DNA from: Calothrix brevissima NIES-22 | GTDB lineage: Bacteria > Cyanobacteriota > Cyanobacteriia > Cyanobacteriales > Nostocaceae | DNA: 64,000 bases | Assembly (NCBI RefSeq): GCF_002367995.1 | Contig: NZ_AP018207.1 | Location: 7,798,199 to 7,862,198, forward strand | Reading direction: 5' to 3' | In this document: in pieces, positions 1-64,000 of the stretch | Position numbering within the stretch: position 1 is the stretch's first letter | Layout of the letters: each line of letters opens with the position of its first letter | Made by a program: the position numbers and the translations under genes | The notes under the pieces: generated by a model | Database searches by the model: none | The model's input: only the letters and a program-made list of their open reading frames with translations | What the model was told of the DNA's origin: nothing

Positions 1-475
1 TAGAAGTCGCTACCTTCTGTCCTTTCAGTTCCGCAACAGAACGAGGGCCATCTTTTTTCGCCAATAACCAAGCATTGGTTCCTACTTGTTCTTGACCTAT
101 TAAGCGTGTGGGTAGTCCTTTAGCTTTCCCCACCAATGCGGGAGTATCCCCATAAATTCCTACATCCACTTCCCCAGCAACTAAAGCTTCATTCAAATTC
201 GGCCCGTTGGGGAAATTCAGCGTCTTAATTTCTGTAATCCCCAATTTTTGCAACTCTGGTAAAAGTTTACCTTGATGCATTGCCCAACCAGTCGGCCCGG
301 TGGGTGTTTTCACTTTACCGTTACTTATAAAACCTAAACGCAAGGTAGAAGTTTTAACTTCCGCCTTAGTTGTAGTTGCGGGATTGGGTACAGCTTGGGA
401 AACAGTTTGATTGGAACTGCAAGCCGTATTTAGAAATAACAAACTAGATATAGCTATAGTTGATAGTTTCAGCAT
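1..475 (-). CDS. Sulfonate/nitrate-type ABC transporter substrate-binding lipoprotein (partial, C-terminus outside window)
   Basis: Only the N-terminal ~158 codons lie in the window; the gene runs off the left edge. Translating the - strand from the ATG at 475 gives a short hydrophobic signal ending in LNTAC, a plausible lipobox with lipidated Cys19. A Ser/Thr/Pro-rich linker follows, then a periplasmic-binding fold with the family phrases LRLGFISNGKV, PTGWAMHQGKLLPEL, FPNGPNLNEALVAGEVDVG and ELKGQKVA. These are typical of SsuA/TauA/NrtA-like proteins that deliver alkanesulfonates or related oxyanions to an ABC permease. It is the third gene of a - strand run after the flavoprotein and the ferredoxin, which suggests joint expression. 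The ligand cannot be told from the sequence. Confidence 0.85.
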   Translation of the reverse strand, partial: MLKLSTIAISSLLFLNTACSSNQTVSQAVPNPATTTKAEVKTSTLRLGFISNGKVKTPTGPTGWAMHQGKLLPELQKLGITEIKTLNFPNGPNLNEALVAGEVDVGIYGDTPALVGKAKGLPTRLIGQEQVGTNAWLLAKKDGPRSVAELKGQKVATS

Positions 476-568
476 GAAAAACGAACCACAGAGACACAGA
501 GAACGCAGAGGAAAAAAACAATTACAGCAGATTGCCAGTTGGTGAAGTACAGATTATCGTTGATTGTA

Positions 569-592
569 GGGGCACTGGCAATGCCATGCCCC
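569..592. repeat. Dispersed GGGGCA-TGCCCC palindrome, copy 1
   Basis: Imperfect palindrome with arms GGGGCACTGGCA and TGCCATGCCCC, preceded by TTGTA. Related copies lie at 6590-6610 (inverted orientation) and 34839-34862. All three are intergenic. It is a dispersed repeat of unknown function that could form a hairpin in RNA. Confidence 0.7.
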
Positions 593-628
593 GAAGCACG
601 TACTTTGGACTCATCTTAATAGATTGTG

Positions 629-958
629 TTATTTCATCAGCTTCAGAACTTGGTGTGTAGAATCTTCTTGCGCAGAAGAAGTGCGATCGCGTCCCCAACC
701 AACATTTCTTCTATAACTTCCTAAAAGTTCAGCCTCTTTCAGCAATCTTTCATCTACAGCATCTAGAGGATCGACTTGTGGTGCTACATACAAAGCATCC
801 ACCGGACAGTACAATTCACACATAAAACAAGTTTGACAATCACTCTGTCTACCAATCGTCGGCGGTGCATCTGGTACTTTATCAAACACATTCGTCGGGC
901 AAACATTCACGCAAATATTACATTGAATACAGCGCGATGCACTAACTAACTCAATCAT
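629..958 (-). CDS. Small 2x[4Fe-4S] ferredoxin, AprB-like partner of the flavoprotein
   Basis: A 109-aa protein with two complete [4Fe-4S] motifs: C10-x2-C13-x2-C16-x3-C20-P and C41-x2-C44-x2-C47-x3-C51-P. A charged C-terminal tail of about 50 residues follows. The two-cluster ferredoxin is encoded directly downstream of a large FAD protein, as in the AprB/AprA layout of adenylylsulfate reductase, so it probably passes electrons to or from that flavoprotein. The family resemblance is to general bacterial dicluster ferredoxins; a true APS reductase role is not shown. The protein holds eight cluster cysteines and is not sulfur-sparing, unlike many neighbours. It lies between the flavoprotein and a sulfonate-binding protein gene on the same strand. 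Confidence 0.85.
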   Translation of the reverse strand: MIELVSASRCIQCNICVNVCPTNVFDKVPDAPPTIGRQSDCQTCFMCELYCPVDALYVAPQVDPLDAVDERLLKEAELLGSYRRNVGWGRDRTSSAQEDSTHQVLKLMK

Positions 959-1068
959 ACAATTTTAGATTTTGGATTTTGGATTTTAGATTGAGGAACG
1001 AGGCGCATTAGTCAAGAACTTTCATCTCTTCCTTTGCGCCTTTGCGTCTTTGCGTGAGAAAAAAATAA

Positions 1069-2712
1069 CTAAGAAGACACGCCTACCAATTCCTTCTCAC
1101 TCCCTAATCCCTCATTTCTCACCCAAACTTCGTCCAACCCACCACTAACTAAATAGTGCTGCTGATGAACATCCATCTCTGGAAAATCCAGATGCTTATG
1201 CATACCGCGAGTTTCTTTCCGTTCTAGGGCACTACTATACATCCATCGCGCTGTAGCCACCATTGCAGCAGCCTCCCGCAACTGAATAATATTCCGCCCA
1301 TCACCAGCTTGACTGCTACGAATTTCCTGCCAAAGATGATTTAACCTTTGCAACGATGCAGTTAAACCTTCTTGTTTGCGGAACAAATTGCGATCGTAAG
1401 GGAAAACTTCAGCCTGAGTAGCTTTAATCACCTCTTCCGCTTTAATTTGATGTTGGCTACCGCTAATCAATCCAGCTTCGCCCACAGCTTGTACAGGGCG
1501 TTGTTTTGTCCAATCTCCCAAATTTTTGGCATATTCCGCCGCCGATTTACCAGCCCAACAGCCGGAAGATATTGCCCAAGCTGCATTATGGCTACCACCA
1601 CCAGTAAAGCCGCCACAAATTAATTCTCTGGTAGCCGCATCCCCAGCTGCATAAAGTCCACGAACTGATGCAGCGCAGGTAGAATCAACAATTCTAATTC
1701 CACCTGTACCCCGAACTGTTCCTTCTAAACGCAAAGTTACGGGGAAGCGTTGGTTAAAGGGATCGATCCCGGCGCGATCAAATGGTAAGAAGAAATTCGG
1801 CTGTGCTTTACGCATGTGTACCTGCATATCTTCATTCGCCTGATCTAAGATGGCATACACAGGTTGAGTCAACAGCGTTTGAGCAATTACGGAACGCCCT
1901 CTTTGGGAACCCGCACCGGGGATTGGGGTGCCATCCTCGTATGTGAAAGTTGCCCAATTGTAAAATAGGGTTTTGGTAACTGAGGAAAAGGCGGGAGAGA
2001 TGCCATAAGCATTAGAAAATTCCATCCCTGACATCTCTGCACCCGCTTCTGCTGCCATGAGGTATCCATCCCCAGTCAGGACATTGCAACCTAAGGCTTT
2101 ACTCAAGAAAGCACAACCACCTGTTGCAATGATTACTGCACCAGCACGTACAACCCATTGTTTTCCAGTCTGGCGGTTAGTTCCTGTCGCCCCAGCAACT
2201 GCACCTTCTGCGTCTACTAATAATTGCAAGGCGGGGCTATTATCTAAAATTGTCACCCCTACCCGCTTGATTTGTTTCCGCATCAGGCGCATATATTCTG
2301 GCCCTTGGAGACTGCGCCGATAGGGTTTTCCCTCTTCATCCACCGGAAAAGGATAACCCCATTCGGCTAATAGGTTGACGTTGGTATATGTCTGATCTAG
2401 TACCCGATCCATCCAGGTACGATTGGCTAAAAATCCCCCCAAGGCTTCCCGACTGGCTTTTGCAGTTTCTCTCGCTTCTGCATCTGGCGGTACATACCAT
2501 ACGCCATTACCCGATGCTGCTGCACAACCACTCGTACCGCAGTAGCCCTTATCAACTAAAACCACCTTCGCGCCAGCAGATGCAGCACTCCAAGCAGCCC
2601 AAGTACCAGCTGGGCCGCCACCAATGACTAAAACATCTGTTTGCAAGTTGTGGTCAACATCAATATTAGATGTAGTAGATGAACTTTGCGATCGCCAATG
2701 GGGACTACTCAT
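1069..2712 (-). CDS. FAD-dependent oxidoreductase of the fumarate reductase/AprA-like flavoprotein family
   Basis: A 547-aa cytosolic flavoprotein. The N-terminus carries a Rossmann dinucleotide motif (VIGGGPAG, glycines 31-36), then a GTSGCAAASGNGVW segment typical of the succinate dehydrogenase/fumarate reductase/AprA superfamily. The C-terminal FAD-binding part reads GLYAAGDAATREL...GGFTGGGSHNAAWA. The start is supported by a GAGG element about 10 nt upstream of ATG 2712. It heads a - strand unit with the dicluster ferredoxin and a sulfonate SBP, and a candidate operator (2875-2902) lies 163 nt upstream. This context suggests oxidation or reduction of a sulfur compound, perhaps release of sulfite or processing of an imported organosulfur substrate. 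The substrate is unknown. Met and Cys content is ordinary. Confidence 0.8.
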   Translation of the reverse strand: MSSPHWRSQSSSTTSNIDVDHNLQTDVLVIGGGPAGTWAAWSAASAGAKVVLVDKGYCGTSGCAAASGNGVWYVPPDAEARETAKASREALGGFLANRTWMDRVLDQTYTNVNLLAEWGYPFPVDEEGKPYRRSLQGPEYMRLMRKQIKRVGVTILDNSPALQLLVDAEGAVAGATGTNRQTGKQWVVRAGAVIIATGGCAFLSKALGCNVLTGDGYLMAAEAGAEMSGMEFSNAYGISPAFSSVTKTLFYNWATFTYEDGTPIPGAGSQRGRSVIAQTLLTQPVYAILDQANEDMQVHMRKAQPNFFLPFDRAGIDPFNQRFPVTLRLEGTVRGTGGIRIVDSTCAASVRGLYAAGDAATRELICGGFTGGGSHNAAWAISSGCWAGKSAAEYAKNLGDWTKQRPVQAVGEAGLISGSQHQIKAEEVIKATQAEVFPYDRNLFRKQEGLTASLQRLNHLWQEIRSSQAGDGRNIIQLREAAAMVATARWMYSSALERKETRGMHKHLDFPEMDVHQQHYLVSGGLDEVWVRNEGLGSEKELVGVSS

Positions 2713-2874
2713 TGAATTCCTCGCCTCAATAATTAAACTTATGGACTACTTACTGAACTACAAAAAACTTTGATGATCGCGCATCAATAGACTAATTGCT
2801 AACTGCAAATATGGTCTATTGATCCAGTTAAGCGATACTTATTTTTGCAACACTGGGATTTACAATACCATAAA

Positions 2875-2902
2875 ATACGGTTAATCGGTCAAGTTACTGT
2901 AT
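2875..2902. promoter_or_regulatory. Candidate sulfur-regulon operator, site A
   Basis: ATACGGTTA, a 10-nt spacer (atcggtcaag), then TTACTGTAT. The arms match as an inverted repeat at 7 of 9 positions, and the symmetry continues one A/T pair outward. It lies 163 nt upstream of the flavoprotein start and follows the same arm-10-arm pattern as the sites at 6786, 8089, 24885 and 28201. Confidence 0.55.
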
Positions 2903-3134
2903 TTATTGTTAATTAAAGCCTTGCATAATTTTTTGTAAAAATCAAGAGGAGTTTTTATTAAAAGCGAAATTTTCTATCAAAAACTGGTATCTTAAGAAGA
3001 TAATCCCCTATTTAAACGCTTAAAACAGCAATTTTTAGCAAAAATATCGCTGTTATAGCGTTTTTTTAATTGCTAAAAATAATAAATATAAAATTAAATT
3101 TATAGTTTTTTATGAATTTTTATAAAAAATATAT

Positions 3135-3196
3135 TTGTAGTTAGCACTTCAGTGCTTTCCTTTATCAGACGGGAAACACTCAAGTGCTGACTACAA
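3135..3196. repeat. Long inverted repeat of dispersed cyanobacterial type
   Basis: Left arm TTGTAGTTAGCACTTCAGTG and right arm CACTCAAGTGCTGACTACAA are complementary with few mismatches around a short centre. A related partial unit occurs at 13619-13671 inside the cpc3 operon. It could fold as a hairpin or act as a terminator for the aldo/keto reductase gene that ends at 3210. Confidence 0.7.
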
Positions 3197-3209
3197 GTTT
3201 TCCGCTTAA

Positions 3210-4250
3210 TTATGGTGCTGGATTAGGATAACGAGTATGAACTGCGTCTAACTCTGCTAAAATCTCTGGGTTAAGAACTACATTTACACTCTCGATGTTT
3301 TCTTGTAGTTGTTGTAAGGTTGTAGCACCAATAATTGTGCTGCTGACAAACCAGCGACTCCGCACAAAAGCTAAAGCTAATTGAGCAGGTGTTAAATTAT
3401 GTTTTTTGGCAATTTCCGCATAAGCTGCAACAGCTTCATTCACATTTTGTTTGAGATATCTTTGTCCAAAACCGGGAAATAGACTCAAGCGGGTATTTTC
3501 TGGGTTGTTACCATCGAGATACTTTCCACTTAACAAACCAAATCCTAATGGACTGTAGGCGAGTAAACCAACATTTGTGTAATGAGAAACTTCTGCTAAA
3601 GCGGAATCAAACACCCGATTGAGCAAATTATAAGCATTTTGGATGGAAACAACTTTCGGTAATCCTAATTTTTTTGCAACATGAACAAACTTAGTTATAC
3701 CCCAAGGAGTTTCATTACTCACACCAATATGGCGGACTTTACCTGCTTTAATCACATCTGCAAAGGCGGCTAATTGCTCAGAAAATGGTACAGTTTCTCG
3801 TTCTAACTCCGGTTTATACTCAGTTTGACCGAAAGTCGGCACATAGCGATCGGGCCAATGAATTTGGTACAAATCTATATAATCTGTTTGCAATCGCCTT
3901 AAACTATCATCTACAGCTTGCTGAATATTCTTACTATCAATTTTGATATTTCCATCGCGCAGCCATTTAAATGGACGACCAGGCCCAGCAATTTTTGTCG
4001 CCACAATCACTTTATCTCGCTGCTGTTTTCGCAACCATTCGCCAATATAAGCTTCTGTTTTTCCTTGGGTTTCGCCACGCGGTGGAACTGGGTACATTTC
4101 CGCCGCATCAAGAAAGTTGACCCCCTGCGCTACGGCATAGTCTAGCTGTTGATGGGCTTCTTCAATAGTATTTTGATGCCCGTAAGTCATGGTTCCTAAA
4201 CAAATTTCCGAAACCTTTAGGTCGCTGTCGCCGAGTTGGTTGTACTTCAT
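3210..4250 (-). CDS. tas: NADP(H)-dependent aldo/keto reductase, Tas family
   Basis: A 346-aa TIM-barrel oxidoreductase, the same length as E. coli Tas and collinear with it. Both share LDYAVAQG-N, AEMYPVPPR-ETQG-TE, SLKRLQTDY-like and GVSNET segments, and end in YPNPAP/YTYPAP. Catalytic tetrad candidates are D48, Y53, K86 and the His in YQIHWPDR near residue 131. The C-terminal cofactor segment ATTLQQLQENIES binds NADP(H). It is a cytosolic carbonyl reductase of unknown physiological substrate. It contains only three Met and one Cys in 346 residues, which is low but not zero. A candidate operator (4320-4347) lies 70 nt upstream. It is read away from the porin gene. Confidence 0.9.
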   Translation of the reverse strand: MKYNQLGDSDLKVSEICLGTMTYGHQNTIEEAHQQLDYAVAQGVNFLDAAEMYPVPPRGETQGKTEAYIGEWLRKQQRDKVIVATKIAGPGRPFKWLRDGNIKIDSKNIQQAVDDSLRRLQTDYIDLYQIHWPDRYVPTFGQTEYKPELERETVPFSEQLAAFADVIKAGKVRHIGVSNETPWGITKFVHVAKKLGLPKVVSIQNAYNLLNRVFDSALAEVSHYTNVGLLAYSPLGFGLLSGKYLDGNNPENTRLSLFPGFGQRYLKQNVNEAVAAYAEIAKKHNLTPAQLALAFVRSRWFVSSTIIGATTLQQLQENIESVNVVLNPEILAELDAVHTRYPNPAP

Positions 4251-4319
4251 AGTTATAGAACTAATTCTCTTAGTTACTTGGGCAAATCTGCAAGTAATAA
4301 AACGCCAAATCTAAATAAA

Positions 4320-4347
4320 ATACAAAAAAACTACCGATTTAGCGTAG
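4320..4347. promoter_or_regulatory. Candidate sulfur-regulon operator, site J (tas)
   Basis: ATACAAAAA, 10-nt spacer, TTAGCGTAG. The right arm matches the consensus TTACCGTAG at 8 of 9 positions and the left arm keeps ATAC. The 28-bp spacing is conserved. It is 70 nt upstream of the aldo/keto reductase start. Confidence 0.35.
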
Positions 4348-4489
4348 TTAATATCTAGGATACGTATATTACCAGACATTAATCTTAGTCACAAGCTTAT
4401 TTATTATTTTGATAAAAATATATTGTGTGTAGCCAAAAATACTATATCCCTACAGTTTTTCTGGAATACTGGTATCTAGTAAAATAAAA

Positions 4490-4517
4490 GTACTAAATTT
4501 CGACCGAATTACCGGAG
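4490..4517. promoter_or_regulatory. Candidate sulfur-regulon operator, site H (porin, weak)
   Basis: GTACTAAAT, spacer ttcgaccgaa, TTACCGGAG. The right arm keeps TTACCG and the spacer contains the CGACC core also seen at 33669-33696. It is 266 nt upstream of the porin start. The left arm is weak. Confidence 0.3.
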
Positions 4518-4782
4518 TATATATAAATAAGGTACTTCAGTCCTTGTTAAACGTTACTTTTCTCTTAGCTAATTTTTTGACTTTAAGAGAAAAAATAAAG
4601 TTTTGTTGCAGAAATTCCCGATAAAAATCTGGAGCCTGAATACAGATGCGAGCGCAATCTTAAAACTTTGATTGCATCGCCGGAGAGAATTTCAAGAAAT
4701 TTACCAATGCTGATGTCATCTGACTGATGCCAAGAAAATTGTAGAAGATTTGTCCTAGACCGAAATTGCGTGTTCTATCAAA

Positions 4783-6552
4783 ATGAAAAAGATTTTTGGA
4801 AATTCATTGCTAGCTTTACCAACGTTTCTAGTGCTGTTTTTATTAGCAGACAGCGCAAGAGTTTTTGCGCAAGATGTACCTGTACAAACATCACCACCTA
4901 CAGACAAAAATGCAGTTGAGGCTAATTTAACAACCCCAGCCAAGACAGATTCCTTGAGTCCTGTAGCACAAGTTCCAGTTGTACAACCTACTGCCTCAAC
5001 ACCCAATGACGATTTAGGACAAGTCACCTCTGTCTCTCAACTATCTGATGTTCAGCCTACAGATTGGGCTTTCCAGGCGCTACAGTCTTTAGTTGAACGC
5101 TATGGTGTAATTGCTGGATATCCTGACGGCACATTTAAAGGTAATCGCGCCCTCACAAGGTATGAATTTGCTGCTGGTTTAAATGCAGCCCTTGACCGCC
5201 TTAACGAATTGATTGCAACTAGTACAGCTGATTTAGTTAAGCGCGAAGACTTAGATACTCTACGAAAGCTGCAAGAACAATTTGCAGCTGAACTTGCAAC
5301 TTTAAGAGGACGAGTAGACTCCCTCGAAGCTCGTTCCGCCAAGTTAGAGGCTACGCAATTTTCTACAACTACCAAACTCCAAGGTTTAGCACAATTCTTT
5401 CTCGCAGATAGTTTTGGTAATCGCGTTGGTACTAATAGAGATGGTACCAATACTTTTTTAGGCTATCGTGCCACACTCGCCCTACAAACTAGCTTTACTG
5501 GCAAAGACCAGCTAACAACTAGCTTAACAGCATCCAACTTTGTGGCTTTAGGTGGTGCGACTGCTGTTGGTGGTACGCCGTTAACAGGAACTAACCAAAC
5601 CCGGTTTAATACAGAAAGAAGCACTGGTTATGCAGCAGATAATAATCTTTATCTCGATCGGTTGTTTTACCGCTTTCCGTTTGGGAAAAATACTACCGTT
5701 TGGATAGGTGCGAGGGCGCTACAACCGGTAACTTTTGCCCCTACTCTTAATCCCTTGGTTGGTAACGCCCAAACTGGTACCCTATCGCGCTTTGGACTTT
5801 TTAACCCTGTAATTTACCGACCTGGTTTTGACGGTGCTGGTTTAGCTTTTGCTCATAAATTTAGCAATCAACTGCAATTCAACGCCGGTTACATTTTTGA
5901 TGATGCTTTAGGTAGTAATCCTAGTGGAAACGCCACGAATGCAGGAGGATTATTTGGTAATTCTTATGAAGCTTTGGCGCAGTTAACCTTCTCGCCTAGT
6001 CGCAGTCTAGATATTAGTTTCGCCTACGCCCGCAAATATTTCCCGACTCCTGTATCTCCAGGCCCCGTTGGTTCAGTAACTGTCGCCCCTGGTTCTGGCT
6101 ATAACATTACTGGTGGTACAGGTACTGCTAACGCTGGTCGTCCTTTTGGTTTAGCACCCACTTCATCAGATAACTTTGGCTTGCAAGTTAACTGGAAGGC
6201 TAGTAGCGCATTCCATATAGGTGGGTGGTTTGGATATACCCAAGCCCATCAAGAAGGTACTAGCAATGATGCAACTATTATTAATGCAGCCTTGACTCTG
6301 GCGCTTCCAGATTTGGGTAAAAAAGGTAATTTAGCTGGGTTTGTCTTTGGCATACCGCCAAAAGTTACGAGTAATGATGTAGCTACCCGTAGGGATAATG
6401 ACACTTCTTTTCATATAGAGGGTTTTTACACCTATAGGTTCAATGACAACATTAGCGTTACGCCAACATTGTTTGTCATTACTAACCCAGAAGCAAACTC
6501 CAACAACGATCCGATTTGGGTAGGTGCTGTCCGTACTACCTTTACTTTTTAA
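4783..6552 (+). CDS. SLH-domain outer-membrane porin (OprB-like) with no sulfur in the mature protein
   Basis: A 589-aa porin of the cyanobacterial SLH-OprB/iron-uptake porin class. It has a signal peptide (1-29, cleavage after VFA), a Ser/Thr/Pro linker, an S-layer homology domain (about 88-150, YGVIAGYPDGTFKG and LTRYEFAAGLNAALDRL), a coiled coil (about 155-205) and a beta-barrel of about 380 residues with a terminal aromatic TFTF. The SLH domain normally binds peptidoglycan-linked polymer; the barrel passes small solutes across the outer membrane. I find no Cys and no Met other than M1, which the signal peptide removes, so the mature protein should contain no sulfur. It sits beside sulfonate uptake genes and probably serves as a low-sulfur replacement porin, perhaps also admitting sulfonates. 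That role is inferred. Confidence 0.92.
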   Translation: MKKIFGNSLLALPTFLVLFLLADSARVFAQDVPVQTSPPTDKNAVEANLTTPAKTDSLSPVAQVPVVQPTASTPNDDLGQVTSVSQLSDVQPTDWAFQALQSLVERYGVIAGYPDGTFKGNRALTRYEFAAGLNAALDRLNELIATSTADLVKREDLDTLRKLQEQFAAELATLRGRVDSLEARSAKLEATQFSTTTKLQGLAQFFLADSFGNRVGTNRDGTNTFLGYRATLALQTSFTGKDQLTTSLTASNFVALGGATAVGGTPLTGTNQTRFNTERSTGYAADNNLYLDRLFYRFPFGKNTTVWIGARALQPVTFAPTLNPLVGNAQTGTLSRFGLFNPVIYRPGFDGAGLAFAHKFSNQLQFNAGYIFDDALGSNPSGNATNAGGLFGNSYEALAQLTFSPSRSLDISFAYARKYFPTPVSPGPVGSVTVAPGSGYNITGGTGTANAGRPFGLAPTSSDNFGLQVNWKASSAFHIGGWFGYTQAHQEGTSNDATIINAALTLALPDLGKKGNLAGFVFGIPPKVTSNDVATRRDNDTSFHIEGFYTYRFNDNISVTPTLFVITNPEANSNNDPIWVGAVRTTFTF

Positions 6553-6589
6553 GAGAAGAGTGTTTGCGGCACATTAATCTATGTTTAGA

Positions 6590-6610
6590 GGGCATGGCAT
6601 TGCCATGCCC
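6590..6610. repeat. Dispersed GGGGCA-TGCCCC palindrome, copy 2
   Basis: Perfect palindrome GGGCATGGCA-T-TGCCATGCCC followed by CTACAA, the inverted orientation of the copy at 569-592. It begins 38 nt after the porin stop and may act as a transcript end. Confidence 0.7.
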
Positions 6611-6785
6611 CTACAATCTCTGGCGTTCTTTTTTCAAATTAGGATGAATTTGCGACTTTATTTTGTCACAAAATCTTGATGTAATTACTTGCAAATTTTC
6701 ATCAATTTGGCACATTCCAGTTCTTTTATCTCTTACATCCTACAGTATTTGCAGTTTTACAGTTTTATTTTACCTAGTTCATAAA

Positions 6786-6813
6786 ATACGGTAAATTGAT
6801 AGACTTATCGTAT
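6786..6813. promoter_or_regulatory. Candidate sulfur-regulon operator, site B
   Basis: ATACGGTAA, spacer attgatagac, TTATCGTAT. The arms match at 8 of 9 positions. It ends only 31 nt before the start of the sulfonate-binding protein at 6845, so the protein would need a short leader. Confidence 0.6.
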
Positions 6814-6844
6814 AGGACAAATCTCAGATAGGTAAATTCTGGTA

Positions 6845-7942
6845 ATGAGTTCAATTTTTCAACGCTTGATAACAGCATTGAAGAGATTTTTGGTTTCTCA
6901 CTTTGCGCGCCAAAACAAGTTCTTATCGGTTATACCTTTCCCTGTTGCTGGGGCTTTCATTACTGGATTATGTCTCAGTTTATTATTTACAGCTTGCACA
7001 GCCAGTAATTCCAGCAATAATACTGCTAATTCTCCTAATTCTACTAATCAAACCAAAGCATCAGTAGTCAAATTTGGCTATCAAAAATCCGCTATTTTGA
7101 TTAAGAGTAAAGGTGTTTTAGAAAAGCGGTTACAACCTCAAGGTGTCTCTGTTGAGTGGATTGAATTTCCCGCCGGGCCGCAGCTTTTAGAAGCGATGAA
7201 TGTTGGTAGTATTGACTTTGGGCATACGGGAGAATCACCACCAATTTTTGCGCAAGCGGCGGGGGCTTCATTAACTTATATTGCAGGAATCGCACCTAGT
7301 CCTGCTGGTCAAGCTATTCTCGTTCCGCCAGATTCTCCGATTAAAACCCCAACTGATTTAAAAGGTAAAAAAATAGCCTTTCAAAAAGGCTCTAGCGCCC
7401 ATTATATGCTGTTGCAAGTGCTAGAAAAATTTGGCTTGAAATATAGCGATATTCAACCCATTTATCTACCACCAGCCGATGCACGCGCCGCCTTAGTTAA
7501 AGGTAGTTTAGATGCTTGGGTAATTTGGGACCCGTTTTATGCAGCCGCCCAAAAAGCCATCAATGCCCGTGTTCTAATTGATGGTACAGAAATTAACAAA
7601 CAAGGGGGATATTACTTAGCAAGTCGTAAATTTGCTACTGAAAATCCAGAAACAATTAAGGCAATTTTAGAAGAAATTAAAACCTTAGAAGATTGGTCTG
7701 ATAAACATCGAGAAGAGGTAGCTGCTACACTCTCACCAGTGTTAGGTATTGATTTAGAAACAATGCAAAAAGCTACACAAAGGCGCAAATTTGGCATTGT
7801 TCCAATTGATAGTAATTTGATTGCCCTACAGCAGCAGGTTGCTGACAAATTCTATGAATTGAAATTGATTCCTAAACAGATTGATGTCAAGGAAGCAATG
7901 CTTTCACCAGAACAATATGCGGCTTTTTCACCCAAAATATAG
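6845..7942 (+). CDS. ssuA: Aliphatic sulfonate ABC transporter substrate-binding lipoprotein (SsuA family)
   Basis: A 365-aa periplasmic binding protein. A long N-terminus leads to a hydrophobic segment and lipobox LFTA-C51, so the mature protein is probably lipid-anchored. A low-complexity Ser/Asn linker precedes the two-lobed binding domain, with the SsuA phrases FPAGPQLLEAMNVGSIDFG, GESPPIFAQAAGA, DLKGKKIAFQKGSSAHY and SLDAWVIWDPF. It should deliver alkanesulfonates to the SsuBC membrane complex. No permease or ATPase is adjacent, so it may share the single ssuB/ssuC pair at 18846 and 23777. Four Met and the lipid Cys remain in the mature part. An operator-like palindrome lies just upstream. 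The start ATG has a weak ribosome-binding site. Confidence 0.9.
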   Translation: MSSIFQRLITALKRFLVSHFARQNKFLSVIPFPVAGAFITGLCLSLLFTACTASNSSNNTANSPNSTNQTKASVVKFGYQKSAILIKSKGVLEKRLQPQGVSVEWIEFPAGPQLLEAMNVGSIDFGHTGESPPIFAQAAGASLTYIAGIAPSPAGQAILVPPDSPIKTPTDLKGKKIAFQKGSSAHYMLLQVLEKFGLKYSDIQPIYLPPADARAALVKGSLDAWVIWDPFYAAAQKAINARVLIDGTEINKQGGYYLASRKFATENPETIKAILEEIKTLEDWSDKHREEVAATLSPVLGIDLETMQKATQRRKFGIVPIDSNLIALQQQVADKFYELKLIPKQIDVKEAMLSPEQYAAFSPKI

Positions 7943-7972
7943 GTTTGGGTTATAGATAAATAAATTCTCTTC

Positions 7973-8005
7973 AGATCCCCGACTTCTTAAAGAAGTCGGG
8001 GATCT
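7973..8005. repeat. Perfect 16-bp-arm palindrome (GATCCCCGACTTCTT element), probable terminator
   Basis: Arms AGATCCCCGACTTCTT and AAGAAGTCGGGGATCT around one base, followed by AAATTTTTAT. It lies 30 nt after the stop of the binding-protein gene and could terminate transcription. An identical-arm copy lies at 33954-33986, inside a MITE-like element. Confidence 0.8.
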
Positions 8006-8088
8006 AAATTTTTATGACTTACTTTTGCAAATAGATATCAAGACTACTTGATTTTAACTGGTATTTATGAGAAATTTTGATTAATTAA

Positions 8089-8116
8089 ATACGGTAAATC
8101 TATAGAATTACAGTAG
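8089..8116. promoter_or_regulatory. Candidate sulfur-regulon operator, site C
   Basis: ATACGGTAA, spacer atctatagaa, TTACAGTAG. The left arm is identical to sites B and G. It lies 196 nt upstream of the haloperoxidase-like gene. Confidence 0.6.
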
Positions 8117-8311
8117 TTAAAAGTTTTGGGAAAAACTTGTTAGCTGTCAGAATGCGATCGCGCTTTTCATTACTAAACAACTACAGCCAAAGTTACCTTC
8201 CAGTAGTACCACCCCAGATTTTATCCCCAATCCAGTTGAAACAGCTCGTATTCAGAACTTGATCTCTGAATACAAACTTTTTATTTGATTCTTTGCCAGT
8301 GGAGACATCTC

Positions 8312-10132
8312 ATGACTGTAGATCCCAATTCTCATCAAAATTATCAACAGGATGCACTAGTTCCTAGTGAAACACCAAAAGTTAAGCAACCCCGACGCTT
8401 TTTAGGTGGTGCTAGTAGACGCTCTTTTCTTGGTCGTGTTGGCTTGTTTACAACTTCTAGTGTGGTGGCTGGGGTATTAGGTTCATCTATTACCAACAAC
8501 AAAGAAGAAAACGTTGTTCAGGCTGCGGAACCTAAAGTAAAGTCTGAACATAGTGATTTACGCGAGAAAGCCTTTCAAGTACGTACCACAGCTGCCAAAA
8601 ATAATCGCGAAATTCCCATTCCTCCCCATCCTACTAATGGCGATGAGGCGAAATACGCCAACAAAATTGCCACAGATACAAGGGGATTACCTCATAATCA
8701 ATTGGGCGAAGTAGATCTCAAAGCTTATCAATCTTTTATTAATGCCCTTAACTCTGGCGACCCCAACGAGTATGAAAAAATTATCTTGGGTGGTAAACGG
8801 AAGTTAGTACAACCACTCACACCATTAGCAATTAGCTTGAGTGGGGTCAATACTTGCCAATTGGCGATTCCAGTACCGCCTACCCTTGACAGTGCAGAGC
8901 AAGCGGCGGAATTTCTGGAGATTGCTTGGCAACAACTCTTACAGGATGTACCTTTTAGCGAGTTCCGCAATGACACAACTAACCCACTGATTTTGGCTGC
9001 TGTTCAAGATTTGAATCGGTTATCAGCATTCAAAGGGCCAAAACAGAATGGAAAAGTAACACCAGAACTGCTATTTAGAGGTACAGCAATTTACGCTGAT
9101 GGTTCTGGTAAAACGACTTACCACACGTTACCAGGTGTAGAAGTCGGCCCTTACGTTTCTCAATTTTTACTGCGTCCTGTTCCTGCAGGTACACATAGTT
9201 ATGCTCAACTTAATCGTGTACCCGCAGCTATTCCCGAAAATACTTTCCAAACTAATTACGATGAATGGTTGCTAGTGCAAAATGGTGGCGATTCTGGTCG
9301 CACAATTAAGTTTGATTCTACCCGTCGCTACTTTATCAATGGGCGCGACCAGTCAGAGATTGCCCATACACCACCACCAGTTTATACAAATGCTGCGTTA
9401 ATTCTTCTTGCCAAACCAAGCAGTGATAATCCGCTAGCTGGTGGTGTAGGTTCGCCTTACAATCCCGGCAATCCCTATAACAAGTCAAAAACTCAAGTGG
9501 GTGGTTCGGGGACATTTGGCCCTGGATATGCACAATCTCTCATCGGTTGGGTTAGCCCACATGCAATTAGAGCCGCTTATTGGCAGAAGTACTATGTTCA
9601 CCGTCGTCTGAGAGCGGAGGCTTATGGTGGATTGGTTCACAATAATAAGGTGAATAAAACGAACTATCCAATTCACCAAGAAGTATTCAAATCAGAAGCC
9701 CTCGATCGCATTTACAGCAAATACAAATCCTATTTGCTACCACAAGCCTTCCCAGAAGGGGCACCATTCCACTCTTCTTATCCAGGAGGCGCTTCGGTAG
9801 CGGCTGGAGCTAGTGTGACGATTTTAAAAGCGCTATTTGATGAGAATTATGTGATTCCTAATCCAGTAGTACCCGATCCCAAAGATCCTACCAAGCTGAT
9901 TCCTTATGAAGGCCCGCCTTTAACTGTCGGTGGAGAATTGAACAAACTGGCGGCGAATATTGGCTTAGGTCGGGATAGCGCAGGAATTCACTGGCGTACA
10001 GATGCGGCTGCTTCATTGGCGTTGGGGGAAGCGATCGCAATTGGTATTCTCAGAGATGAGAAGTTAACCTTCCGCGAAATCTTTGAAGGTTTCACATTTA
10101 CCAAATTTGATGGTACCAAGGTCACCATTTAA
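8312..10132 (+). CDS. Tat-exported vanadium-haloperoxidase/PAP2-family protein, sulfur-poor, with altered active site
   Basis: I chose ATG 8312 (606 aa) because GGAG precedes it by about 8 nt; an upstream TTG frame adds nine unlikely residues. The N-terminus has a twin-arginine signal (SRRSFLGRVG). The C-terminal half carries the vanadate-pocket pattern of vanadium haloperoxidases: YYVHRRLRAEAYGG (about 424-437), SSYPGGAS (about 488) and GRDSAGIHWRTD (about 553-564). In active relatives the second motif is S-Y-P-x-G-H; here the His that acts as acid/base is Ala. Activity may therefore be changed or lost. I count no Met beyond the initiator and one Cys in 606 residues. It is followed after 77 nt by a cytochrome c-like gene. 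Natural substrate unknown. Confidence 0.8.
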   Translation: MTVDPNSHQNYQQDALVPSETPKVKQPRRFLGGASRRSFLGRVGLFTTSSVVAGVLGSSITNNKEENVVQAAEPKVKSEHSDLREKAFQVRTTAAKNNREIPIPPHPTNGDEAKYANKIATDTRGLPHNQLGEVDLKAYQSFINALNSGDPNEYEKIILGGKRKLVQPLTPLAISLSGVNTCQLAIPVPPTLDSAEQAAEFLEIAWQQLLQDVPFSEFRNDTTNPLILAAVQDLNRLSAFKGPKQNGKVTPELLFRGTAIYADGSGKTTYHTLPGVEVGPYVSQFLLRPVPAGTHSYAQLNRVPAAIPENTFQTNYDEWLLVQNGGDSGRTIKFDSTRRYFINGRDQSEIAHTPPPVYTNAALILLAKPSSDNPLAGGVGSPYNPGNPYNKSKTQVGGSGTFGPGYAQSLIGWVSPHAIRAAYWQKYYVHRRLRAEAYGGLVHNNKVNKTNYPIHQEVFKSEALDRIYSKYKSYLLPQAFPEGAPFHSSYPGGASVAAGASVTILKALFDENYVIPNPVVPDPKDPTKLIPYEGPPLTVGGELNKLAANIGLGRDSAGIHWRTDAAASLALGEAIAIGILRDEKLTFREIFEGFTFTKFDGTKVTI

Positions 10133-10209
10133 CTTTTGACCAGTAACACTGGTAGGGGCGAGTTTCAGGTTAAACCAGCCCCGATAAATTTTAGCCGAAG
10201 AATATCATC

Positions 10210-11208
10210 ATGTTTCAGCTTCGGAAATTTTACTTGCGATCGCGGTTTGTATTTTTGGGTATAGTTTTAGCGATCGCACTTTTTATCTATAAACTACAAG
10301 CTCCAGCTTTATCACCAGATATAGAATTAGGGAAAAACCTGGGCAGAGAACTGATTGCGGCTTGTCCTGTCGTTAAAGATCCGCAAAATTTAGCAGCTTT
10401 CAACTCATGCGCGGATAACTTAGCTAAGTTAACAATCCTTCGCGATACTATGAACGCGCCATTTTTGTGGGGCGCTCAAAGTCAAGCTGGAAATTACAAT
10501 CTTAAAAATAATCAAACCACTCAATTTGATCCCTTAGTATGGCGACGTACTTACCTGTCTACATTTATGTTTCATAGTGAACCATTAGTTGAACAGGTCA
10601 ACAACTTAACTGTTATACATGTGCCTACTCAGTTCCGCAATCAATTAGATATAGGCGACTTTCCTTATCCATTTTGGCACTCATCGAAAAAGTGGAGTTC
10701 CTACCAAAAAACTACTGAATTACTTTTCTTTCTGGAAGATAAACAGCTTAAAGGGGCATTACGTTCCGCAGTTGTCGATCCACAACGGCCAACGGTAGAT
10801 CATGCATGGGACGGGAAGTGGATTTGGACTGATACCAATGGCAAACAGCAACCTTATGTGACGCTCTATACCCGTTTATTTTCCCCATCTAACCCATACG
10901 TTGCCAAGGTTGATGCTGCTTATCGAGCATTTGAGGCTAAGTTGCGAGAGAATTCTTGTCTTACTTGTCATAGTCCTGACAATGCTAGTAAGCAAAATCC
11001 CTTATTAATCTTAAATTACCCCAATCAGGCGCTGACTTTGCGACATGAAACAGTGCGCCAAATTCAAGAAAAACGGATGCCTCCGCCAAATGGAATTACT
11101 GATGAGCGAGAACGACAAAACCTGATTGAACTTGCTGAAGCATTTGCTAAAGCTGGCGATTTGGCTCTTGCTTATGAAGGAGAGAAAACCACTGTGGGAA
11201 AAAACTAG
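10210..11208 (+). CDS. Membrane-anchored cytochrome c-like protein
   Basis: A 332-aa protein with one N-terminal membrane segment (about 13-28, FVFLGIVLAIALFIY) after a positively charged start, so most of the chain should be periplasmic or lumenal. Near residue 252 it has one haem c motif, C-L-T-C-H, and about 50 residues later RMPPPNG, which offers a plausible axial Met. Two further cysteines (AACP, FNSCAD) may form a disulfide. The middle region is not recognised. It starts 77 nt after the haloperoxidase-like gene and is probably cotranscribed, so it may supply or accept electrons for that protein. This pairing is inferred. A strong terminator at 11321 closes the unit. Confidence 0.7.
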   Translation: MFQLRKFYLRSRFVFLGIVLAIALFIYKLQAPALSPDIELGKNLGRELIAACPVVKDPQNLAAFNSCADNLAKLTILRDTMNAPFLWGAQSQAGNYNLKNNQTTQFDPLVWRRTYLSTFMFHSEPLVEQVNNLTVIHVPTQFRNQLDIGDFPYPFWHSSKKWSSYQKTTELLFFLEDKQLKGALRSAVVDPQRPTVDHAWDGKWIWTDTNGKQQPYVTLYTRLFSPSNPYVAKVDAAYRAFEAKLRENSCLTCHSPDNASKQNPLLILNYPNQALTLRHETVRQIQEKRMPPPNGITDERERQNLIELAEAFAKAGDLALAYEGEKTTVGKN

Positions 11209-12138
11209 TGCTGCTATGGTAGTTGTGTTTTATGTAGAAGTTTAACAGCATCCCTCAGTTTAGGCGATCGCTCCCTAGAACCCTAACGACTGCTTGCTAA
11301 ATCGAGAATATTGCCTTTGAAAATCCCCTGACCTAGTAGGTTGGGGGATTTTTGGCTTATTTAATCAACGCCAGATTGCTGAAGGGGGATAGGGGAAAAG
11401 GGAAAAAACCAAGGAATTGAATTATCGATGTTGCTTTCATTCGTAGCGGGTGGTAAACGACTTGTGTACCTGCTTTTAACAAAAAGCTGATTTTTTTGTT
11501 ACAGTTTGTAAAGAAATTTTCAAAAAATGTATTCATGAATTCCTTTTTTTTGCAATTTTTGTGTTTACTAGTACATTTTTTATGAGAAAAAATATTTCTT
11601 GCCTAAAATAATGAAGGTATCATGCTTTTTCTGGTTGAAACATATAGATGATATATGTTGTATGCTTAGGATTTTTTACAAATAGTTGCATAACCTAGAA
11701 GTCCCATCAGATAAGCATTACAGGTAAAACTTATATAAAATTATGTTTATATAATTTCGTTTTGTATCTAATTAAGTGATTTTATTTTTAGATACTTAAA
11801 AGCGATTATACTTATTAGAATAATCATTAAACATTTCTTAATAAAAAAGAGATGCGAAGCATTATAAAAATAATTTGTAAGGGGTTGGAGGAAAACCAAG
11901 TAAGCAAATCTTCTGATTTTCTGAGCTTGTATTGCTAAATTTTTATGCTTGAAAAGCTTACAGAAAATTATGAGAGTCTACTCGGTAATTCCCCTCAGAG
12001 TTATGTCCCAATCAAATGAGAATTTGTGGTTTTGAGACATAACAATCTGTGGTAAAAACCAAAAGCTAAAATCTTTATATTTGAGCTTGAACCCTCATCA
12101 ATAATTCTCAATTAATCAAAGTTTAGGAGATTCAAACT
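11209..12138. other. Intergenic region and cpc3 leader, 930 bp
   Basis: It contains the terminator at 11321-11353, then a long AT-rich stretch that must hold the cpc3 promoter and a long leader. No copy of the shared ATACGG-type palindrome is evident, so cpc3 may be controlled differently. I see no gene. Confidence 0.65.
11321..11353 (+). terminator. Rho-independent terminator after the cytochrome c-like gene
   Basis: Arms AAATCCCC and GGGGATTT enclose an inner ACCTA-G-TAGGT stem. A T-run follows (GGGGATTTTT). Confidence 0.85.
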
Positions 12139-12660
12139 ATGGTGCAAGATGCATTTTCTAAGGTTGTATCCCAAGCTGACGCCAGAGGCGAATACCTCAG
12201 CGATGGTCAGTTAGATGCTTTAATCGCTTTAGTTAAAGAAGGTAACAAGCGGGTTGATATCGTTAACCGCATTTCTAGCAATGCATCTTCCATAGTTGCT
12301 AACGCAGCTCGTTCATTGTTTGCTGAACAGCCTCAACTAATTGCTCCTGGTGGAAATGCTTACACCAACCGTCGTGCGGCTGCTTGTGTACGGGATTTAG
12401 AAATTATCCTGCGTTATGTTACCTACGCGATTTTTGCAGGTGATACTAGCGTTCTTGACGATCGCGCCTTGAATGGTTTACGGGAAACCTATCTAGCACT
12501 TGGTACTCCTGGCGCTTCCGTTGCAGTTGGTATTCAAAAACTGAAAGAAGCTTCCATCGCTATTGCTAACGATCCCAACGGTATTACCCGTGGTGATTGC
12601 AGCAATTTGATTGCAGAAGTCTCTTCTTATTTTGATCGTGCAGCAGCAGCAGTTGCCTAA
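12139..12660 (+). CDS. cpcB3: Sulfur-depleted C-phycocyanin beta subunit (Cpc3 type)
   Basis: A 173-aa phycobiliprotein of the phycobilisome rod. It carries phycocyanobilin on Cys in AAACVRD (position 82 type) and GDCSNL (position 153 type). These two chromophore cysteines are the only Cys, and M1 is the only Met. Positions usually Met or Cys in CpcB are replaced: RRMAAC is RRAAAC, RDMEIIL is RDLEIIL, and the DRCLNG cysteine is Ala. This is the signature of the sulfur-starvation phycocyanin described in Calothrix PCC 7601. AGGAG lies about 10 nt before the ATG. It heads cpcB3A3H3I3D3 and should replace ordinary phycocyanin under sulfur limitation. Confidence 0.97.
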
Positions 12661-12679
12661 ACATCAAAACATATTCTAT

Positions 12680-12736
12680 TAGACCTCTTGCAGAGAAGCA
12701 AAATTGAATAAAAAATCAATTTTTGCAAGAAGTCTA
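12680..12736. repeat. Inverted repeat between cpcB3 and cpcA3
   Basis: Outer arms TAGACCTCTTGCA and TGCAAGAAGTCTA with a second nested stem (GCAAAATTGA / TCAATTTTTGC). It fills most of the 119-nt gap between the two subunit genes. The sequence resembles a dispersed element. It may stabilise or partly terminate the transcript. Confidence 0.7.
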
Positions 12737-12779
12737 TTAAAGCAATTTTTTGTAAAAGCAATTAGGAGAAAATACTTCA

Positions 12780-13271
12780 ATGACTAAAACACCCTTAACC
12801 GAAGCAGTTGCATCTGCAGATTCTCAAGGTCGTTTTTTGGGTAGCACCGAAATTCAAGTTGCATTTGGTCGTTTCCGCCAAGCATCTGTTAGCTTAGAAG
12901 CTGCAAAAGCAATATCTAAAAAAGCTTCTAGCCTAGCTGAAGCTGCTGCTAATGCTGTGTACCAAAAATTCCCCTACACCACCACTACATCTGGCCCTAA
13001 CTACGCCTCTACCCAAACTGGTAAAGACAAGTGCGTGCGTGATATCGGCTACTACCTGCGGATTGTTACCTACGCTTTAGTAGTGGGTGGTACAGGCCCT
13101 ATCGATGATTATTTGATTGGTGGTTTGGCTGAAATCAACCGTACCTTTGAATTATCTCCTAGCTGGTACATTGAAGCTCTCAAATACATCAAAGCTAATC
13201 ACGGTGTAACCGGCGATCCTGCTGTTGAAGCTAACTCTTACATTGATTACATCATCAATGCTCTGAGCTAA
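12780..13271 (+). CDS. cpcA3: Sulfur-depleted C-phycocyanin alpha subunit (Cpc3 type)
   Basis: A 163-aa phycobiliprotein that pairs with CpcB3 in rod hexamers. The single Cys sits in [16 protein letters not shown] (position 84 type) and binds phycocyanobilin. There is no Met beyond M1. The conserved alpha-subunit start [20 protein letters not shown] and the [11 protein letters not shown] segment confirm the family. AGGAG lies about 12 nt upstream. The gene follows cpcB3 after 119 nt that contain an inverted repeat, and precedes the linker genes by 477 nt. Two sulfur atoms in 163 residues, against several in ordinary CpcA, supports the sulfur-sparing role. Confidence 0.97.
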
Positions 13272-13748
13272 TAGAGCTAACCAATCGGTTCCTAAAAGCT
13301 TTTCAGTTTTGTGTAACACGGGTGAGAAAATAATTTGGTAATAGTATTATGCAGATCGATATTATTACCTGATGATTTTTGGCAGTAGGTAGCTCTGTTT
13401 CACAAAAACTGATATCAAGTTTGCAGCGCTAAACCGTTGCAAATTGCAAAAGCGTCAAGCATTTGTGTAGTAAGTTGAGAATTTTATCAACACTGAATTC
13501 ATTCTGTGTTAGCTGTCAATTGCAATTGATGCCAATACTTATGATTTTTGGGTAGATAAACTCTCATCTTATTACGCAAGGCTTTTTCTTAGTTAGTGAA
13601 AAAGATTTATTAACAGGTTTGTAGTCAGGATTTTAGTCCTGGATTTTAAAGTACTAAAGTACTCGCTACTAGATTGACCATTTTTAGCTGTAACTTAAGA
13701 AATTTTTACCAAGTTTAATGGGTTAGAAAATAAGGAACAGATAAGGTT
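13272..13748. other. Gap between cpcA3 and cpcH3, 477 bp
   Basis: This is long for an intra-operon gap. It contains a dispersed inverted repeat (13619-13671). A separate promoter or RNA processing for the linker genes is possible; no gene is visible. Confidence 0.6.
13619..13671. repeat. Dispersed repeat with TTGTAGTCAGGA start
   Basis: TTGTAGTCAGGATTTTAGTCCTG forms a small hairpin (CAGGA/TCCTG), followed by AGTACTAAAGTACT, another small palindrome. It shares its TTGTAGTCAG start with the element at 3135-3196. Confidence 0.6.
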
Positions 13749-14564
13749 ATGGCACCGTTAACAGAAGCAAGCCGATTAGGAGTTCGCCCTTTTGCAGATA
13801 GTGAAAAGGCGGAATTGCGCTTTGTAAAAACAGCAGAAGAAGTGCAGTCAATTATTTGGGCTGCATATCGCCAAGTTTTAGGTAACGAGCATCTGTTTGC
13901 TAGCGAGCGATTGATTAGTGCAGAATCGCTATTGCAACAGGCGCAAATTTCTGTGCGAGATTTTGTCAGAGCGATCGCGCAATCGGAACTGTATCGCCAG
14001 AAATTCTTTTATTCCAACTCACAGGTGCGCTTTATTGAGCTAAATTATAAGCATTTGCTTGGTCGTGCGCCCTACGATGAGTCAGAAATTGCTTACCATG
14101 TTGATATCTACAATTCCCAAGGTTACGAAGCCGAAATCAATTCTTACATCGATTCGGTAGAGTATCAACAAAACTTTGGTGATGCGATCGTTCCTTACTA
14201 TCGCGGCTTTCAAACCACAGTCGGACAAAAAACGGCTGGTTTTGTGCGTTTTTTCCAGTTGTATCGCGGCTATGCAAACAGCGATCGCGCTCAAAACAAA
14301 TCTAAAGGACAATTAACTTGGGATCTAGCCAAAAATTTAGTATCCCCCATCTATCCTGCTGATTCTGGTTCGCTTACCGGTGTCTCTACAGGAAATCGTG
14401 GCGGTAACACCTATCGGATTCGGGTTTTACAAGCGGCTTCCTCCAACTCACCCCGCATTCGCCAAAGTATTACTGAAGTAGTTGTACCATTCGATCAGTT
14501 ATCAAATCGCTTACAACAACTCAATCGCCAAGGGCGCAAGGTGATCGGTATTGCGCTTTCATAA
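13749..14564 (+). CDS. cpcH3: Sulfur-free phycocyanin rod linker (Cpc3 type)
   Basis: A 271-aa rod linker. The N-terminal PBS-linker domain (about 18-155) has the hallmark [21 protein letters not shown] and [13 protein letters not shown] phrases. The C-terminal CpcD domain (about 220-270) reads TYRIRVLQA...[22 protein letters not shown]. It organises phycocyanin hexamers within the rod and tunes energy flow. It has no Cys and no Met apart from M1. A good AAGG lies upstream. The next gene is a second linker of the same build. The H3/I3 naming follows the known order cpcB3A3H3I3D3; which of the two sits nearer the core is not evident from sequence. Confidence 0.94.
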
Positions 14565-14568
14565 ATTA

Positions 14569-14601
14569 TGGGCATAGGGCATGGGGCATAGGGCATAGGG
14601 C
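14569..14601. repeat. GGGCATA heptamer tandem repeat
   Basis: Four to five imperfect copies of the 7-mer GGGCATA between the two linker genes. Similar tracts occur at 16094-16131 and 31820-31860. This belongs to the short tandem repeats typical of heterocystous cyanobacteria. Confidence 0.8.
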
Positions 14602-14704
14602 TAGAGTCATGAGTTATTTATCCCTCTGCACGGTTAGTAAGCGTAGCCAAACCATTGCCCTGTGCCTTTTTTGATCAAAACTGTTCGCTAAGGAGATATT
14701 TTAG

Positions 14705-15571
14705 ATGGCTATTACAACAGCAGCATCCAGACTCGGAACTTCTGCATTTAGTGATGCTGCTCCTCTTGAATTACGTTCTAATGCTAGTCAGGCAGAGATT
14801 GCACTGGTAATTAATGCGATTTACCGCCAGCTTTTAGGTAACGATTATTTGCTGCAATCAGAACGTTTGATAGGTTTAGAATCTCTTCTGACTAACAAAA
14901 ATATTACCGTTCAAGAATTTGTTAGACAGTTAGCCAAATCCGAACTGTACAAATCAAAGTTCTTTGCCAATAACTTTCACAGTCGGGTGACAGAACTCAA
15001 CTACAAACATCTATTAGGACGCGCTCCTTATGATGAATCTGAAATAGCCTATCATTTGGATTTATATCAAAGCAAAGGCTACGAAGCTGATATTGATTCT
15101 TATATAGATTCAGTAGAGTATCAGACTAATTTTGGGGACAATATTGTGCCCTATTATCGCGGATTCAGCAATCAATTAGGACAGAAAACTGTCGGCTTTA
15201 CCCGCATTTTTCAACTTTATCGCGGTTATGCCACAAGCGATCGCTCTCAAATTCCTGGTGCTTCTTCTCGTTTAGCTAGCGAATTAGCCAGAAATAGCGC
15301 CTCCACAGTCATAGCACCTGCTGGTAGTAACAATGGCTTTGCTTATCGTTCCTCAGTCAGAGGACAAACCCCCAGCACCACATTTCAAGGTTCGCAAGCC
15401 TATGGTAAAGGGCGGCTATTCCGCGTTGAAGTTGCAGGTATCTCTCAACCCGGTTATCCCAAAGTTCGCCGCATCAATAAAGCAGTAGTTATTCCCTACG
15501 AAGAACTATCCAACTATTTTCAACAAGTGCAACGTCGTAACGGCAAAATCGCCAGCGTTACACCTCTCTAG
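14705..15571 (+). CDS. cpcI3: Sulfur-free phycocyanin rod linker (Cpc3 type)
   Basis: A 288-aa rod linker, paralogous to the preceding gene. The PBS-linker domain (about 20-160) includes [25 protein letters not shown] and [22 protein letters not shown]. The C-terminal CpcD domain (about 235-286) includes [11 protein letters not shown] and [22 protein letters not shown]. There is no Cys and no Met apart from M1. AAGGAG lies 8 nt before the ATG. Together with cpcH3 and cpcD3 it makes a full set of sulfur-free linkers, so the rods can be rebuilt with sulfur only at the chromophore thioethers and initiators. Confidence 0.94.
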
Positions 15572-15588
15572 GGACTAGGGGCTAGAGG

Positions 15589-15697
15589 CTAGTAGTCTGT
15601 CAATTTTGTTTTGAGGGGTTGGTAGTGCGGGCATCTTGCCCGCGTGAGCGAGACGCTCACACTACAGTCCCTCATTTCAATCCTGACAGACTACTAG
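15589..15697. mobile_element. MITE-like element with 14-bp perfect terminal inverted repeats
   Basis: Ends are CTAGTAGTCTGTCA and TGACAGACTACTAG. Inside are nested hairpins GCGGGC-ATCTT-GCCCGC and GTGAGCG-AGA-CGCTCAC. At 109 bp it has no coding capacity. It lies between cpcI3 and cpcD3. A related element with diverged ends is at 33912-34021. Confidence 0.75.
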
Positions 15698-15783
15698 AAA
15701 AGAGGGATGAGAATAAACATTGACAAATTTTCCATGCCCAATGCCCAATAACCAATTTTTTTTTAATTGATAAGGACATCAAC

Positions 15784-15996
15784 ATGGTTTATCCAAGTCG
15801 GAGTTTTCAAGTTGAAGTTTCGGGATTGCATCAAAATGATGTCACAAATCAAAACAATTACCCGATACGTTCTAGTGCTAGTATATTGATTACAGTACCC
15901 TTTAGCCGATTTAATGAAGAACTTCAACGCATTAATCGCTTAGGGGGGAAAATAGTCAATATTCAACCTTTAAGTCTGGAAATAGGTGAAAACTAA
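15784..15996 (+). CDS. cpcD3: Sulfur-free small rod-capping linker (Cpc3 type)
   Basis: A 70-aa protein consisting of a single CpcD domain: SRSFQVEVSGL at the start and ITVPFSRFNEELQRINRLGGKIVNI at the end. CpcD caps the distal end of phycocyanin rods. No Cys, no Met other than M1. AAGG lies about 9 nt upstream. It is the last gene of the operon and is followed by a strong terminator at 16029. Confidence 0.94.
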   Translation: MVYPSRSFQVEVSGLHQNDVTNQNNYPIRSSASILITVPFSRFNEELQRINRLGGKIVNIQPLSLEIGEN

Positions 15997-16028
15997 AGCC
16001 TTCATTCTGATTGTTGCTTAAACTAAAG

Positions 16029-16071
16029 ATTAGCCCGCACTATACTTGAAAAGTAGGTGTGGGCTAATTTT
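16029..16071 (+). terminator. Rho-independent terminator of the cpc3 operon
   Basis: Arms ATTAGCCCGCAC and GTGTGGGCTAAT (one mismatch), with inner CTATACTT/AAGTAG pairing, followed by TTTTTG. Confidence 0.88.
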
Positions 16072-16093
16072 TGATTTTACATACCATCAGTAT

Positions 16094-16131
16094 GGGGCAT
16101 AGGGCATAGGGCATAGGGCATAGGGCATAGG
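16094..16131. repeat. GGGCATA heptamer tandem repeat, five copies
   Basis: Five consecutive copies of the 7-mer GGGCATA. Same unit as at 14569 and 31820. Confidence 0.9.
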
Positions 16132-16529
16132 AAAAGCCACCAATGCCCTATGCCCGCGAAATCCCACTCCCTTTTAGGATACAGATGGTGAATCAGGAGT
16201 AAGACTCGTCGCTTATCCCGAAATCCCGCCGTCACCCTCAAGGGTGCGGCTAATCGTACAAAGCCCACCTTTGTGGGCTTCGTAGCGTGAGCCAGTGGCT
16301 TCCAGCCTGCGGGCGGTGTGTTGGGTAAGTGAGAGAACAGTTTATATCAAGTGTTGACGACTCAAACCCACCATTCGTCAGCAGTATCCTTTTAGGGGTG
16401 GGATGAGCTTACACAAATTATTGTCCTATTTCCTATTTCTGACACCAAATTCTCACAACTGACACTTGTACAGACAAGGGTTATCGCGTCTCTAATAACT
16501 AACAACTAATTATTGACATTGAGTAACTT

Positions 16530-17348
16530 ATGCCGAATTTTACCGAGTTGCTTCATCATCGTTATGGCACTAGCTCAGTTAATGCAGAGCTACCTGAAAA
16601 TGATTTCATCAGTTCGCTATTATCTCACCGTTCAATTCGGGCTTATTTACCACATGCTTTACCCTTAGGAACTTTAGAAACCTTAGTCGCCGCAGCACAA
16701 TCAGCTTCTACATCCTCCAATCTCCAAACATGGAGTGTGGTAGCAGTAGAAGATCCCAGTCGTAAGGAAAAACTATCACAACTGGCTAATAATCAAGCCC
16801 ATATTCGCCAATCTCCCTTATTTCTCGTCTGGTTGGCAGATTTAGCCAGATTATCGCATTTAGCCGAAAGTCGCGGATTACCCCATGAAGGCTTAGATTA
16901 TCTGGAAATGTTCCTGATGGCGGCGATTGACGCAGCTTTAGCCGCACAAAATGCTGTGGTAGCTGCTGAATCTTTGGGGTTGGGAACAGTGTATATTGGT
17001 GCGTTGCGTAATAAACCAGAGGAAGTGGCGGAGGTGTTAGGGTTACCAAAACAGGTATTTGCTGTATTTGGTTTGTGTGTGGGTTATAGCGATCGCGCTG
17101 TAGAAACAGCCATTAAACCACGCTTACCTCAAACAACGGTATTACATCGCGAAACTTACAAACCAGCATCAGAAGAAGATATTGCTGTATATAACCAAGC
17201 AATGCAAGCTTTCTACGAGTCACAGAAAATGAATATTCCCGGTGATTGGACAGAACATTCTGCTAAACGGGTAGCTTTTGCGCAGTCTATTTCCGGACGC
17301 GATCGCTTGCGGGAAGCTTTGAATAATTTAGGGTTTGAACTACGTTAA
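16530..17348 (+). CDS. Flavin nitroreductase, NfsA/FRP-like NADPH-dependent oxidoreductase
   Basis: A 272-aa FMN-dependent oxidoreductase. The N-terminus has the family HRSIRAYLPHALP motif and SASTSSNLQTWSVVAVED, which contact FMN. The middle has MAAIDAALAAQNAVVAAESLGLGTVYIGALRN, the dimer/cofactor helix, then GLCVGYSD and the C-terminal KRVAFAQSISGRDRLREAL typical of NfsA. It would reduce nitroaromatics, quinones or free flavin. Next to sulfonate genes it could serve as an extra flavin reductase for SsuD; this is inferred. Met/Cys content is ordinary (five Met, one Cys). No operator-like palindrome was seen upstream. Confidence 0.85.
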   Translation: MPNFTELLHHRYGTSSVNAELPENDFISSLLSHRSIRAYLPHALPLGTLETLVAAAQSASTSSNLQTWSVVAVEDPSRKEKLSQLANNQAHIRQSPLFLVWLADLARLSHLAESRGLPHEGLDYLEMFLMAAIDAALAAQNAVVAAESLGLGTVYIGALRNKPEEVAEVLGLPKQVFAVFGLCVGYSDRAVETAIKPRLPQTTVLHRETYKPASEEDIAVYNQAMQAFYESQKMNIPGDWTEHSAKRVAFAQSISGRDRLREALNNLGFELR

Positions 17349-17396
17349 TTTTTCAGGCTTTATTTGCTAAGTCTATGTTGAGTATTGTCTCTACTT

Positions 17397-17723
17397 TTAA
17401 AACTCAGAAAGTAGGGGACAATATTTCATACGAATCTTTTTGACTAACACTTGTTGTCCACACTTAAATTCTAAACATTCGCTTCTATTACGGAGTCGAA
17501 AGTTTAGTAAATCTAGTCGTGGACATCCATTTTTATCAAGCATCCTTGGTGATATATCTAACGATTCAATTGCACAATTAGCAATCGTAGAATCTGAAGT
17601 CAATTCAAAACTGATATTTGGAAAATCTAGCCGTCTTACCAGTCTTACCACAATATTTCGTAAAGGACGGGAATGATTTAATACTAATTCAACTTCAACT
17701 TCTATAGCGGTTATTAATTCCAC
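17397..17723 (-). CDS. Hypothetical protein (108 aa)
   Basis: I do not recognise this protein. The GTG start at 17723 has AGAGG 6 nt upstream, which favours this frame over the overlapping + strand frame at 17440-17676. It contains four Cys and a basic middle (RLVRRLDF). It follows the 96-aa gene by 37 nt on the same strand and may belong to the same decayed locus. No function can be assigned. Confidence 0.5.
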   Translation of the reverse strand: MELITAIEVEVELVLNHSRPLRNIVVRLVRRLDFPNISFELTSDSTIANCAIESLDISPRMLDKNGCPRLDLLNFRLRNRSECLEFKCGQQVLVKKIRMKYCPLLSEF

Positions 17724-17760
17724 TTGAAACCTCTATCAACTACCTGAAGCCAGAGTTTTT

Positions 17761-18051
17761 TTAAAATGCTAACTCAGAATTTTGATGAGATTCCGCACTT
17801 AACTCTTCCTGTTCTAAATATCGGGTAAATAGTTCATCTATAGCTTCTTCTCCCTGAATATCGCCGTTACTAATAAATTTTTCAATTTCTATTGAGCCAT
17901 TATTCAAAAATTCAATTTCCCATCGTTCCCCAGGTACAGCTACAGCTACCATAATTGATTCATCACGATTATGCATTATTGTGTGGCTGATTTTTTGTTG
18001 TTCCAGATTTTGTAAAAACAATATTAATTTGTCAAATATACTACTTTTCAT
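17761..18051 (-). CDS. Small acidic protein, possible immunity protein
   Basis: A 96-aa acidic protein with an alternating helix/strand pattern (MKSSIFDKLILFLQNLEQ; WEIEFLNNGSIEIEKFIS; EEAIDELFTRYLEQEE). The family is not recognised by name. Its ATG overlaps the stop of an upstream fragment (ATGA), the usual arrangement of toxin C-terminus and immunity genes in bacterial polymorphic toxin systems. The upstream frame (18048-18297) is interrupted, so this may be an orphan immunity gene. Function is inferred from context only. Confidence 0.6.
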   Translation of the reverse strand: MKSSIFDKLILFLQNLEQQKISHTIMHNRDESIMVAVAVPGERWEIEFLNNGSIEIEKFISNGDIQGEEAIDELFTRYLEQEELSAESHQNSELAF

Positions 18052-18297
18052 TTATCAAATCTCCTATCACTTAACAATTTACGAACTACTTTAAACCCAG
18101 GAATATTTTCTTCTGCACCTTGCTCAATTTCTTCCCAGATCATTTAGCTAAATTCTTCCCAACTGGGTGAACCTTGAGGAAGATGTGCTTGTTTAATACT
18201 ACTTTTTTTGTATTTAAGGATTTCAGATACTTTTTGCCCTGAGAATTTATGCGCGATTTTCCTAACTCCCAATTTATTTACTTTTGAATATTCAACT
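18048..18297 (-). pseudogene. Fragment of a polymorphic-toxin-like C-terminus with an in-frame stop
   Basis: Translating the - strand gives KIAHKFSGQKVSEILKYKKS..., then a TAA (18144-18146), then MIWEEIEQGAEENIPGFKVV...DRRFDK in the same frame, ending in a TGA that overlaps the next ATG. The two halves read as one domain (SPSWEEFS, stop, MIWEEIEQGA) of a kind I associate with C-termini of cyanobacterial secreted toxins. A stop (18298-18300) also cuts the upstream side, so no full toxin is present. Confidence 0.5.
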
Positions 18298-18300
18298 TAC

Positions 18301-18845
18301 ATAGTCTTAACAGGTTTTTTCTATCTTAAATATATTTTATCCTCTCACGGCAGAGCTAATGATGCGATCGCCTAATTTATTCACCATAGCTAAATTGTGT
18401 ATCAATCAACACAATTTTTCAGGTTTTTTTATAAAAATCTACTTGCCTTTTTGCTCCACCTATGTGAGACTACTAGAAATATACTCCTAAAACTTGACCA
18501 ATATACCGGAGTTTTAGTGAGGAATTATCAAAAATTAGACAATTACTTGGGTATATATCCTCATGTAAGAGTCTTCTAGAAATAGTTTTGCGATTACCTA
18601 AGCTTAAGGGAGGAAAAGTAATGTCAAGCCAAAAATGTTGTTGTAGAGCTAGTTATTGACATTCTGTTAGCTATTTCCCCTAAGTAACTGGTTTTTATGA
18701 CTTTATGAATCATATAAGAAATACAGTCATTACAAACCATACAGGTATATTTTACTCGTATTTTTTGACTAAAAGGCTTACATAGCCATATAGACACAGT
18801 AAACCAAGCCTAATGATGAGAGAGTAAAAACAGGAGATTTGTAGC
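18301..18845. other. Intergenic region upstream of ssuB, 545 bp
   Basis: AT-rich. It holds a palindromic site near 18484-18511. A 60-codon + strand frame at 18397 lacks family features and a ribosome-binding site. The ssuB start at 18846 has AGGAG about 10 nt upstream. Confidence 0.6.
18484..18511. promoter_or_regulatory. Palindrome upstream of ssuB, weak candidate operator I
   Basis: CTCCTAAAA, spacer cttgaccaat, ATACCGGAG. It shares GACC...ACCGGAG with site H at 4490 and has the same 28-bp frame. An overlapping perfect 8-bp repeat CTAAAACT...AGTTTTAG (18487-18517) is also present. It is 335 nt upstream of ssuB. Confidence 0.25.
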
Positions 18846-19646
18846 ATGACCTATGAAGCGCGGGGGATGCATTTAAAACTGCAAGGATTGAGCAAATCCT
18901 TTGGGACAAAGACAGTTTTGCAGGATATAGATTTAGAGATTCAGCCTGGAGAATTTGTCGCTATAGTTGGGCGTAGCGGTTGCGGTAAGAGTACGATGCT
19001 ACGACTAATTGCTGGACTAGATGCACCTACCGGCGGCGGAGTATTCTTAAACGATCAACATTCCCACCATCGGATTAACCCAGATATCCGTATGATGTTC
19101 CAAGATGCGCGTTTACTACCTTGGCAGAAAGTACTAGCAAATGTGGAATTAGGTTTATTAGGTGCTAACTCAAAAGTTTTAGCAAAGCAAACCGCTTTAC
19201 ATGTCTTGCGATCTGTGGGATTAGAAGATAGAGCGCAGGAATGGCCTTCAGTTTTATCTGGAGGACAACGCCAAAGAGTAGCTTTAGCTAGAGCCTTAGC
19301 CAGTAGCCCAAAATTACTATTGCTAGATGAACCTCTAGGTGCGTTGGATGCACTCACGCGGATTGAGATGCAACAATTACTAGAGCAATTATGGCAAGAT
19401 CAGGGCTTTACTTCCTTACTAATTACCCATGATGTAGAAGAAGCCGTAGTTTTAGCAGACCGAGTATTATTGATTGAAAACGGTCAAATTAGTCTAGATT
19501 TAGAGATTAATTTACCTCGCCCAAGAGTGAGAGGAGATATAGCTCTAGCACAAACAGTAGAGAAAATTTTACAACGAGTCATGGGTCAACCAGAACGCGA
19601 AGATGCATTACAACAATCACTATCTTTTACCTCAACCATAGTGTAA
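18846..19646 (+). CDS. ssuB: Aliphatic sulfonate ABC transporter ATPase
   Basis: A 266-aa ABC ATPase of the NrtD/SsuB/TauB family. Walker A is GRSGCGKST (42-50), the Q-loop region [11 protein letters not shown], the signature [15 protein letters not shown], Walker B LLLLDEP with the following GALDALTR D-loop, and the switch His in [10 protein letters not shown]. It powers sulfonate import with the SsuC permease at 23777 and one of the periplasmic binding proteins. The [10 protein letters not shown] phrase is characteristic of SsuB. Composition is ordinary. It is the only such ATPase in the window, against five binding-protein genes. An 831-bp gap separates it from the next gene, so it may be transcribed alone. 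Confidence 0.93.
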
Positions 19647-20265
19647 AGAAACTGTTGAATTTAGGCTGATGAATTAAAGATGAATGAAAGCTGAATTTAA
19701 TTGTCAGTACATATATCTGAGTCACTTTGCCTCGACTAAAGAAGCGTTGCATACATCGCGACTCTTAGTCAAATGATGCATCGCTTCCCTTCCCTAGAAT
19801 TTATCTGTTTAAGTGGATTTAGCTAAGGTGTAGAAAAAGGGATAAAAATTGCATTATTCCTTTAAATAAATGTTAAATATTTAGTTTTGAATGGTTCGTT
19901 TACTTCAACACACATGGCATAAGGGAGGAGAAATGATTCTCTGTTCAAGAGAAACATTTTCCTTCCCCCCATTTCCTACAAATCCTCTCTTATTTTTCTA
20001 GTAAATAATTAGGTCATTATTAGCAAATATCTACATTTTTTTTTGTAACTACAATTTTCCTCCACAGTAGCCCTCTCATGAATCTCTTTTAAGGTGGTTC
20101 ATTCCACCTTAATTCCTTAAAAAAGATATTTAATGTTATTTTTTAGCTTTGTTAATTGATATACTTCACCTTTTGATAACAAAAACTCTTGTAAAAACCA
20201 AATAAAAATTTATAAAACTTTACAGCTATTTTAATCATAAAAAACCTAAAAACTCTCACCAACAA

Positions 20266-20312
20266 CAAATGACCAATGACCAATGACTATTGACTAATGA
20301 CTATTGACCACC
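20266..20312. repeat. Short tandem repeat, TGACCAA/TGACTAT heptamers
   Basis: About six imperfect 7-mers of the TGACYAW type. A similar TTGACTA tract lies at 24808-24833. Confidence 0.75.
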
Positions 20313-20390
20313 TTTAAACCATTTTCTATTGCATTGTGCTGACGCTTAACAACATCATATGAAATTAGCATTCCAGATAAAAACAATTGT

Positions 20391-20421
20391 AAATACCCGC
20401 AGTCCTTAGCTGGGGGTATTT
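20391..20421. promoter_or_regulatory. Strong hairpin upstream of ssuA
   Basis: Arms AAATACCCGCAG and CTGGGGGTATTT pair at 11 of 12 positions around a 7-nt loop. It ends 57 nt before the ssuA start and lacks a T-run, so a leader hairpin or protein site is as likely as a terminator. ATAC...GTAT spacing is 27, one short of the operator family. Confidence 0.4.
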
Positions 20422-20477
20422 CATCTTATCTAAGTTGTGTCAATTTTTCAATTTTTAAGGCAGAGGAGAGCCAATTA

Positions 20478-21605
20478 ATGCAAACAATGAAAGAAAAATT
20501 AGCATTTTGGAAACGCGGACAAATTACTCGCAGATCGGCTTTATTTGCGCTTGGTTACAGCTTAGTGCTATCAACAACACTATTTAGTTGCAGTACGCCA
20601 GATAAAAGCAGCCAAAAACCAGCAGATTCATCTGCTTCTAATAGTAACAACAATACAACCACTAACGCTGCCAATACATCTACCACTAATAGCGGGAAAG
20701 TGGTGAGAATTGTTCGTTCTAAACAGCTTACAGCCCTAGCTGTTTTAGAAAAACAAGGAAAATTAGAAAAGAGATTAGCTGACCTTGGTTACAAGCTAGA
20801 ATGGCCTGAATTTGCCGCAGGCCCACAACAATTAGAAGCTTTAAATGCTAATGGTTTGGATATTGCTTCTACAGCCGAATCCCCTCCTGTATTTGCTCAA
20901 GCTGCTGGTACACCTTTAGTATACTTAGCGGCTAATTCTTCTGATGGTAAAGCAGTTTCGCTGTTAGTACCTACTAACTCGACTGTTAAAAGTATTAAAG
21001 ATTTAAAAGGTAAAAAAGTAGGCTTTCAAAAAGCATCTATTGGGCATTACCTGTTAGTCAGAGCTTTAGAAAAGGATGGACTCAAATTATCTGATGTTGA
21101 GTCTGTCTTTTTACCTCCTCCAGATGCGAATGTTGCATTTAACCAAGGTAAAATCGATGGTTGGTTTATTTGGGAACCATTTGTTACCAGGAACGTGCAA
21201 AACAAAGTTGGTCGGGTACTGGTAGATGGCGGTAATGGATTGCGAGATACTAATAACTTTTACTCGACAACTCGCAAATTCTATGAGCAAAATCCCGAAG
21301 TTATTAAAGTCTTTTTAGACGAACTGCAAAAAGCCCAAATTTGGTCTAAACAAAATCCCAAAGAAATCGCAGAATTACTTGCACCAGTAACACAACTGGA
21401 TGTACCAACCTTAGAAGCAATGCATGATAAATATGATTTTTCTTTGGTACCAATTAACGACAAAGTCATTACTAAGCAACAAGAAGTAGCTGACAAATGG
21501 TATTCTCTGGGGCTGATACCGAAAAAAGTCAATGTCAGAGATGGGTTTTTAAAGCCTGAAGAATATACCAAAATTACACCCCAAGATGTGTTAGCCAAGC
21601 AGTAG
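20478..21605 (+). CDS. ssuA: Aliphatic sulfonate ABC transporter substrate-binding lipoprotein, sulfur-poor
   Basis: A 375-aa SsuA-family protein. The N-terminus contains TRRSALFALGY (twin-arginine-like) followed by lipobox LFS-C38, then a 40-residue Ser/Asn/Thr linker. The binding domain has FAAGPQQLEALNANGLDIASTAESPPVFAQAAG, DLKGKKVGFQKASIGHYLL and KIDGWFIWEPFV. AGGAG lies 9 nt before the ATG. The mature protein keeps only the lipid Cys and one Met (EAMHDK), compared with four Met in the copy at 6845. The TauD-family gene follows 119 nt downstream and ssuC further on, so this copy is the likely main partner of SsuBC. Confidence 0.92.
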   Translation: MQTMKEKLAFWKRGQITRRSALFALGYSLVLSTTLFSCSTPDKSSQKPADSSASNSNNNTTTNAANTSTTNSGKVVRIVRSKQLTALAVLEKQGKLEKRLADLGYKLEWPEFAAGPQQLEALNANGLDIASTAESPPVFAQAAGTPLVYLAANSSDGKAVSLLVPTNSTVKSIKDLKGKKVGFQKASIGHYLLVRALEKDGLKLSDVESVFLPPPDANVAFNQGKIDGWFIWEPFVTRNVQNKVGRVLVDGGNGLRDTNNFYSTTRKFYEQNPEVIKVFLDELQKAQIWSKQNPKEIAELLAPVTQLDVPTLEAMHDKYDFSLVPINDKVITKQQEVADKWYSLGLIPKKVNVRDGFLKPEEYTKITPQDVLAKQ

Positions 21606-21618
21606 AAGAGGTAGGAAG

Positions 21619-21660
21619 AGGGACAAGGGGGACAAGGGAGACAAGGAGGACAAGGGAGAC
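21619..21660. repeat. GGACAAGGR tandem repeat, copy near the TauD-family gene
   Basis: About four imperfect 9-mers GGACAAGGR/GAGACAAGG in the gap between ssuA and the dioxygenase gene. Related arrays lie at 28802-28882, 29625-29656 (complement) and 31723-31818. Confidence 0.85.
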
Positions 21661-21724
21661 AAATATTGTACAGACAAGGGTTATCGCGTCTCTGACAACT
21701 GACTATCGATCAAAGAAGAACACT

Positions 21725-22588
21725 ATGCCAACACTGACCTTAACAGAAGTTAAAATTACGTCCTTAGATGCACCTCTAGGCGCGATTGTGACAGGATTAG
21801 ATGCAAGTCAAGCTGTAACACCAGAAATTATTTTGCAGCTAAAACAAGCATTACGCGATCGCCATATTCTCATCTTCAAAAATCAACAACTGACTGATGA
21901 GCAATTTTTGAACTTTTCGTTCTACTTTGGCTCTCTCTTTGTACCACCACAAGAGATACCTGTGTTAGCTTCCGAAACAGGAACTACACCAGTAATTATC
22001 CCAGTGTCTAACGTCGATGGCGGTTATACAGGTACAGGTGAGTTAGCTTTTCATTCCGATCACCATTGGACTCCCTATCCTTCTAGCGGTTCTCTACTCT
22101 ATGCGTTAGAAGTTCCATCTCAAGGTGGCGAGACTTCTTGGCTAAATCTAAATTTGGCTTATGAAACCTTAGATGAGTTTACCAAACGGCGAATAGCAGA
22201 TTTAAATCTGATTACTTACAATCCATTTTTGCGAGACAAAAATGCGCCTCGTTCCCATTATCGTTTAGATAAAAGTATTCCCTTAGTTAGTCCAGTCTTT
22301 CCTCACCCTCTGGTACGCACGCATCCAGAAAGCGGAAAAAAGATTTTGTATCTCGATTACGCAACAGAAGTAGAAGTAGTTGGTTTAGAACCGCAAGAAG
22401 GAGCAGAATTAATTGCTCAATTGCGCGAACATCTCAATCAGCCCCAATTTTATTATCAACACAAATGGTCTGTAGGTGACATTGTTTACTGGGATAATCA
22501 AGCTACATTACACCACAGAACACCATTTGATCCCAATGAAAGACGGGTATTAAAGCGTGTAAGTTTAGCCGGAAGTCGCCCGTTTTAA
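21725..22588 (+). CDS. TauD/TfdA-family 2-oxoglutarate dioxygenase, Met/Cys-free after M1
   Basis: A 287-aa Fe(II)/2-oxoglutarate dioxygenase with a double-stranded beta-helix. The iron triad is H110-x-D112 (FHSDHHW) and H263 (TLHHRTPF); Arg near 274-278 should bind 2-oxoglutarate. The family hydroxylates sulfonates, alkyl sulfates or chlorophenoxy acids next to the heteroatom. In this ssu cluster a sulfonate or alkyl sulfate is likely, releasing sulfite or sulfate. It differs clearly from the TauD at 29660, so a different substrate is probable. I find no Cys and no Met beyond the initiator. It lies between ssuA and a methyltransferase gene on the same strand. Confidence 0.88.
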   Translation: MPTLTLTEVKITSLDAPLGAIVTGLDASQAVTPEIILQLKQALRDRHILIFKNQQLTDEQFLNFSFYFGSLFVPPQEIPVLASETGTTPVIIPVSNVDGGYTGTGELAFHSDHHWTPYPSSGSLLYALEVPSQGGETSWLNLNLAYETLDEFTKRRIADLNLITYNPFLRDKNAPRSHYRLDKSIPLVSPVFPHPLVRTHPESGKKILYLDYATEVEVVGLEPQEGAELIAQLREHLNQPQFYYQHKWSVGDIVYWDNQATLHHRTPFDPNERRVLKRVSLAGSRPF

Positions 22589-22694
22589 TCATTAATATTG
22601 TGGCTGCACAACCACAGTATAAGTAGGGTGAAAATTTCTCGCTCACCCTACACACTAATAAAATATATTTTGAAATTAATTTGAGCTTAAAACT

Positions 22695-23513
22695 ATGACA
22701 ACAATCTCTACTTACGATCCAACTTTATTTGAAGGTGCAGCTTGGTACTACGCTCGTTATCGACCACAGTATCCGCCTGTGTTATTTGATTTACTTACAG
22801 ATAAATTTAAATTAAATGGTCAAGGTAGACTACTAGATTTGGGCTGTGGTGCCGGATTAATCGCCATTCCTCTACATAATAAATTTCGCGAAATATTCGG
22901 TTTAGACCCAGATGCAGAGATGCTGCAAGAAGCAAAGATTCAAGCTTTAGAATTAGGTGCAAACAATATTAGTTGGATACAAGATAGAGCAGAAAATCTT
23001 TCTCAAAATTTTGGTAAATTCCAGCTAGTCACAATTGGTAGAGCTTTTCATTGGATGCAGCGAGAATTAGTTATAGAACATATATACAATTTACTTGCAA
23101 ATGATGGTGGATTAGCTATTATCAAAACCTATGAAGACCCTTGGAATAGTGACCACCCTTGGAAGAAAACAGCAATTGCTGTTGTACAAAGTTGGTTAGG
23201 TGAAAAACGCCGTACAGGTGAAGGTGGTCAAGGTTTCTGGAAACCCTTAGCTGTTTCTCATGAAGAAATTATCGCTAAATCGTCATTTAATCGCCAAGAA
23301 AACTTTGAAGTTAAATATGAAAAATCTTGGACTATTGACTCCTATATTGGCTATCTCTATTCCACAGCTTTTTGTTTACCATCCTTTTTTGGCTCTGAAG
23401 AAAATCGCCAAAAGTTTGAAGCTGAACTTAAACAATCTCTGCTAGCAGTAGAGCCGACGGGAACATTTACAGAGGAACTTCCAATCACTGTTATTGCTGC
23501 TTGGAAAAATTAG
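22695..23513 (+). CDS. Class I SAM-dependent methyltransferase
   Basis: A 272-aa cytosolic methyltransferase. Motif I is LLDLGCGAGLIAIPL (about 46-60), followed by an acidic residue at the end of beta-2 (FGLDPDAEML) and the motif II/III region FQLVTIGRAFHWMQ typical of the methyltransferase-11/trans-aconitate methyltransferase-like group. The N-terminal YARYRPQYPP is usual for that group. The acceptor is unknown. It lies 106 nt after the dioxygenase gene and before ssuC, so it is probably cotranscribed. A SAM-consuming enzyme within a sulfur-scavenging cluster is noteworthy. It has three Met and two Cys, so it is only mildly low in sulfur. Confidence 0.85.
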   Translation: MTTISTYDPTLFEGAAWYYARYRPQYPPVLFDLLTDKFKLNGQGRLLDLGCGAGLIAIPLHNKFREIFGLDPDAEMLQEAKIQALELGANNISWIQDRAENLSQNFGKFQLVTIGRAFHWMQRELVIEHIYNLLANDGGLAIIKTYEDPWNSDHPWKKTAIAVVQSWLGEKRRTGEGGQGFWKPLAVSHEEIIAKSSFNRQENFEVKYEKSWTIDSYIGYLYSTAFCLPSFFGSEENRQKFEAELKQSLLAVEPTGTFTEELPITVIAAWKN

Positions 23514-23776
23514 GTTGGTCAGTGGTTAGTTGTGAGGCAGTGCGTTGGGCGGGTTCCCCGACTTGTAGCAACTGCCGTTCCCCGAAGGGGTTCTCGAAGA
23601 GTACCCGTAAGGGTCAGTGGTCAGTTGCGATCGCTATCAGCTTATCGTTGATTTAATCATAAAATTTTGTAATTTTGAATTACAAATCACAAATTTTAGT
23701 TAACTCATTACTTACTAATAGAACATCCATGAAAGTTACTTCTTCTACTTCTAATAATTTCGCGGCAAGGCAAACA

Positions 23777-24577
23777 ATGAAAAAACAGAAGTTAAAATAT
23801 CAATTCCTAAAAAATCGCCAAGTTCAATCCTTAATTCCTTGGCTAGTACCCCTTTCTATAATTCTGATATGGCAATTGCTATCTTCTATAGGTTTCATTC
23901 CTACCCGCATTTTACCTGCACCTTTAAGCGTGCTGGGTGCAGCGATTCATTTAGCTCAAACTGGCGAATTATTTAAAAATATTGGTATTAGTGCTGCTAG
24001 GGCAATTTCTGGATTTTTAGTCGGTGGTAGTATTGGTTTTACTTTAGGGTTAGTTAATGGCATTTCTCCAATTGCTGAGAAATTGTTAGATACTTCTATT
24101 CAAATGTTGCGTAACATTCCCAACTTAGCCTTAATTCCCTTGGTGATTTTATGGTTTGGTATCGGTGACGAAGCCAGATTATTTCTCGTATCTTTAGGCG
24201 TAATGTTCCCCATTTATTTAAATACTTTTCATGGGATTCGCAGTGTAGACCCAGGATTAATTGAAATGGGCAAAGTTTATGGTTTAAATACTTGGGGATT
24301 ATTTTGGCGAATTATTCTTCCCGGAGCATTATCTTCTATTTTGGTAGGCGTGCGTTTTTCTCTAGGGATCATGTGGTTGACATTGATTGTTGCAGAAACC
24401 ATTGCTGCTGATTCTGGTATTGGTTATATGGCAATGAATGCTAGAGAATTTATGCAAACAGATGTGGTGGTATTAAGTATTTTGCTATATGCCTTATTTG
24501 GAAAATTAGCAGATGTAATCGCCAGATCCTTAGAAAGTTATTGGTTGCAATGGAATCCCAGTTATTTGAAGGGTTAA
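23777..24577 (+). CDS. ssuC: Aliphatic sulfonate ABC transporter permease
   Basis: An integral membrane permease of the NrtB/SsuC/TauC type with about six helices. The cytoplasmic coupling loop reads EMGKVYGLNTWGLFWRIILPGALSSIL, matching the EAA-motif region, and GIGYMAMNAREFMQTDVVV follows near the C-terminus as in SsuC. I prefer ATG 23777 (266 aa, close to the 263 aa of E. coli SsuC) because AAGG lies 6-7 nt upstream. ATG 23729 or TTG 23675 would add 16 or 34 residues without a clear ribosome-binding site. It forms the sulfonate channel with SsuB at 18846. A hairpin terminator follows at 24626. Confidence 0.92.
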   Translation: MKKQKLKYQFLKNRQVQSLIPWLVPLSIILIWQLLSSIGFIPTRILPAPLSVLGAAIHLAQTGELFKNIGISAARAISGFLVGGSIGFTLGLVNGISPIAEKLLDTSIQMLRNIPNLALIPLVILWFGIGDEARLFLVSLGVMFPIYLNTFHGIRSVDPGLIEMGKVYGLNTWGLFWRIILPGALSSILVGVRFSLGIMWLTLIVAETIAADSGIGYMAMNAREFMQTDVVVLSILLYALFGKLADVIARSLESYWLQWNPSYLKG

Positions 24578-24625
24578 TGAGGGTTGTTGACGGTTGACTG
24601 TTAACAGTTGAATGTGGTTACTTTG

Positions 24626-24651
24626 CTCCCATGTTTTGCATGGGAGTTTTT
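24626..24651 (+). terminator. Rho-independent terminator after ssuC
   Basis: CTCCCATG, loop TTTTG, CATGGGAG, then TTTTT. A second imperfect copy of the stem (CTCCCACG...CATGGGAG) lies about 90 nt further on, so the pair may be a dispersed repeat. Confidence 0.8.
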
Positions 24652-24807
24652 AGCGTAAAAGGCTGGAAATGCAGATTGCGAGACGGAGCCTTGTCTTCTG
24701 ATAAATTGAGGCAGAGCCTCATAAATTTACACTCCCACGCAGAGCATGGGAGCGAGTTAATGGAGAGAGTTAATAGAACATACCCTTTGAAAGAAGCATC
24801 CATAGAC

Positions 24808-24833
24808 TATTGACTATTGACTATTGACTAATA
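24808..24833. repeat. TTGACTA heptamer tandem repeat
   Basis: Three to four copies of TTGACTA shortly before the ssuD control region. Related to the tract at 20266. Confidence 0.8.
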
Positions 24834-24884
24834 ACATCCTTGATTTCCATATCCATCTGTGTAATACTTTGAAGATGTCAGTAA

Positions 24885-24912
24885 ATACGGCATCTCGATA
24901 GAAATATCGTAG
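24885..24912. promoter_or_regulatory. Candidate sulfur-regulon operator, site D (ssuD)
   Basis: ATACGGCAT, spacer ctcgatagaa, ATATCGTAG. It ends 42 nt before the ssuD start. The spacer's CGATAGAA tail resembles site C (CTATAGAA) and site E (CGATTGAA). Confidence 0.6.
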
Positions 24913-24954
24913 TAAACAATAATCTGAATTTTGCAGCCACATTAAATAGGGATT

Positions 24955-26115
24955 ATGCAACTACTTTGGTTTATCCCCACGCATGGAGAAGGACGCTATC
25001 TAGGTACTGCTATCGGTGGACGAGCAGTAAACTTTGATTACTGGCGACAAATTGCCCAAGCTGTAGATCACTTGGGTTTTGCAGGTGCTTTATTACCTAC
25101 AGGACGTTCTTGTGAAGATGCGTGGATTTTGGCATCAACGCTAGTCACCCATACGAAAAACATGCGGTTTTTAGTCGCTATTCGTCCGGGGTTGATGTCG
25201 CCAGGGGTAGCTGCAAGGATGGCGGCGACGTTTGATCGCATTTCTGGTGGACGGTTGCTAATCAATGTGGTTACAGGTGGCGATCCTGTTGAGTTGGCTG
25301 GGGATGGTTTGCATCTATCCCATGACGATCGCTATAAACTCACAGATGAGTTTTTAACTGTGTGGCGACAAATAGCTGCTAGTGAAGTTTCTAACTTCCA
25401 AGGCGATTATCTCAACATTCAAGATGGGAAAATACTATTTCCGCCCGTGCAGAAACCCCACCCACCATTATGGTTTGGTGGTTCTTCACCTATCGCCCAA
25501 GAAATTGCTGCTAAACATGTAGATGTGTACTTAACTTGGGGCGAAACACCTGCACAGGTTGCAGAAAAAATTGCTTCAGTGCGACGATTAGCAGAAGCAC
25601 AAGGACGGACAATTCGCTTTGGAATTCGTCTCCATGTGATTGTCAGGGAAACTGAAAGTAAAGCTTGGGATGCAGCGAATGATTTAATTCGTTATGTAGA
25701 CGAAGATGCGATCGCAAAAACTCAAGCCGCTTACGATCGTATGGATTCTGAAGGACAGCGCCGGATGCAAGAATTACACAAAGGTAGCCGCGACGCTTTA
25801 GAAATTAGCCCAAATTTATGGGCGGGAATTGGTTTAGTACGGGGTGGTGCAGGTACGGCTTTAGTTGGCGATCCCGATACCGTGGCTAAAAGAATGTTGG
25901 AGTATGCAGACTTAGGAATTGAAACATTCATCTTTTCTGGCTATCCCCATTTAGAAGAAGCATATCGCGTTGCCGAATTACTTTTCCCTCGCTTACCTTT
26001 AGAAAATTTACCTGCGATTGAACCACAAATGACAAGTCCGTTTGGCGAAATTGTTGCGAATCGCGAATTTCCCAAACAGCCAGTTAATAAAAATACAGTC
26101 GCCACAGTAGATTAA
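24955..26115 (+). CDS. ssuD: FMNH2-dependent alkanesulfonate monooxygenase
   Basis: A 386-aa bacterial-luciferase-like TIM-barrel monooxygenase. It opens with [16 protein letters not shown], has GRSCEDAW with Cys53 equivalent to the conserved Cys54 of E. coli SsuD, and contains [37 protein letters not shown] and [18 protein letters not shown], all typical of SsuD. It cleaves C1-C10+ alkanesulfonates with O2 and reduced flavin to aldehyde and sulfite. The flavin comes from SsuE, encoded 31 nt downstream. It keeps eight Met and one Cys and is not strongly depleted. Regulation is probably through the palindrome at 24885-24912. Confidence 0.96.
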
Positions 26116-26146
26116 CGTAAGTAAAAATCCCAGGAGAACTTAAAAA

Positions 26147-26710
26147 ATGCCTCATATTTTAGCGATCGCAGGTAGTCCTTCCCATCCTTCCCGTACTTAC
26201 TCTTTACTAGAGTACGCTAGCAAAATCCTTGTACAGCAAGGGATCACCGTTGATATCATCTCCGTTCGCGATATTCCGGCGGAAGATTTGGCTTATGGAC
26301 GTTACGATAGTCCAGCTTTAGAAAAACCCAAAGCTATTTTAGAAAAAGCTGATGGCGTAATTATTGCTACACCAATTTATAAGGCAGCTTACACAGGTGT
26401 ATTAAAAGCTTTCTTAGATTTGTTACCTCAGAAATCTCTAGCGGGAAAAGTGGTATTACCTTTAGCTACAGGTGGGACAATCGCCCATTTATTAGCAATA
26501 GAATATGCCTTAAAACCTGTGCTATCAGAATTAGGAGCGCGGCACATTCTCAGTACTATCTATAGTGTAGATAAACAAATTCAAGTACAAGCTGATGGCT
26601 CTATTCAACTAGACGCAGAAATTGCCCAGAGATTGCAAGATGTACTTTCTGATTTAGTAACAGCAATCAATAGTTCGGCTGCAACAAAAGAAGTTGCTCA
26701 CGCCAACTAG
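26147..26710 (+). CDS. ssuE: NADPH-dependent FMN reductase of the alkanesulfonate system, Met/Cys-free after M1
   Basis: A 187-aa flavodoxin-fold reductase. The FMN phosphate loop is GSPSHPSRT, and PIYKAAYTGVLKAFLDLLP plus GKVVLPLATGGTIAHLLAIEYALKPVL match E. coli SsuE nearly residue for residue. It supplies reduced FMN to SsuD. AGGAG lies about 12 nt before the ATG, 31 nt after ssuD. It has no Cys and no Met beyond M1. E. coli SsuE is, as I recall its sequence, similarly poor, so this trait is shared within the family. A terminator follows at 26744. Confidence 0.95.
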   Translation: MPHILAIAGSPSHPSRTYSLLEYASKILVQQGITVDIISVRDIPAEDLAYGRYDSPALEKPKAILEKADGVIIATPIYKAAYTGVLKAFLDLLPQKSLAGKVVLPLATGGTIAHLLAIEYALKPVLSELGARHILSTIYSVDKQIQVQADGSIQLDAEIAQRLQDVLSDLVTAINSSAATKEVAHAN

Positions 26711-26743
26711 TCAATTTATAAAAATTACTTCTTTCTGCTCGAC

Positions 26744-26784
26744 GTAGTAGTTTGGCTGCTCTTCTCAAACTACTACTTTTCTTT
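26744..26784 (+). terminator. Rho-independent terminator after ssuE
   Basis: Arms GTAGTAGTTTG and CAAACTACTAC with an 11-nt loop, followed by TTTTCTTT. Confidence 0.85.
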
Positions 26785-26861
26785 ATGCGCAATTAAAATG
26801 ATAAAAAACTTCATCCCCTTTTAGATGGAGTTTTCCGCCGCTTTCCATAAAAATTAATTCA

Positions 26862-26905
26862 ATTTAAAAAAGGCACTGGATAAGCTCAAACTTACCTGTG
26901 CCTTT
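26862..26905 (-). terminator. Rho-independent terminator of the convergent binding-protein gene
   Basis: On the - strand AAAGGCAC and GTGCCTTT pair, followed by TTTAAATT. It lies about 120 nt past the end of the gene at 27023. With the terminator at 26744 it separates two convergent units across a 312-bp gap that otherwise shows only a GGGGCG-type repeat (26935-26995). Confidence 0.7.
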
Positions 26906-27022
26906 ATTGCGCTTCACTTGTCAGTTATTAGTAGGGGCGGGTTCACCTATATCCTCATTTATGAATAAATATCTACTTGACACGCCCCTACCACGTGCCT
27001 AAACTCCGATCCGTAGGTGGTT

Positions 27023-28075
27023 TTATTTTTTAGCTAACCTCTGAGGTGTAATAGCTTGTAGTGTACTTGTTGGAGGAATAGCATCACGAATGTTTACCTT
27101 GCGAGGAATGATTTTTTCTTGGAAATAGAAATCAGCAACCTGCTGTTGTTCAGCAATAATTGAAGGTGTTAATGGTCTTAATCGTCGAACAGTTCGGCGT
27201 GAAACTACTTCTAAAATTGATGGGTCAAGTTTTACTTCACCAGCCAGCGCTTTAGCAGCTTCAGCAGGGTTTTTATCAGCCCATTCTCCAACCTTATCTG
27301 CTTCGTCTAAAAACACTCGCACCAATTCTTGATTTTCCGAAACAAATTGCCTTCTAGCAATATAAAATCCGCCTAAAGTGTTAATACCGCCTGCATTTCT
27401 CAAATTACGAATAGGGATACTTTTCTCTACCAGAGCTAAAAATGGATCGCTAGCTACCCATACTTCAACTTTGTTTTGAATAAAGGCGTCGCGCGCTTCT
27501 GATGGTGTTAGACCAACAACTTGAACATCACTAATTTTGAGACCTACTTCTTTTAAAGCTCTTGCTAGTAAATAATGAGCATTCGAGCCTCTTTGAAAAG
27601 CAACTTTTTTACCTTTTATATCTGATAGCTTTTTAATGGGAGAATTTGCTCTTACCACAATGCCTTGATTTAGTCCTTTGCTAGGTCTGCGTCCAGCAAT
27701 ATAAACAACTTCTGTGATACCTGCGGCTTGGGCAAATATCGGAGGTGTTTCTCCTACAGTACCGATGTCAACTTTACCTGCATTTAGGGCTTCTATTAGT
27801 TGTGGCCCTGCGGGAAATGGCCCCACCCAATTTACCTTGACACCTAATGCTTGAAAACGCGGCTCTACAGATTTTCTAGCTTTGACTATATCCCCTGAAG
27901 TTTGATAAGCCAGGTTGATTACTTTTGACTTAAATCCACCAGTTTTTGTTTGTGCTTCACTACTTTGGATTGTACTGCCTGTCAAAGGTGCTGATAGAGC
28001 AAAAAATCCTACTAAGGTATATTGCACAATCCGTTTTAATGTAGTCCGCCGTTGTGGAAGAAATGGTATTTTCAT
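27023..28075 (-). CDS. Sulfonate ABC transporter substrate-binding protein with no sulfur in the mature form
   Basis: A 350-aa SsuA-family protein with a cleavable signal peptide (about 1-41, ending SSEA) and no lipobox Cys, so it should be a soluble periplasmic protein. The binding domain has FPAGPQLIEALNAGKVDIGTVGETPPIFAQAAG, DIKGKKVAFQRGSNAHYLLARAL and VEVWVASDPFLALVEK. I find M1 only and no Cys. After signal cleavage the mature protein should contain no sulfur. The other window copies keep the lipid-anchor Cys. It is read alone on the - strand with candidate operator E 126 nt upstream. The ligand is probably a sulfonate but could be another oxyanion or ester. Confidence 0.9.
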   Translation of the reverse strand: MKIPFLPQRRTTLKRIVQYTLVGFFALSAPLTGSTIQSSEAQTKTGGFKSKVINLAYQTSGDIVKARKSVEPRFQALGVKVNWVGPFPAGPQLIEALNAGKVDIGTVGETPPIFAQAAGITEVVYIAGRRPSKGLNQGIVVRANSPIKKLSDIKGKKVAFQRGSNAHYLLARALKEVGLKISDVQVVGLTPSEARDAFIQNKVEVWVASDPFLALVEKSIPIRNLRNAGGINTLGGFYIARRQFVSENQELVRVFLDEADKVGEWADKNPAEAAKALAGEVKLDPSILEVVSRRTVRRLRPLTPSIIAEQQQVADFYFQEKIIPRKVNIRDAIPPTSTLQAITPQRLAKK

Positions 28076-28514
28076 GACTGTAGAAACGAGCTATGGAATA
28101 ATTGCAAGATTTTTTTGCACCAATTAATTAGCTTTATAGCTATTAAATAAGTGCCTTTAGCTACGAGATTAATAGTAGATAAAAATAATTTTTATTTAAT
28201 CTACGTAAAATCGATTGAATTGCCGTAGTTTATATAAAAAGTTTTTCATAGTTTGAGATAAAATGCAAGCAGTAACGCAAATATTTATATTATGAATATT
28301 TTTTATTAGTAAAAAATAGAAAAAATTATGTGATATTTTTAATTACAGCTTTTTTATCTACAAAAAATTTAAATTAAAGTTGCCAGTAAGTGTAAATTAA
28401 CATCTCGATTGAGAGATAATTTGATTATTTGTCATGAAAAATTAGTAAATGATATAATTGTTTATTTTTAATAAAAAGTATTATAGTAATTTTTACGAAG
28501 TTGATAATTAGCAG
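28076..28514. other. Divergent intergenic region, 439 bp
   Basis: Very AT-rich. It carries candidate operator E (28201-28228) between the binding-protein gene and the small NrtS-like gene. No other feature is clear. Confidence 0.65.
28201..28228. promoter_or_regulatory. Candidate sulfur-regulon operator, site E
   Basis: CTACGTAAA, spacer atcgattgaa, TTGCCGTAG. The outer CTAC/GTAG pairs are perfect. It lies 126 nt upstream of the sulfur-free binding protein. Confidence 0.55.
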
Positions 28515-28745
28515 ATGAAAGCTGTTAGAGAATATTGTTTGAGTTTAGTAGATAAAGAGCTGATGCCCACAGCATTTAAGACTGCTGTAGTTGTAGGTTC
28601 TATCTTGTTTGTACTCAATCACGGATCGGCGACGCTCAAAGGTCAAATGACTAGAGAACGCTGGATTTCTGCAGCACTAACATATATAGTTCCTTATATG
28701 GTGAATATTCACGGTCAGTATGTCAGTCGTGCTAGAAAAAGCTGA
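28515..28745 (+). CDS. Small NrtS-like membrane protein
   Basis: A 76-aa protein with two hydrophobic segments (about 20-36, FKTAVVVGSILFVLNHG; about 50-65, WISAALTYIVPYMVNIHG). The FVLNHGSA, MTRERW and YMVNIHGQY phrases resemble cyanobacterial NrtS, described as a small nitrate/nitrite transporter. No strong ribosome-binding site is visible. The assignment rests on remembered motif similarity. A nitrogen-related transporter would be unrelated to the sulfur genes around it, although it lies next to operator E. Confidence 0.6.
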   Translation: MKAVREYCLSLVDKELMPTAFKTAVVVGSILFVLNHGSATLKGQMTRERWISAALTYIVPYMVNIHGQYVSRARKS

Positions 28746-28801
28746 CCGAAGAAAGTCAGAGGGCTGTCTTGATGAAACAATTTTTATCGCCATGTATGAA
28801 A

Positions 28802-28882
28802 GGACAAGGGGGACAAGGAGGACAAGGGGGACAAGGGGGACAAGGGGGACAAGGAGGACAAGGAGGACAAGGAGGACAAGGG
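28802..28882. repeat. GGACAAGGR tandem array, nine copies
   Basis: Nine consecutive 9-bp units GGACAAGG(G/A). Because the unit is a multiple of three, both strands stay open (poly-GQG on +, poly-CPP on -), which creates spurious frames. No spacers, so not a CRISPR. Confidence 0.95.
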
Positions 28883-28978
28883 AGAAATAACTCTTTCAAG
28901 TTAGAAGGAAATAAAAAAGGTGCGCGATCGCACCTCATTCACCTTGTTTCTAGAGAGTATATTCAAATATGCAAATTT

Positions 28979-29578
28979 CTATACTGCAACGGCTGCTACT
29001 TTGTAATAAGCAGGTTCATTTCCCTGTTTCCATTTGATGTTGCAACCGATACTTGGCTTCTGTTCCCAAGTAATGACGCGATCGCGCGATACATCTTCAA
29101 TGGCTTTACGTAAATCCGCACCAGTCACGGGTTTATCGTTTTTAGGACGGCTATCATCCAACTGTCCGCGATAAGCCAGCTTGCGTGTTGCATCAAAGAG
29201 GAAAAAGTCAGGAGTGCAAGCAGCAAAGAAATTTTTCGCAGATTGCTGTGATTCGTCGTACAGCAGAGGATAGGACAAATCTATTTCTTGGGCAAAGGCT
29301 TTGAGCAATTCTGGCGCATCATCGGGATGGGTAGTGATATCGTTAGCGCTAATCGCCACAATTCCCAAATTGCGATCGCTATAATCTTTACCTATTTTCG
29401 CCAACTCCCATTTGATATGCTGCACAAACGGACAGTGGCGGCTGAGAAATATGACTAGCAGCGCTTTTTTATCAGCAAAATCAGCAAGTGAAACGATTTT
29501 ACCAGTAACAACATCTGGTAAATGAAAATCCGGTGCTAAAGTACCTAAAGGTAACATTGTTGAAGGCGTTAAGACCAT
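28979..29578 (-). CDS. Thioredoxin-fold peroxiredoxin-like protein (AhpC/TSA family)
   Basis: A 199-aa thioredoxin-fold protein. It begins like a peroxiredoxin (LGTLAPDFHLPDVVTGKIVSLADF) and has one Cys at the active-site position, C49 in SRHCPFVQH, plus C in AACTPDFFLFD and GCNIKW. The xTPDFFLFD segment with cis-Pro is typical of the thioredoxin-family/resA-like group found in cyanobacteria. It probably reduces peroxides or disulfides in the cytosol. It is last in a - strand run behind tauD, with an 80-nt gap filled by short tandem repeats. Sulfite release by upstream enzymes might make a redox protein useful here, which is inference. Confidence 0.8.
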   Translation of the reverse strand: MVLTPSTMLPLGTLAPDFHLPDVVTGKIVSLADFADKKALLVIFLSRHCPFVQHIKWELAKIGKDYSDRNLGIVAISANDITTHPDDAPELLKAFAQEIDLSYPLLYDESQQSAKNFFAACTPDFFLFDATRKLAYRGQLDDSRPKNDKPVTGADLRKAIEDVSRDRVITWEQKPSIGCNIKWKQGNEPAYYKVAAVAV

Positions 29579-29587
29579 AAATTATTC

Positions 29588-29656
29588 CTTGTCAGTGGTC
29601 AGTTGTCAGTGGTTAGTTGTCAGTTGTCTACCTTGTCCTCCTTGTCCCCCTTGTCT
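29588..29656. repeat. TTGTCAGT and CCTTGTCCY tandem repeats
   Basis: TTGTCAGT/GGTCAGT units followed by the complement of the GGACAAGGR 9-mer, filling the gap between tauD and the thioredoxin-fold gene. TTGTCAGT-type repeats are known from heterocystous cyanobacteria. Confidence 0.8.
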
Positions 29657-29659
29657 CTC

Positions 29660-30571
29660 TTAAACAGCAGCCAAGCTGGGGATGTATTGGGAAGAATTAC
29701 CTTTGATAGCTTTGCTTTGTTTACCGTTGACGCCGATGGGTAAATCGCCTGCGATGGTGACTCGTTGAACGTGACGAGGTTGGTTACCGTAATCGGCGAT
29801 CGCATAATGTTGGGTAGAACGGTTATCCCAAAATGCTACATCACCAACTTGCCAACGCCAGCGTACTGTATTCTCTGGACGAGTTATGTATGCTTGTAAC
29901 AGTCGGATAATATCGTCTGATTCCGTTGTCGATAACCCGCGAACCTGACGCACAAAACCACCAATAAATAAACCCTTTTCACCAGATTCTGGATGTACTC
30001 GCACTACTGGATGCAGAGTTTCATATACAGTTGAGGTGAATACATCACGGTAAGCTTTCACATCTTCGGGGAGATCCACCGCAGCGACAGCATAATCATA
30101 GGCGTTGCTATGTACTGCCCATAAATCATCCGCAAGAGTACGCAGATATTCTGGTAAATCTTGATATGCAGTCACAGAGTTTGCCCAAATAGTATCACCA
30201 CCAGCCGGAGGGATAACCAGGGCACGCAATACAGAACCAAGGGGAGGACGATCTACAAAAGTTACATCAGTATGCCAGGTGTTAGCGCGGGTAGCAGTTT
30301 TGCCATAATTCAGGTCAAGTACTTCTGGATGTCCGGGGAGTGAGGGTACAGTGGGGTGAGCTGTTGTCACTTCTCCAAAGCGGCGCGCAAAAGCGACTTG
30401 GCCATTAGCATCAAGTTGCTGGTTGCGGAAAAAGATGACTTTGTATTTAACTAAAGTCTTGCGGATATCACTGATAATATCGTCGCTGAGATTACGACTT
30501 AAATCGACGCCAACAATTTCCGCACCGATACGTCCCGCAACAGGTTGAATATCAAAGTGTTGAGAACCCAT
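29660..30571 (-). CDS. tauD: Taurine dioxygenase, Met/Cys-free after M1
   Basis: A 303-aa Fe(II)/2-oxoglutarate dioxygenase collinear with E. coli TauD. Iron ligands are H100-x-D102 (WHTDVTF) and H255 (TQHYAIADY); R266 and R270 in QPRHVQR match the 2-oxoglutarate and taurine sulfonate contacts, at the same numbering as in E. coli. It hydroxylates taurine at C1, giving aminoacetaldehyde and sulfite. A C-terminal extension of about 25 residues is unusual. It has no Cys and no Met besides M1. It follows the SBP gene at 30598 by 26 nt on the - strand, so the two are probably cotranscribed and the SBP may bind taurine. Confidence 0.93.
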   Translation of the reverse strand: MGSQHFDIQPVAGRIGAEIVGVDLSRNLSDDIISDIRKTLVKYKVIFFRNQQLDANGQVAFARRFGEVTTAHPTVPSLPGHPEVLDLNYGKTATRANTWHTDVTFVDRPPLGSVLRALVIPPAGGDTIWANSVTAYQDLPEYLRTLADDLWAVHSNAYDYAVAAVDLPEDVKAYRDVFTSTVYETLHPVVRVHPESGEKGLFIGGFVRQVRGLSTTESDDIIRLLQAYITRPENTVRWRWQVGDVAFWDNRSTQHYAIADYGNQPRHVQRVTIAGDLPIGVNGKQSKAIKGNSSQYIPSLAAV

Positions 30572-30597
30572 ATTTATCTACCTCCAAATTATGTATT

Positions 30598-31686
30598 CTA
30601 TTTTTGGCTAATTGTTGGGGGAGTAATTGCTGCATACTGCTCATCTGTCAGCGTTGCTTCTTTGATATTGATTGGTTTAGGAATCAAACCATTTTTATGG
30701 AAGTAATCTGCAACTCGTTGTTGTTCGCTGATTAAATCTGGCGAAATTGCTCTTAATCCAAAACTCCGACGGCTAATTACCAAATCCATGACATCTGGCG
30801 GGAGTTTTTGGAATGGTAAAATTAGCTTGGCAGTATCCTTGGGATGTGCTTCTGCCCAACGCTCAATTTTATCAATTTCCTCAATCACAATCCGCAGCAG
30901 TTCAGGATTTTCTGTGGCAAATGGCTTAGAACCGATATAGTATCCGCCAGGAGAATCGAGTCCTTCACTAGTTTTAATTACCCGCGCTTTACCTAATTTT
31001 TCCGCTCGCGCTAAATGAGGATCGCCTGTTACCCAAACAGCAATTTTACCTTCGAGAAATGCACTCGCCGCTTCTACGTTAGGTATGCTAACAACTTGAA
31101 TATCACTATATTTTAAACCGGCTTCTTCCAATGCTCTGAGGATAAAATAGTGAGATGCAGAGGCTTTTTGAAAGACAACTTTTTGTCCTTTAATATCTTT
31201 GATACTCTTAATGGGAGAATCTGGAGGAACTGCGATCGCACTTCCTTTACCAGAATTTTCCGTCCGTCGCCGTCCCACAACATAAGCAATTTGAGCGCCG
31301 GCTGCTTGAGCAAAAATTGGCGGCGTTTCACCCACAGAACCCAAATCTATTTTGCCGACATTCATCGCTTCCATTAGCTGAGGGCCTTGGGCAAATTGTG
31401 CCCATTCTACCTTGACCCCCAAAGGTTCCAAGCGTTTTTCTAATACCTTGGTTACCCTCACCAAATCACCAGCTTGCTGATACCCCATCCGGAGTACTTT
31501 GGTTTTGATTTTTGAGGTATTAACATCCGCTACATTATTAGTCGGAGATTGGTTATCTGCTTTTTGGTTTTGTTGTGTACAACTAACTAACGTCAACGAA
31601 GTTGTTAAAGTTAACAATCCAGGGACAACAAGCAGTGTTAATCGACGAAAAATACTAATATATGCAGGTTTAACTGTGGCGGTCAT
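30598..31686 (-). CDS. Sulfonate/taurine ABC transporter substrate-binding lipoprotein
   Basis: A 362-aa SsuA/TauA-family protein with signal peptide and lipobox LVS-C36. The binding domain has FAQGPQLMEAMNVGKIDLGSVGETPPIFAQAAGA, DIKGQKVVFQKASASHYFILRAL and KIAVWVTGDPHLARAEK. It precedes tauD by 26 nt, which suggests taurine or a similar compound as ligand. Four internal Met and the lipid Cys remain, so it is less depleted than the copies at 20478 and 27023. No permease or ATPase adjoins it. The gene lies downstream of the amidohydrolase gene across 165 nt of tandem repeats. Confidence 0.9.
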   Translation of the reverse strand: MTATVKPAYISIFRRLTLLVVPGLLTLTTSLTLVSCTQQNQKADNQSPTNNVADVNTSKIKTKVLRMGYQQAGDLVRVTKVLEKRLEPLGVKVEWAQFAQGPQLMEAMNVGKIDLGSVGETPPIFAQAAGAQIAYVVGRRRTENSGKGSAIAVPPDSPIKSIKDIKGQKVVFQKASASHYFILRALEEAGLKYSDIQVVSIPNVEAASAFLEGKIAVWVTGDPHLARAEKLGKARVIKTSEGLDSPGGYYIGSKPFATENPELLRIVIEEIDKIERWAEAHPKDTAKLILPFQKLPPDVMDLVISRRSFGLRAISPDLISEQQRVADYFHKNGLIPKPINIKEATLTDEQYAAITPPTISQK

Positions 31687-31689
31687 AAG

Positions 31690-31860
31690 GGGCTAGGGGC
31701 TAGAGGCTAGGGGCTAGGAAGTAGACAAGGAGGACAAGGGGGATAAGGGAGACAAGGGAGACAAGGGAGACAAGGGGGACAAGGGAGACAAGGAGGACAA
31801 GGGAGACAAGGGGGACAAATGCCCAATGCCCCATGCCCCATGCCTCATGCCCTATGCCCG
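31690..31860. repeat. Compound tandem repeat (GGGGCTA, GGACAAGGR, GCCCCAT)
   Basis: Three unit types in series: GGGGCTA 7-mers (31690-31718), the 9-mer GGACAAGGR/GAGACAAGG (31723-31818) and GCCCCAT 7-mers (31820-31860). The last block overlaps the 3' end of the amidohydrolase gene and supplies its stop codon. Confidence 0.88.
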
Positions 31861-33330
31861 AGCTAAATATTCTTCTGCTTCTTTTTCAATGGCTGTTCCT
31901 TTGAAGAAGTCGCGGTTGAGGCTGGTGTACAACTCTAAAGGATGGGTAGACAGGAAGTAACGCAGGTCTTCTTCGCTGAGAATACCCCGTTCGACAAAGC
32001 TGTAAGCGTTGGCGGTAACTGCTGTAATATCAGGCACATCCCAGTGACCGGAATCGGAACCAAGGAAAGCTTTAACGCGATCGCCAAATGGGTTGGCTTT
32101 TTGATTGAAGGCGTAAGCAACCCGCAAATCGTCGGATTCTGTACCAAAGTAGAAGTGATTCAAAAAGCGATCGCGCACATCTTCGGCTTTGGTAATTCCC
32201 GCCGCCGCAAATTCATCTAATTCGCCTGGATCTTGAGGCGATAGATATTGACCGTGGAAGCCTAAACCGCTACCAAATTGATCCGCACGACCTTGGAATT
32301 CTGGGCCGCCATAACGATGGAAAAGTTCTGCTAAGGCTTCCCGATCTACATTGTTGGGATTGTTATTTTGTAAAATCTCTGGGTTGCGGGTTTCCCAATG
32401 CCAGATAATATCTGTGTATAGACTAGCACCCCAAGCTGAACCACCTTCGAGGAAGGCAAATTTTAATGTGGGGAAACGGCGGGTAACACCACCAAAAAAT
32501 AGGGCTTTGCAGAAGGCTTCGCCAGCAGAAGCAAAGTGTCCAATGTGGTTGTATTGATAATTGGAAATTGAGCGTCGTGAAGTCCAACCCATACCAGAGG
32601 CGTGGGTGGTAGGTACAACTTTCAACTCGACGCACTTCGCCCAGAAGGGATCGTAATCGTAAGCGCTATCTAAAGCAAAGGTATCTATCCAGGTTGCTTC
32701 TCTTTGCACTTCTTCCGAATATTTTTCAAAAGCTGGGATTGTGCGAGTGACGTAACCGGGAATTTGAATTGTTTTCAGCCCTAATACTTTAATTGCATAT
32801 TCCAATTCCTCAATTCCTTCTTCTGGGGTGTGCAAAGGAATTGTCGCGATGGGAGTGAGGCGATCGCTATAAGGACGGAAGATATCTGCATGATACAGGT
32901 TTGCTGCTCGGCAAACTGCTCGCCGCATTTCTTCATTTTTAATTTGTGGTGCGAGGGTTGCTAAGTTGGGGTACAACACAGCAAAGTCTGTACCCGCTTC
33001 TTGCAAGCGTTCGTGTAGTAACTTTGGCAGGGTAATTGTTGCTAAACTTAAGGTGTCTTTTGTAGGACGACCCCAAAAGGGTGGACGCGCAGTCCGATAG
33101 TTATGGCGTTCTTCCCAAGACTTTTGGAACCAACGAAAACGCCCAGCACCAGGTAAATGTTCTCTAAAGCTATCAACAATTTTAGAACCGCCTACCTGCT
33201 CTAAATAATCGAGAAAAGCAGGTTCAAATTCCTGGGTATGCACATCGGTATCGATGATGGAATATCCTAGTTGCTCCCGAATCTGTGCTGAACGAGTTTT
33301 CTTGGTAGGACGTTCTAGGGCAATTGTCAT
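31852..33330 (-). CDS. Amidohydrolase-family (amidohydrolase 2) metal-dependent hydrolase
   Basis: I chose ATG 33330 (492 aa) because GGAG lies about 8 nt upstream; a TTG 15 nt earlier extends the frame. The protein is a TIM-barrel hydrolase or decarboxylase of the PF04909 group. It starts with the metal-binding DTDVH motif, has GVTRRFPTLKFAFLEGG (a conserved barrel strand, usually including a metal/substrate residue), and ends with FGTESDD and FLGSDSGHWDVPD, where Asp of GSDSGHWD should be catalytic. The substrate is unknown. It leads the - strand run with SBP, tauD and the thioredoxin-fold gene, so it may process an organosulfur compound. Three Met and three Cys in 492 residues is low. Confidence 0.82.
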   Translation of the reverse strand: MTIALERPTKKTRSAQIREQLGYSIIDTDVHTQEFEPAFLDYLEQVGGSKIVDSFREHLPGAGRFRWFQKSWEERHNYRTARPPFWGRPTKDTLSLATITLPKLLHERLQEAGTDFAVLYPNLATLAPQIKNEEMRRAVCRAANLYHADIFRPYSDRLTPIATIPLHTPEEGIEELEYAIKVLGLKTIQIPGYVTRTIPAFEKYSEEVQREATWIDTFALDSAYDYDPFWAKCVELKVVPTTHASGMGWTSRRSISNYQYNHIGHFASAGEAFCKALFFGGVTRRFPTLKFAFLEGGSAWGASLYTDIIWHWETRNPEILQNNNPNNVDREALAELFHRYGGPEFQGRADQFGSGLGFHGQYLSPQDPGELDEFAAAGITKAEDVRDRFLNHFYFGTESDDLRVAYAFNQKANPFGDRVKAFLGSDSGHWDVPDITAVTANAYSFVERGILSEEDLRYFLSTHPLELYTSLNRDFFKGTAIEKEAEEYLARA

Positions 33331-33668
33331 GATTTTTCTCCACAATTACGTCATTCGTTGAATGTTGGCGGATGAAGTTTGAAAGAATGACTCAAAGGAT
33401 CGATCTGCCTGTTAAGAATAATGAAATAACAAGCTTCCTACAGAAGATGACTAGATATTTAATAACGCCTTAAATGTGCCTTATTTGTCTATAAACTGTA
33501 GAAATTAAGAGAATTCATTAGCGGGACACTCTTTCAAATCAAGATTTTGGGCAACAGCAACACCTTTTATGAAAACTTAGCGTTTTCATAAAATGTAAGT
33601 AGTTTTTGCTGAATTCTTTAAGTATTTACATAATTTTTCAGTGCAATATATGCATCAAAAAATATTAA

Positions 33669-33696
33669 ATACTGTTTATCGACCAATTTACCGTTG
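33669..33696. promoter_or_regulatory. Candidate sulfur-regulon operator, site F
   Basis: ATACTGTTT, spacer atcgaccaat, TTACCGTTG. It lies 339 nt upstream of the amidohydrolase start and would serve the - strand operon. Confidence 0.45.
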
Positions 33697-33872
33697 ATTA
33701 TCTAAGCAGTATTGCATAACCGCAACGAGAATACAAGCCTCCAGTAATCAAAGTATACGTAGCCCTAAAAATATTGTTTTCTAATAATTAGATAACCTAA
33801 TCTTATAAGAAACTCTTGTTTCATTAGCCATAGAAGTCTTTTCCAGGTGTTGACAAAATCATCTTTAATATT

Positions 33873-33900
33873 ATACGGTAAGACGAGCGAGTAACCGGGC
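33873..33900. promoter_or_regulatory. Candidate sulfur-regulon operator, site G (GST)
   Basis: ATACGGTAA, spacer gacgagcgag, TAACCGGGC. The left arm is a perfect consensus copy; the right arm is degenerate. It lies upstream of the GST gene, separated from it by a MITE-like element. Confidence 0.45.
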
Positions 33901-33911
33901 TTTGTAATTGG

Positions 33912-34021
33912 CTAGTAGTCTGTCCCATTAATTCTGATGAGTCACGGATGTTCAGATCCCCGACTTCTTCAAGAAGTCGGGGATCTCGCAGCACCGCAAA
34001 ATTAATGAGACAAAGCACTAG
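33912..34021. mobile_element. MITE-like element carrying the GATCCCCGACTTCTT palindrome
   Basis: Ends CTAGTAGTCTGTCCC and GAGACAAAGCACTAG, extended by ATTAATT/AATTAAT pairing, resemble the ends of the element at 15589-15697. The centre is the perfect palindrome 33954-33986, identical in its arms to 7973-8005. It sits 12 bp after operator G and 77 bp before the GST start. Confidence 0.7.
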
Positions 34022-34098
34022 TGTAAATACCAGCCAAAGCGATTAAAAAATTCATCATCTCCCATACCAAATCATCAACAACACAAGGAAAGCAATTT

Positions 34099-34782
34099 AT
34101 GAGTAACCTAAAGCTTTACTTTGCCAAAGCCTCGACTTTCTCCCAAAGAACCCGCGTGGTGTTGCTAGAAAAAGGAATTGAGTTTACCCCGATTGAAATT
34201 GACTTACAAAATAAGCCAGAAGGTTACACGCAGATTTCCCGCTATGGAAAAGTGCCGGCGATCGCGCATGGAGATGTAGAGATTTATGAATCTGCCGTTA
34301 TTAATGAATATTTAGAAGAAGTCTTTCCAGAGCCAGCTTTATTACCCAAGGAACCGGGAGAAAAAGCGATCGCGCGGATTTGGATTGACTACGCTAATAC
34401 TCGCTTTGTCCCGGCGTTTAACAAATTGCTACGCGGTAAAGATAGCACTGAACAAGAACTTGGACATAGAGAGTTTATCGAATCCCTCTTATATATAGAG
34501 CAAGAAGGATTAGGTAAGCTGTCTGGAAACGGGCCTTACTGGTTAGGAGACAAGGTAAGCTTAGTGGATATCAGCTTCTATCCTTGGTTTGAACGCTTAC
34601 CCCTGCTCGAACACTTCCGCAAGTTTAGCCTTCCAGCAGAAACACCGCGTATTCAACAATGGTGGAACACATTACGCGATCGCGAATCAATTAAAGCAGT
34701 AGAAAATCCTCTCAGCTTCTACATTGAAAGATTTAGTAAAGTGCTTGGCGAACCTACCGCAGTTGGTGCAGCACAAAAATAG
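34099..34782 (+). CDS. Glutathione S-transferase family protein, Met/Cys-free after M1
   Basis: A 227-aa cytosolic GST. The N-terminal thioredoxin-like domain has [24 protein letters not shown], the cis-Pro loop GKVPAI and the glutathione gamma-Glu contact [10 protein letters not shown] (E-S). The C-terminal helical domain has the N-capping motif [15 protein letters not shown]. The residue in the catalytic position is Ser12 (ASTFSQR), where omega/beta-like relatives carry Cys and tau-class enzymes carry Ser. There is no Cys and no Met beyond M1. It may conjugate or reduce substrates with glutathione, itself a sulfur compound. It is monocistronic, with AAGG-type ribosome binding upstream. It is the last sulfur-depleted gene before the NRPS cluster. 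Confidence 0.87.
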
Positions 34783-34838
34783 CTAATACAGTTTTGCAAT
34801 CAATCCCTGGCGATGGCGATAGATAATCGTTAATTGTA

Positions 34839-34862
34839 GGGGCATTGGCACTGCCATGCCCC
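34839..34862. repeat. Dispersed GGGGCA-TGCCCC palindrome, copy 3
   Basis: Same orientation as 569-592, preceded by TTGTA. It lies between the convergent GST and NRPS genes. Confidence 0.7.
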
Positions 34863-34878
34863 AAAGCGCGTATCTCAT

Positions 34879-37800
34879 TTACTCTCTGCGCCTCTGCGCC
34901 TCTGCGTGAGACAAATTCACATTCTCACTCAGCAACGCCAACCTACTTAAAACTGCTGTAATTTCTGCTGCCAATTTTTGCAGATGCGGATTTTTCAAAA
35001 TCGTTTGATGTTCGCCAGGTAAAGAACAAACAGACACCTGCTCCTGGGTTAAATTCGCCCAACCTACAGTAGGATCGTTAGGAAATTGCTCTGCCAATGA
35101 TGCAGTTTTAAACAGTGAAATAGCAGCTTTAATAGTTTGCGGTTGATAACGCAGACTTGCTTGTACATTAGCTTTGTAAACGTTAATTAACCCAGTAATT
35201 AAATTTTCTCCTGAATCCGGGGGAACAAGTTCAGACTGCTGTAAAATTTGCAGTACATATTGAAATTTTTCTGCTTGGTTGCGGCTGGATAATTCTTCGT
35301 ATGAAATATTGATATTTGTGTTGAAATGAATGGCTATTTGCTCAACAATAAAGCAAAGAATAGCCGCATCATCTTCTAAAGAAGTTTCAATTTCTAAGGT
35401 GGGTAATGGGGGATGGGTATCAATAATTAGTAGATTTTCTACCTGTTCACCCATAGCCTCTAGTTGGGCTGTAATTTCAAATGCAATTAATCCTCCCAAA
35501 GAATGACCGCCTAATAAATAAGGGCCAGAAGGTTGGATGGCGCGAATCGCTTTGATATAACTAGTAGCCATTGCTTCAACAGTTGCTAACGGCGGTTGTT
35601 TCCCATCTAAACCCCGTGCTTGCAGTCCATAAACTGGGCGTTCTTGACCTAAAGTTTGCGCTAGTAAAGAGTAAGAAAGAGCATAACCACCGGCTTGATG
35701 CATGAGAAATAAGGGGGGTAAATTTCCCTTAGTTTGGAGAGGAACTAGAACATCTAAATCGCTGCTTGTCTGCTCTTGCTCTATTAAAGCTGCTATCTTC
35801 TCAATTGTACTTTCTCGGAATAAAGTAACAACGGGTAGATTGCATTCTAAGCGGTTTTCAATTGCTGCAATTAAGCGAATTGCTAATAAAGAATGACCGC
35901 CTAAATCAAAGAAGTTTTCAGTGACGCCAATAGGGTTAATGTGGAGAATTTCTTCCCAAATTTTTACTAATTTATATTCTAATGGCGTTCTTGGTAAAAT
36001 TTGGTTTTTGGCTGGGATATTTGTTTTTATATGCAGTGCAGCTAGGGCTTGGCGATCAACCTTGCCATTAGGTGTTAACGGTAAAGCATCTAAAATAACA
36101 AAGTTAGCAGGTATCATGTAATCTGGGAGTTTTTCTTTGAGGAAATTCCGTAATAAATTTACAGAAATAATTTGCTCATCTCCCGGTACAATACATGCAA
36201 CTAGCTTTTGAGTGCCGATGGCATCTAGATTAGTAATTACCACTGCATTGAGTACATCTGGATGCTGATTTAATATTTCTTCAATTTCTCCTAGTTCAAT
36301 GCGGAAACCGCGAATTTTAACTTGGTTATCAATGCGTCCTAAAAATTCAATATTACCGTCGGGAAGATAGCGAACTAAGTCACCTGTTTTATACAGACGC
36401 TCTGATTTTACAAAATTGAAAGGGTTAGCAATAAATTTGTCAGCAGTCAATTCTGGACGGTTGAAATATCCCCTGGCTAGTCCAGCACCACCTATGTACA
36501 ATTCTCCAGGAATACCAATCGGTACTGGTTGCAAATTAGAATCAAGAATATAAGTTTTTGCGTTGTGAATTGCTCTACCAATAGGGACATTCTTTTGATT
36601 TATTTCGGCTTGACAAGTCCAGAAAGTAGCATCAATACAAGCCTCAGTTGGGCCGTAAAGATTATACAGATTCACATTTAGTTTCTTCAATAAACTTTCT
36701 TGCAGTACTAAAGATAAAGTTTCACCACCGCAGAAGATATGTTTAAGAGAATTACATTTTTTAATTCCCTCTTGTTCTAAAAGCATTTGCAGCAATGATG
36801 GCACAAGTTGCACAATAGTTACTTGTTGTTGGTTGATAACTTCCAGCAAATAACTAACATCTTGATGACCGCCAGGTTTAGCAATGATTAACTTTCCACC
36901 CACTAATAAAGGTGCGTAAAACTCCCAAATTGAAGCATCAAAACTAAAGGGAGTTTTTTGTATTACTATGTCTGTTTCTTGTAAAGCAAAGGTTGTTTGC
37001 ATCCATAACATGTGATTGCAAATAGCACGGTGATTAATCATCACACCCTTAGGCTTACCTGTAGAACCAGACGTATAAATGATATATGCTAAATTATCTG
37101 CTATTATCCCGCTAACTGGGTTATCTATACTTTGTTGAGCAATAATTTCCCAGTCCCTATCTAAACAAATCATCTGTGCATTATTTTGCAGGCTCAATTT
37201 TGCTAGTAGTTGTTCTTGGGTTAATAATATAGATATCTGCGCATCTGCTAACATGAAATTGATGCGTTCTTGGGGATAAGCTGCATCAATGGGGAGATAA
37301 GCACCACCAGCTTTCAAAATCCCTAATAATCCTACTACCATTTCTAGAGAGCGTTCAAGACAAATGCCTACTACTACCTCTGGTTTAACTCCTAAATTTT
37401 GGAGGTAATGGGCTAATTGATTAGCACGTTGATTTAACTCATCATAAGTTAAATATTGATTTTCAAATACTACTGCTATTGCATCCGGTGTTTTCTTTAC
37501 CTGAATTTCAAATAATTCATGGAGAGATATATCTTGAGGATAATCAACTTGATTATTTTGCCAATTTACTAATAGCTGATGTTGCTCAGTTGGTGTTAAT
37601 AGAGGTAGTGCAGTAATGCACTGTTGGGGATTAGCTACAATAGCTGACAGTAAAGTTTGGAAATGTCCTACCATCCTCTTAATGGTTGTGACATCAAATA
37701 AATCGCTTCTATATTCCCATTGTCCTTGAATTCCTTGTTCTGTTTCTGTCATCAACAAAGTTAAATCAAACTTTGCTGTTACCTGTTCTGTTTCCCAGGG

Positions 37801-40800
37801 AGTTAATTGTAAATCGGGTAATTCTAGTTTACCCATTGGTGCATTTTGCAAGACAAACATCACCTGGAATAAGGGATGATGACTGAGATTTCTTTCTGGC
37901 TGAATTTCTTCAACTATTCTCTCAAAAGGTACATCTTGATGAGCGTAAGCTTCTAGGGTTTCTTCTTTAATGCGTAATAGTAAATTGATAAAATCAGGAT
38001 TGCCGTTTAAGTTAGTATTAATTACTAAAGTATTGACAAAAAAGCCAATTAATGGTTCAACTTGTTTGCGGTTGCGGTTAGCAATTGGTGTCCCAATTAA
38101 TAAATCTGTTTTTCCGGAATAACGCATTAATAGGGTGCTAAATACCCCTAATAAACCCATGAATAAAGTAGCACCTTGAGATTCGCATAATTTTTGTAAT
38201 GCTGTGGATGTTTCCCTATTGATTGTAAAGGATACTGCACTGCCTTGATAACGCGCGATCGCCGGACGGGGATAATCTGTAGGTAATTCTAAAACCTCTA
38301 TTTTCCCACTGAGTTTTTGTTTCCAGTAAGCTAATTGTGCTGGGAGTTGGGTTTGCTCAAAAGTTGTGCGTTGCCAATGGGCAAAATCTGCATATTGTAT
38401 AGGTAGAGGCTGTAATTTGGCTGCTTCTTGGCGACAAAATGCTGTATAAGATAAGGATAATTCCTCAATCATTAATCCCAACGACCAACCATCAGCAATA
38501 ATATGATGGATAACTAAAACAAAAACATGAACATCTTCAGCTAATTGATAGAGATGAACGCGAAGTAAAGGTAGACTGCGGAGATTGAAGGGAGTAGTAA
38601 TGGCTTGGCTAATTAATTCTTGAAGTTCTTCTTTTGGCTGTATTTCTGTGATGATTAAGGGGACTGAATAAGCAGGGTGAATAACTTGAATGGGAACACC
38701 ATCGACACTTTCAAAAGTGGTGCGTAATACTTCATGGCGGTGAATTATGGTTTGTAAACTCTGCTGTAAGGCTGCGCGATTTAACTTTCCATCTAAGCGA
38801 AATGCTACGGCGATGTTGTAAGCGGGATTATTGGGTTCTAATAAATCTAAAAACCACAGTCGAGACTGAGAAAAAGAAAGGGGTAAATTTTGGCGATCGC
38901 TAACTTGAGGGATAATATCTAAAGCTGCATTACTAATATTAGTATTTTCAGCTAGGCGTTCAATTTTTGTTGCTAAACCTGCAATGGTGGAATATTCAAA
39001 AACTGTCCGCAATGGTAAAGCTAAATTAAATTCTTCCCGAATTCGCGAAACTAATTTAGTTGCTAATAGAGAATGTCCTCCTAAATGAAAGAAATCATCA
39101 GCGATACCAATTTGTTCAATTCCTAAAACATCACTCCAAATGTGACATAGTTTTGTTTGGGTGGGTGTTGTCGGTTGAACAAAAGATTCTCTGGTAATTT
39201 CTTGTTCTCTATCCGGTGCTGGTAAGGCGCGTCTATCTAGCTTCCCACTGGGAGTCAGGGGAAAGTTTTCTAATAGTACAAAAGAAGCGGGACGCATATA
39301 TTCTGGTAATTCTTCCCGCGCCTGTGCTTTTAATTGAGAAATTAAGGTTTTCGCCAAACGTGCTTTCAGAGGATTAATGGCGTAATAATTAGCAAATTGA
39401 TGTCCTATTTTATTGCTAATTGGCATTACCGGCGAATGGCGTTTATCGTTTGTTTTCGGGTAGAAACAAACATCAAAATATTCATGATTTAAATCTGGAG
39501 AATAGCTGATAGTTACTTCACAACCGATTGCTTGCGCCAGAGTATATAAATCTGCGGGGTCGATTGCTGATGCTAAATCGAGTTGATGAATAAATTGGCG
39601 TAATTCTCCAATATTCTGACTATTAATATTACTATTATTACCTTGCAACCATTGCCAAATTGCTGCATCTTTAATTAACCGCGCATTGGGAATACCACGC
39701 CAACCAATTGCACCGACTGCGCTAATTTTATCTCGTAAATCATCTAATTGGAGATTTGCAGTTTCCCAATCTTGCCAAACAGCTTCAACAATATCATGTT
39801 GTTCTGCACCTGATTTGTGCAAAATCGCATCATAACGATATTTGGTTAATTCATTATGGTTATTTTCAGCTTTGAGATGAACTTCAACTGCGGCGACATC
39901 GGGGAAAACTTGAGTTAAATTAACAAAGAAACTCGGATCGATGACTAACTCGCTTTCGGCTGCTGCTAGGCGATTAACTTGAATTTGAAAATTCTCTCTA
40001 TCTATATTATCTGCTGCTTGAAACAAGCCAACGCTGCTATGGAAATAATTGAGAAGCGGTAAGCTGCGGTTATCGCCAATAAATAAACTACCGCCTGGTG
40101 CTAATAATTGTAAAGCTCCAGCAATTACCTGTTGTAAATATTCCAGCGATGGGAAATATTGCGCAACAGAGTTAATAATAATTGTATCGAAGTAAGCAGT
40201 GGGAATATCTGCAAAATTAATCGCTTCTCTAGAGAACAAGCGCACGTGAGATAAAGATTGATTTTGGAGAATATTTGTTAAGCGGTTAATCGCTGCTTGA
40301 GAAAAATCAGTTCCCCAATAAGACTCAACTTGCGGTGCGATATTCAACAAAATCATTCCTGTACCACAACCAATTTCTAATACCCTTTGAGGTTGTAGTG
40401 CTTGGATTCGCTCCAGGGTATTATCTAACCATTGACGCATTTGCGCGGCGGGAATCGGTTGATTATCGTAACTACTATTCCAACCGACAATATTAAATGC
40501 TGGATCGGTTTCTGTGTCACCACCCTGATAGGTTTCGTTAAAAGTATATTGCCATTCTTGGGTTTGTTCTTTGGTTACATCTTGTTGGGAAACTTGATTT
40601 TTCGCCACAATATAAGCGGCTATTCTCATATCTTCCTGGCTACTTTCCCGGACTATCACTAATGCATCCTTTACCCCTGGATGACGTTTAATTACTGCTG
40701 CAATTTCGCCTAATTCTATGCGAAAACCCCGAATTTTGACTTGATAATCGTTGCGTCCGATATATTCAATTTCACCGTTATCAAGGAAGCGCGCTAAATC

Positions 40801-43443
40801 ACCAGTTTTATACAGACGTTCTGGTTTTGTATGATTAAAAGGATTGGGAATCATCCGTTCGGCGGTTAATTGGGGACGGTGAAAATAACCGCGAGTCACA
40901 CCCGCGCCACCAACATACATTTCCCCAACAACACCAATAGGAACGGGTTGACAATGACGATCTAAAATATATAAAGAAAGGTCAGGAATTGGTTTACCAA
41001 TTAAACTTCCTCGACGTTGTTTAACATCCCGTAACCGAATGGGACGGTAAGTAACATGAACTGTAGTTTCCGTAATCCCATACATATTTACTAGTAAAGG
41101 AAACTCTTCATCGTGGCGTTCAAACCAAGGTTCTAAGCTGGCTAAATCCAGAGCTTCCCCACCAAAGATGACATAGCGTAATTCTAATTCTCCTTCTCTC
41201 CCTATTGATGCTTCGGCTTGCATTAATTGGCGAAAAGCTGAGGGAGTTTGGTTTAAAACTGTGACTTTGCGATCGCAAAGTAAATTATAAAATTCTTCTG
41301 GAGAGCGACTGACTAAATAAGGTACAATAATTAAAGTACCACCAAAAAAAAGAGCGCCCCAGATTTCCCAAACAGAGAAATCAAAGGCGCAGGAATGAAA
41401 GAGCGTCCAAACATCTTTAGGGTTAAATTTAAACCATTTTTCCGTCGCCAACATTAACCGCACAACATGACGATGGGTAACGACAACTCCTTTGGGTTTT
41501 CCTGTGGAACCACTGGTGTAAATAATGTAAGCAGCGTTATCGGGATGAACTAAAACCTCTGGTGCGGTGGTTGGTTGTGTTGCTAGTTCAACCTCGCAAT
41601 TATCGATAAAGATAGTTGTGGCTTGGTGGGGGGGAATTTGTGCTTGAAATTGGCTATGGGTAAGCAAAACTGCAACTTGACTATCTTCCAGCATATAAGC
41701 AATGCGATCGCTTGGATAGTCAGGATCGAAGGGAACGTACACACCCCCAGCTTTTAAGATAGCTAAAATAGCCACCAATAAATCTAAAGAACGAGACAAC
41801 CACAACCCTACTCGCGATTCTGGTTTGACACCAAGATTAATTAAATGATGGGCTAATTGATTGGCGCGATGATTTAATTGTTCATAGGTAAGACTTGTTT
41901 TTTCAAAAATCAGCGCTGTTTGCTGCGGACGTAATTTTACCTGTTGACTAAAAACTTCATGTAAACAAGATGTGACAGAAAAAGTTTGCTGTGGTTGAAC
42001 GGGTACTAATGGCGCTAATTCTTCTGGAAGCAAGAAAGATAACCGACTTACTGGTGTATCTGGTTGCGTCACTAAACTTTCGAGTAATTGACAAAAATGA
42101 CGCGCAAATCTTTCTACTGTTTCTCGTTTGAATAAATCAATATTATAGGATAAAACCCCATGTAAACTATCTGCGCTTTCAGTAATAAATAATTCTAAAT
42201 CGAAACGCGCTGCTTCTTGATTAGCTAATATAGAAATTTCTAATTCATCTATGCCAAAATTTGGTTTAGGTGCATTTAATAAAGTAAACGCAATTTGAAA
42301 TAAAGGGTTACGACTAGTATCGCGTTCAATATTTAAGCGTTCTACCAAAGTTTCAAAAGGGACTTCTGTATGTTCAAAAGCTTCTAAAACCGTTGTTCTG
42401 ACTCGATTTACTAGAGTGCGAAAACTTGGTTCATCGCCTAAATCCGTGCGAATAACTAACATATTGACGAAAAAACCAATGAGTTTTTCCGCATCAAATC
42501 CCGGACGGTTGGCGATAGAAGTTCCCACAGGTATATCCTCTTGTCCCGTGTAACGAGACAACAGCGCTTGAAACCCAGCCATCAGCGTCATAAACAAAGT
42601 CGCACCTGATTTTTGACTGAAGGTGCGCAGGTTTTTGCTGAGATAATTTGGTAATTCAAATTTGACTAAATCGCCGCGAAATGTTTGTAAACGAGGACGA
42701 GAAAAATCCAGTGGGAATGGCAATACAGGTAATTCTGATAATTGTTTTTCCCAATAATTCAGGCTATTTTCTAAAGTTAAAGGATTGAATTTTTCTTGTT
42801 GCCATACAGCATAGTCGGCGTATTGAATTTTTAACTCGGCAATTCCGGTTTTATCTCCTTGAATTGCCAGTTGATACAAAATAGCAAGTTCTTGTAAAAT
42901 TACACCAATAGACCAAGCATCAGCGATAATATGATGTAGAGTGAGGGTAAAAATATATCGCTGTGGTGTCAGGCGAAAAAGTCGGGCGCGAATGAGCGGC
43001 CCTGTGGCTAAATCAAAGGTATAATCAGCTTCCGAACGTCCTATATGAGAAATTTCTGGTTCAGTTTCTGTAAGAGAGCGATCGCTCCAATCTTCTAAAC
43101 TAATTTCTGTGAGATAATTGGGGTGAATTATTTGTCTAGCTTCGCCATCAATATTCGTAAATGTGGTTCGCAGGCTTTCATGTCTTTGTTGCAATTCGCG
43201 AAAAGCTTGCTGTAAAGCCTCAACATTGAGCAACCCTTGCAGACTGAATACAGAACAAATATTATAAGCCGAAGATGTCGGCTCTAATTCATATAAAAAC
43301 CACAAGCGTCTTTGTTGAAAAGATAATGGCGCTTCTTGAAGATTGCGCCGGGGAATGAAAAACTCTTCTGTTTCCTGCTTGATTCCATCTTCTTTTAAGA
43401 GTAATTCTAAAAGTTCAATATCGTTAATATCTGAATAATTCAT
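34879..43443 (-). CDS. Terminal NRPS: C-A(Thr)-NMT-PCP-C-A(Gln)-PCP-TE
   Basis: A 2854-aa non-ribosomal peptide synthetase. Approximate domains: C (38-470; HHIIADAWS, an unusual DA in place of DG), A (500-960) interrupted by an N-methyltransferase (LEIGCGTGM near 1021), PCP (GGHSLLATK near 1453), C (HHIIADGWS near 1648), A (1980-2470), PCP (GGHSLLAIR near 2513) and type I thioesterase (GHSLGG near 2646). The residues I read for the first A pocket are D-F-W-N-I-G-M-V-H-K, the Thr code; for the second, D-A-W-Q-F-G-L-I-D-K, a Gln code. It should add N-methyl-Thr then Gln and release a cyclic product, matching hassallidin residues 8-9. The last codons lie in a dispersed repeat. It overlaps the glycosyltransferase stop (ATGA). 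Confidence 0.93.
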   Translation of the reverse strand: MNYSDINDIELLELLLKEDGIKQETEEFFIPRRNLQEAPLSFQQRRLWFLYELEPTSSAYNICSVFSLQGLLNVEALQQAFRELQQRHESLRTTFTNIDGEARQIIHPNYLTEISLEDWSDRSLTETEPEISHIGRSEADYTFDLATGPLIRARLFRLTPQRYIFTLTLHHIIADAWSIGVILQELAILYQLAIQGDKTGIAELKIQYADYAVWQQEKFNPLTLENSLNYWEKQLSELPVLPFPLDFSRPRLQTFRGDLVKFELPNYLSKNLRTFSQKSGATLFMTLMAGFQALLSRYTGQEDIPVGTSIANRPGFDAEKLIGFFVNMLVIRTDLGDEPSFRTLVNRVRTTVLEAFEHTEVPFETLVERLNIERDTSRNPLFQIAFTLLNAPKPNFGIDELEISILANQEAARFDLELFITESADSLHGVLSYNIDLFKRETVERFARHFCQLLESLVTQPDTPVSRLSFLLPEELAPLVPVQPQQTFSVTSCLHEVFSQQVKLRPQQTALIFEKTSLTYEQLNHRANQLAHHLINLGVKPESRVGLWLSRSLDLLVAILAILKAGGVYVPFDPDYPSDRIAYMLEDSQVAVLLTHSQFQAQIPPHQATTIFIDNCEVELATQPTTAPEVLVHPDNAAYIIYTSGSTGKPKGVVVTHRHVVRLMLATEKWFKFNPKDVWTLFHSCAFDFSVWEIWGALFFGGTLIIVPYLVSRSPEEFYNLLCDRKVTVLNQTPSAFRQLMQAEASIGREGELELRYVIFGGEALDLASLEPWFERHDEEFPLLVNMYGITETTVHVTYRPIRLRDVKQRRGSLIGKPIPDLSLYILDRHCQPVPIGVVGEMYVGGAGVTRGYFHRPQLTAERMIPNPFNHTKPERLYKTGDLARFLDNGEIEYIGRNDYQVKIRGFRIELGEIAAVIKRHPGVKDALVIVRESSQEDMRIAAYIVAKNQVSQQDVTKEQTQEWQYTFNETYQGGDTETDPAFNIVGWNSSYDNQPIPAAQMRQWLDNTLERIQALQPQRVLEIGCGTGMILLNIAPQVESYWGTDFSQAAINRLTNILQNQSLSHVRLFSREAINFADIPTAYFDTIIINSVAQYFPSLEYLQQVIAGALQLLAPGGSLFIGDNRSLPLLNYFHSSVGLFQAADNIDRENFQIQVNRLAAAESELVIDPSFFVNLTQVFPDVAAVEVHLKAENNHNELTKYRYDAILHKSGAEQHDIVEAVWQDWETANLQLDDLRDKISAVGAIGWRGIPNARLIKDAAIWQWLQGNNSNINSQNIGELRQFIHQLDLASAIDPADLYTLAQAIGCEVTISYSPDLNHEYFDVCFYPKTNDKRHSPVMPISNKIGHQFANYYAINPLKARLAKTLISQLKAQAREELPEYMRPASFVLLENFPLTPSGKLDRRALPAPDREQEITRESFVQPTTPTQTKLCHIWSDVLGIEQIGIADDFFHLGGHSLLATKLVSRIREEFNLALPLRTVFEYSTIAGLATKIERLAENTNISNAALDIIPQVSDRQNLPLSFSQSRLWFLDLLEPNNPAYNIAVAFRLDGKLNRAALQQSLQTIIHRHEVLRTTFESVDGVPIQVIHPAYSVPLIITEIQPKEELQELISQAITTPFNLRSLPLLRVHLYQLAEDVHVFVLVIHHIIADGWSLGLMIEELSLSYTAFCRQEAAKLQPLPIQYADFAHWQRTTFEQTQLPAQLAYWKQKLSGKIEVLELPTDYPRPAIARYQGSAVSFTINRETSTALQKLCESQGATLFMGLLGVFSTLLMRYSGKTDLLIGTPIANRNRKQVEPLIGFFVNTLVINTNLNGNPDFINLLLRIKEETLEAYAHQDVPFERIVEEIQPERNLSHHPLFQVMFVLQNAPMGKLELPDLQLTPWETEQVTAKFDLTLLMTETEQGIQGQWEYRSDLFDVTTIKRMVGHFQTLLSAIVANPQQCITALPLLTPTEQHQLLVNWQNNQVDYPQDISLHELFEIQVKKTPDAIAVVFENQYLTYDELNQRANQLAHYLQNLGVKPEVVVGICLERSLEMVVGLLGILKAGGAYLPIDAAYPQERINFMLADAQISILLTQEQLLAKLSLQNNAQMICLDRDWEIIAQQSIDNPVSGIIADNLAYIIYTSGSTGKPKGVMINHRAICNHMLWMQTTFALQETDIVIQKTPFSFDASIWEFYAPLLVGGKLIIAKPGGHQDVSYLLEVINQQQVTIVQLVPSLLQMLLEQEGIKKCNSLKHIFCGGETLSLVLQESLLKKLNVNLYNLYGPTEACIDATFWTCQAEINQKNVPIGRAIHNAKTYILDSNLQPVPIGIPGELYIGGAGLARGYFNRPELTADKFIANPFNFVKSERLYKTGDLVRYLPDGNIEFLGRIDNQVKIRGFRIELGEIEEILNQHPDVLNAVVITNLDAIGTQKLVACIVPGDEQIISVNLLRNFLKEKLPDYMIPANFVILDALPLTPNGKVDRQALAALHIKTNIPAKNQILPRTPLEYKLVKIWEEILHINPIGVTENFFDLGGHSLLAIRLIAAIENRLECNLPVVTLFRESTIEKIAALIEQEQTSSDLDVLVPLQTKGNLPPLFLMHQAGGYALSYSLLAQTLGQERPVYGLQARGLDGKQPPLATVEAMATSYIKAIRAIQPSGPYLLGGHSLGGLIAFEITAQLEAMGEQVENLLIIDTHPPLPTLEIETSLEDDAAILCFIVEQIAIHFNTNINISYEELSSRNQAEKFQYVLQILQQSELVPPDSGENLITGLINVYKANVQASLRYQPQTIKAAISLFKTASLAEQFPNDPTVGWANLTQEQVSVCSLPGEHQTILKNPHLQKLAAEITAVLSRLALLSENVNLSHAEAQRRRE
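34884..34912. repeat. CTCTGCGCCTCTGCG repeat overlapping the NRPS 3' end
   Basis: CTCTGCGCCTCTGCGCCTCTGCGTGAG, written in parts: three CTCTGCG units. It encodes the terminal SHAEAQRRRE of the thioesterase NRPS. Similar sequence (CTTTGCGCCTTTGCGTCTTTGCG) is at about 1033-1058, and a complement-like ACACAGAGAACGCAGAG near 494-511. Confidence 0.75.
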
Positions 43444-44378
43444 ATCAATTCAGGGTTTATGTTAACTAATGATAGTAAATAATTTTTCAAAGCTTTCAGG
43501 TATAAACTTAATGCTTGGATGACTTGCCAACGTTGCATTAAGTTTCTTGCATCTTGGATTTCTCTTAAAGGTATTAATCTTCCTCGGTAAAACCATATTG
43601 CTTGAGCTATTTTAGCTTGTTGATCTCTTGTTAACCATTTTCCATCTGTCCATTTAGTAATCAATTTTTCAGCTTGCATTTTGTCATTTATAACTCGATG
43701 AGACTGATATGAATATTGACGGTATTTATACAATTTTTTAGGGATAAAATGAATTTTACCAAGCAGCGCAAATTGCATGAACAAATCAATTCCTTCCCCT
43801 CCTTGTCCCAAGCATTCATCCCATCCCAATGTTTTTTCATAGATACATCTTCGTAGCACGGAACAGCTTTCCATAACAACTGCTGATCCAGAACCAACAC
43901 CTATCAAGGGTGTTTCAGATGTTTCGTAAGGTAACTCTTTGATTCCAAATCGAGAGGGCACAAATCTACGGTAAGGATTTGTAGGCAAAACTTTGTCCTC
44001 TGTGTCAATGTACCAATAATCACAATAGGACATACTAACATGAGGATGTTGTTCAAGGTATGTAACCATTACCTCTAGCATCCGTACTTCTAAACAGTCA
44101 TCCGCATCAAAAAATAGTAAGTATTTTGTCTCAGGAGAACATACCTTAAAACCCTTGTTGCGGGCATTACAAACACCGCCATTTTGCTGTTTAATTAACT
44201 GTAATCTTGGTTCTATCGCCGTATATGATGCAATTACTTCAGCAGAATTATCGGTACTGCCATCATCTACAATAATATATTCCCAATCAGTAAAGCTTTG
44301 GCTACGCACACTTTCTATAGCTTTACCAATAAATTTTTCAGCATTGTAACAGGGAGTGATAATACTAACTTTTGACAT
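43440..44378 (-). CDS. Family 2 glycosyltransferase
   Basis: I chose ATG 44378 (312 aa; MSKVSIITPCYNAE) over the GTG at 44405. The GT-A fold motifs are SIITPCYNAEKFIGKAIESV, EYIIVDDGSTDNS and the DxD-containing FFDADDC (metal and nucleotide-sugar binding). It transfers a sugar from a nucleotide donor. Its stop overlaps the NRPS start (ATGA), so the two are translationally coupled. This suggests it glycosylates the peptide or its fatty acid; hassallidins carry sugars. Cys and Met are plentiful here, in contrast to the genes left of 34800. Confidence 0.88.
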   Translation of the reverse strand: MSKVSIITPCYNAEKFIGKAIESVRSQSFTDWEYIIVDDGSTDNSAEVIASYTAIEPRLQLIKQQNGGVCNARNKGFKVCSPETKYLLFFDADDCLEVRMLEVMVTYLEQHPHVSMSYCDYWYIDTEDKVLPTNPYRRFVPSRFGIKELPYETSETPLIGVGSGSAVVMESCSVLRRCIYEKTLGWDECLGQGGEGIDLFMQFALLGKIHFIPKKLYKYRQYSYQSHRVINDKMQAEKLITKWTDGKWLTRDQQAKIAQAIWFYRGRLIPLREIQDARNLMQRWQVIQALSLYLKALKNYLLSLVNINPELI

Positions 44379-44405
44379 ATAAAACTCGCTTACAATGTAA
44401 CTCAC

Positions 44406-44709
44406 TTAGTTTCAGGACTTACGCAAAAATTACCAGAAACCTTAATTTATTGAACCGCCTTTTCTGCGAGAGGCTTCCGCCAACACGCAGCGTCTCCCCT
44501 TGGGAGAAAAATTCGTAGAGGTTGAGTAAATTCTAAGTTTTATCGGAGGAGCTATTACACTTTCCTACTATCTATCAAAATTGCCGGGAAAGATATTTTT
44601 TGAAAGCTTTATATCAACATCATTAATATTCTCCCTGTATTCATCTTTTTGTCAAGCACAATCATAATTACTGGGGAAATATACAGTTTTTTGAGATTCT
44701 TTTTGCAGA
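44406..44709. other. Intergenic region, 304 bp
   Basis: Contains a dispersed repeat (CGAGAGGCTTCCGCC...CGCAGCGTCTCC...TTGGGAGA, 44462-44512) of the kind common in Nostocales. No gene. Confidence 0.55.
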
Positions 44710-45474
44710 TTAAAATCGCGCACCACCATCTACATCAATGACGCTACCAGTAAAATAGTCACATTCAATAATAAAACGCATAGCTTGCCAGATTTCATAA
44801 GGTTCAGCTATGCGCCCTAGCGGTATTTCTGCTGTCATTTGAGCTAAAGCTTCAGGAGATACGCGACTGAGAATTGGAGTATTAGTTAATCCTGGAGCGA
44901 TACCTGCTACCCGAAATCCAAAAGGCGCTAACTCTAAAGCCCATGTGCGTGTATCTGCATCTAGTCCTGCTTTAGAAGCACTATAATTCGACTGACCAGG
45001 ATTACCAGATCTGGTAACAGAGGAAATATTGACAATCAAACTGGGGTTAATGTTTCTCTCTATCGCCGCAGCTGCAAATTCTCGCGCCATCAAAAAAGCA
45101 CCGGTTAAGTTCACATCAATCACTCGCTTCCATTGGGCTGTGGGTAATTTCCGTAGCCAACCTTCTTCATCGCGTGTAACTAGTAACCCATCACGGAGAA
45201 TACCAGCATTATTTACTAATGTATTAATATTTTCAATCTTTTCAAAAGCTTGGGTAATAAAATCTTTTACCGAAGTTTCATTAGCTACATCTAAATGAAT
45301 TCCATAAATTTTTCCTGGTAGTTCTAGACTTGCTGTTTCTAGTTCTTTCAATCCATCCACATCCAAATCGCCACCTATAACTTGTGCGCCTACACGCGCT
45401 AATTCTACAGCGATACAACGACCAATTCCACTAGCGGAACCAGTAACGATCGCACTCACATTTTCTAGTTTCAT
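44710..45474 (-). CDS. Short-chain dehydrogenase/reductase (FabG-like)
   Basis: A 254-aa classical SDR. NAD(P) binding is TGSASGIG; structural NNAG follows; the catalytic Ser is in VNISSV and Tyr/Lys in YSASKAG. The C-terminus SVIDVDGGARF is typical. Bacterial homologues act as 3-oxoacyl-ACP or alcohol/ketone reductases. Beside a lipopeptide NRPS it could help make or modify the hydroxylated fatty acid or a sugar precursor. This is inferred. It is read on the - strand upstream of the glycosyltransferase, 331 nt away. Confidence 0.85.
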   Translation of the reverse strand: MKLENVSAIVTGSASGIGRCIAVELARVGAQVIGGDLDVDGLKELETASLELPGKIYGIHLDVANETSVKDFITQAFEKIENINTLVNNAGILRDGLLVTRDEEGWLRKLPTAQWKRVIDVNLTGAFLMAREFAAAAIERNINPSLIVNISSVTRSGNPGQSNYSASKAGLDADTRTWALELAPFGFRVAGIAPGLTNTPILSRVSPEALAQMTAEIPLGRIAEPYEIWQAMRFIIECDYFTGSVIDVDGGARF

Positions 45475-45767
45475 ATTAATTTTTTAAATTGTTAGCAATT
45501 GCAGATTGAGAATTTTTGATGTTAATGGTAAACAGTGATACATATTGTTATCAATACATTTGTACCATTAACAATATATGTCACATGAAAAGCTTGCAAA
45601 ATCAGGTGTTAGTTGTGACGAAATTCTAGCATAGCTGGCGAGCAAAAATTTTTGGATCTAAAGATTTACTTTATACATCAGCTTGAAAGCATGATATACT
45701 GCTGACGATCAATTCCAAATTCATAAAAAATTCAACAACACACTTTAGTAATTTATTTAATAAAATA

Positions 45768-46343
45768 ATGTTTTTTCCAGCTAGTGACTTTGAATTTGCA
45801 ACAGCTTTAGAAGCTAATTGGTTAACTGTGCGTCAAGAATTAGAGCAGTTACAACCTAAAAACTTTATTGATTGGCCAGAAAAAAATATTTATAACCAAG
45901 GCTGGGAAGTTTTTGGAATTTATGCCTTTGGGCAAAAAATCGCCGAAAATTGTCGATTATGTCCAGAAACAACTAAGTTAGTGGAAGGAATCCCTGGTAT
46001 GCTCACAGCAGGGTTTTCTTCTTTAGCTCCTGGTACTTATATCGGGCCGCATTTTGGCGCAACTCAAGCTGTACTGCGCTGTCACTTGGGGGTAATTGTG
46101 CCCGATAACTGTGCAATTAGAGTAGATAAAGAAACTCGAAGTTGGCAGGAAGGTAAATGCTTAATTTTTGATGATACATTTGAACATGAAGCTTGGAATA
46201 AATCTGAGCAAACAAGAATTGTCTTATTAATAGACTTTACCAGACCTGCATCTACCATTAATGAACCATTAACCAATAATCAAGAAATTGATGAAGAGTA
46301 TTGGTTAAAGATTTTATCTCAAACTGAATCCGTCTCCAAGTAA
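45768..46343 (+). CDS. Aspartyl/asparaginyl beta-hydroxylase-family protein
   Basis: A 191-aa Fe(II)/2-oxoglutarate hydroxylase of the PF05118 type. The metal and cosubstrate residues appear as H in GPHFGATQAVLRCHLG (His, then Arg) and H in FDDTFEHEAWN. The family hydroxylates the beta carbon of Asp/Asn or related acids, often in NRPS pathways. Its stop is 18 nt before the NRPS start, so it is cotranscribed. Hydroxylation of the acyl chain or of an amino acid in the product is plausible. The exact target is unknown. Divergent from the SDR gene across 293 bp. Confidence 0.85.
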   Translation: MFFPASDFEFATALEANWLTVRQELEQLQPKNFIDWPEKNIYNQGWEVFGIYAFGQKIAENCRLCPETTKLVEGIPGMLTAGFSSLAPGTYIGPHFGATQAVLRCHLGVIVPDNCAIRVDKETRSWQEGKCLIFDDTFEHEAWNKSEQTRIVLLIDFTRPASTINEPLTNNQEIDEEYWLKILSQTESVSK

Positions 46344-46361
46344 TTAAATATACTGGAATCT

Positions 46362-49300
46362 ATGGAAGTTTATGTATTGCCTCTGTCTTTAGCGCAAAGG
46401 CAGATATGGTATCAGGAAATCTTAAATCCTGGCAATATCGCCTATAATATTCCGATTGCTTTAGGCTTAGTTGGTAATCTTGACCAAGTAGCTTTAGAGA
46501 AATCCTGTAGGCAAATTATTCATCGCCATGAGATTCTCAGGACAACCTTTGCGATAGAAAATGGTGAACCTGTTCAACTAATCCACAGCGAACAGGAATT
46601 TTTTTTAGAGCAAAAGATTCTCGATTTACCAGCAGATAATATTCACAGTATTTTAGAAATAGAAGCGCAAATTCCCTTTAACCTTGTCACCGGGCCGTTG
46701 ATGAGGGTAGTTTTATATAAGATATCCCCACAAGAGCATATTCTGTTAGTGAATTTGCATCATATTATTAGTGATGGTTGGTCTTTGGGTATATTTGTAC
46801 AGGAATTAACAGAATTTTATCTTGCATTTGTTACTGGTAAAAAAGTCGCTTTACTAGAATTGCCAATTCAATATGGAGATTACGCTGAATGGCAGTTAAA
46901 TTGGTTAAAAACCCAGCCTATTCAACAACAATTAACTAATTGGGCAAATAACCTTGTAGCACCTTTACCAATTTTAGATTTACCTTTAGATAAACTACGT
47001 CCAGCTACTCAAACTTTTTCTGGTGCGGTGTTGCGCGAACCTCTGTCACCATCTCTCACATCTGCATTAGAAGCATTAGGAAAAGCCGAAGGTGCTACCT
47101 TTTTTATGGTGGCATTAGCAGTTTATCAAGTTTTATTATTTCGTTATTCTGGTCAAACTGATATTATTGTTGGCAGTGCGATCGCTAATCGTCAACGTAG
47201 TGAAATTGCTCATCTCATCGGTTGTTTTGTTAACAGTATAGCTTTACGTGGTGACCTTTCTGGGCAACCCACATTTAGGGAATTTCTCCGCAGCATCCGC
47301 CAAACTTGTGTAGCAGCTTATGCTAATCAAGATGTGCCTTTAGAACTGTTAATAGAGAAACTGCAAATTCAACGAGATCCTAGTCGTTCGCCGATTTTTC
47401 AAACTCTCTTCGTCTTACAAAATGCACCCATCGGCGAAATTCAATTACCAGGACTAACAGCGACACCTATATATATAGATAATGGCGGCGCTAAGTTTGA
47501 TTTGAGTTTGATGTTAGAACCCTCTGCATCGGGATGGCAAGTTGCACTAGAATATAACACCGACTTGTTCGCCTCAGAAACAGCCCAAAGGTTATTAACG
47601 CATTATCAACAACTGTTAATTAATGTTGTGAATTGCCCGGATGTTAACATTAACGCTTTACCGATGTTAACAAACGCGGAACGCCAAGAACTTTTAGTTT
47701 TAGGTGCGAGTAAAGAAACTGCTAAATGGGAACCGACAAACTTAGTCGAACTGTTTATTCATAGCGCCCGTAAATATCCTGATAATATTGCTATTAGTAG
47801 CGCCGAAGAGCAATTAACTTATCAGCAACTAGATGAACGTTCTCAGCAATTAGCGGCGATTTTGCAACAAAAAGGCGTTGGGAGAGAAACAAGAGTCGGA
47901 ATTTTTCAAGAACGCAGTGCAGCGTTAGTCATTTCGTTACTAGCAGTTTTAAAAGCTGGCGGAACTTATGTACCTTTAGATCCCCAATATCCCCTAGAAA
48001 GGTTAAGTTTCATCGCCGAAGATAGTGGTATTAGCTTGATATTAACTACAGAAAATTTACTGTCTCAGCTACCAGTTAAGTTAGGGGAAATCTTGGTCAT
48101 TGACAATATAAAATTGACCGCAGATTTTACCGTAAATACAGAAATTATTCACCAACAAGCAGCGTATATTATTTACACCAGTGGTTCCACCGGACTACCC
48201 AAAGGCTGTTTAGTCACCCATCACAACGTAGTCAGATTGATGGGGAATACACAAGCATGGTTTGACTTTAATGAAAACGACGTTTGGACATTATTTCATT
48301 CCTTCGCCTTTGACTTTTCTGTGTGGGAAATTTGGGGAGCTTTATTATATGGAGGGAAACTAGTTGTAGTTCCCTATTTAGCCAGTCGTTCTCCCGAAGC
48401 TTTTCGCCAATTGTTACAACAAGAAAGCGTCACCATCCTCAATCAAACGCCTTCAGCTTTTCGTCAACTCATCCGCGTTGATGGAGAATTTGCAGATAAA
48501 TTAAGCTTACGGGCAATCATTTTTGGTGGGGAAGCATTAGAATTACAAAGTCTCAAACCCTGGGTAGCAAAATATGGGGATAACTCACCGCGTTTGATTA
48601 ATATGTACGGAATTACAGAAACCACCGTACATGTTACCTATCGTCCAATATTCAAAGAGGATATTGAGCAAAATCGTGGTAGCGTTATTGGCGTGCAAAT
48701 CCCCGATTTATCTATATATATATTAGATGATGCCCTAGAACCTGCACCTGTGGGCGTTGCCGGTGAAATTTATGTAGGTGGGATGGGTGTCTCTAGAGGA
48801 TATCTTAACCGTCCGACACTTACCGCACAAAGATTTATTCCCAACCCCTACAGCCAAGAACCAGGCGCGAGACTTTATCGTACTGGAGATTTAGCTAGAC
48901 GTTTATCTAATGGCGATATTGAATATTTAGGCAGACGAGATTTACAAGTAAAAGTACGCGGTTTTCGGATTGAATTAGGAGAAATTGCCGCAGCTTTAGC
49001 CGCACTTCCCCAAATCGCAGAAGCTACGGTTATTGTTTATTCTCCAACTTCAGAAGATAAGCGTTTAGTCGCTTATGTAGTAGCCAAGGAACAAACCGAT
49101 CAAAATCAGTTAAGGACAGCATTAAAACAGCAATTACCTGATTATATGATCCCGGCGGCATTCATGTTTATTGATGCTATGCCCTTAACGGCTCAAGGTA
49201 AAATTAATCGTCAAGCTTTACCGATTCCCGATTGGAATCAAGCCGCGACTAAACGTAAATTTACACCGCCACAAACTGATGCAGAAAAGGTAATTTGTTA

Positions 49301-52300
49301 CGTTTGGGAAAAAGTTTTAGGCTTAGATGGGATAGGAATTGAAGATAATTTCTTTGATTTAGGTGGTGATTCTATCTTAGCTTTGAAAGTCGTCACAGAA
49401 ATTCGCCGTCAAGGATGGATATTAACCCCTAAAGAAATCTTTCAAGAACAAACAGTACAACGCCTAGCTAGGGTAGCACAAATGATGTACGCCCCAGCCT
49501 TAGCTGCTAGTAAAGCTGTAGGTGAGGTGCTGCTAACTCCGATTCAAAAATGGTTTTTTGAACTGCATCTTCCTAACCCGCACCATTGGAATCAAGCTAT
49601 ACTTTTAGAAGTTCACAAATCATTACAGCCGGAAACAGTCGCCGCAGCTATTCAAGTTATTTCCTCTCATCACGAGAGCTTACGATTAAGATTTACCCAA
49701 GAAAATACCAATTGGCGGCAATTTTACACAGATAAAAATGCCGCTTTTTATTGGGAGGTAGTTGATTTAGAATTGTTAGCAGAAATAGAACAAAATGCGG
49801 CAATGCAATTAGCTGGGGAACGCCTGCAAAAATCTTTAAATTTGCATGACGGGCCTTTAGCTGGTGCAATGTGGTTTAATTTAGGAGAACATCGCCAACC
49901 CCGGTTATTAATAGTTATCCATCACTTAATTGTTGATGGCGTTTCTTGGCGGATTTTATTACAAGATTTAGTTGAAGTTATTAGTGGGAATGAACTATCA
50001 CCAGTTACCACATCTTTTCAACAGTGGAGTCAATTTTTAAACAATTTTGCTAACTCCACCACAATAGAAGCAGAAAGACAATTTTGGCTGGAAACTGTCA
50101 AGGGAGAAACGGCGAAATTACCTCTGGATTTTCCCTCATCTGTCAGTGAAAATGTCGAAGCATCAGTTAAAAAAGTTTCTTTGCAATTAACCAAAGAACA
50201 AACCCAGCAATTTCTTACCCAAGCAAATAAAGCTTATCGCACCCAACCTCAAGAATTATTACTCGCAGCTTTGGCGCAAACCTTGAGCCAAATTACCCAA
50301 AATTCTACCCTACAAATTATGATGGAAGGGCATGGTAGGGAAGAATTATCGGCGGATTTAGATATTACGCGGACTTTGGGTTGGTTTACTACCCTGTATC
50401 CTCTGCGATTGGAATTAGTTAGCAGTAATTTAGAAATTGAGAAGTTAATTAAAACTGTTAAAGAACAATTCCGTGCTATTCCTCGACGGGGTTTTGGCTA
50501 TGGTTTATTAAGATATATTAATCAAGAAATATTGCCAACTACAGGGCAAATCAGTTTTAATTATTTGGGGCAAGTACGCAATGAAAGCGGGAAAAATCAG
50601 TTATTCCGCTTATTAAATGAAGATATAGAACCGACAAGGGACGCTCAAGGCTTACGCCCACATATTATTGATATTAATAGTATTGTGGTTGCCGGAAAAT
50701 TGCGCGTTGATTGGTTATATAGTGCTAACTTACACCAAGAAACAACAATTGCTGCATGGGCGGAATGTTTTCATGAGAATTTACGAGAAATTCTCAGCCA
50801 TTGTCAAAAAATTGGTGTGGGTGGATATACACCATCAGATTTTCCCTTGGTGAGGATTGAGCAAGCTAAATTAGATATTCTCCAAACGAAGTATCCGAAT
50901 TTAGAAGATATCTATCCCCTGTCGCCTTTGCAGGAGGGAATGTTATTCCACAGTATTTATAACCTCGAAGATGGGATTTATTTTGAACAAGTTACAGGTA
51001 AAATTAGCGGTAAAGTTGATATCGATAATTTTAACTTTGCTTGGCAAACAGTTGTAGAACGACATCCAACGCTGCGGAGTGCGTTTATTTGGGATAACCA
51101 AGACCAGCCTTTACAAATTGTCAGTAAAGCTGGAGAATTTACGATTATAGAACAAGATTTGCGGAATTTATCAACGCTACAACAAAAAGATAAATTACAA
51201 GGATATTTAATTAGCGATCGCCAAATTGGATTTGATTTGAGTCAGCCGACTTTAATGCGGTTTGTGATGATGCGCTTAGATAATTATACCTGGCAATGGG
51301 TATGGAGTCATCATCACATTATTCTTGATGGCTGGTCGCTACCAGTCATATTTAAAGAAGTACTGGATATTTATCAATCAACCTGTCAACAAGTTCCCCA
51401 TTCCTTACCGCCAATTCCCCCTTATCGCTATTATATTCAGTGGTTACAACAGCGCAATCTGCATGAAGCTCAGGAATTTTGGCGCTCAACATTGGCGGGA
51501 ATTTCTACACCAACTCGTCTATCTTGGCAATTAGAAACAACAGAATTAAGCACAAATTTACCAGCTTATGCGGAAGTAGAATTACGCCTAAATGCAGCTG
51601 AATTTGCTCAACTACAAAAGATGGCACAAAGCCAAAGACTGACAATTAATACTATTGCTCAAGGCGCTTGGGCATTATGTTTACAAAAACATGGTGCAGG
51701 TGAAGATGTAGTATTTGGGGTAACGGTTTCTGGAAGACCGCCGGAACTGGCAGAAGTTGAAAATATGGTAGGGTTATTTATTAATACCTTACCGATGCGA
51801 GTCCGGTTGAATGCATCTGTAACTGTGGTGAATTGGCTAGAAAATATTCAACAGCATCACGTACAGATGCGGGAATATGAATATAGTAAACTCACAGATA
51901 TTCAAAAGCAGATTCCTTTAGCGGCGGGTGAATCATTATTTGAGAGTATTTTAGTATTTGAAAATTACCCCGTTGACCAAAGTTTAAAGGAGCAGCGTCA
52001 AGATTTTCAAGTTGATGACATCGAGTTTTATGAAAGAACTAATTACCCGTTAACAGTAGGCGTAATACCCGATGGCGGATTGTTATTAAAACTCAACTAC
52101 CAAACAGAATTTTTGTCAGCCACAGCCGCAACTATTTTGTTAGAACGCCTGCGCAATCTGATGATAAACCTGGCACAACACCCGAATCAGGTGTTAGGAG
52201 AAATTGCAGGTATATCAGAAATAGAACGCGATCGCATTATTCACACAGCTAAAGGTAATCTTATTCATTGGGGAGATTTCCGCACAGCACACCAGTTATT

Positions 52301-55300
52301 TGAAGTTCAAGCGGATTTACATCCTCAAGCGGTGGCGTTAGTTGCGGACGATGAAACAATTACCTATGGTGCGTTAGAACAACGAGCCAATCAATTAGCA
52401 GCTATTTTAATTAATGCAGGTATTGGCTATGAGTCGATTGTCGGGTTATATTTTGACCCTTCAATTGACTATATTATTGCCCTCTTAGCTGTTTTAAAAG
52501 CAGGTGCGGCGTTTCTCCCCCTTGATCGCTCCTATCCAAAAGCGCGATCGCAATTTATGGTAGAAAATAGCCAAACTACTGTGATTCTCAGCAATGAAAC
52601 GCCGCCATCAGGATTGTTTGCTGAAGATGTGCGAGTTATTTTGTTAAATGATAGTTCGACTTCGCTCACTATCCCAGAGGTTGTTACTCGTCCTAACTTA
52701 AAAATTAGACCAGAAAATCTCGCCTACATTATCTATACATCTGGTTCCACAGGAAAACCTAAAGGCGTTCTCGTCACTCACGCAGGGATACAAAATCTCG
52801 TACAAGCGCAAACTGAGAGTTTTGCTGTCACAGCTGCGAGTCGGGTTTATCAATTTGCTTCTTTAAATTTTGATGCGGCGATTTCCGAAATATTTATGGC
52901 TTTGGGTAGCGGCGCTAGTTTATATCTGCAAGACGCCGCCAATCGCACCCCATCGCCTGCATTGTGGGCAAAATTAACTGCTGCAAACATCACCCATATT
53001 ACCCTTCCCCCCTCCCTGGTAGCCGCCATTGCACCGACAGACTTACCCAAATTGCAAACCTTAATCATGGCTGGGGAAGCAGCTTCAGGGGATTTATTCC
53101 GCCGTTGGGGAACCGAAAACCGCAGCTGTTTTAACGCTTATGGCCCCACAGAAGCGACAGTTTGCGCCAGCTTAATGAATTGTACCCAGTTACTAGGGGA
53201 ACCGAGTATAGGTCAAGCGATCGCCAATGTGGAAATTTACCTGCTAGACTCATTTTTGCAACCAGTCGCCCCTGGTGTCACCGGAGAAATTTATATTGGC
53301 GGTATCAGTTTAGCACGGGGTTACTTACATCGCGCCGATTTAACAGCGGCCGCCTTTATTCCCCATCCCTTTGCTAGCCAACCGGGGGCGCGACTTTACA
53401 AAACAGGCGATCGCGGCGTATATGATTTACAAGGAAACATCCGCTTTTTAGGACGCCAAGATTCTCAAGTCAAACTCAACGGTTATAGGATTGAATTAGG
53501 CGAAATCGAAGCCGCTTTAACCAAACACCCCAAGGTAGATAGTGCAGTAGTCATGGTGCGTCAAGACTTACCAGGGCGCAAACGCCTCATAGCTTACGCC
53601 CTCATCCCTGCAGAAAACCCACCCACCAGCAACGAATTACGAGATTATTTAACCACAGTCTTACCAGCTTATATGGTTCCTAATGGGGTGGTGTTACTCA
53701 CAGCTTGGCCTCTCACCCCCAATGGTAAAATTGATCGCCAAGCCCTACCCGCACCGGAATTAATCAGCACTCCAGCTATTCCCAAAACGGAAACAGAAGA
53801 GATATTTGCCCAAATTTGGATAGAAGTTTTGGGATTAGAAACCGTAAATCCCCAAGATAATTTCTTTGAGTTAGGGGGAGACTCGATAATTAGCTTGCAA
53901 ATAGTATCTCGCGCCCGCGCCGTGGGTTGGGAAATTAGCCCCAAAGACATTTTTGAAGCCCAAACTCTCTCTCGAATCGCAGCTAGGGCGAAACCATTAC
54001 AACAGCAAGTAGCAGTTATCGAACCATTAACGGGAGTAGTTCCCCTATCGCCGATTCAACATTGGTTTTTTGCCCAAAAATTCCCCCATCCCCACCACTG
54101 GAACCAAGCTGTAGCTTTGAGTATTGATGAAACATTAAATATAGAGGCGCTAAAGCTAGCTTTAAAATCTCTAGTGCAGCATCATGATGTTTTCCGGTTG
54201 ACATTTACGGAAAATCTGGGACAATGGGAACAATATTATACAGAGTCCATTAATCTGGACTTGCAAATTGCAGATTTTAGTAACCATCTACCGCATACAC
54301 AGTTAGAAGCGTTTGCAGCAATTGTCGAAGCTCAACACGGAAGTTTTCAATTAAAGAGATCGCCCCTACTACGGGTGCTATATGCCACAAACCTTGCTGC
54401 ATATGGCAACGTCCTGATACTTTTCGCACATCATTTGGTGGTAGACGGAGTATCCTGGCGGATTTTGCTTGCAGATTTAAACCAAGCTTATCAACAAGCG
54501 ATCGCAAAACAGCCTATTTCCCTACCTCCCAAAACATCCTCCTATCGACAATGGACTACATCGTTGCAAAACTTGGCTAACTCAACTGAAATTATCCAAG
54601 ATATGCCCTTTTGGCAAAATATTCTGTCAACTCCTGTAGGGAAATTACCAGTTGATTATCCAGTCAACCCGGATAGCAATACAGTAGATAGTACAGTTGT
54701 GATATCTTGCCAATTTACCCCAGCCGAAACAAATTTCTTACTCAAACAAGCAACTACAAACTATCATGCTAGCGTCCCAGAAATCATGCTAGCTGCATTA
54801 CTGAAAACCCTCACCGAGGCTTATCAATCTGATGCTTGGCTACTCGATTTAGAAGGACATGGGAGAGAAGAAATTAGGGAAAGATTAGACCTTTCTCGCA
54901 CAGTTGGCTGGTTTACATCTTTATATCCAATTTTGCTCAAACAACCTACTTTTAATGCAGAAGCAGATTTATTACTCAAAGAAATAAAAACCCAAATCAG
55001 AACTATTCCCCATCATGGTATTAGTTTTGGCATATTACGTTATCTACGTCAAGAACCAACTTTAATTAACGCCCAAAAACCCGATATCAGTTTCAATTAT
55101 CTGGGACAGACAGATAGCATAGGGAAAAGCAATGGTTTATTCAATATTAGTAATGTACCATTAGGAACAGGATTATTTGCTCAACAACAACGTCCCCATA
55201 TTTTAGAAATTAATGCGCGGATTCAAACCGAACAATTGCAAATAGATTGGTCTTATAGCCGCAATATACATTATCAACAAAGTATCCAGGCGATCGCTGA

Positions 55301-55436
55301 AATTTATCAAAAAAATCTGCGTGCCTATCTCACAGATTCTACATCTACCAACGCAGCATTTTATAGTGCTAGCGACTTTAATTTAGTTGAATTATCTGAA
55401 ACCGAATTAGATGCTATTTTAGACGACTTAGAGTAA
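46362..55436 (+). CDS. NRPS: C-A(Thr)-PCP-E-C-A(Tyr-like)-PCP-E
   Basis: A 3024-aa synthetase. Approximate domains: C (5-440; HHIISDGWS), A (460-970), PCP (GGDSILALK near 1000), E (HHLIVDGVSWR near 1186), C (HHHIILDGWS near 1650), A (1975-2475), PCP (GGDSIISLQ near 2505) and E (HHLVVDGVSW near 2690). The first A pocket reads D-F-W-N-I-G-M-V-H-K (Thr). The second reads D-A-S-T-I-A-A-V-C-K, one step from a Tyr code. The product segment is D-Thr-D-Tyr (or a similar aromatic), which fits hassallidin residues 3-4. The acidic C-terminus (SETELDAILDDLE) may dock with the next enzyme, encoded 30 nt downstream. Confidence 0.93.
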   Translation: MEVYVLPLSLAQRQIWYQEILNPGNIAYNIPIALGLVGNLDQVALEKSCRQIIHRHEILRTTFAIENGEPVQLIHSEQEFFLEQKILDLPADNIHSILEIEAQIPFNLVTGPLMRVVLYKISPQEHILLVNLHHIISDGWSLGIFVQELTEFYLAFVTGKKVALLELPIQYGDYAEWQLNWLKTQPIQQQLTNWANNLVAPLPILDLPLDKLRPATQTFSGAVLREPLSPSLTSALEALGKAEGATFFMVALAVYQVLLFRYSGQTDIIVGSAIANRQRSEIAHLIGCFVNSIALRGDLSGQPTFREFLRSIRQTCVAAYANQDVPLELLIEKLQIQRDPSRSPIFQTLFVLQNAPIGEIQLPGLTATPIYIDNGGAKFDLSLMLEPSASGWQVALEYNTDLFASETAQRLLTHYQQLLINVVNCPDVNINALPMLTNAERQELLVLGASKETAKWEPTNLVELFIHSARKYPDNIAISSAEEQLTYQQLDERSQQLAAILQQKGVGRETRVGIFQERSAALVISLLAVLKAGGTYVPLDPQYPLERLSFIAEDSGISLILTTENLLSQLPVKLGEILVIDNIKLTADFTVNTEIIHQQAAYIIYTSGSTGLPKGCLVTHHNVVRLMGNTQAWFDFNENDVWTLFHSFAFDFSVWEIWGALLYGGKLVVVPYLASRSPEAFRQLLQQESVTILNQTPSAFRQLIRVDGEFADKLSLRAIIFGGEALELQSLKPWVAKYGDNSPRLINMYGITETTVHVTYRPIFKEDIEQNRGSVIGVQIPDLSIYILDDALEPAPVGVAGEIYVGGMGVSRGYLNRPTLTAQRFIPNPYSQEPGARLYRTGDLARRLSNGDIEYLGRRDLQVKVRGFRIELGEIAAALAALPQIAEATVIVYSPTSEDKRLVAYVVAKEQTDQNQLRTALKQQLPDYMIPAAFMFIDAMPLTAQGKINRQALPIPDWNQAATKRKFTPPQTDAEKVICYVWEKVLGLDGIGIEDNFFDLGGDSILALKVVTEIRRQGWILTPKEIFQEQTVQRLARVAQMMYAPALAASKAVGEVLLTPIQKWFFELHLPNPHHWNQAILLEVHKSLQPETVAAAIQVISSHHESLRLRFTQENTNWRQFYTDKNAAFYWEVVDLELLAEIEQNAAMQLAGERLQKSLNLHDGPLAGAMWFNLGEHRQPRLLIVIHHLIVDGVSWRILLQDLVEVISGNELSPVTTSFQQWSQFLNNFANSTTIEAERQFWLETVKGETAKLPLDFPSSVSENVEASVKKVSLQLTKEQTQQFLTQANKAYRTQPQELLLAALAQTLSQITQNSTLQIMMEGHGREELSADLDITRTLGWFTTLYPLRLELVSSNLEIEKLIKTVKEQFRAIPRRGFGYGLLRYINQEILPTTGQISFNYLGQVRNESGKNQLFRLLNEDIEPTRDAQGLRPHIIDINSIVVAGKLRVDWLYSANLHQETTIAAWAECFHENLREILSHCQKIGVGGYTPSDFPLVRIEQAKLDILQTKYPNLEDIYPLSPLQEGMLFHSIYNLEDGIYFEQVTGKISGKVDIDNFNFAWQTVVERHPTLRSAFIWDNQDQPLQIVSKAGEFTIIEQDLRNLSTLQQKDKLQGYLISDRQIGFDLSQPTLMRFVMMRLDNYTWQWVWSHHHIILDGWSLPVIFKEVLDIYQSTCQQVPHSLPPIPPYRYYIQWLQQRNLHEAQEFWRSTLAGISTPTRLSWQLETTELSTNLPAYAEVELRLNAAEFAQLQKMAQSQRLTINTIAQGAWALCLQKHGAGEDVVFGVTVSGRPPELAEVENMVGLFINTLPMRVRLNASVTVVNWLENIQQHHVQMREYEYSKLTDIQKQIPLAAGESLFESILVFENYPVDQSLKEQRQDFQVDDIEFYERTNYPLTVGVIPDGGLLLKLNYQTEFLSATAATILLERLRNLMINLAQHPNQVLGEIAGISEIERDRIIHTAKGNLIHWGDFRTAHQLFEVQADLHPQAVALVADDETITYGALEQRANQLAAILINAGIGYESIVGLYFDPSIDYIIALLAVLKAGAAFLPLDRSYPKARSQFMVENSQTTVILSNETPPSGLFAEDVRVILLNDSSTSLTIPEVVTRPNLKIRPENLAYIIYTSGSTGKPKGVLVTHAGIQNLVQAQTESFAVTAASRVYQFASLNFDAAISEIFMALGSGASLYLQDAANRTPSPALWAKLTAANITHITLPPSLVAAIAPTDLPKLQTLIMAGEAASGDLFRRWGTENRSCFNAYGPTEATVCASLMNCTQLLGEPSIGQAIANVEIYLLDSFLQPVAPGVTGEIYIGGISLARGYLHRADLTAAAFIPHPFASQPGARLYKTGDRGVYDLQGNIRFLGRQDSQVKLNGYRIELGEIEAALTKHPKVDSAVVMVRQDLPGRKRLIAYALIPAENPPTSNELRDYLTTVLPAYMVPNGVVLLTAWPLTPNGKIDRQALPAPELISTPAIPKTETEEIFAQIWIEVLGLETVNPQDNFFELGGDSIISLQIVSRARAVGWEISPKDIFEAQTLSRIAARAKPLQQQVAVIEPLTGVVPLSPIQHWFFAQKFPHPHHWNQAVALSIDETLNIEALKLALKSLVQHHDVFRLTFTENLGQWEQYYTESINLDLQIADFSNHLPHTQLEAFAAIVEAQHGSFQLKRSPLLRVLYATNLAAYGNVLILFAHHLVVDGVSWRILLADLNQAYQQAIAKQPISLPPKTSSYRQWTTSLQNLANSTEIIQDMPFWQNILSTPVGKLPVDYPVNPDSNTVDSTVVISCQFTPAETNFLLKQATTNYHASVPEIMLAALLKTLTEAYQSDAWLLDLEGHGREEIRERLDLSRTVGWFTSLYPILLKQPTFNAEADLLLKEIKTQIRTIPHHGISFGILRYLRQEPTLINAQKPDISFNYLGQTDSIGKSNGLFNISNVPLGTGLFAQQQRPHILEINARIQTEQLQIDWSYSRNIHYQQSIQAIAEIYQKNLRAYLTDSTSTNAAFYSASDFNLVELSETELDAILDDLE

Positions 55437-55466
55437 CTTTTATTTCCTTCACGAAAGGATAATGAT

Positions 55467-58400
55467 ATGCAACTTAAAGATAAAATTGAGAATATTTTTC
55501 CCCTTACACCGCTACAAAAAGGACTATTATTTCATTCCCTTTACGAACGAGAATCAGGCGTTTATTTCGAGCAATTTCATTGTCGGTTAGAAGGTAAAGT
55601 TTCTGTAATTGCAGTGCGTCAAGCATGGCAAAACCTAGTAGATAGACATCCAATTTTAAGAACTGCTATTGTTACCAAAGGGCAAACAGAACCAGTACAA
55701 ATTGTCTTTCGGAATTTAGTATTTAATATTGCCGAGCAAGATTGGCGCGGACTGAGTAACTCAGCCCAAAAAACCCGCCTCAGTGAATTTCTTGAAACAG
55801 ATAAAAAACAAGGCTTTATTTTAAATCGTCCGCCATTGATGCGGGTAACCTTAATTCGTTTAGGGGAAGAATCCTGGCATTTAGTTTGGAGTCACCACCA
55901 TATAATTTTAGATGGTTGGTCATGGCCAATTCTGCTGCGTGAATTCTTAATGTTGCATAAAGCAGCTAAAGAAAATATCGAGATATCTCTACCAAATATC
56001 CGTCCTTATGGTGATTTTATAGCTTGGTTAAAACAGAAAAATCCCCAAGATGGTGAAACATTTTGGCGGGAATATATGGCGGGATTTGCTAGTGCAACGC
56101 CCCTATTAATGATGTCTAAAACCAAGCATAGTAATGCTTTTATTAGTGGAGAAATTCAACAGTTACTATCGCCAGAAGTTACAGCATTATTACAAAAATT
56201 AGCTCAAAATTGTAGCGTTACCCTGAACACCGTTATTCAAGGGTCTTGGGCAATATTACTTAACCGTTATAGCCGCAATCAAGACATAGTTTATGGTATT
56301 ACAGTAGCCGGAAGACCCCCAGAATTACCAGGGGTAGAAGGGATGATTGGCCCCTTTATCAATACCTTGCCATTTCGTGCGATCATTTCTGGTACAGAAA
56401 CCCTTGATACTTGGTTACAAAACCTGCAATCTCGCGCTGCTTTGATTCGTCAATTTGAACATTCTAGCCTGTCAGATATTCAAGGCTGGAGTGATGTTCC
56501 GCGCGGACAACCAATGTTTGAAAGTTTGCTAGCTTTTGAAAACTTTCCTGTTGATAAATCGTTAAAAGCTGCTGATTTTGGGTTGAATGTTTCCGAATCT
56601 TTCTTTTTTGAAACCACCCATTATCCTTTAACTTTGGTGGTAGTTCCTGGGGATGGGCTATCTCTGAAATTAAGTTACAATGCATCTCGCTTTGATGCAG
56701 TAACTATGGAATTACTGCTTGAGCAATTTGCTAATTTGCTGATTAATATGGCAAATAACCCTCAAGCGCCTTTACAGTCTTTATCATTACTTCCCCCCGG
56801 TTATCGCTTACCAAAAGTAAACCCGCAGCAATTAGAATCCCAAGAAACTCTACAAGAAATCTTTGCAGAAATTGTCAGCAAATATCCCGAACAAATTGCG
56901 CTGACTTTTGAACAAGAAAATTTTACATATCAAGAATTAGATGAAAAGTCTAATCGTATTGCTCGATATTTACAAAAACAAGGTATTACTACAGATAAAA
57001 GAGTAGTAATTTGTCTGGAACGTTCTCCAGAATTAATTATTGCTATGCTGGGTGTAGTGAAAGCGGGTGGCGTATATGTTCCCATCGATCCAGCTTATCC
57101 TCGTGAAAGAATAGAATTTACTATTGCTGACTGTGAAGCCGAATTAATTCTCACCACAACTGCTATTAGTTCTCAGCTTCCTGAATCGAGCCATAAAATA
57201 TGTTTAGATGCAGTAGATGCACCATATTTAACTGAAAGCAACGCGCCCTTAATAATAGAAAATCTTGACCCGGAATCAGGCGCTTATATTATTTATACAT
57301 CTGGTTCCACAGGTAAACCCAAAGGTGTATTAGTTACCCAACATAACGTTACTCGTTTATTTCGCAGTACCCAACATTGGTTTGCATTTAATCAACAGGA
57401 TGTATGGACATTTTTTCATTCCTTCGCCTTTGATTTTTCCGTTTGGGAAATTTGGGGTGCGTTACTTTATGGCGGAAGATTAGTTATCGTTCCTTATTGC
57501 GTTAGCCGTGACCCGCAAACTTTCCTACAATTGCTACAAGCTGAAAAAGTCACCGTCCTCAATCAAACTCCTTCAGCTTTTGCACAATTACTAGTCTGTA
57601 GAGAGATTAACTGTAACCTCTCTCGTTTACGTTACATTATCTTTGGCGGCGAAGCTTTAAACCTCCCCAGTCTGCGTCCTTGGTTTGAACGTTATGGGGA
57701 ACAGCAAACCCGCTTAGTGAATATGTACGGAATTACAGAAACTACCGTCCATGTCACCTATAGACCAATTAATCAAGAAGATATAGACAATGCATCTGGT
57801 AGTTTAATTGGTCAGCCTATCCCCGATTTACAACTATATATCCTTGACCCTGATGGAAATCCTCTCCCCACCGGGGTAATTGGGGAAATGTATGTTGGTG
57901 GCGCGGGGGTAGCGCGTGGTTATCTCAACCGACCAGAATTAACCGCACAAAGGTTTGTACAGGATTATTTTGCAGATATTTCCGGAAAATATCCATCGCG
58001 TTTATATCGTACCGGCGATTTAGGTCGCTTTCTTCCTAACGGCGATTTGGAATATCTTGGACGTATAGATGACCAAGTAAAAATTCGTGGCTTCCGCATA
58101 GAAATTGGCGAAATTGAAACGGTGATTTCCCAATTTCCCCAAGTTCAAGAAGCCATAGTTGTAGTAGATGTTGATACAGAAACTAATCAAAAGCGGTTGA
58201 TTGCTTATATAGTTTGTATCCCTGGACAGCAACCGACAATTGAAACTCTGCGAAATTATTTGCAACAGCAATTACCTGATTACATGGTACCAGCGCAGAT
58301 TGTTTATTTAGATAAATTTCCCCTCACACCTAACGGTAAAGTCGATAGAAAAGCTTTACCTAAACCAAAAATTAACAGAGAAAATCTCGCAGTTGCCTTT

Positions 58401-61400
58401 GTTCCTCCCGCCACAGAAACCGAGGAAATTTTAGCTAAGATTTGGCAACAAGTTTTAGGGGTAAATCAGGTAGGCAGATTTGATAATTATTTTGTTTTAG
58501 GTGGCGATTCCATCCGCAGTATTCGCGTAGTTTCCCTCGCCCAATCCCAGGGATTAAACTTAAAATTAGAGCAAATTTTTGCCTATCCTACACTATCAGA
58601 TTTAGCAGAATTTTTAACAACAGCCACAGCCACAGATAATCAGCATCTTGATACCCAACCTTTTGCTTTAATTGCACCCCAAGATAGAGAAAAATTACCA
58701 GTTGGGGTTGAAGATGCTTATCCTGTGGGACAACTACAAGCCGGGATGTTATTTCATGGTGAATATTCGGAAGCTTCGACAACTTACCATGATGTTTTTA
58801 GTTTTCGGATTCGTATACCTTTTGATTTAGGCATTTGGGAAGCTGCTTATAACCAAATGTTCGCCAGACATCGGGTTTTAAGAACAGCATTTTATTTAGC
58901 AGAATTCTCTCAGCCAATTCAGGTGGTTTTTCAAGAAGTACACAGCCAAATCATTTTTACCGATTTAACAGCTTTATCAGCAACAGCCCAGGATGATTAT
59001 ATCCAAGAATTTATTATTAAAGAACGGGCAAATCGCTTTGATTATAAACAAGCGCCGTTGATACGTTTTCATATTCATCTGCTGGATGAAAACGTGATCC
59101 AAGCCAGTTTTACTTTACATCATGCCATCATGGATGGCTGGAGTTTAGCCAATTTCTTATCAGAATTCACAGGCTTATATCTCCATCTAATGAATAGGGG
59201 TGTACCTGCACTTCCCCCAGCACCAGCTTTAGAATATTCTCGCTTTATCGCTTTAGAACAGCAGGCTTTAGCTGATGTTAAACAGCGCGAATTTTGGCAA
59301 AATCAACTAGCAGAAATTCCCTTGACTCAACTTCCGCGCTGGCCGGGTGTGGTTTCTGCAGGGTCAAGAATGGGTAAATTTGATATTACTTTACCCGCCA
59401 ATATTTCTCAAGCTGTAAAAGTCTTAGCCAAGCAGTTAGGCGTACCTTTAAAAACATTATTGCTAGCGGTTCATCTGCAAGTTCTCAGCGTTTATTCTGG
59501 AGAAAGCGAAATTGTCACAGGTTTGGTAAGTAATGGTAGACCTACAGAAACTGATAGCGATCGCGTTTTAGGTCTATTCTTAAATACAATACCGTTACGC
59601 TTATCATTACCGCGCGGTTCTTGGGTTGACTTAATTAAACAAACTTGGCAAGCTGAACAAGAATTAATGCCTTATCGACACTTTCCTTTGGCAGAAATTC
59701 AGCGTTTACATCGGTCGCAAAGTCTCTATGAAACATCATTTAACTTTGTCCATTTTCACGTTTATCAAGGCTTGCTCAATTGGCGAGATGTGGAGTTAAT
59801 TAAAGCCGAATCTTTGGATGAATCGAGTATTCCCTTTGCGGTTAGTTGGAATGAAGAAGTCGGTGGTGACAATATTTCCTTTAATATCACATACGACCGC
59901 CAAGAATTTGCAGAGGCGCAAATCTTAAATATTGGTAGCTACTATCAAAATAGTATCAATGCTTTAATCGCTAATCCTCACGGAGAAATGGGGATTTCAC
60001 TTTTCTCAATTCCAGGAAAACAAAGAGAAAATTACCCATTACCAGTTACCCCAGTACATGAAATTGTAGCTCAACAAGCAGCAGCCAATCCGGGAGCGAT
60101 CGCAATTATTTGTGATGGAGAAAGTTGGACATATAGCCAACTCAATCACAAGGCGAATCAATTAGCAAGATTCTTACTTGAATGGGGTATTAGTACAGAA
60201 CAACCTGTAGGTATTTGTTTGGAACGTTCCTTCGACATGGTTTGTGCTATGTTGGCGGTTCTTAAAGCTGGTGGTTGTTATGTCCCCATTGACCCCCATT
60301 ACCCATTGGTGCGGGTTCAGTCGATGTTGGCAGACGCGCAAATTCAGCTGCTGTTATCTCGTTCTGATTTAGAAATTTTCTCTGATTTCGTAGCTGATAA
60401 TTGTCAAATTATCTGTGTTGATATTTATCAAGAAAAAATTGCAGTTCAATCTGTTGCAGATTTAGAAATTGCAGTTTTAAATGAGAATCTGGCATATATT
60501 ATCTTCACTTCTGGTTCCACAGGAAGACCCAAAGGAATTACGATTTCCCATCAGGCTTTAGCACATCACCAAGCTTGGTTTTTAGAAACTTTTGGCGTAA
60601 CTTCTCACGATGTCGTCTTGCAAAAAACACCATTTAGTTTTGATGCGTCGGTGTGGGAATTTTGGACTCCTTTGATGGTGGGGGCTAAGTTGGTAATGGC
60701 GCAACCGGGAGGTCATCAAGACCCGGCGTATTTGGTCAATACTATTCAACAAGAAAAAGTGACTCTGCTACAATTGGTGCCGAGTCTATTAGAAATGCTG
60801 TTAGGCGAACCGGGATTTGCTGAATGTTCATCTCTGCGATTAGTTTTTAGTGGTGGTGAAGCACTGAAAAAACGGGTTTGGGATGAGTTTGCACAACTTT
60901 TAGCGATTCCTTTGGTGAATCTTTACGGCCCGGCGGAAACAACAATTGATGTAGCATTTCATCAATGCCAACTAGATGAAATTACTGATACGATTCCCAT
61001 CGGTCAACCAGTCAATCATGCAGATTTATATATCTTAAATTCCCTAATGCAGCCTGTACCCATTGGCACACCGGGAGAGTTATATATTGCTGGTTGTCAA
61101 TTAGCTAGGGGATACGCCTATGCACCGGGAATCACCGCCGAACGCTTTATACCAGACCCCTTTGCAGAAAATCCTGGTAGTCGGATGTATCGCACAGGCG
61201 ATCGCGCGCGTTATTTACCTGATGGTAGAATCGAGTTCTTGGGACGTATAGATCAACAGGTGAAAATCCGGGGTTTCCGCATCGAAACTGGGGAAGTTGT
61301 CGCTGCTTTAGAACAACCTACTTGGGTAGTGCGCGCTGTCACGAAAGCTATTGCAATTACCGATAAACCCCAACGACTAGTTGCATATTTACAACTGCAA

Positions 61401-64000
61401 ATACCTCCCGCAAATTGGCAAACATTATTGCGATCGCATTTATCGGAGTTACTCCCCGATTATATGATGCCTTCGCTGTTTGTTAGTCTTGATGTTTGGC
61501 CTTTGCTACCCAATGGCAAAATTAATCTCAACGCTTTACCAATTCCTGATGAGGAAAATGTTGTTACCCATCAGCAATATATCGCCCCACGCACGGAAAT
61601 TGAAGAGATACTAACTCAACTTTGGCAGCAAGTATTACAAGTATCCCAAGTAGGGATTGCTGATAATTTTTTTGAATTAGGTGGAGACTCAATTCTCGCT
61701 TTACAAATTATTGCCAAAGCGCGGGATGCTGGTTTTTATTTCACGCCTCAAGATTTGTTTAAACATCCCCAAATTGAGGCGTTAGCAACACAGGTAAAAA
61801 CATCAAATAAAATTCCCAACGCTTTAACTCTGCCTATAGGTAGCGAAATCCCCCTTACTCCTATTCAAAAATGGTTCTTTAACCAAAACTTACCCCATCC
61901 AGAACATTGGAATCAGGCAATTCTCTTAGATATCAAATCAGAAATTAATGCCAGCCAATGTGAAACTGCTTTAAATTATCTTGCCAAAATTCACCCAGCT
62001 TTCCGTCTGCGCTTCCAGCAAACTGCAACCGGATGGATACAAAAGTTAGACGATGATAGCCGAGTTTTAAATTTTGATGTTGTTGATTTTACTGCTGTTT
62101 CGCCAACAGAATTATCAGCCCAACTGCAAACCATTGCTAGTCAATTTCAAGCTCAACTAAATTTAGCCACCGGGACTCTGTTCCGCGCCGTCTACTTCCA
62201 AACTGATGAACATACCAGCGATAAGCTATTACTAATTATTCATCACCTCATCGTTGACGGGATTTCCTGGCGCGTCATTTTACAAGATTTAGCTACAGCT
62301 TGTAATGCTTTACAACAACAACAAGAAATTTCCTTAGCTACTCATAGCATCGGCTTCCCACAGTGGACTCAACACCTACATCATCTAACAGAAAATTCCA
62401 CCTGGGAAGAAGAAGTTAATTTCTGGAAACAGCAATATATTGATAATACGCAACTTCCTTTAGACTTTCCCGACAACATCGCCAACAACACAGAAATTTC
62501 TGCCAGTCAAATAGAGTGCAATTTCAGCCAAGAAGAAACTGCAAGCCTGTTGTATGAATTACCCCGCACCCACAAAGTCAGAATTCAAGAAGTTCTTTTG
62601 ACTGCTTTACTATCAGCAGTTACAGAATGGACAGGGGAAGCTAACATCTTAATTGCCCTCGAAAGTCACGGTAGAGAAAGCGATTTTACAGCAATTGATA
62701 TTTCTGATGCTGTCGGCTGGTTTACATCTCTCTTCCCTATAAAATTAGAGAACAAAGGCGATATTTTCGCGAACTTAGCCAGTGTTAAAGAACAGTTGCG
62801 GAATTTGCCTAATAATGGCTTTGCATACGGTATCCTGGCACAAAACCCAGAATTCGCCTTGACTTTACCACCAATTCCTGAAGGTATCCTGTTTAATTAT
62901 TTGGGACAGTTTGATGAAAATATTTCCCCAACTGCACCCTTTACCCCAGCGACTGAAGATGTAGGACTATCCCGCCACCCAGAAAATCGGCGTGCTTTTC
63001 AACTAGAAATTACTAGTTTAATTGCTAACGGAAAATTACAAATGCGGTTTGGTTTTAGCAAAGCTTTGCATCGAGAAGCAACAATACATCATTTAGCAGA
63101 TAATTTCGCCAAGCATTTACAGCTACTATTAACAACTAGCCGCCAGCAAGCATATAGTTTTACCCCTGCAGATTTTCCCCTAGCTGGAATCAATGGAGAA
63201 CAATTAACTATAGCTTTAGCCGGAAATATTGATGTCGAAGATATTTATCCTCTGTCCCCTGTGCAAGAGGGAATACTTTTCCATAGCAATTACGAATCAG
63301 ATAAAGATGTTTACCTGCAACAGGTGAGTGGAGAAATAGCAGGAATTCTCGATATCGAAACTTTTAAAAATGCTTGGGAAGCTTGTATTAACCGCCATCA
63401 AAGTTTACGCGCTTCCTTTGTTTGGCAAGATTTACCCCGACCATTACAGCGTATTCACCGCCATGTAAATTTACCTTTTGTCTATGCAGATTGGCGTGAT
63501 TTTAATGCTGAAGAAATAGCCGATAAATGGTCATTATTACTCACAACAGACCGCCAGCAAAAAATATCGCCAGAAACAGCGCCACTGATGCGGATGACTT
63601 TAGTGAGAACCGAAACAGAAAAATGGCGTTTCTTGTGGACTCACCATCATTTATTGTTAGATGGCTGGTCATTACCGCTAGTTTTTCAAGATGCGATCGC
63701 ATTTTACCAAGCTAATACCCAACCTCCAACTTTACCCCAACCGCCGATTTACCGCGATTTTATCGCTTGGTTACAAAAACAAGATTCTAGTTCCGCAGTC
63801 TCTTTCTGGCGAGAAGAATTAAGCGGTGTCCGGGAAGCTACAAATTTAGGTATAAAAAACAACTCAAGCGAAGATTACCAAACCTTACAAACTGCCATCC
63901 CCCAAGAAATTTACAGCCAACTCAAAGCCTTTGCCCAAAAACAGCAAGTAACATTAAGTACTTTAATTCAAGCGGCTTGGGGTATTTTGTTGAGTCGATA
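55467..64000 (+). CDS. NRPS (partial): C-A(Thr)-PCP-C-A(Gln)-PCP-E-C...
   Basis: Open from ATG 55467 (GAAAGGA about 8 nt upstream) to the window edge, at least 2844 codons. Approximate domains: C (HHHIILDGWS near 142), A (YTSGSTGKPKG near 610), PCP (GGDSIRS near 1012), C (HHAIMDGWS near 1218), A (FTSGSTGRPKG near 1681), PCP (GGDSILA near 2072), E (HHLIVDGISWR near 2258) and a further C (HHHLLLDGWS near 2725). A pockets read Thr (D-F-W-N-I-G-M-V-H-K) and Gln-like (D-A-W-Q-F-G-L-I-D-K). The second C domain (YPVGQLQAGMLFHGEY...TTYHDVFSFRI) diverges from standard C domains. In hassallidin this stretch would be Dhb5, D-Gln6 and Gly7, with the Gly module beyond the edge. Confidence 0.92.
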   Translation, partial: MQLKDKIENIFPLTPLQKGLLFHSLYERESGVYFEQFHCRLEGKVSVIAVRQAWQNLVDRHPILRTAIVTKGQTEPVQIVFRNLVFNIAEQDWRGLSNSAQKTRLSEFLETDKKQGFILNRPPLMRVTLIRLGEESWHLVWSHHHIILDGWSWPILLREFLMLHKAAKENIEISLPNIRPYGDFIAWLKQKNPQDGETFWREYMAGFASATPLLMMSKTKHSNAFISGEIQQLLSPEVTALLQKLAQNCSVTLNTVIQGSWAILLNRYSRNQDIVYGITVAGRPPELPGVEGMIGPFINTLPFRAIISGTETLDTWLQNLQSRAALIRQFEHSSLSDIQGWSDVPRGQPMFESLLAFENFPVDKSLKAADFGLNVSESFFFETTHYPLTLVVVPGDGLSLKLSYNASRFDAVTMELLLEQFANLLINMANNPQAPLQSLSLLPPGYRLPKVNPQQLESQETLQEIFAEIVSKYPEQIALTFEQENFTYQELDEKSNRIARYLQKQGITTDKRVVICLERSPELIIAMLGVVKAGGVYVPIDPAYPRERIEFTIADCEAELILTTTAISSQLPESSHKICLDAVDAPYLTESNAPLIIENLDPESGAYIIYTSGSTGKPKGVLVTQHNVTRLFRSTQHWFAFNQQDVWTFFHSFAFDFSVWEIWGALLYGGRLVIVPYCVSRDPQTFLQLLQAEKVTVLNQTPSAFAQLLVCREINCNLSRLRYIIFGGEALNLPSLRPWFERYGEQQTRLVNMYGITETTVHVTYRPINQEDIDNASGSLIGQPIPDLQLYILDPDGNPLPTGVIGEMYVGGAGVARGYLNRPELTAQRFVQDYFADISGKYPSRLYRTGDLGRFLPNGDLEYLGRIDDQVKIRGFRIEIGEIETVISQFPQVQEAIVVVDVDTETNQKRLIAYIVCIPGQQPTIETLRNYLQQQLPDYMVPAQIVYLDKFPLTPNGKVDRKALPKPKINRENLAVAFVPPATETEEILAKIWQQVLGVNQVGRFDNYFVLGGDSIRSIRVVSLAQSQGLNLKLEQIFAYPTLSDLAEFLTTATATDNQHLDTQPFALIAPQDREKLPVGVEDAYPVGQLQAGMLFHGEYSEASTTYHDVFSFRIRIPFDLGIWEAAYNQMFARHRVLRTAFYLAEFSQPIQVVFQEVHSQIIFTDLTALSATAQDDYIQEFIIKERANRFDYKQAPLIRFHIHLLDENVIQASFTLHHAIMDGWSLANFLSEFTGLYLHLMNRGVPALPPAPALEYSRFIALEQQALADVKQREFWQNQLAEIPLTQLPRWPGVVSAGSRMGKFDITLPANISQAVKVLAKQLGVPLKTLLLAVHLQVLSVYSGESEIVTGLVSNGRPTETDSDRVLGLFLNTIPLRLSLPRGSWVDLIKQTWQAEQELMPYRHFPLAEIQRLHRSQSLYETSFNFVHFHVYQGLLNWRDVELIKAESLDESSIPFAVSWNEEVGGDNISFNITYDRQEFAEAQILNIGSYYQNSINALIANPHGEMGISLFSIPGKQRENYPLPVTPVHEIVAQQAAANPGAIAIICDGESWTYSQLNHKANQLARFLLEWGISTEQPVGICLERSFDMVCAMLAVLKAGGCYVPIDPHYPLVRVQSMLADAQIQLLLSRSDLEIFSDFVADNCQIICVDIYQEKIAVQSVADLEIAVLNENLAYIIFTSGSTGRPKGITISHQALAHHQAWFLETFGVTSHDVVLQKTPFSFDASVWEFWTPLMVGAKLVMAQPGGHQDPAYLVNTIQQEKVTLLQLVPSLLEMLLGEPGFAECSSLRLVFSGGEALKKRVWDEFAQLLAIPLVNLYGPAETTIDVAFHQCQLDEITDTIPIGQPVNHADLYILNSLMQPVPIGTPGELYIAGCQLARGYAYAPGITAERFIPDPFAENPGSRMYRTGDRARYLPDGRIEFLGRIDQQVKIRGFRIETGEVVAALEQPTWVVRAVTKAIAITDKPQRLVAYLQLQIPPANWQTLLRSHLSELLPDYMMPSLFVSLDVWPLLPNGKINLNALPIPDEENVVTHQQYIAPRTEIEEILTQLWQQVLQVSQVGIADNFFELGGDSILALQIIAKARDAGFYFTPQDLFKHPQIEALATQVKTSNKIPNALTLPIGSEIPLTPIQKWFFNQNLPHPEHWNQAILLDIKSEINASQCETALNYLAKIHPAFRLRFQQTATGWIQKLDDDSRVLNFDVVDFTAVSPTELSAQLQTIASQFQAQLNLATGTLFRAVYFQTDEHTSDKLLLIIHHLIVDGISWRVILQDLATACNALQQQQEISLATHSIGFPQWTQHLHHLTENSTWEEEVNFWKQQYIDNTQLPLDFPDNIANNTEISASQIECNFSQEETASLLYELPRTHKVRIQEVLLTALLSAVTEWTGEANILIALESHGRESDFTAIDISDAVGWFTSLFPIKLENKGDIFANLASVKEQLRNLPNNGFAYGILAQNPEFALTLPPIPEGILFNYLGQFDENISPTAPFTPATEDVGLSRHPENRRAFQLEITSLIANGKLQMRFGFSKALHREATIHHLADNFAKHLQLLLTTSRQQAYSFTPADFPLAGINGEQLTIALAGNIDVEDIYPLSPVQEGILFHSNYESDKDVYLQQVSGEIAGILDIETFKNAWEACINRHQSLRASFVWQDLPRPLQRIHRHVNLPFVYADWRDFNAEEIADKWSLLLTTDRQQKISPETAPLMRMTLVRTETEKWRFLWTHHHLLLDGWSLPLVFQDAIAFYQANTQPPTLPQPPIYRDFIAWLQKQDSSSAVSFWREELSGVREATNLGIKNNSSEDYQTLQTAIPQEIYSQLKAFAQKQQVTLSTLIQAAWGILLSR

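Follow-up and report, generated by a model that had tools for sequence, protein, structure and literature searches.

Proteins nearly free of methionine and cysteine point to a dispersed gene set beside the Cpc3 antenna of Calothrix brevissima NIES-22

Sulfur sparing in cyanobacteria has so far been known mainly from the Cpc3 operon. How far beyond this antenna does it reach? The question is raised by the DNA analysed here, 64,000 nt (the window) from the filamentous cyanobacterium Calothrix brevissima NIES-22 (GCF_002367995.1, NZ_AP018207.1, positions 7,798,199 to 7,862,198). Left of position 34,790, the window encodes a Cpc3 operon together with an Ssu/Tau gene set, in which SsuD, SsuE, SsuA-family, and TauD-family genes are grouped (M/C, methionine plus cysteine):

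2..475, minus: NMT1-family substrate-binding protein, truncated at window edge; the full-length gene encodes 347 aa with 3 M and 1 C
629..958, minus: 4Fe-4S ferredoxin-like, Cys-rich, not depleted; 8 C in 109; Fer4 match
1069..2712, minus: fumarate-reductase-like flavoprotein, ordinary M/C; 19 M/C in 547; the NCBIfam matches listed all below cut-offs
3210..4250, minus: aldo-keto reductase; 3 M/C in 346
4783..6552, plus: OprB/SLH porin; zero M/C in 589
6845..7942, plus: SsuA-family binding protein; 6 M/C in 365
8312..10132, plus: vanadium-dependent bromoperoxidase-like protein; counted from its ATG (8312), one C and no M among 606 aa
12139..12660, plus: CpcB3; two C, no M
12780..13271, plus: CpcA3; one C, no M
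13749..14564, plus: CpcH3 rod linker; zero M/C in 271
14705..15571, plus: CpcI3 rod linker; zero M/C in 288
15784..15996, plus: CpcD3 small linker; zero M/C in 70 aa
16530..17348, plus: nitroreductase-family protein; 5 M/C in 272
18846..19646, plus: ABC ATPase, labelled ssuB, ordinary M/C; 7 M/C
20478..21605, plus: SsuA-family binding protein; 3 M/C in 375
21725..22588, plus: predicted TauD-family dioxygenase; no M/C over its 287 aa; scores 144.9 of 313 bits against the taurine dioxygenase model
22695..23513, plus: methyltransferase; 4 M/C in 272
23675..24577, plus: ABC permease, labelled ssuC, ordinary M/C; 9 M
24955..26115, plus: SsuD alkanesulfonate monooxygenase; 8 M/C in 386; score over equivalog cut-off
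26147..26710, plus: SsuE FMN reductase; zero M/C in 187
27023..28075, minus: SsuA-family binding protein; no M/C over its 350 aa
28979..29578, minus: peroxiredoxin/thioredoxin-fold-like protein; 4 M/C in 199; weak matches, below cut-off
29660..30571, minus: predicted TauD-family dioxygenase; no M/C over its 303 aa; scores 269.6 of 313 bits against the taurine dioxygenase model
30598..31686, minus: SsuA-family binding protein; 5 M/C in 362
31852..33345, minus: amidohydrolase-family protein; 6 M/C in 497
34099..34782, plus: glutathione S-transferase-family protein (GST); zero M/C in 227

SsuD exceeds its model cut-offs, four of the binding proteins exceed that of SsuA_fam, and the solved protein nearest to SsuE is SsuE itself. 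Both TauD-family proteins match Pfam TauD and stay under the taurine dioxygenase cut-off of 313 bits.

A recount bears out the compositions that first drew attention to this region: apart from the initiator, Met and Cys are absent from CpcD3 (70 aa) and from eight proteins 187-589 aa long; the haloperoxidase-like protein has a single Cys in 606 residues; and CpcB3 and CpcA3 have two and one, with no Met. We take these phycocyanin cysteines to be the chromophore sites. The background consisted of 40 stretches of 20 kb from the same genome (M 1.48%, C 0.91%), of which two, L033 and L034, fell inside the loci C and B described below and were removed, leaving 38 for all later comparisons. Among ORFs of at least 180 aa, 8/22 left of 34,790 are free of M/C, against 5/375 in these stretches (Fisher 2e-8); the sampled background is not equally low.

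The initial annotation had also described an island-scale depletion with a sharp right border. The first part does not hold: 15 of the 24 ORFs of at least 140 aa left of 34,790 retain two or more M/C, with zero in 8 and at least 1.2 per 100 residues in 11. Those that keep them include the flavoprotein (19), the permease (9), SsuD (8), and the ATPase (7). Gene content does change at the border, beyond which five complete ORFs have 1.55-4.98 M/C per 100, but further loci of the genome also carry low-M/C genes, so that the border is no limit of the phenomenon. Locus C (0.25-0.30 Mb) has 8/37 M/C-free ORFs of at least 180 aa and locus B (0.72-0.74 Mb) 2/15, the third locus being the window left of 34,790; Mann-Whitney comparisons with the background gave 3e-7, 6e-5, and 1e-6, respectively. 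The depletion is therefore a gene-by-gene property of at least three loci and not one island. As these lie in several regions of the genome and mostly share a DNA box, the trait seems to be that of a sulfur-response gene set. The proposal of a sulfur-sparing programme larger than Cpc3 thus survives, through the further loci, paralogue contrasts, other genera, and the common box; the single island does not.

Is the depletion a property of the proteins or of the DNA? A control set of 25 proteins was picked by having at most one M/C each, so only its other residues and its off-frame codons constitute a test. ATG and TGY occur out of frame at nearly the background rate, GC content is near background too, and there is no shortage of Trp, Tyr, His, or Phe (W 1.69 vs 1.35%, Y 3.33 vs 3.07%, H 2.57 vs 1.80%). 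Sulfur is therefore spared at the protein level. Neutral drift, or a regional avoidance of ATG and TGY in the DNA, is very improbable: the off-frame frequencies lend it no support and lead us to reject codon avoidance, and the depletion proceeds gene by gene with ordinary genes interspersed. The same residues bear on oxidation avoidance, in which Met and Cys would have been removed from proteins that meet oxidants such as the bromoperoxidase product, flavin and Fe/2OG oxygenases, or the envelope environment. A vanadium bromoperoxidase does belong to the set, and several depleted proteins are envelope proteins or redox enzymes; yet the phycocyanin linkers are depleted to the same degree, and SsuD and the flavoprotein retain M/C. 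Since the oxidation-prone Trp, Tyr, and His are unreduced in the 25 proteins, we reject this explanation as unlikely.

Alternatively, the protein families concerned, or genes imported from other bacteria, might be inherently poor in Met and Cys. The initial annotation had suggested comparison with related proteins outside sulfur contexts, and the outcome is divided: TauD, FMN-reductase, and most GST relatives keep M/C, but OprB porins are generally low. Four TauD proteins of one type in this genome have none across 287-322 aa each; the two remaining TauD-domain proteins have 9 in 348 and 26 in 783. Family-wide, with 26 of 29 loci used (L285 was left out as a short ORF without class, L305 and L309 as multidomain), the first type has 0-0.69 M/C per 100 (n=22; zero in 13), the other, single-domain type 3.3-4.1 (n=4). 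The first type is nearly M/C-free also in genera that lack a close Cpc3. Five other FMN-reductase-family proteins of the genome have 1.08-5.49 per 100, and 12 of 16 GST-family proteins at least 1.22; one GST encoded away from the loci found here, at 1.61 Mb, is likewise low (1 M/C in 263).

For the porin, family accounts for part of the low content. Eleven OprB paralogues (L088, with no ORF called, was left out) have 0.34-2.17 M/C per 100, and 75 homologues without the box 0.51-2.73 (79 of 80 loci analysed; L223 left out). At the paralogue rate of 1.08%, zero M/C in 589 aa has a probability of 0.0016, instead of 6e-7; the window porin is nonetheless the lowest of 12. Of the four box-bearing porins that come from named genomes, two lack M/C altogether and the others have 6 and 7; the porin of G031 has 6. 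The paralogue and family surveys lead us to reject a pure family effect, and the near-background GC content speaks against foreign origin; together these are marginally less probable even than oxidation avoidance. Substitution patterns contribute a weak line of evidence, because changes into M/C are rarer in the low set only by comparison with ordinary flanking genes of other genomes (15/2738 vs 23/1187, p 1e-4); against genes of the same island there is no significant difference (15/2738 vs 14/1806, p 0.35).

What joins the loci is a 30-bp dyad, the sulfur box, present at ten places in the window, all left of 34 kb:

2874..2903, minus: sulfur box upstream of flavoprotein gene
4319..4348, plus: sulfur box, aldo-keto reductase/porin intergenic
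4489..4518, plus: sulfur box, aldo-keto reductase/porin intergenic
6785..6814, minus: sulfur box upstream of SsuA-family binding protein (6845..7942)
8088..8117, minus: sulfur box upstream of bromoperoxidase
18483..18512, plus: sulfur box upstream of ABC ATPase gene
24884..24913, minus: sulfur box upstream of ssuD
28200..28229, plus: sulfur box upstream of binding protein gene 27023..28075
33668..33697, plus: sulfur box, amidohydrolase/GST intergenic
33872..33901, minus: weak sulfur box, amidohydrolase/GST intergenic; falls within the background range once held out

With a matrix built from 14 sites outside the window, nine of the ten score 23.8-33.8; the best of the 38 background stretches reaches 17.3. 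In a leave-one-out analysis of the first 11 sites, nine scored at least 22.8, and the GST box (33874) and a nitroreductase box of locus C (279548) fell in the background range. A fixed-pattern search gave nine places, two of which (26094 and 57609) the matrix does not pick out as sites. In five congeneric genomes, 5-7 of the ten sites recur, and dyad matches occur in 19/60 genomes of the order, this one counted.

A 24-site model from the organosulfur loci also matched genes it had not seen: sulfate transport (binding protein, CysT, CysW); an Rrf2-cysK/cysE promoter; a Crp-family gene; TauE/SafE permeases; an arylsulfotransferase; and a mercaptopyruvate-sulfurtransferase-like gene. Thus the common dyad may coordinate these operons. 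As a predictor of low M/C, the dyad alone has a mildly positive effect: unseen dyad-first genes have a median of 1.58 M/C per 100 against 2.51 (p 0.025), with only 3/20 at or below 1.0.

The Cpc3 operon appears to be a separate module. Its composition is that expected of Cpc3, with phycocyanin subunits lacking Met and rod linkers lacking M/C. The matrix scan of the window placed no dyad at its promoter, and in five genomes of other genera its neighbourhoods are unrelated, Cpc3 standing alone. These two observations make Cpc3 separable from the dyad set.

Together, these results suggest, with a probability of roughly 0.8, that the window holds one locus of an organosulfur-scavenging set spread over three or more places on the chromosome, a set induced by low sulfur and many of whose proteins selection has stripped of Met and Cys, next to a separate Cpc3 antenna. 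When sulfate runs low, a common regulator acting at the dyad would switch on the scavenging operons. Their products would be the outer-membrane porin; periplasmic binding proteins; and enzymes that open sulfonates, namely SsuDE, TauD-type enzymes, luciferase-like monooxygenases, and accessory oxidoreductases. The Cpc3 antenna, under separate control, would take over from ordinary phycocyanin. Because the cell would produce such proteins, presumably in abundance, just when Met and Cys are in shortest supply, selection would have purged these residues from many of the soluble and envelope proteins and would keep them out, leaving permeases, ATPases, regulators, and Fe-S proteins unstripped. Induction and substrates are predicted. 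With less assurance, though we favour it slightly, a broader history may be drawn: a 30-bp sulfur operator spread over the order would define a dispersed regulon, which within the family has become a nearly sulfur-free emergency proteome kept by selection, Cpc3 having been recruited alongside later and independently.

In PCC 7601 the Cpc3 system reportedly combines a Met-free cpcB3A3 that has few Cys with linkers free of both; the window Cpc3 is this same system. In NIES-22, beyond that system, depletion extends to the porin, binding protein, TauD-type enzymes, SsuE, GST, and two further loci, and the Cpc3 promoter has no dyad. The NIES-22 set adds a variant to the elemental sparing already described for Cpc3 in Tolypothrix/Calothrix PCC 7601 (Mazel and Marliere 1989; Gutu et al. 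2011; as excerpted via PMC4424289). In Rhodococcus qingshengii grown on organic sulfur, abundant sulfur-acquisition proteins are low in Cys and Met, and MetY lacks Cys, which the available passages interpret as sulfur sparing (PMC8557817). The likeness lies in the low-Cys/Met acquisition proteins, whose abundance in NIES-22 is presumed; NIES-22 differs as a phototroph in which many proteins, porin and antenna included, are entirely M/C-free and a conserved dyad joins the loci. A search of the literature within reach, to which most subscription papers do not belong, found neither other cyanobacterial low-sulfur proteins nor the dyad. If correct, the proposal would turn composition and operator into an inventory, readable from the genome, of what a phototroph produces when sulfate runs out; permit a direct test of elemental cost shaping protein sequence, by comparing across many genomes those members of a family that carry the operator and those that do not; and supply a cis element with two candidate regulators for sulfur control in filamentous cyanobacteria.

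Those two candidates for the dyad-binding regulator, named from genomic context, are a CysR-like protein of the Crp family and a CymR-like Rrf2 protein. CysR of Synechococcus elongatus belongs to the Crp family. The NIES-22 Crp/Fnr-family protein has PtrA (88.7 bits) and NtcA (52.4 bits) as best NCBIfam matches, both below cut-off, and no CysR model is among the best matches listed. Crp-like matches at E<=1e-49, a threshold set after the table was seen, occur in 17/19 dyad genomes and 5/41 others (own genome included, kinship ignored). As in the CysR regulon (PMC12016511, in part), a Crp-family gene, here with a dyad upstream, goes with sulfate transporter genes that also bear the dyad; the likeness rests on family and context, the available passages of that source giving no CysR binding site, and the gene is a candidate.

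The Rrf2 protein scores 90.8 bits with NCBIfam CymR (cut-off 195) and 113.8 with the Rrf2 superfamily (cut-off 73.3). Its gene adjoins cysK, with a dyad at the promoter, in this genome and in G164; in G031 the dyad is at the Rrf2 gene with cysK absent beside it, and in G177 and G145 the Rrf2-cysK pair lacks a dyad directly upstream. Rrf2 N-terminal matches occur in 19/19 dyad genomes and 18/41 others (own genome included, kinship ignored), a count that takes in other Rrf2 proteins and, among the 19, the marginal G184, with a stop. The tandem with cysK and the dyad at its own promoter recall the CymR-CysK regulon of Firmicutes, as available in part (PMC2940859); the phylum is different, the score is below the CymR cut-off, and dyad binding is putative. 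One further gene may be mentioned: a LysR gene with a weak dyad match lies at 7902977. Ssu/Tau sulfonate utilisation is under LysR-type control by Cbl and CysB.

The left part of the window (G000:C1:7798199-7862198 of a 9.26-Mb genome, cyanobacterial by its phycobiliprotein genes) carries the genes by which sulfonates are taken up and used: SsuD, SsuE, four SsuA-family binding proteins, and two TauD-family dioxygenases. It also encodes an ABC ATPase and permease, an OprB porin, a vanadium bromoperoxidase, and the cpc3 operon for the low-sulfur phycocyanin antenna. A long GGQ repeat (simple-sequence DNA) lies in ORF 28769-29113, between a binding-protein and a peroxiredoxin-like gene. Large NRPS-type genes (2854, 3024, and >2844 aa, assigned by eye; 34879-63998) abut this sulfur island, interspersed with one glycosyltransferase-like and one SDR-like gene. 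In three congeneric genomes (G133, G108, and G003; stretches L060, L062, and L066), a TetR-like gene, recognized by eye and absent from the window, lies right of ssuE. A fumarate-reductase-like flavoprotein of ordinary or high Met and Cys content lies near binding-protein genes at three loci; a small ferredoxin accompanies it in two of these, the window and locus C (below):

window 629-2712
G000:C1:303472-305450 (L145)
G000:C1:6300113-6301756 (L146)

The initial annotation had described depletion of Met and Cys beyond the initiator (M/C) across this whole island. Its counts for individual proteins all proved correct on recount, and M/C-free ORFs of at least 180 aa are indeed enriched: 8 of 22 left of 34,790, versus 5 of 375 in the background (40 stretches of 20 kb, minus two belonging to other sulfur loci). 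The 40 stretches average 1.48% Met and 0.91% Cys. For the porin, the probability of lacking M/C by chance is 6e-7 at the background rate, and 0.0016 at the rate of its 11 own paralogues (1.08%). The island as a whole, however, is not depleted: 15 of its 24 genes of at least 140 aa carry two or more M/C, and the permease, ATPase, SsuD, methyltransferase, and flavoprotein have ordinary content. Depletion falls on soluble and envelope proteins, plausibly abundant ones; membrane and regulatory proteins are spared.

Nor is depletion confined to one island. The proposal of a sulfur-sparing set larger than Cpc3 is supported. One background stretch itself carried genes for an M/C-free GST and low-M/C monooxygenase-type proteins, and family searches revealed a further low-M/C region. 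M/C-free ORFs of at least 180 aa number 2 of 15 in locus B (0.72-0.74 Mb) and 8 of 37 in locus C (0.25-0.30 Mb); as it was this content that led to both loci, p-values for them are descriptive. Low-M/C proteins of locus C include:

acyl-CoA-dehydrogenase-family protein, M/C 0 of 395
luciferase-like monooxygenase, 0 of 366
class II aldolase-family proteins, 0 of 259 and 1 of 253
nitroreductase-family protein, 0 of 201
hydroxyacid dehydrogenase, 0 of 317
TauD, 0 of 320
O-acetylhomoserine sulfhydrylase, 2 of 436

Outside the described loci, a GST-family protein has one M/C in 263 aa (G000:C1, about 1610062; L100). An SDR-like protein (by eye) of 266 aa has none in two genera, in sulfur-box regions:

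G000:C1:6289129-6289929 (L157)
G031:C1:1371207-1372007 (L318)

The depletion is at the protein level and concerns sulfur. The test set was 25 low proteins, selected because they carry no more than one M/C: their off-frame ATG and TGY frequencies approximate background levels, and no reduction is seen in Trp, Tyr, His, or Phe. All four TauD proteins of one type in this genome are M/C-free, whereas M/C number 9 of 348 and 26 of 783 in its two remaining TauD-domain proteins. A survey of the best-scoring 29 TauD loci from other genomes of the family (three left out) gave 22 proteins of the first type (76-94% identical; here labelled sulfonate-type, the substrate being putative) with 0-0.69 M/C per 100 residues, 13 of them zero, versus 3.3-4.1 in four single-domain TauD proteins of the other type. 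Substitutions into M/C are rarer in the low set than in ordinary genes (15/2738 changes versus 23/1187; p 1e-4), and do not differ significantly from those in same-island genes (14/1806).

Sulfur sparing by Cpc3 is already known (PMC4424289, with reference to Mazel and Marliere 1989 and Gutu 2011), and PMC8557817 describes low-M/C sulfur-acquisition proteins of Rhodococcus as sulfur sparing. Here, in contrast to Cpc3 alone, depletion extends to the porin, TauD-type proteins, SsuE, and locus C proteins. As far as the literature searched shows, these are new in cyanobacteria, as are the family-wide TauD pattern and the promoter dyad described below: no earlier account of any of them was found there, judged from listings.

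Conserved blocks in congeneric promoters yielded a common core and then this dyad, a 30-bp pseudo-palindrome, approximately AATACnGTAAnTCGATCGATTTACCGTAGT. The window holds ten sites of at least 15 bits, all left of 34 kb, versus a mean of 0.06 and a maximum of one for 200 column-permuted matrices; no site of at least 13 bits was found in the NRPS-type part (34879-63998). The 24 sites used for training include all ten. When the matrix is instead built on the 14 non-window sites, nine of the ten score 23.8-33.8 (site 33872 scores 14.1); the background best is 17.3 in 38 stretches. A fixed consensus with at most three mismatches gave 15 matches at nine places, seven coinciding with the matrix sites, versus 1.64 matches in shuffles. 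Five congeneric genomes keep five to seven of the ten sites near the same genes; for the remainder, the corresponding genes are absent or the sequence ends there.

By gene order and dyad placement, the Cpc3 operon and the sulfonate island appear to be two modules. No dyad was found at the cpcB3 promoter (best score -5.6, or -4.1 with the non-window matrix). In five genomes of other genera, cpc3 has unrelated surroundings, with no strong dyad within 40 kb each (best 13.7). The close cpc3 linker is absent from most genomes of the TauD survey, and from G031, a genome of another genus that keeps the window's order: aldo-keto reductase, porin, nitroreductase, ssuB, binding protein, TauD, second binding protein, ssuC, ssuD, and ssuE. 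Dyads lie in between; TauD and SsuE are M/C-free, and the porin has six M/C. The sulfonate island thus exists without Cpc3. Within the window's genus Cpc3 lies inside the island or, in G088, stands about 4-8 kb to its side. (Upstream of this displaced cpc3 is a protein of 574 aa that contains just one Met; L067/L068, joined coordinates 9671-11395.)

A genome scan with 24 sites from organosulfur loci found 41 distinct dyads at or above 13.7 bits (E below 1): 10 in the window; 20 in loci B, C, and three further binding-protein-gene regions; and 11 elsewhere. Several of the 11 mark sulfur genes not in training. The unseen targets are:

sulfate-binding protein, then CysT and CysW
promoter between Rrf2-cysK and cysE (two sites)
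Crp-family gene
TauE/SafE permease
arylsulfotransferase-family protein
sulfur-transferase-like protein

A weaker site (12.7 bits) precedes a second TauE/SafE permease, and within one of the three further regions an unseen site precedes a mercaptopyruvate-sulfurtransferase-like gene. Sites 123104, 4428066, and 5126458, and one at an MgtC-family gene, lack any evident link to sulfur. The MgtC-family membrane protein (assigned by eye in the genomes other than this one) comes after a sulfur box in this genome and in G031 and adjoins one in G148; it is a possible conserved regulon member:

G000:C1:2786515-2787051 (L159)
G031:C1:1364067-1364597 (L317)
G148:C40:32071-32574 (L320)

The dyad marks a regulon, not depletion: 20 unseen dyad-first genes have a median of 1.58 M/C per 100 versus 2.51 (p 0.025), with only three at or below 1.0. 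Across the order, matches at E <=0.05 occur in 19 of 60 genomes, counting this one; about three matches could be chance. From other genomes 25 sites were retrieved, and 14 of them have a homologue of the reference set (own-genome genes of the window island, loci B and C, and unseen sites) nearby, in seven cases the Crp-like gene.

We think that a predicted sulfur-sensing regulator would bind the dyad. Candidates are the Crp-like gene and the Rrf2 gene beside cysK. The dyad lies directly upstream of the Crp-like gene in this genome and in G031, G159, G166, G186, and G192. Crp-like matches at E <=1e-49, a threshold fixed after the table was seen, occur in 17 of 19 dyad genomes versus 5 of 41 others; Rrf2 matches, in 19 of 19 versus 18 of 41. 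Precedents are CysR of Synechococcus for the Crp-like candidate (PMC12016511) and CymR with CysK for the Rrf2 candidate (PMC2940859).
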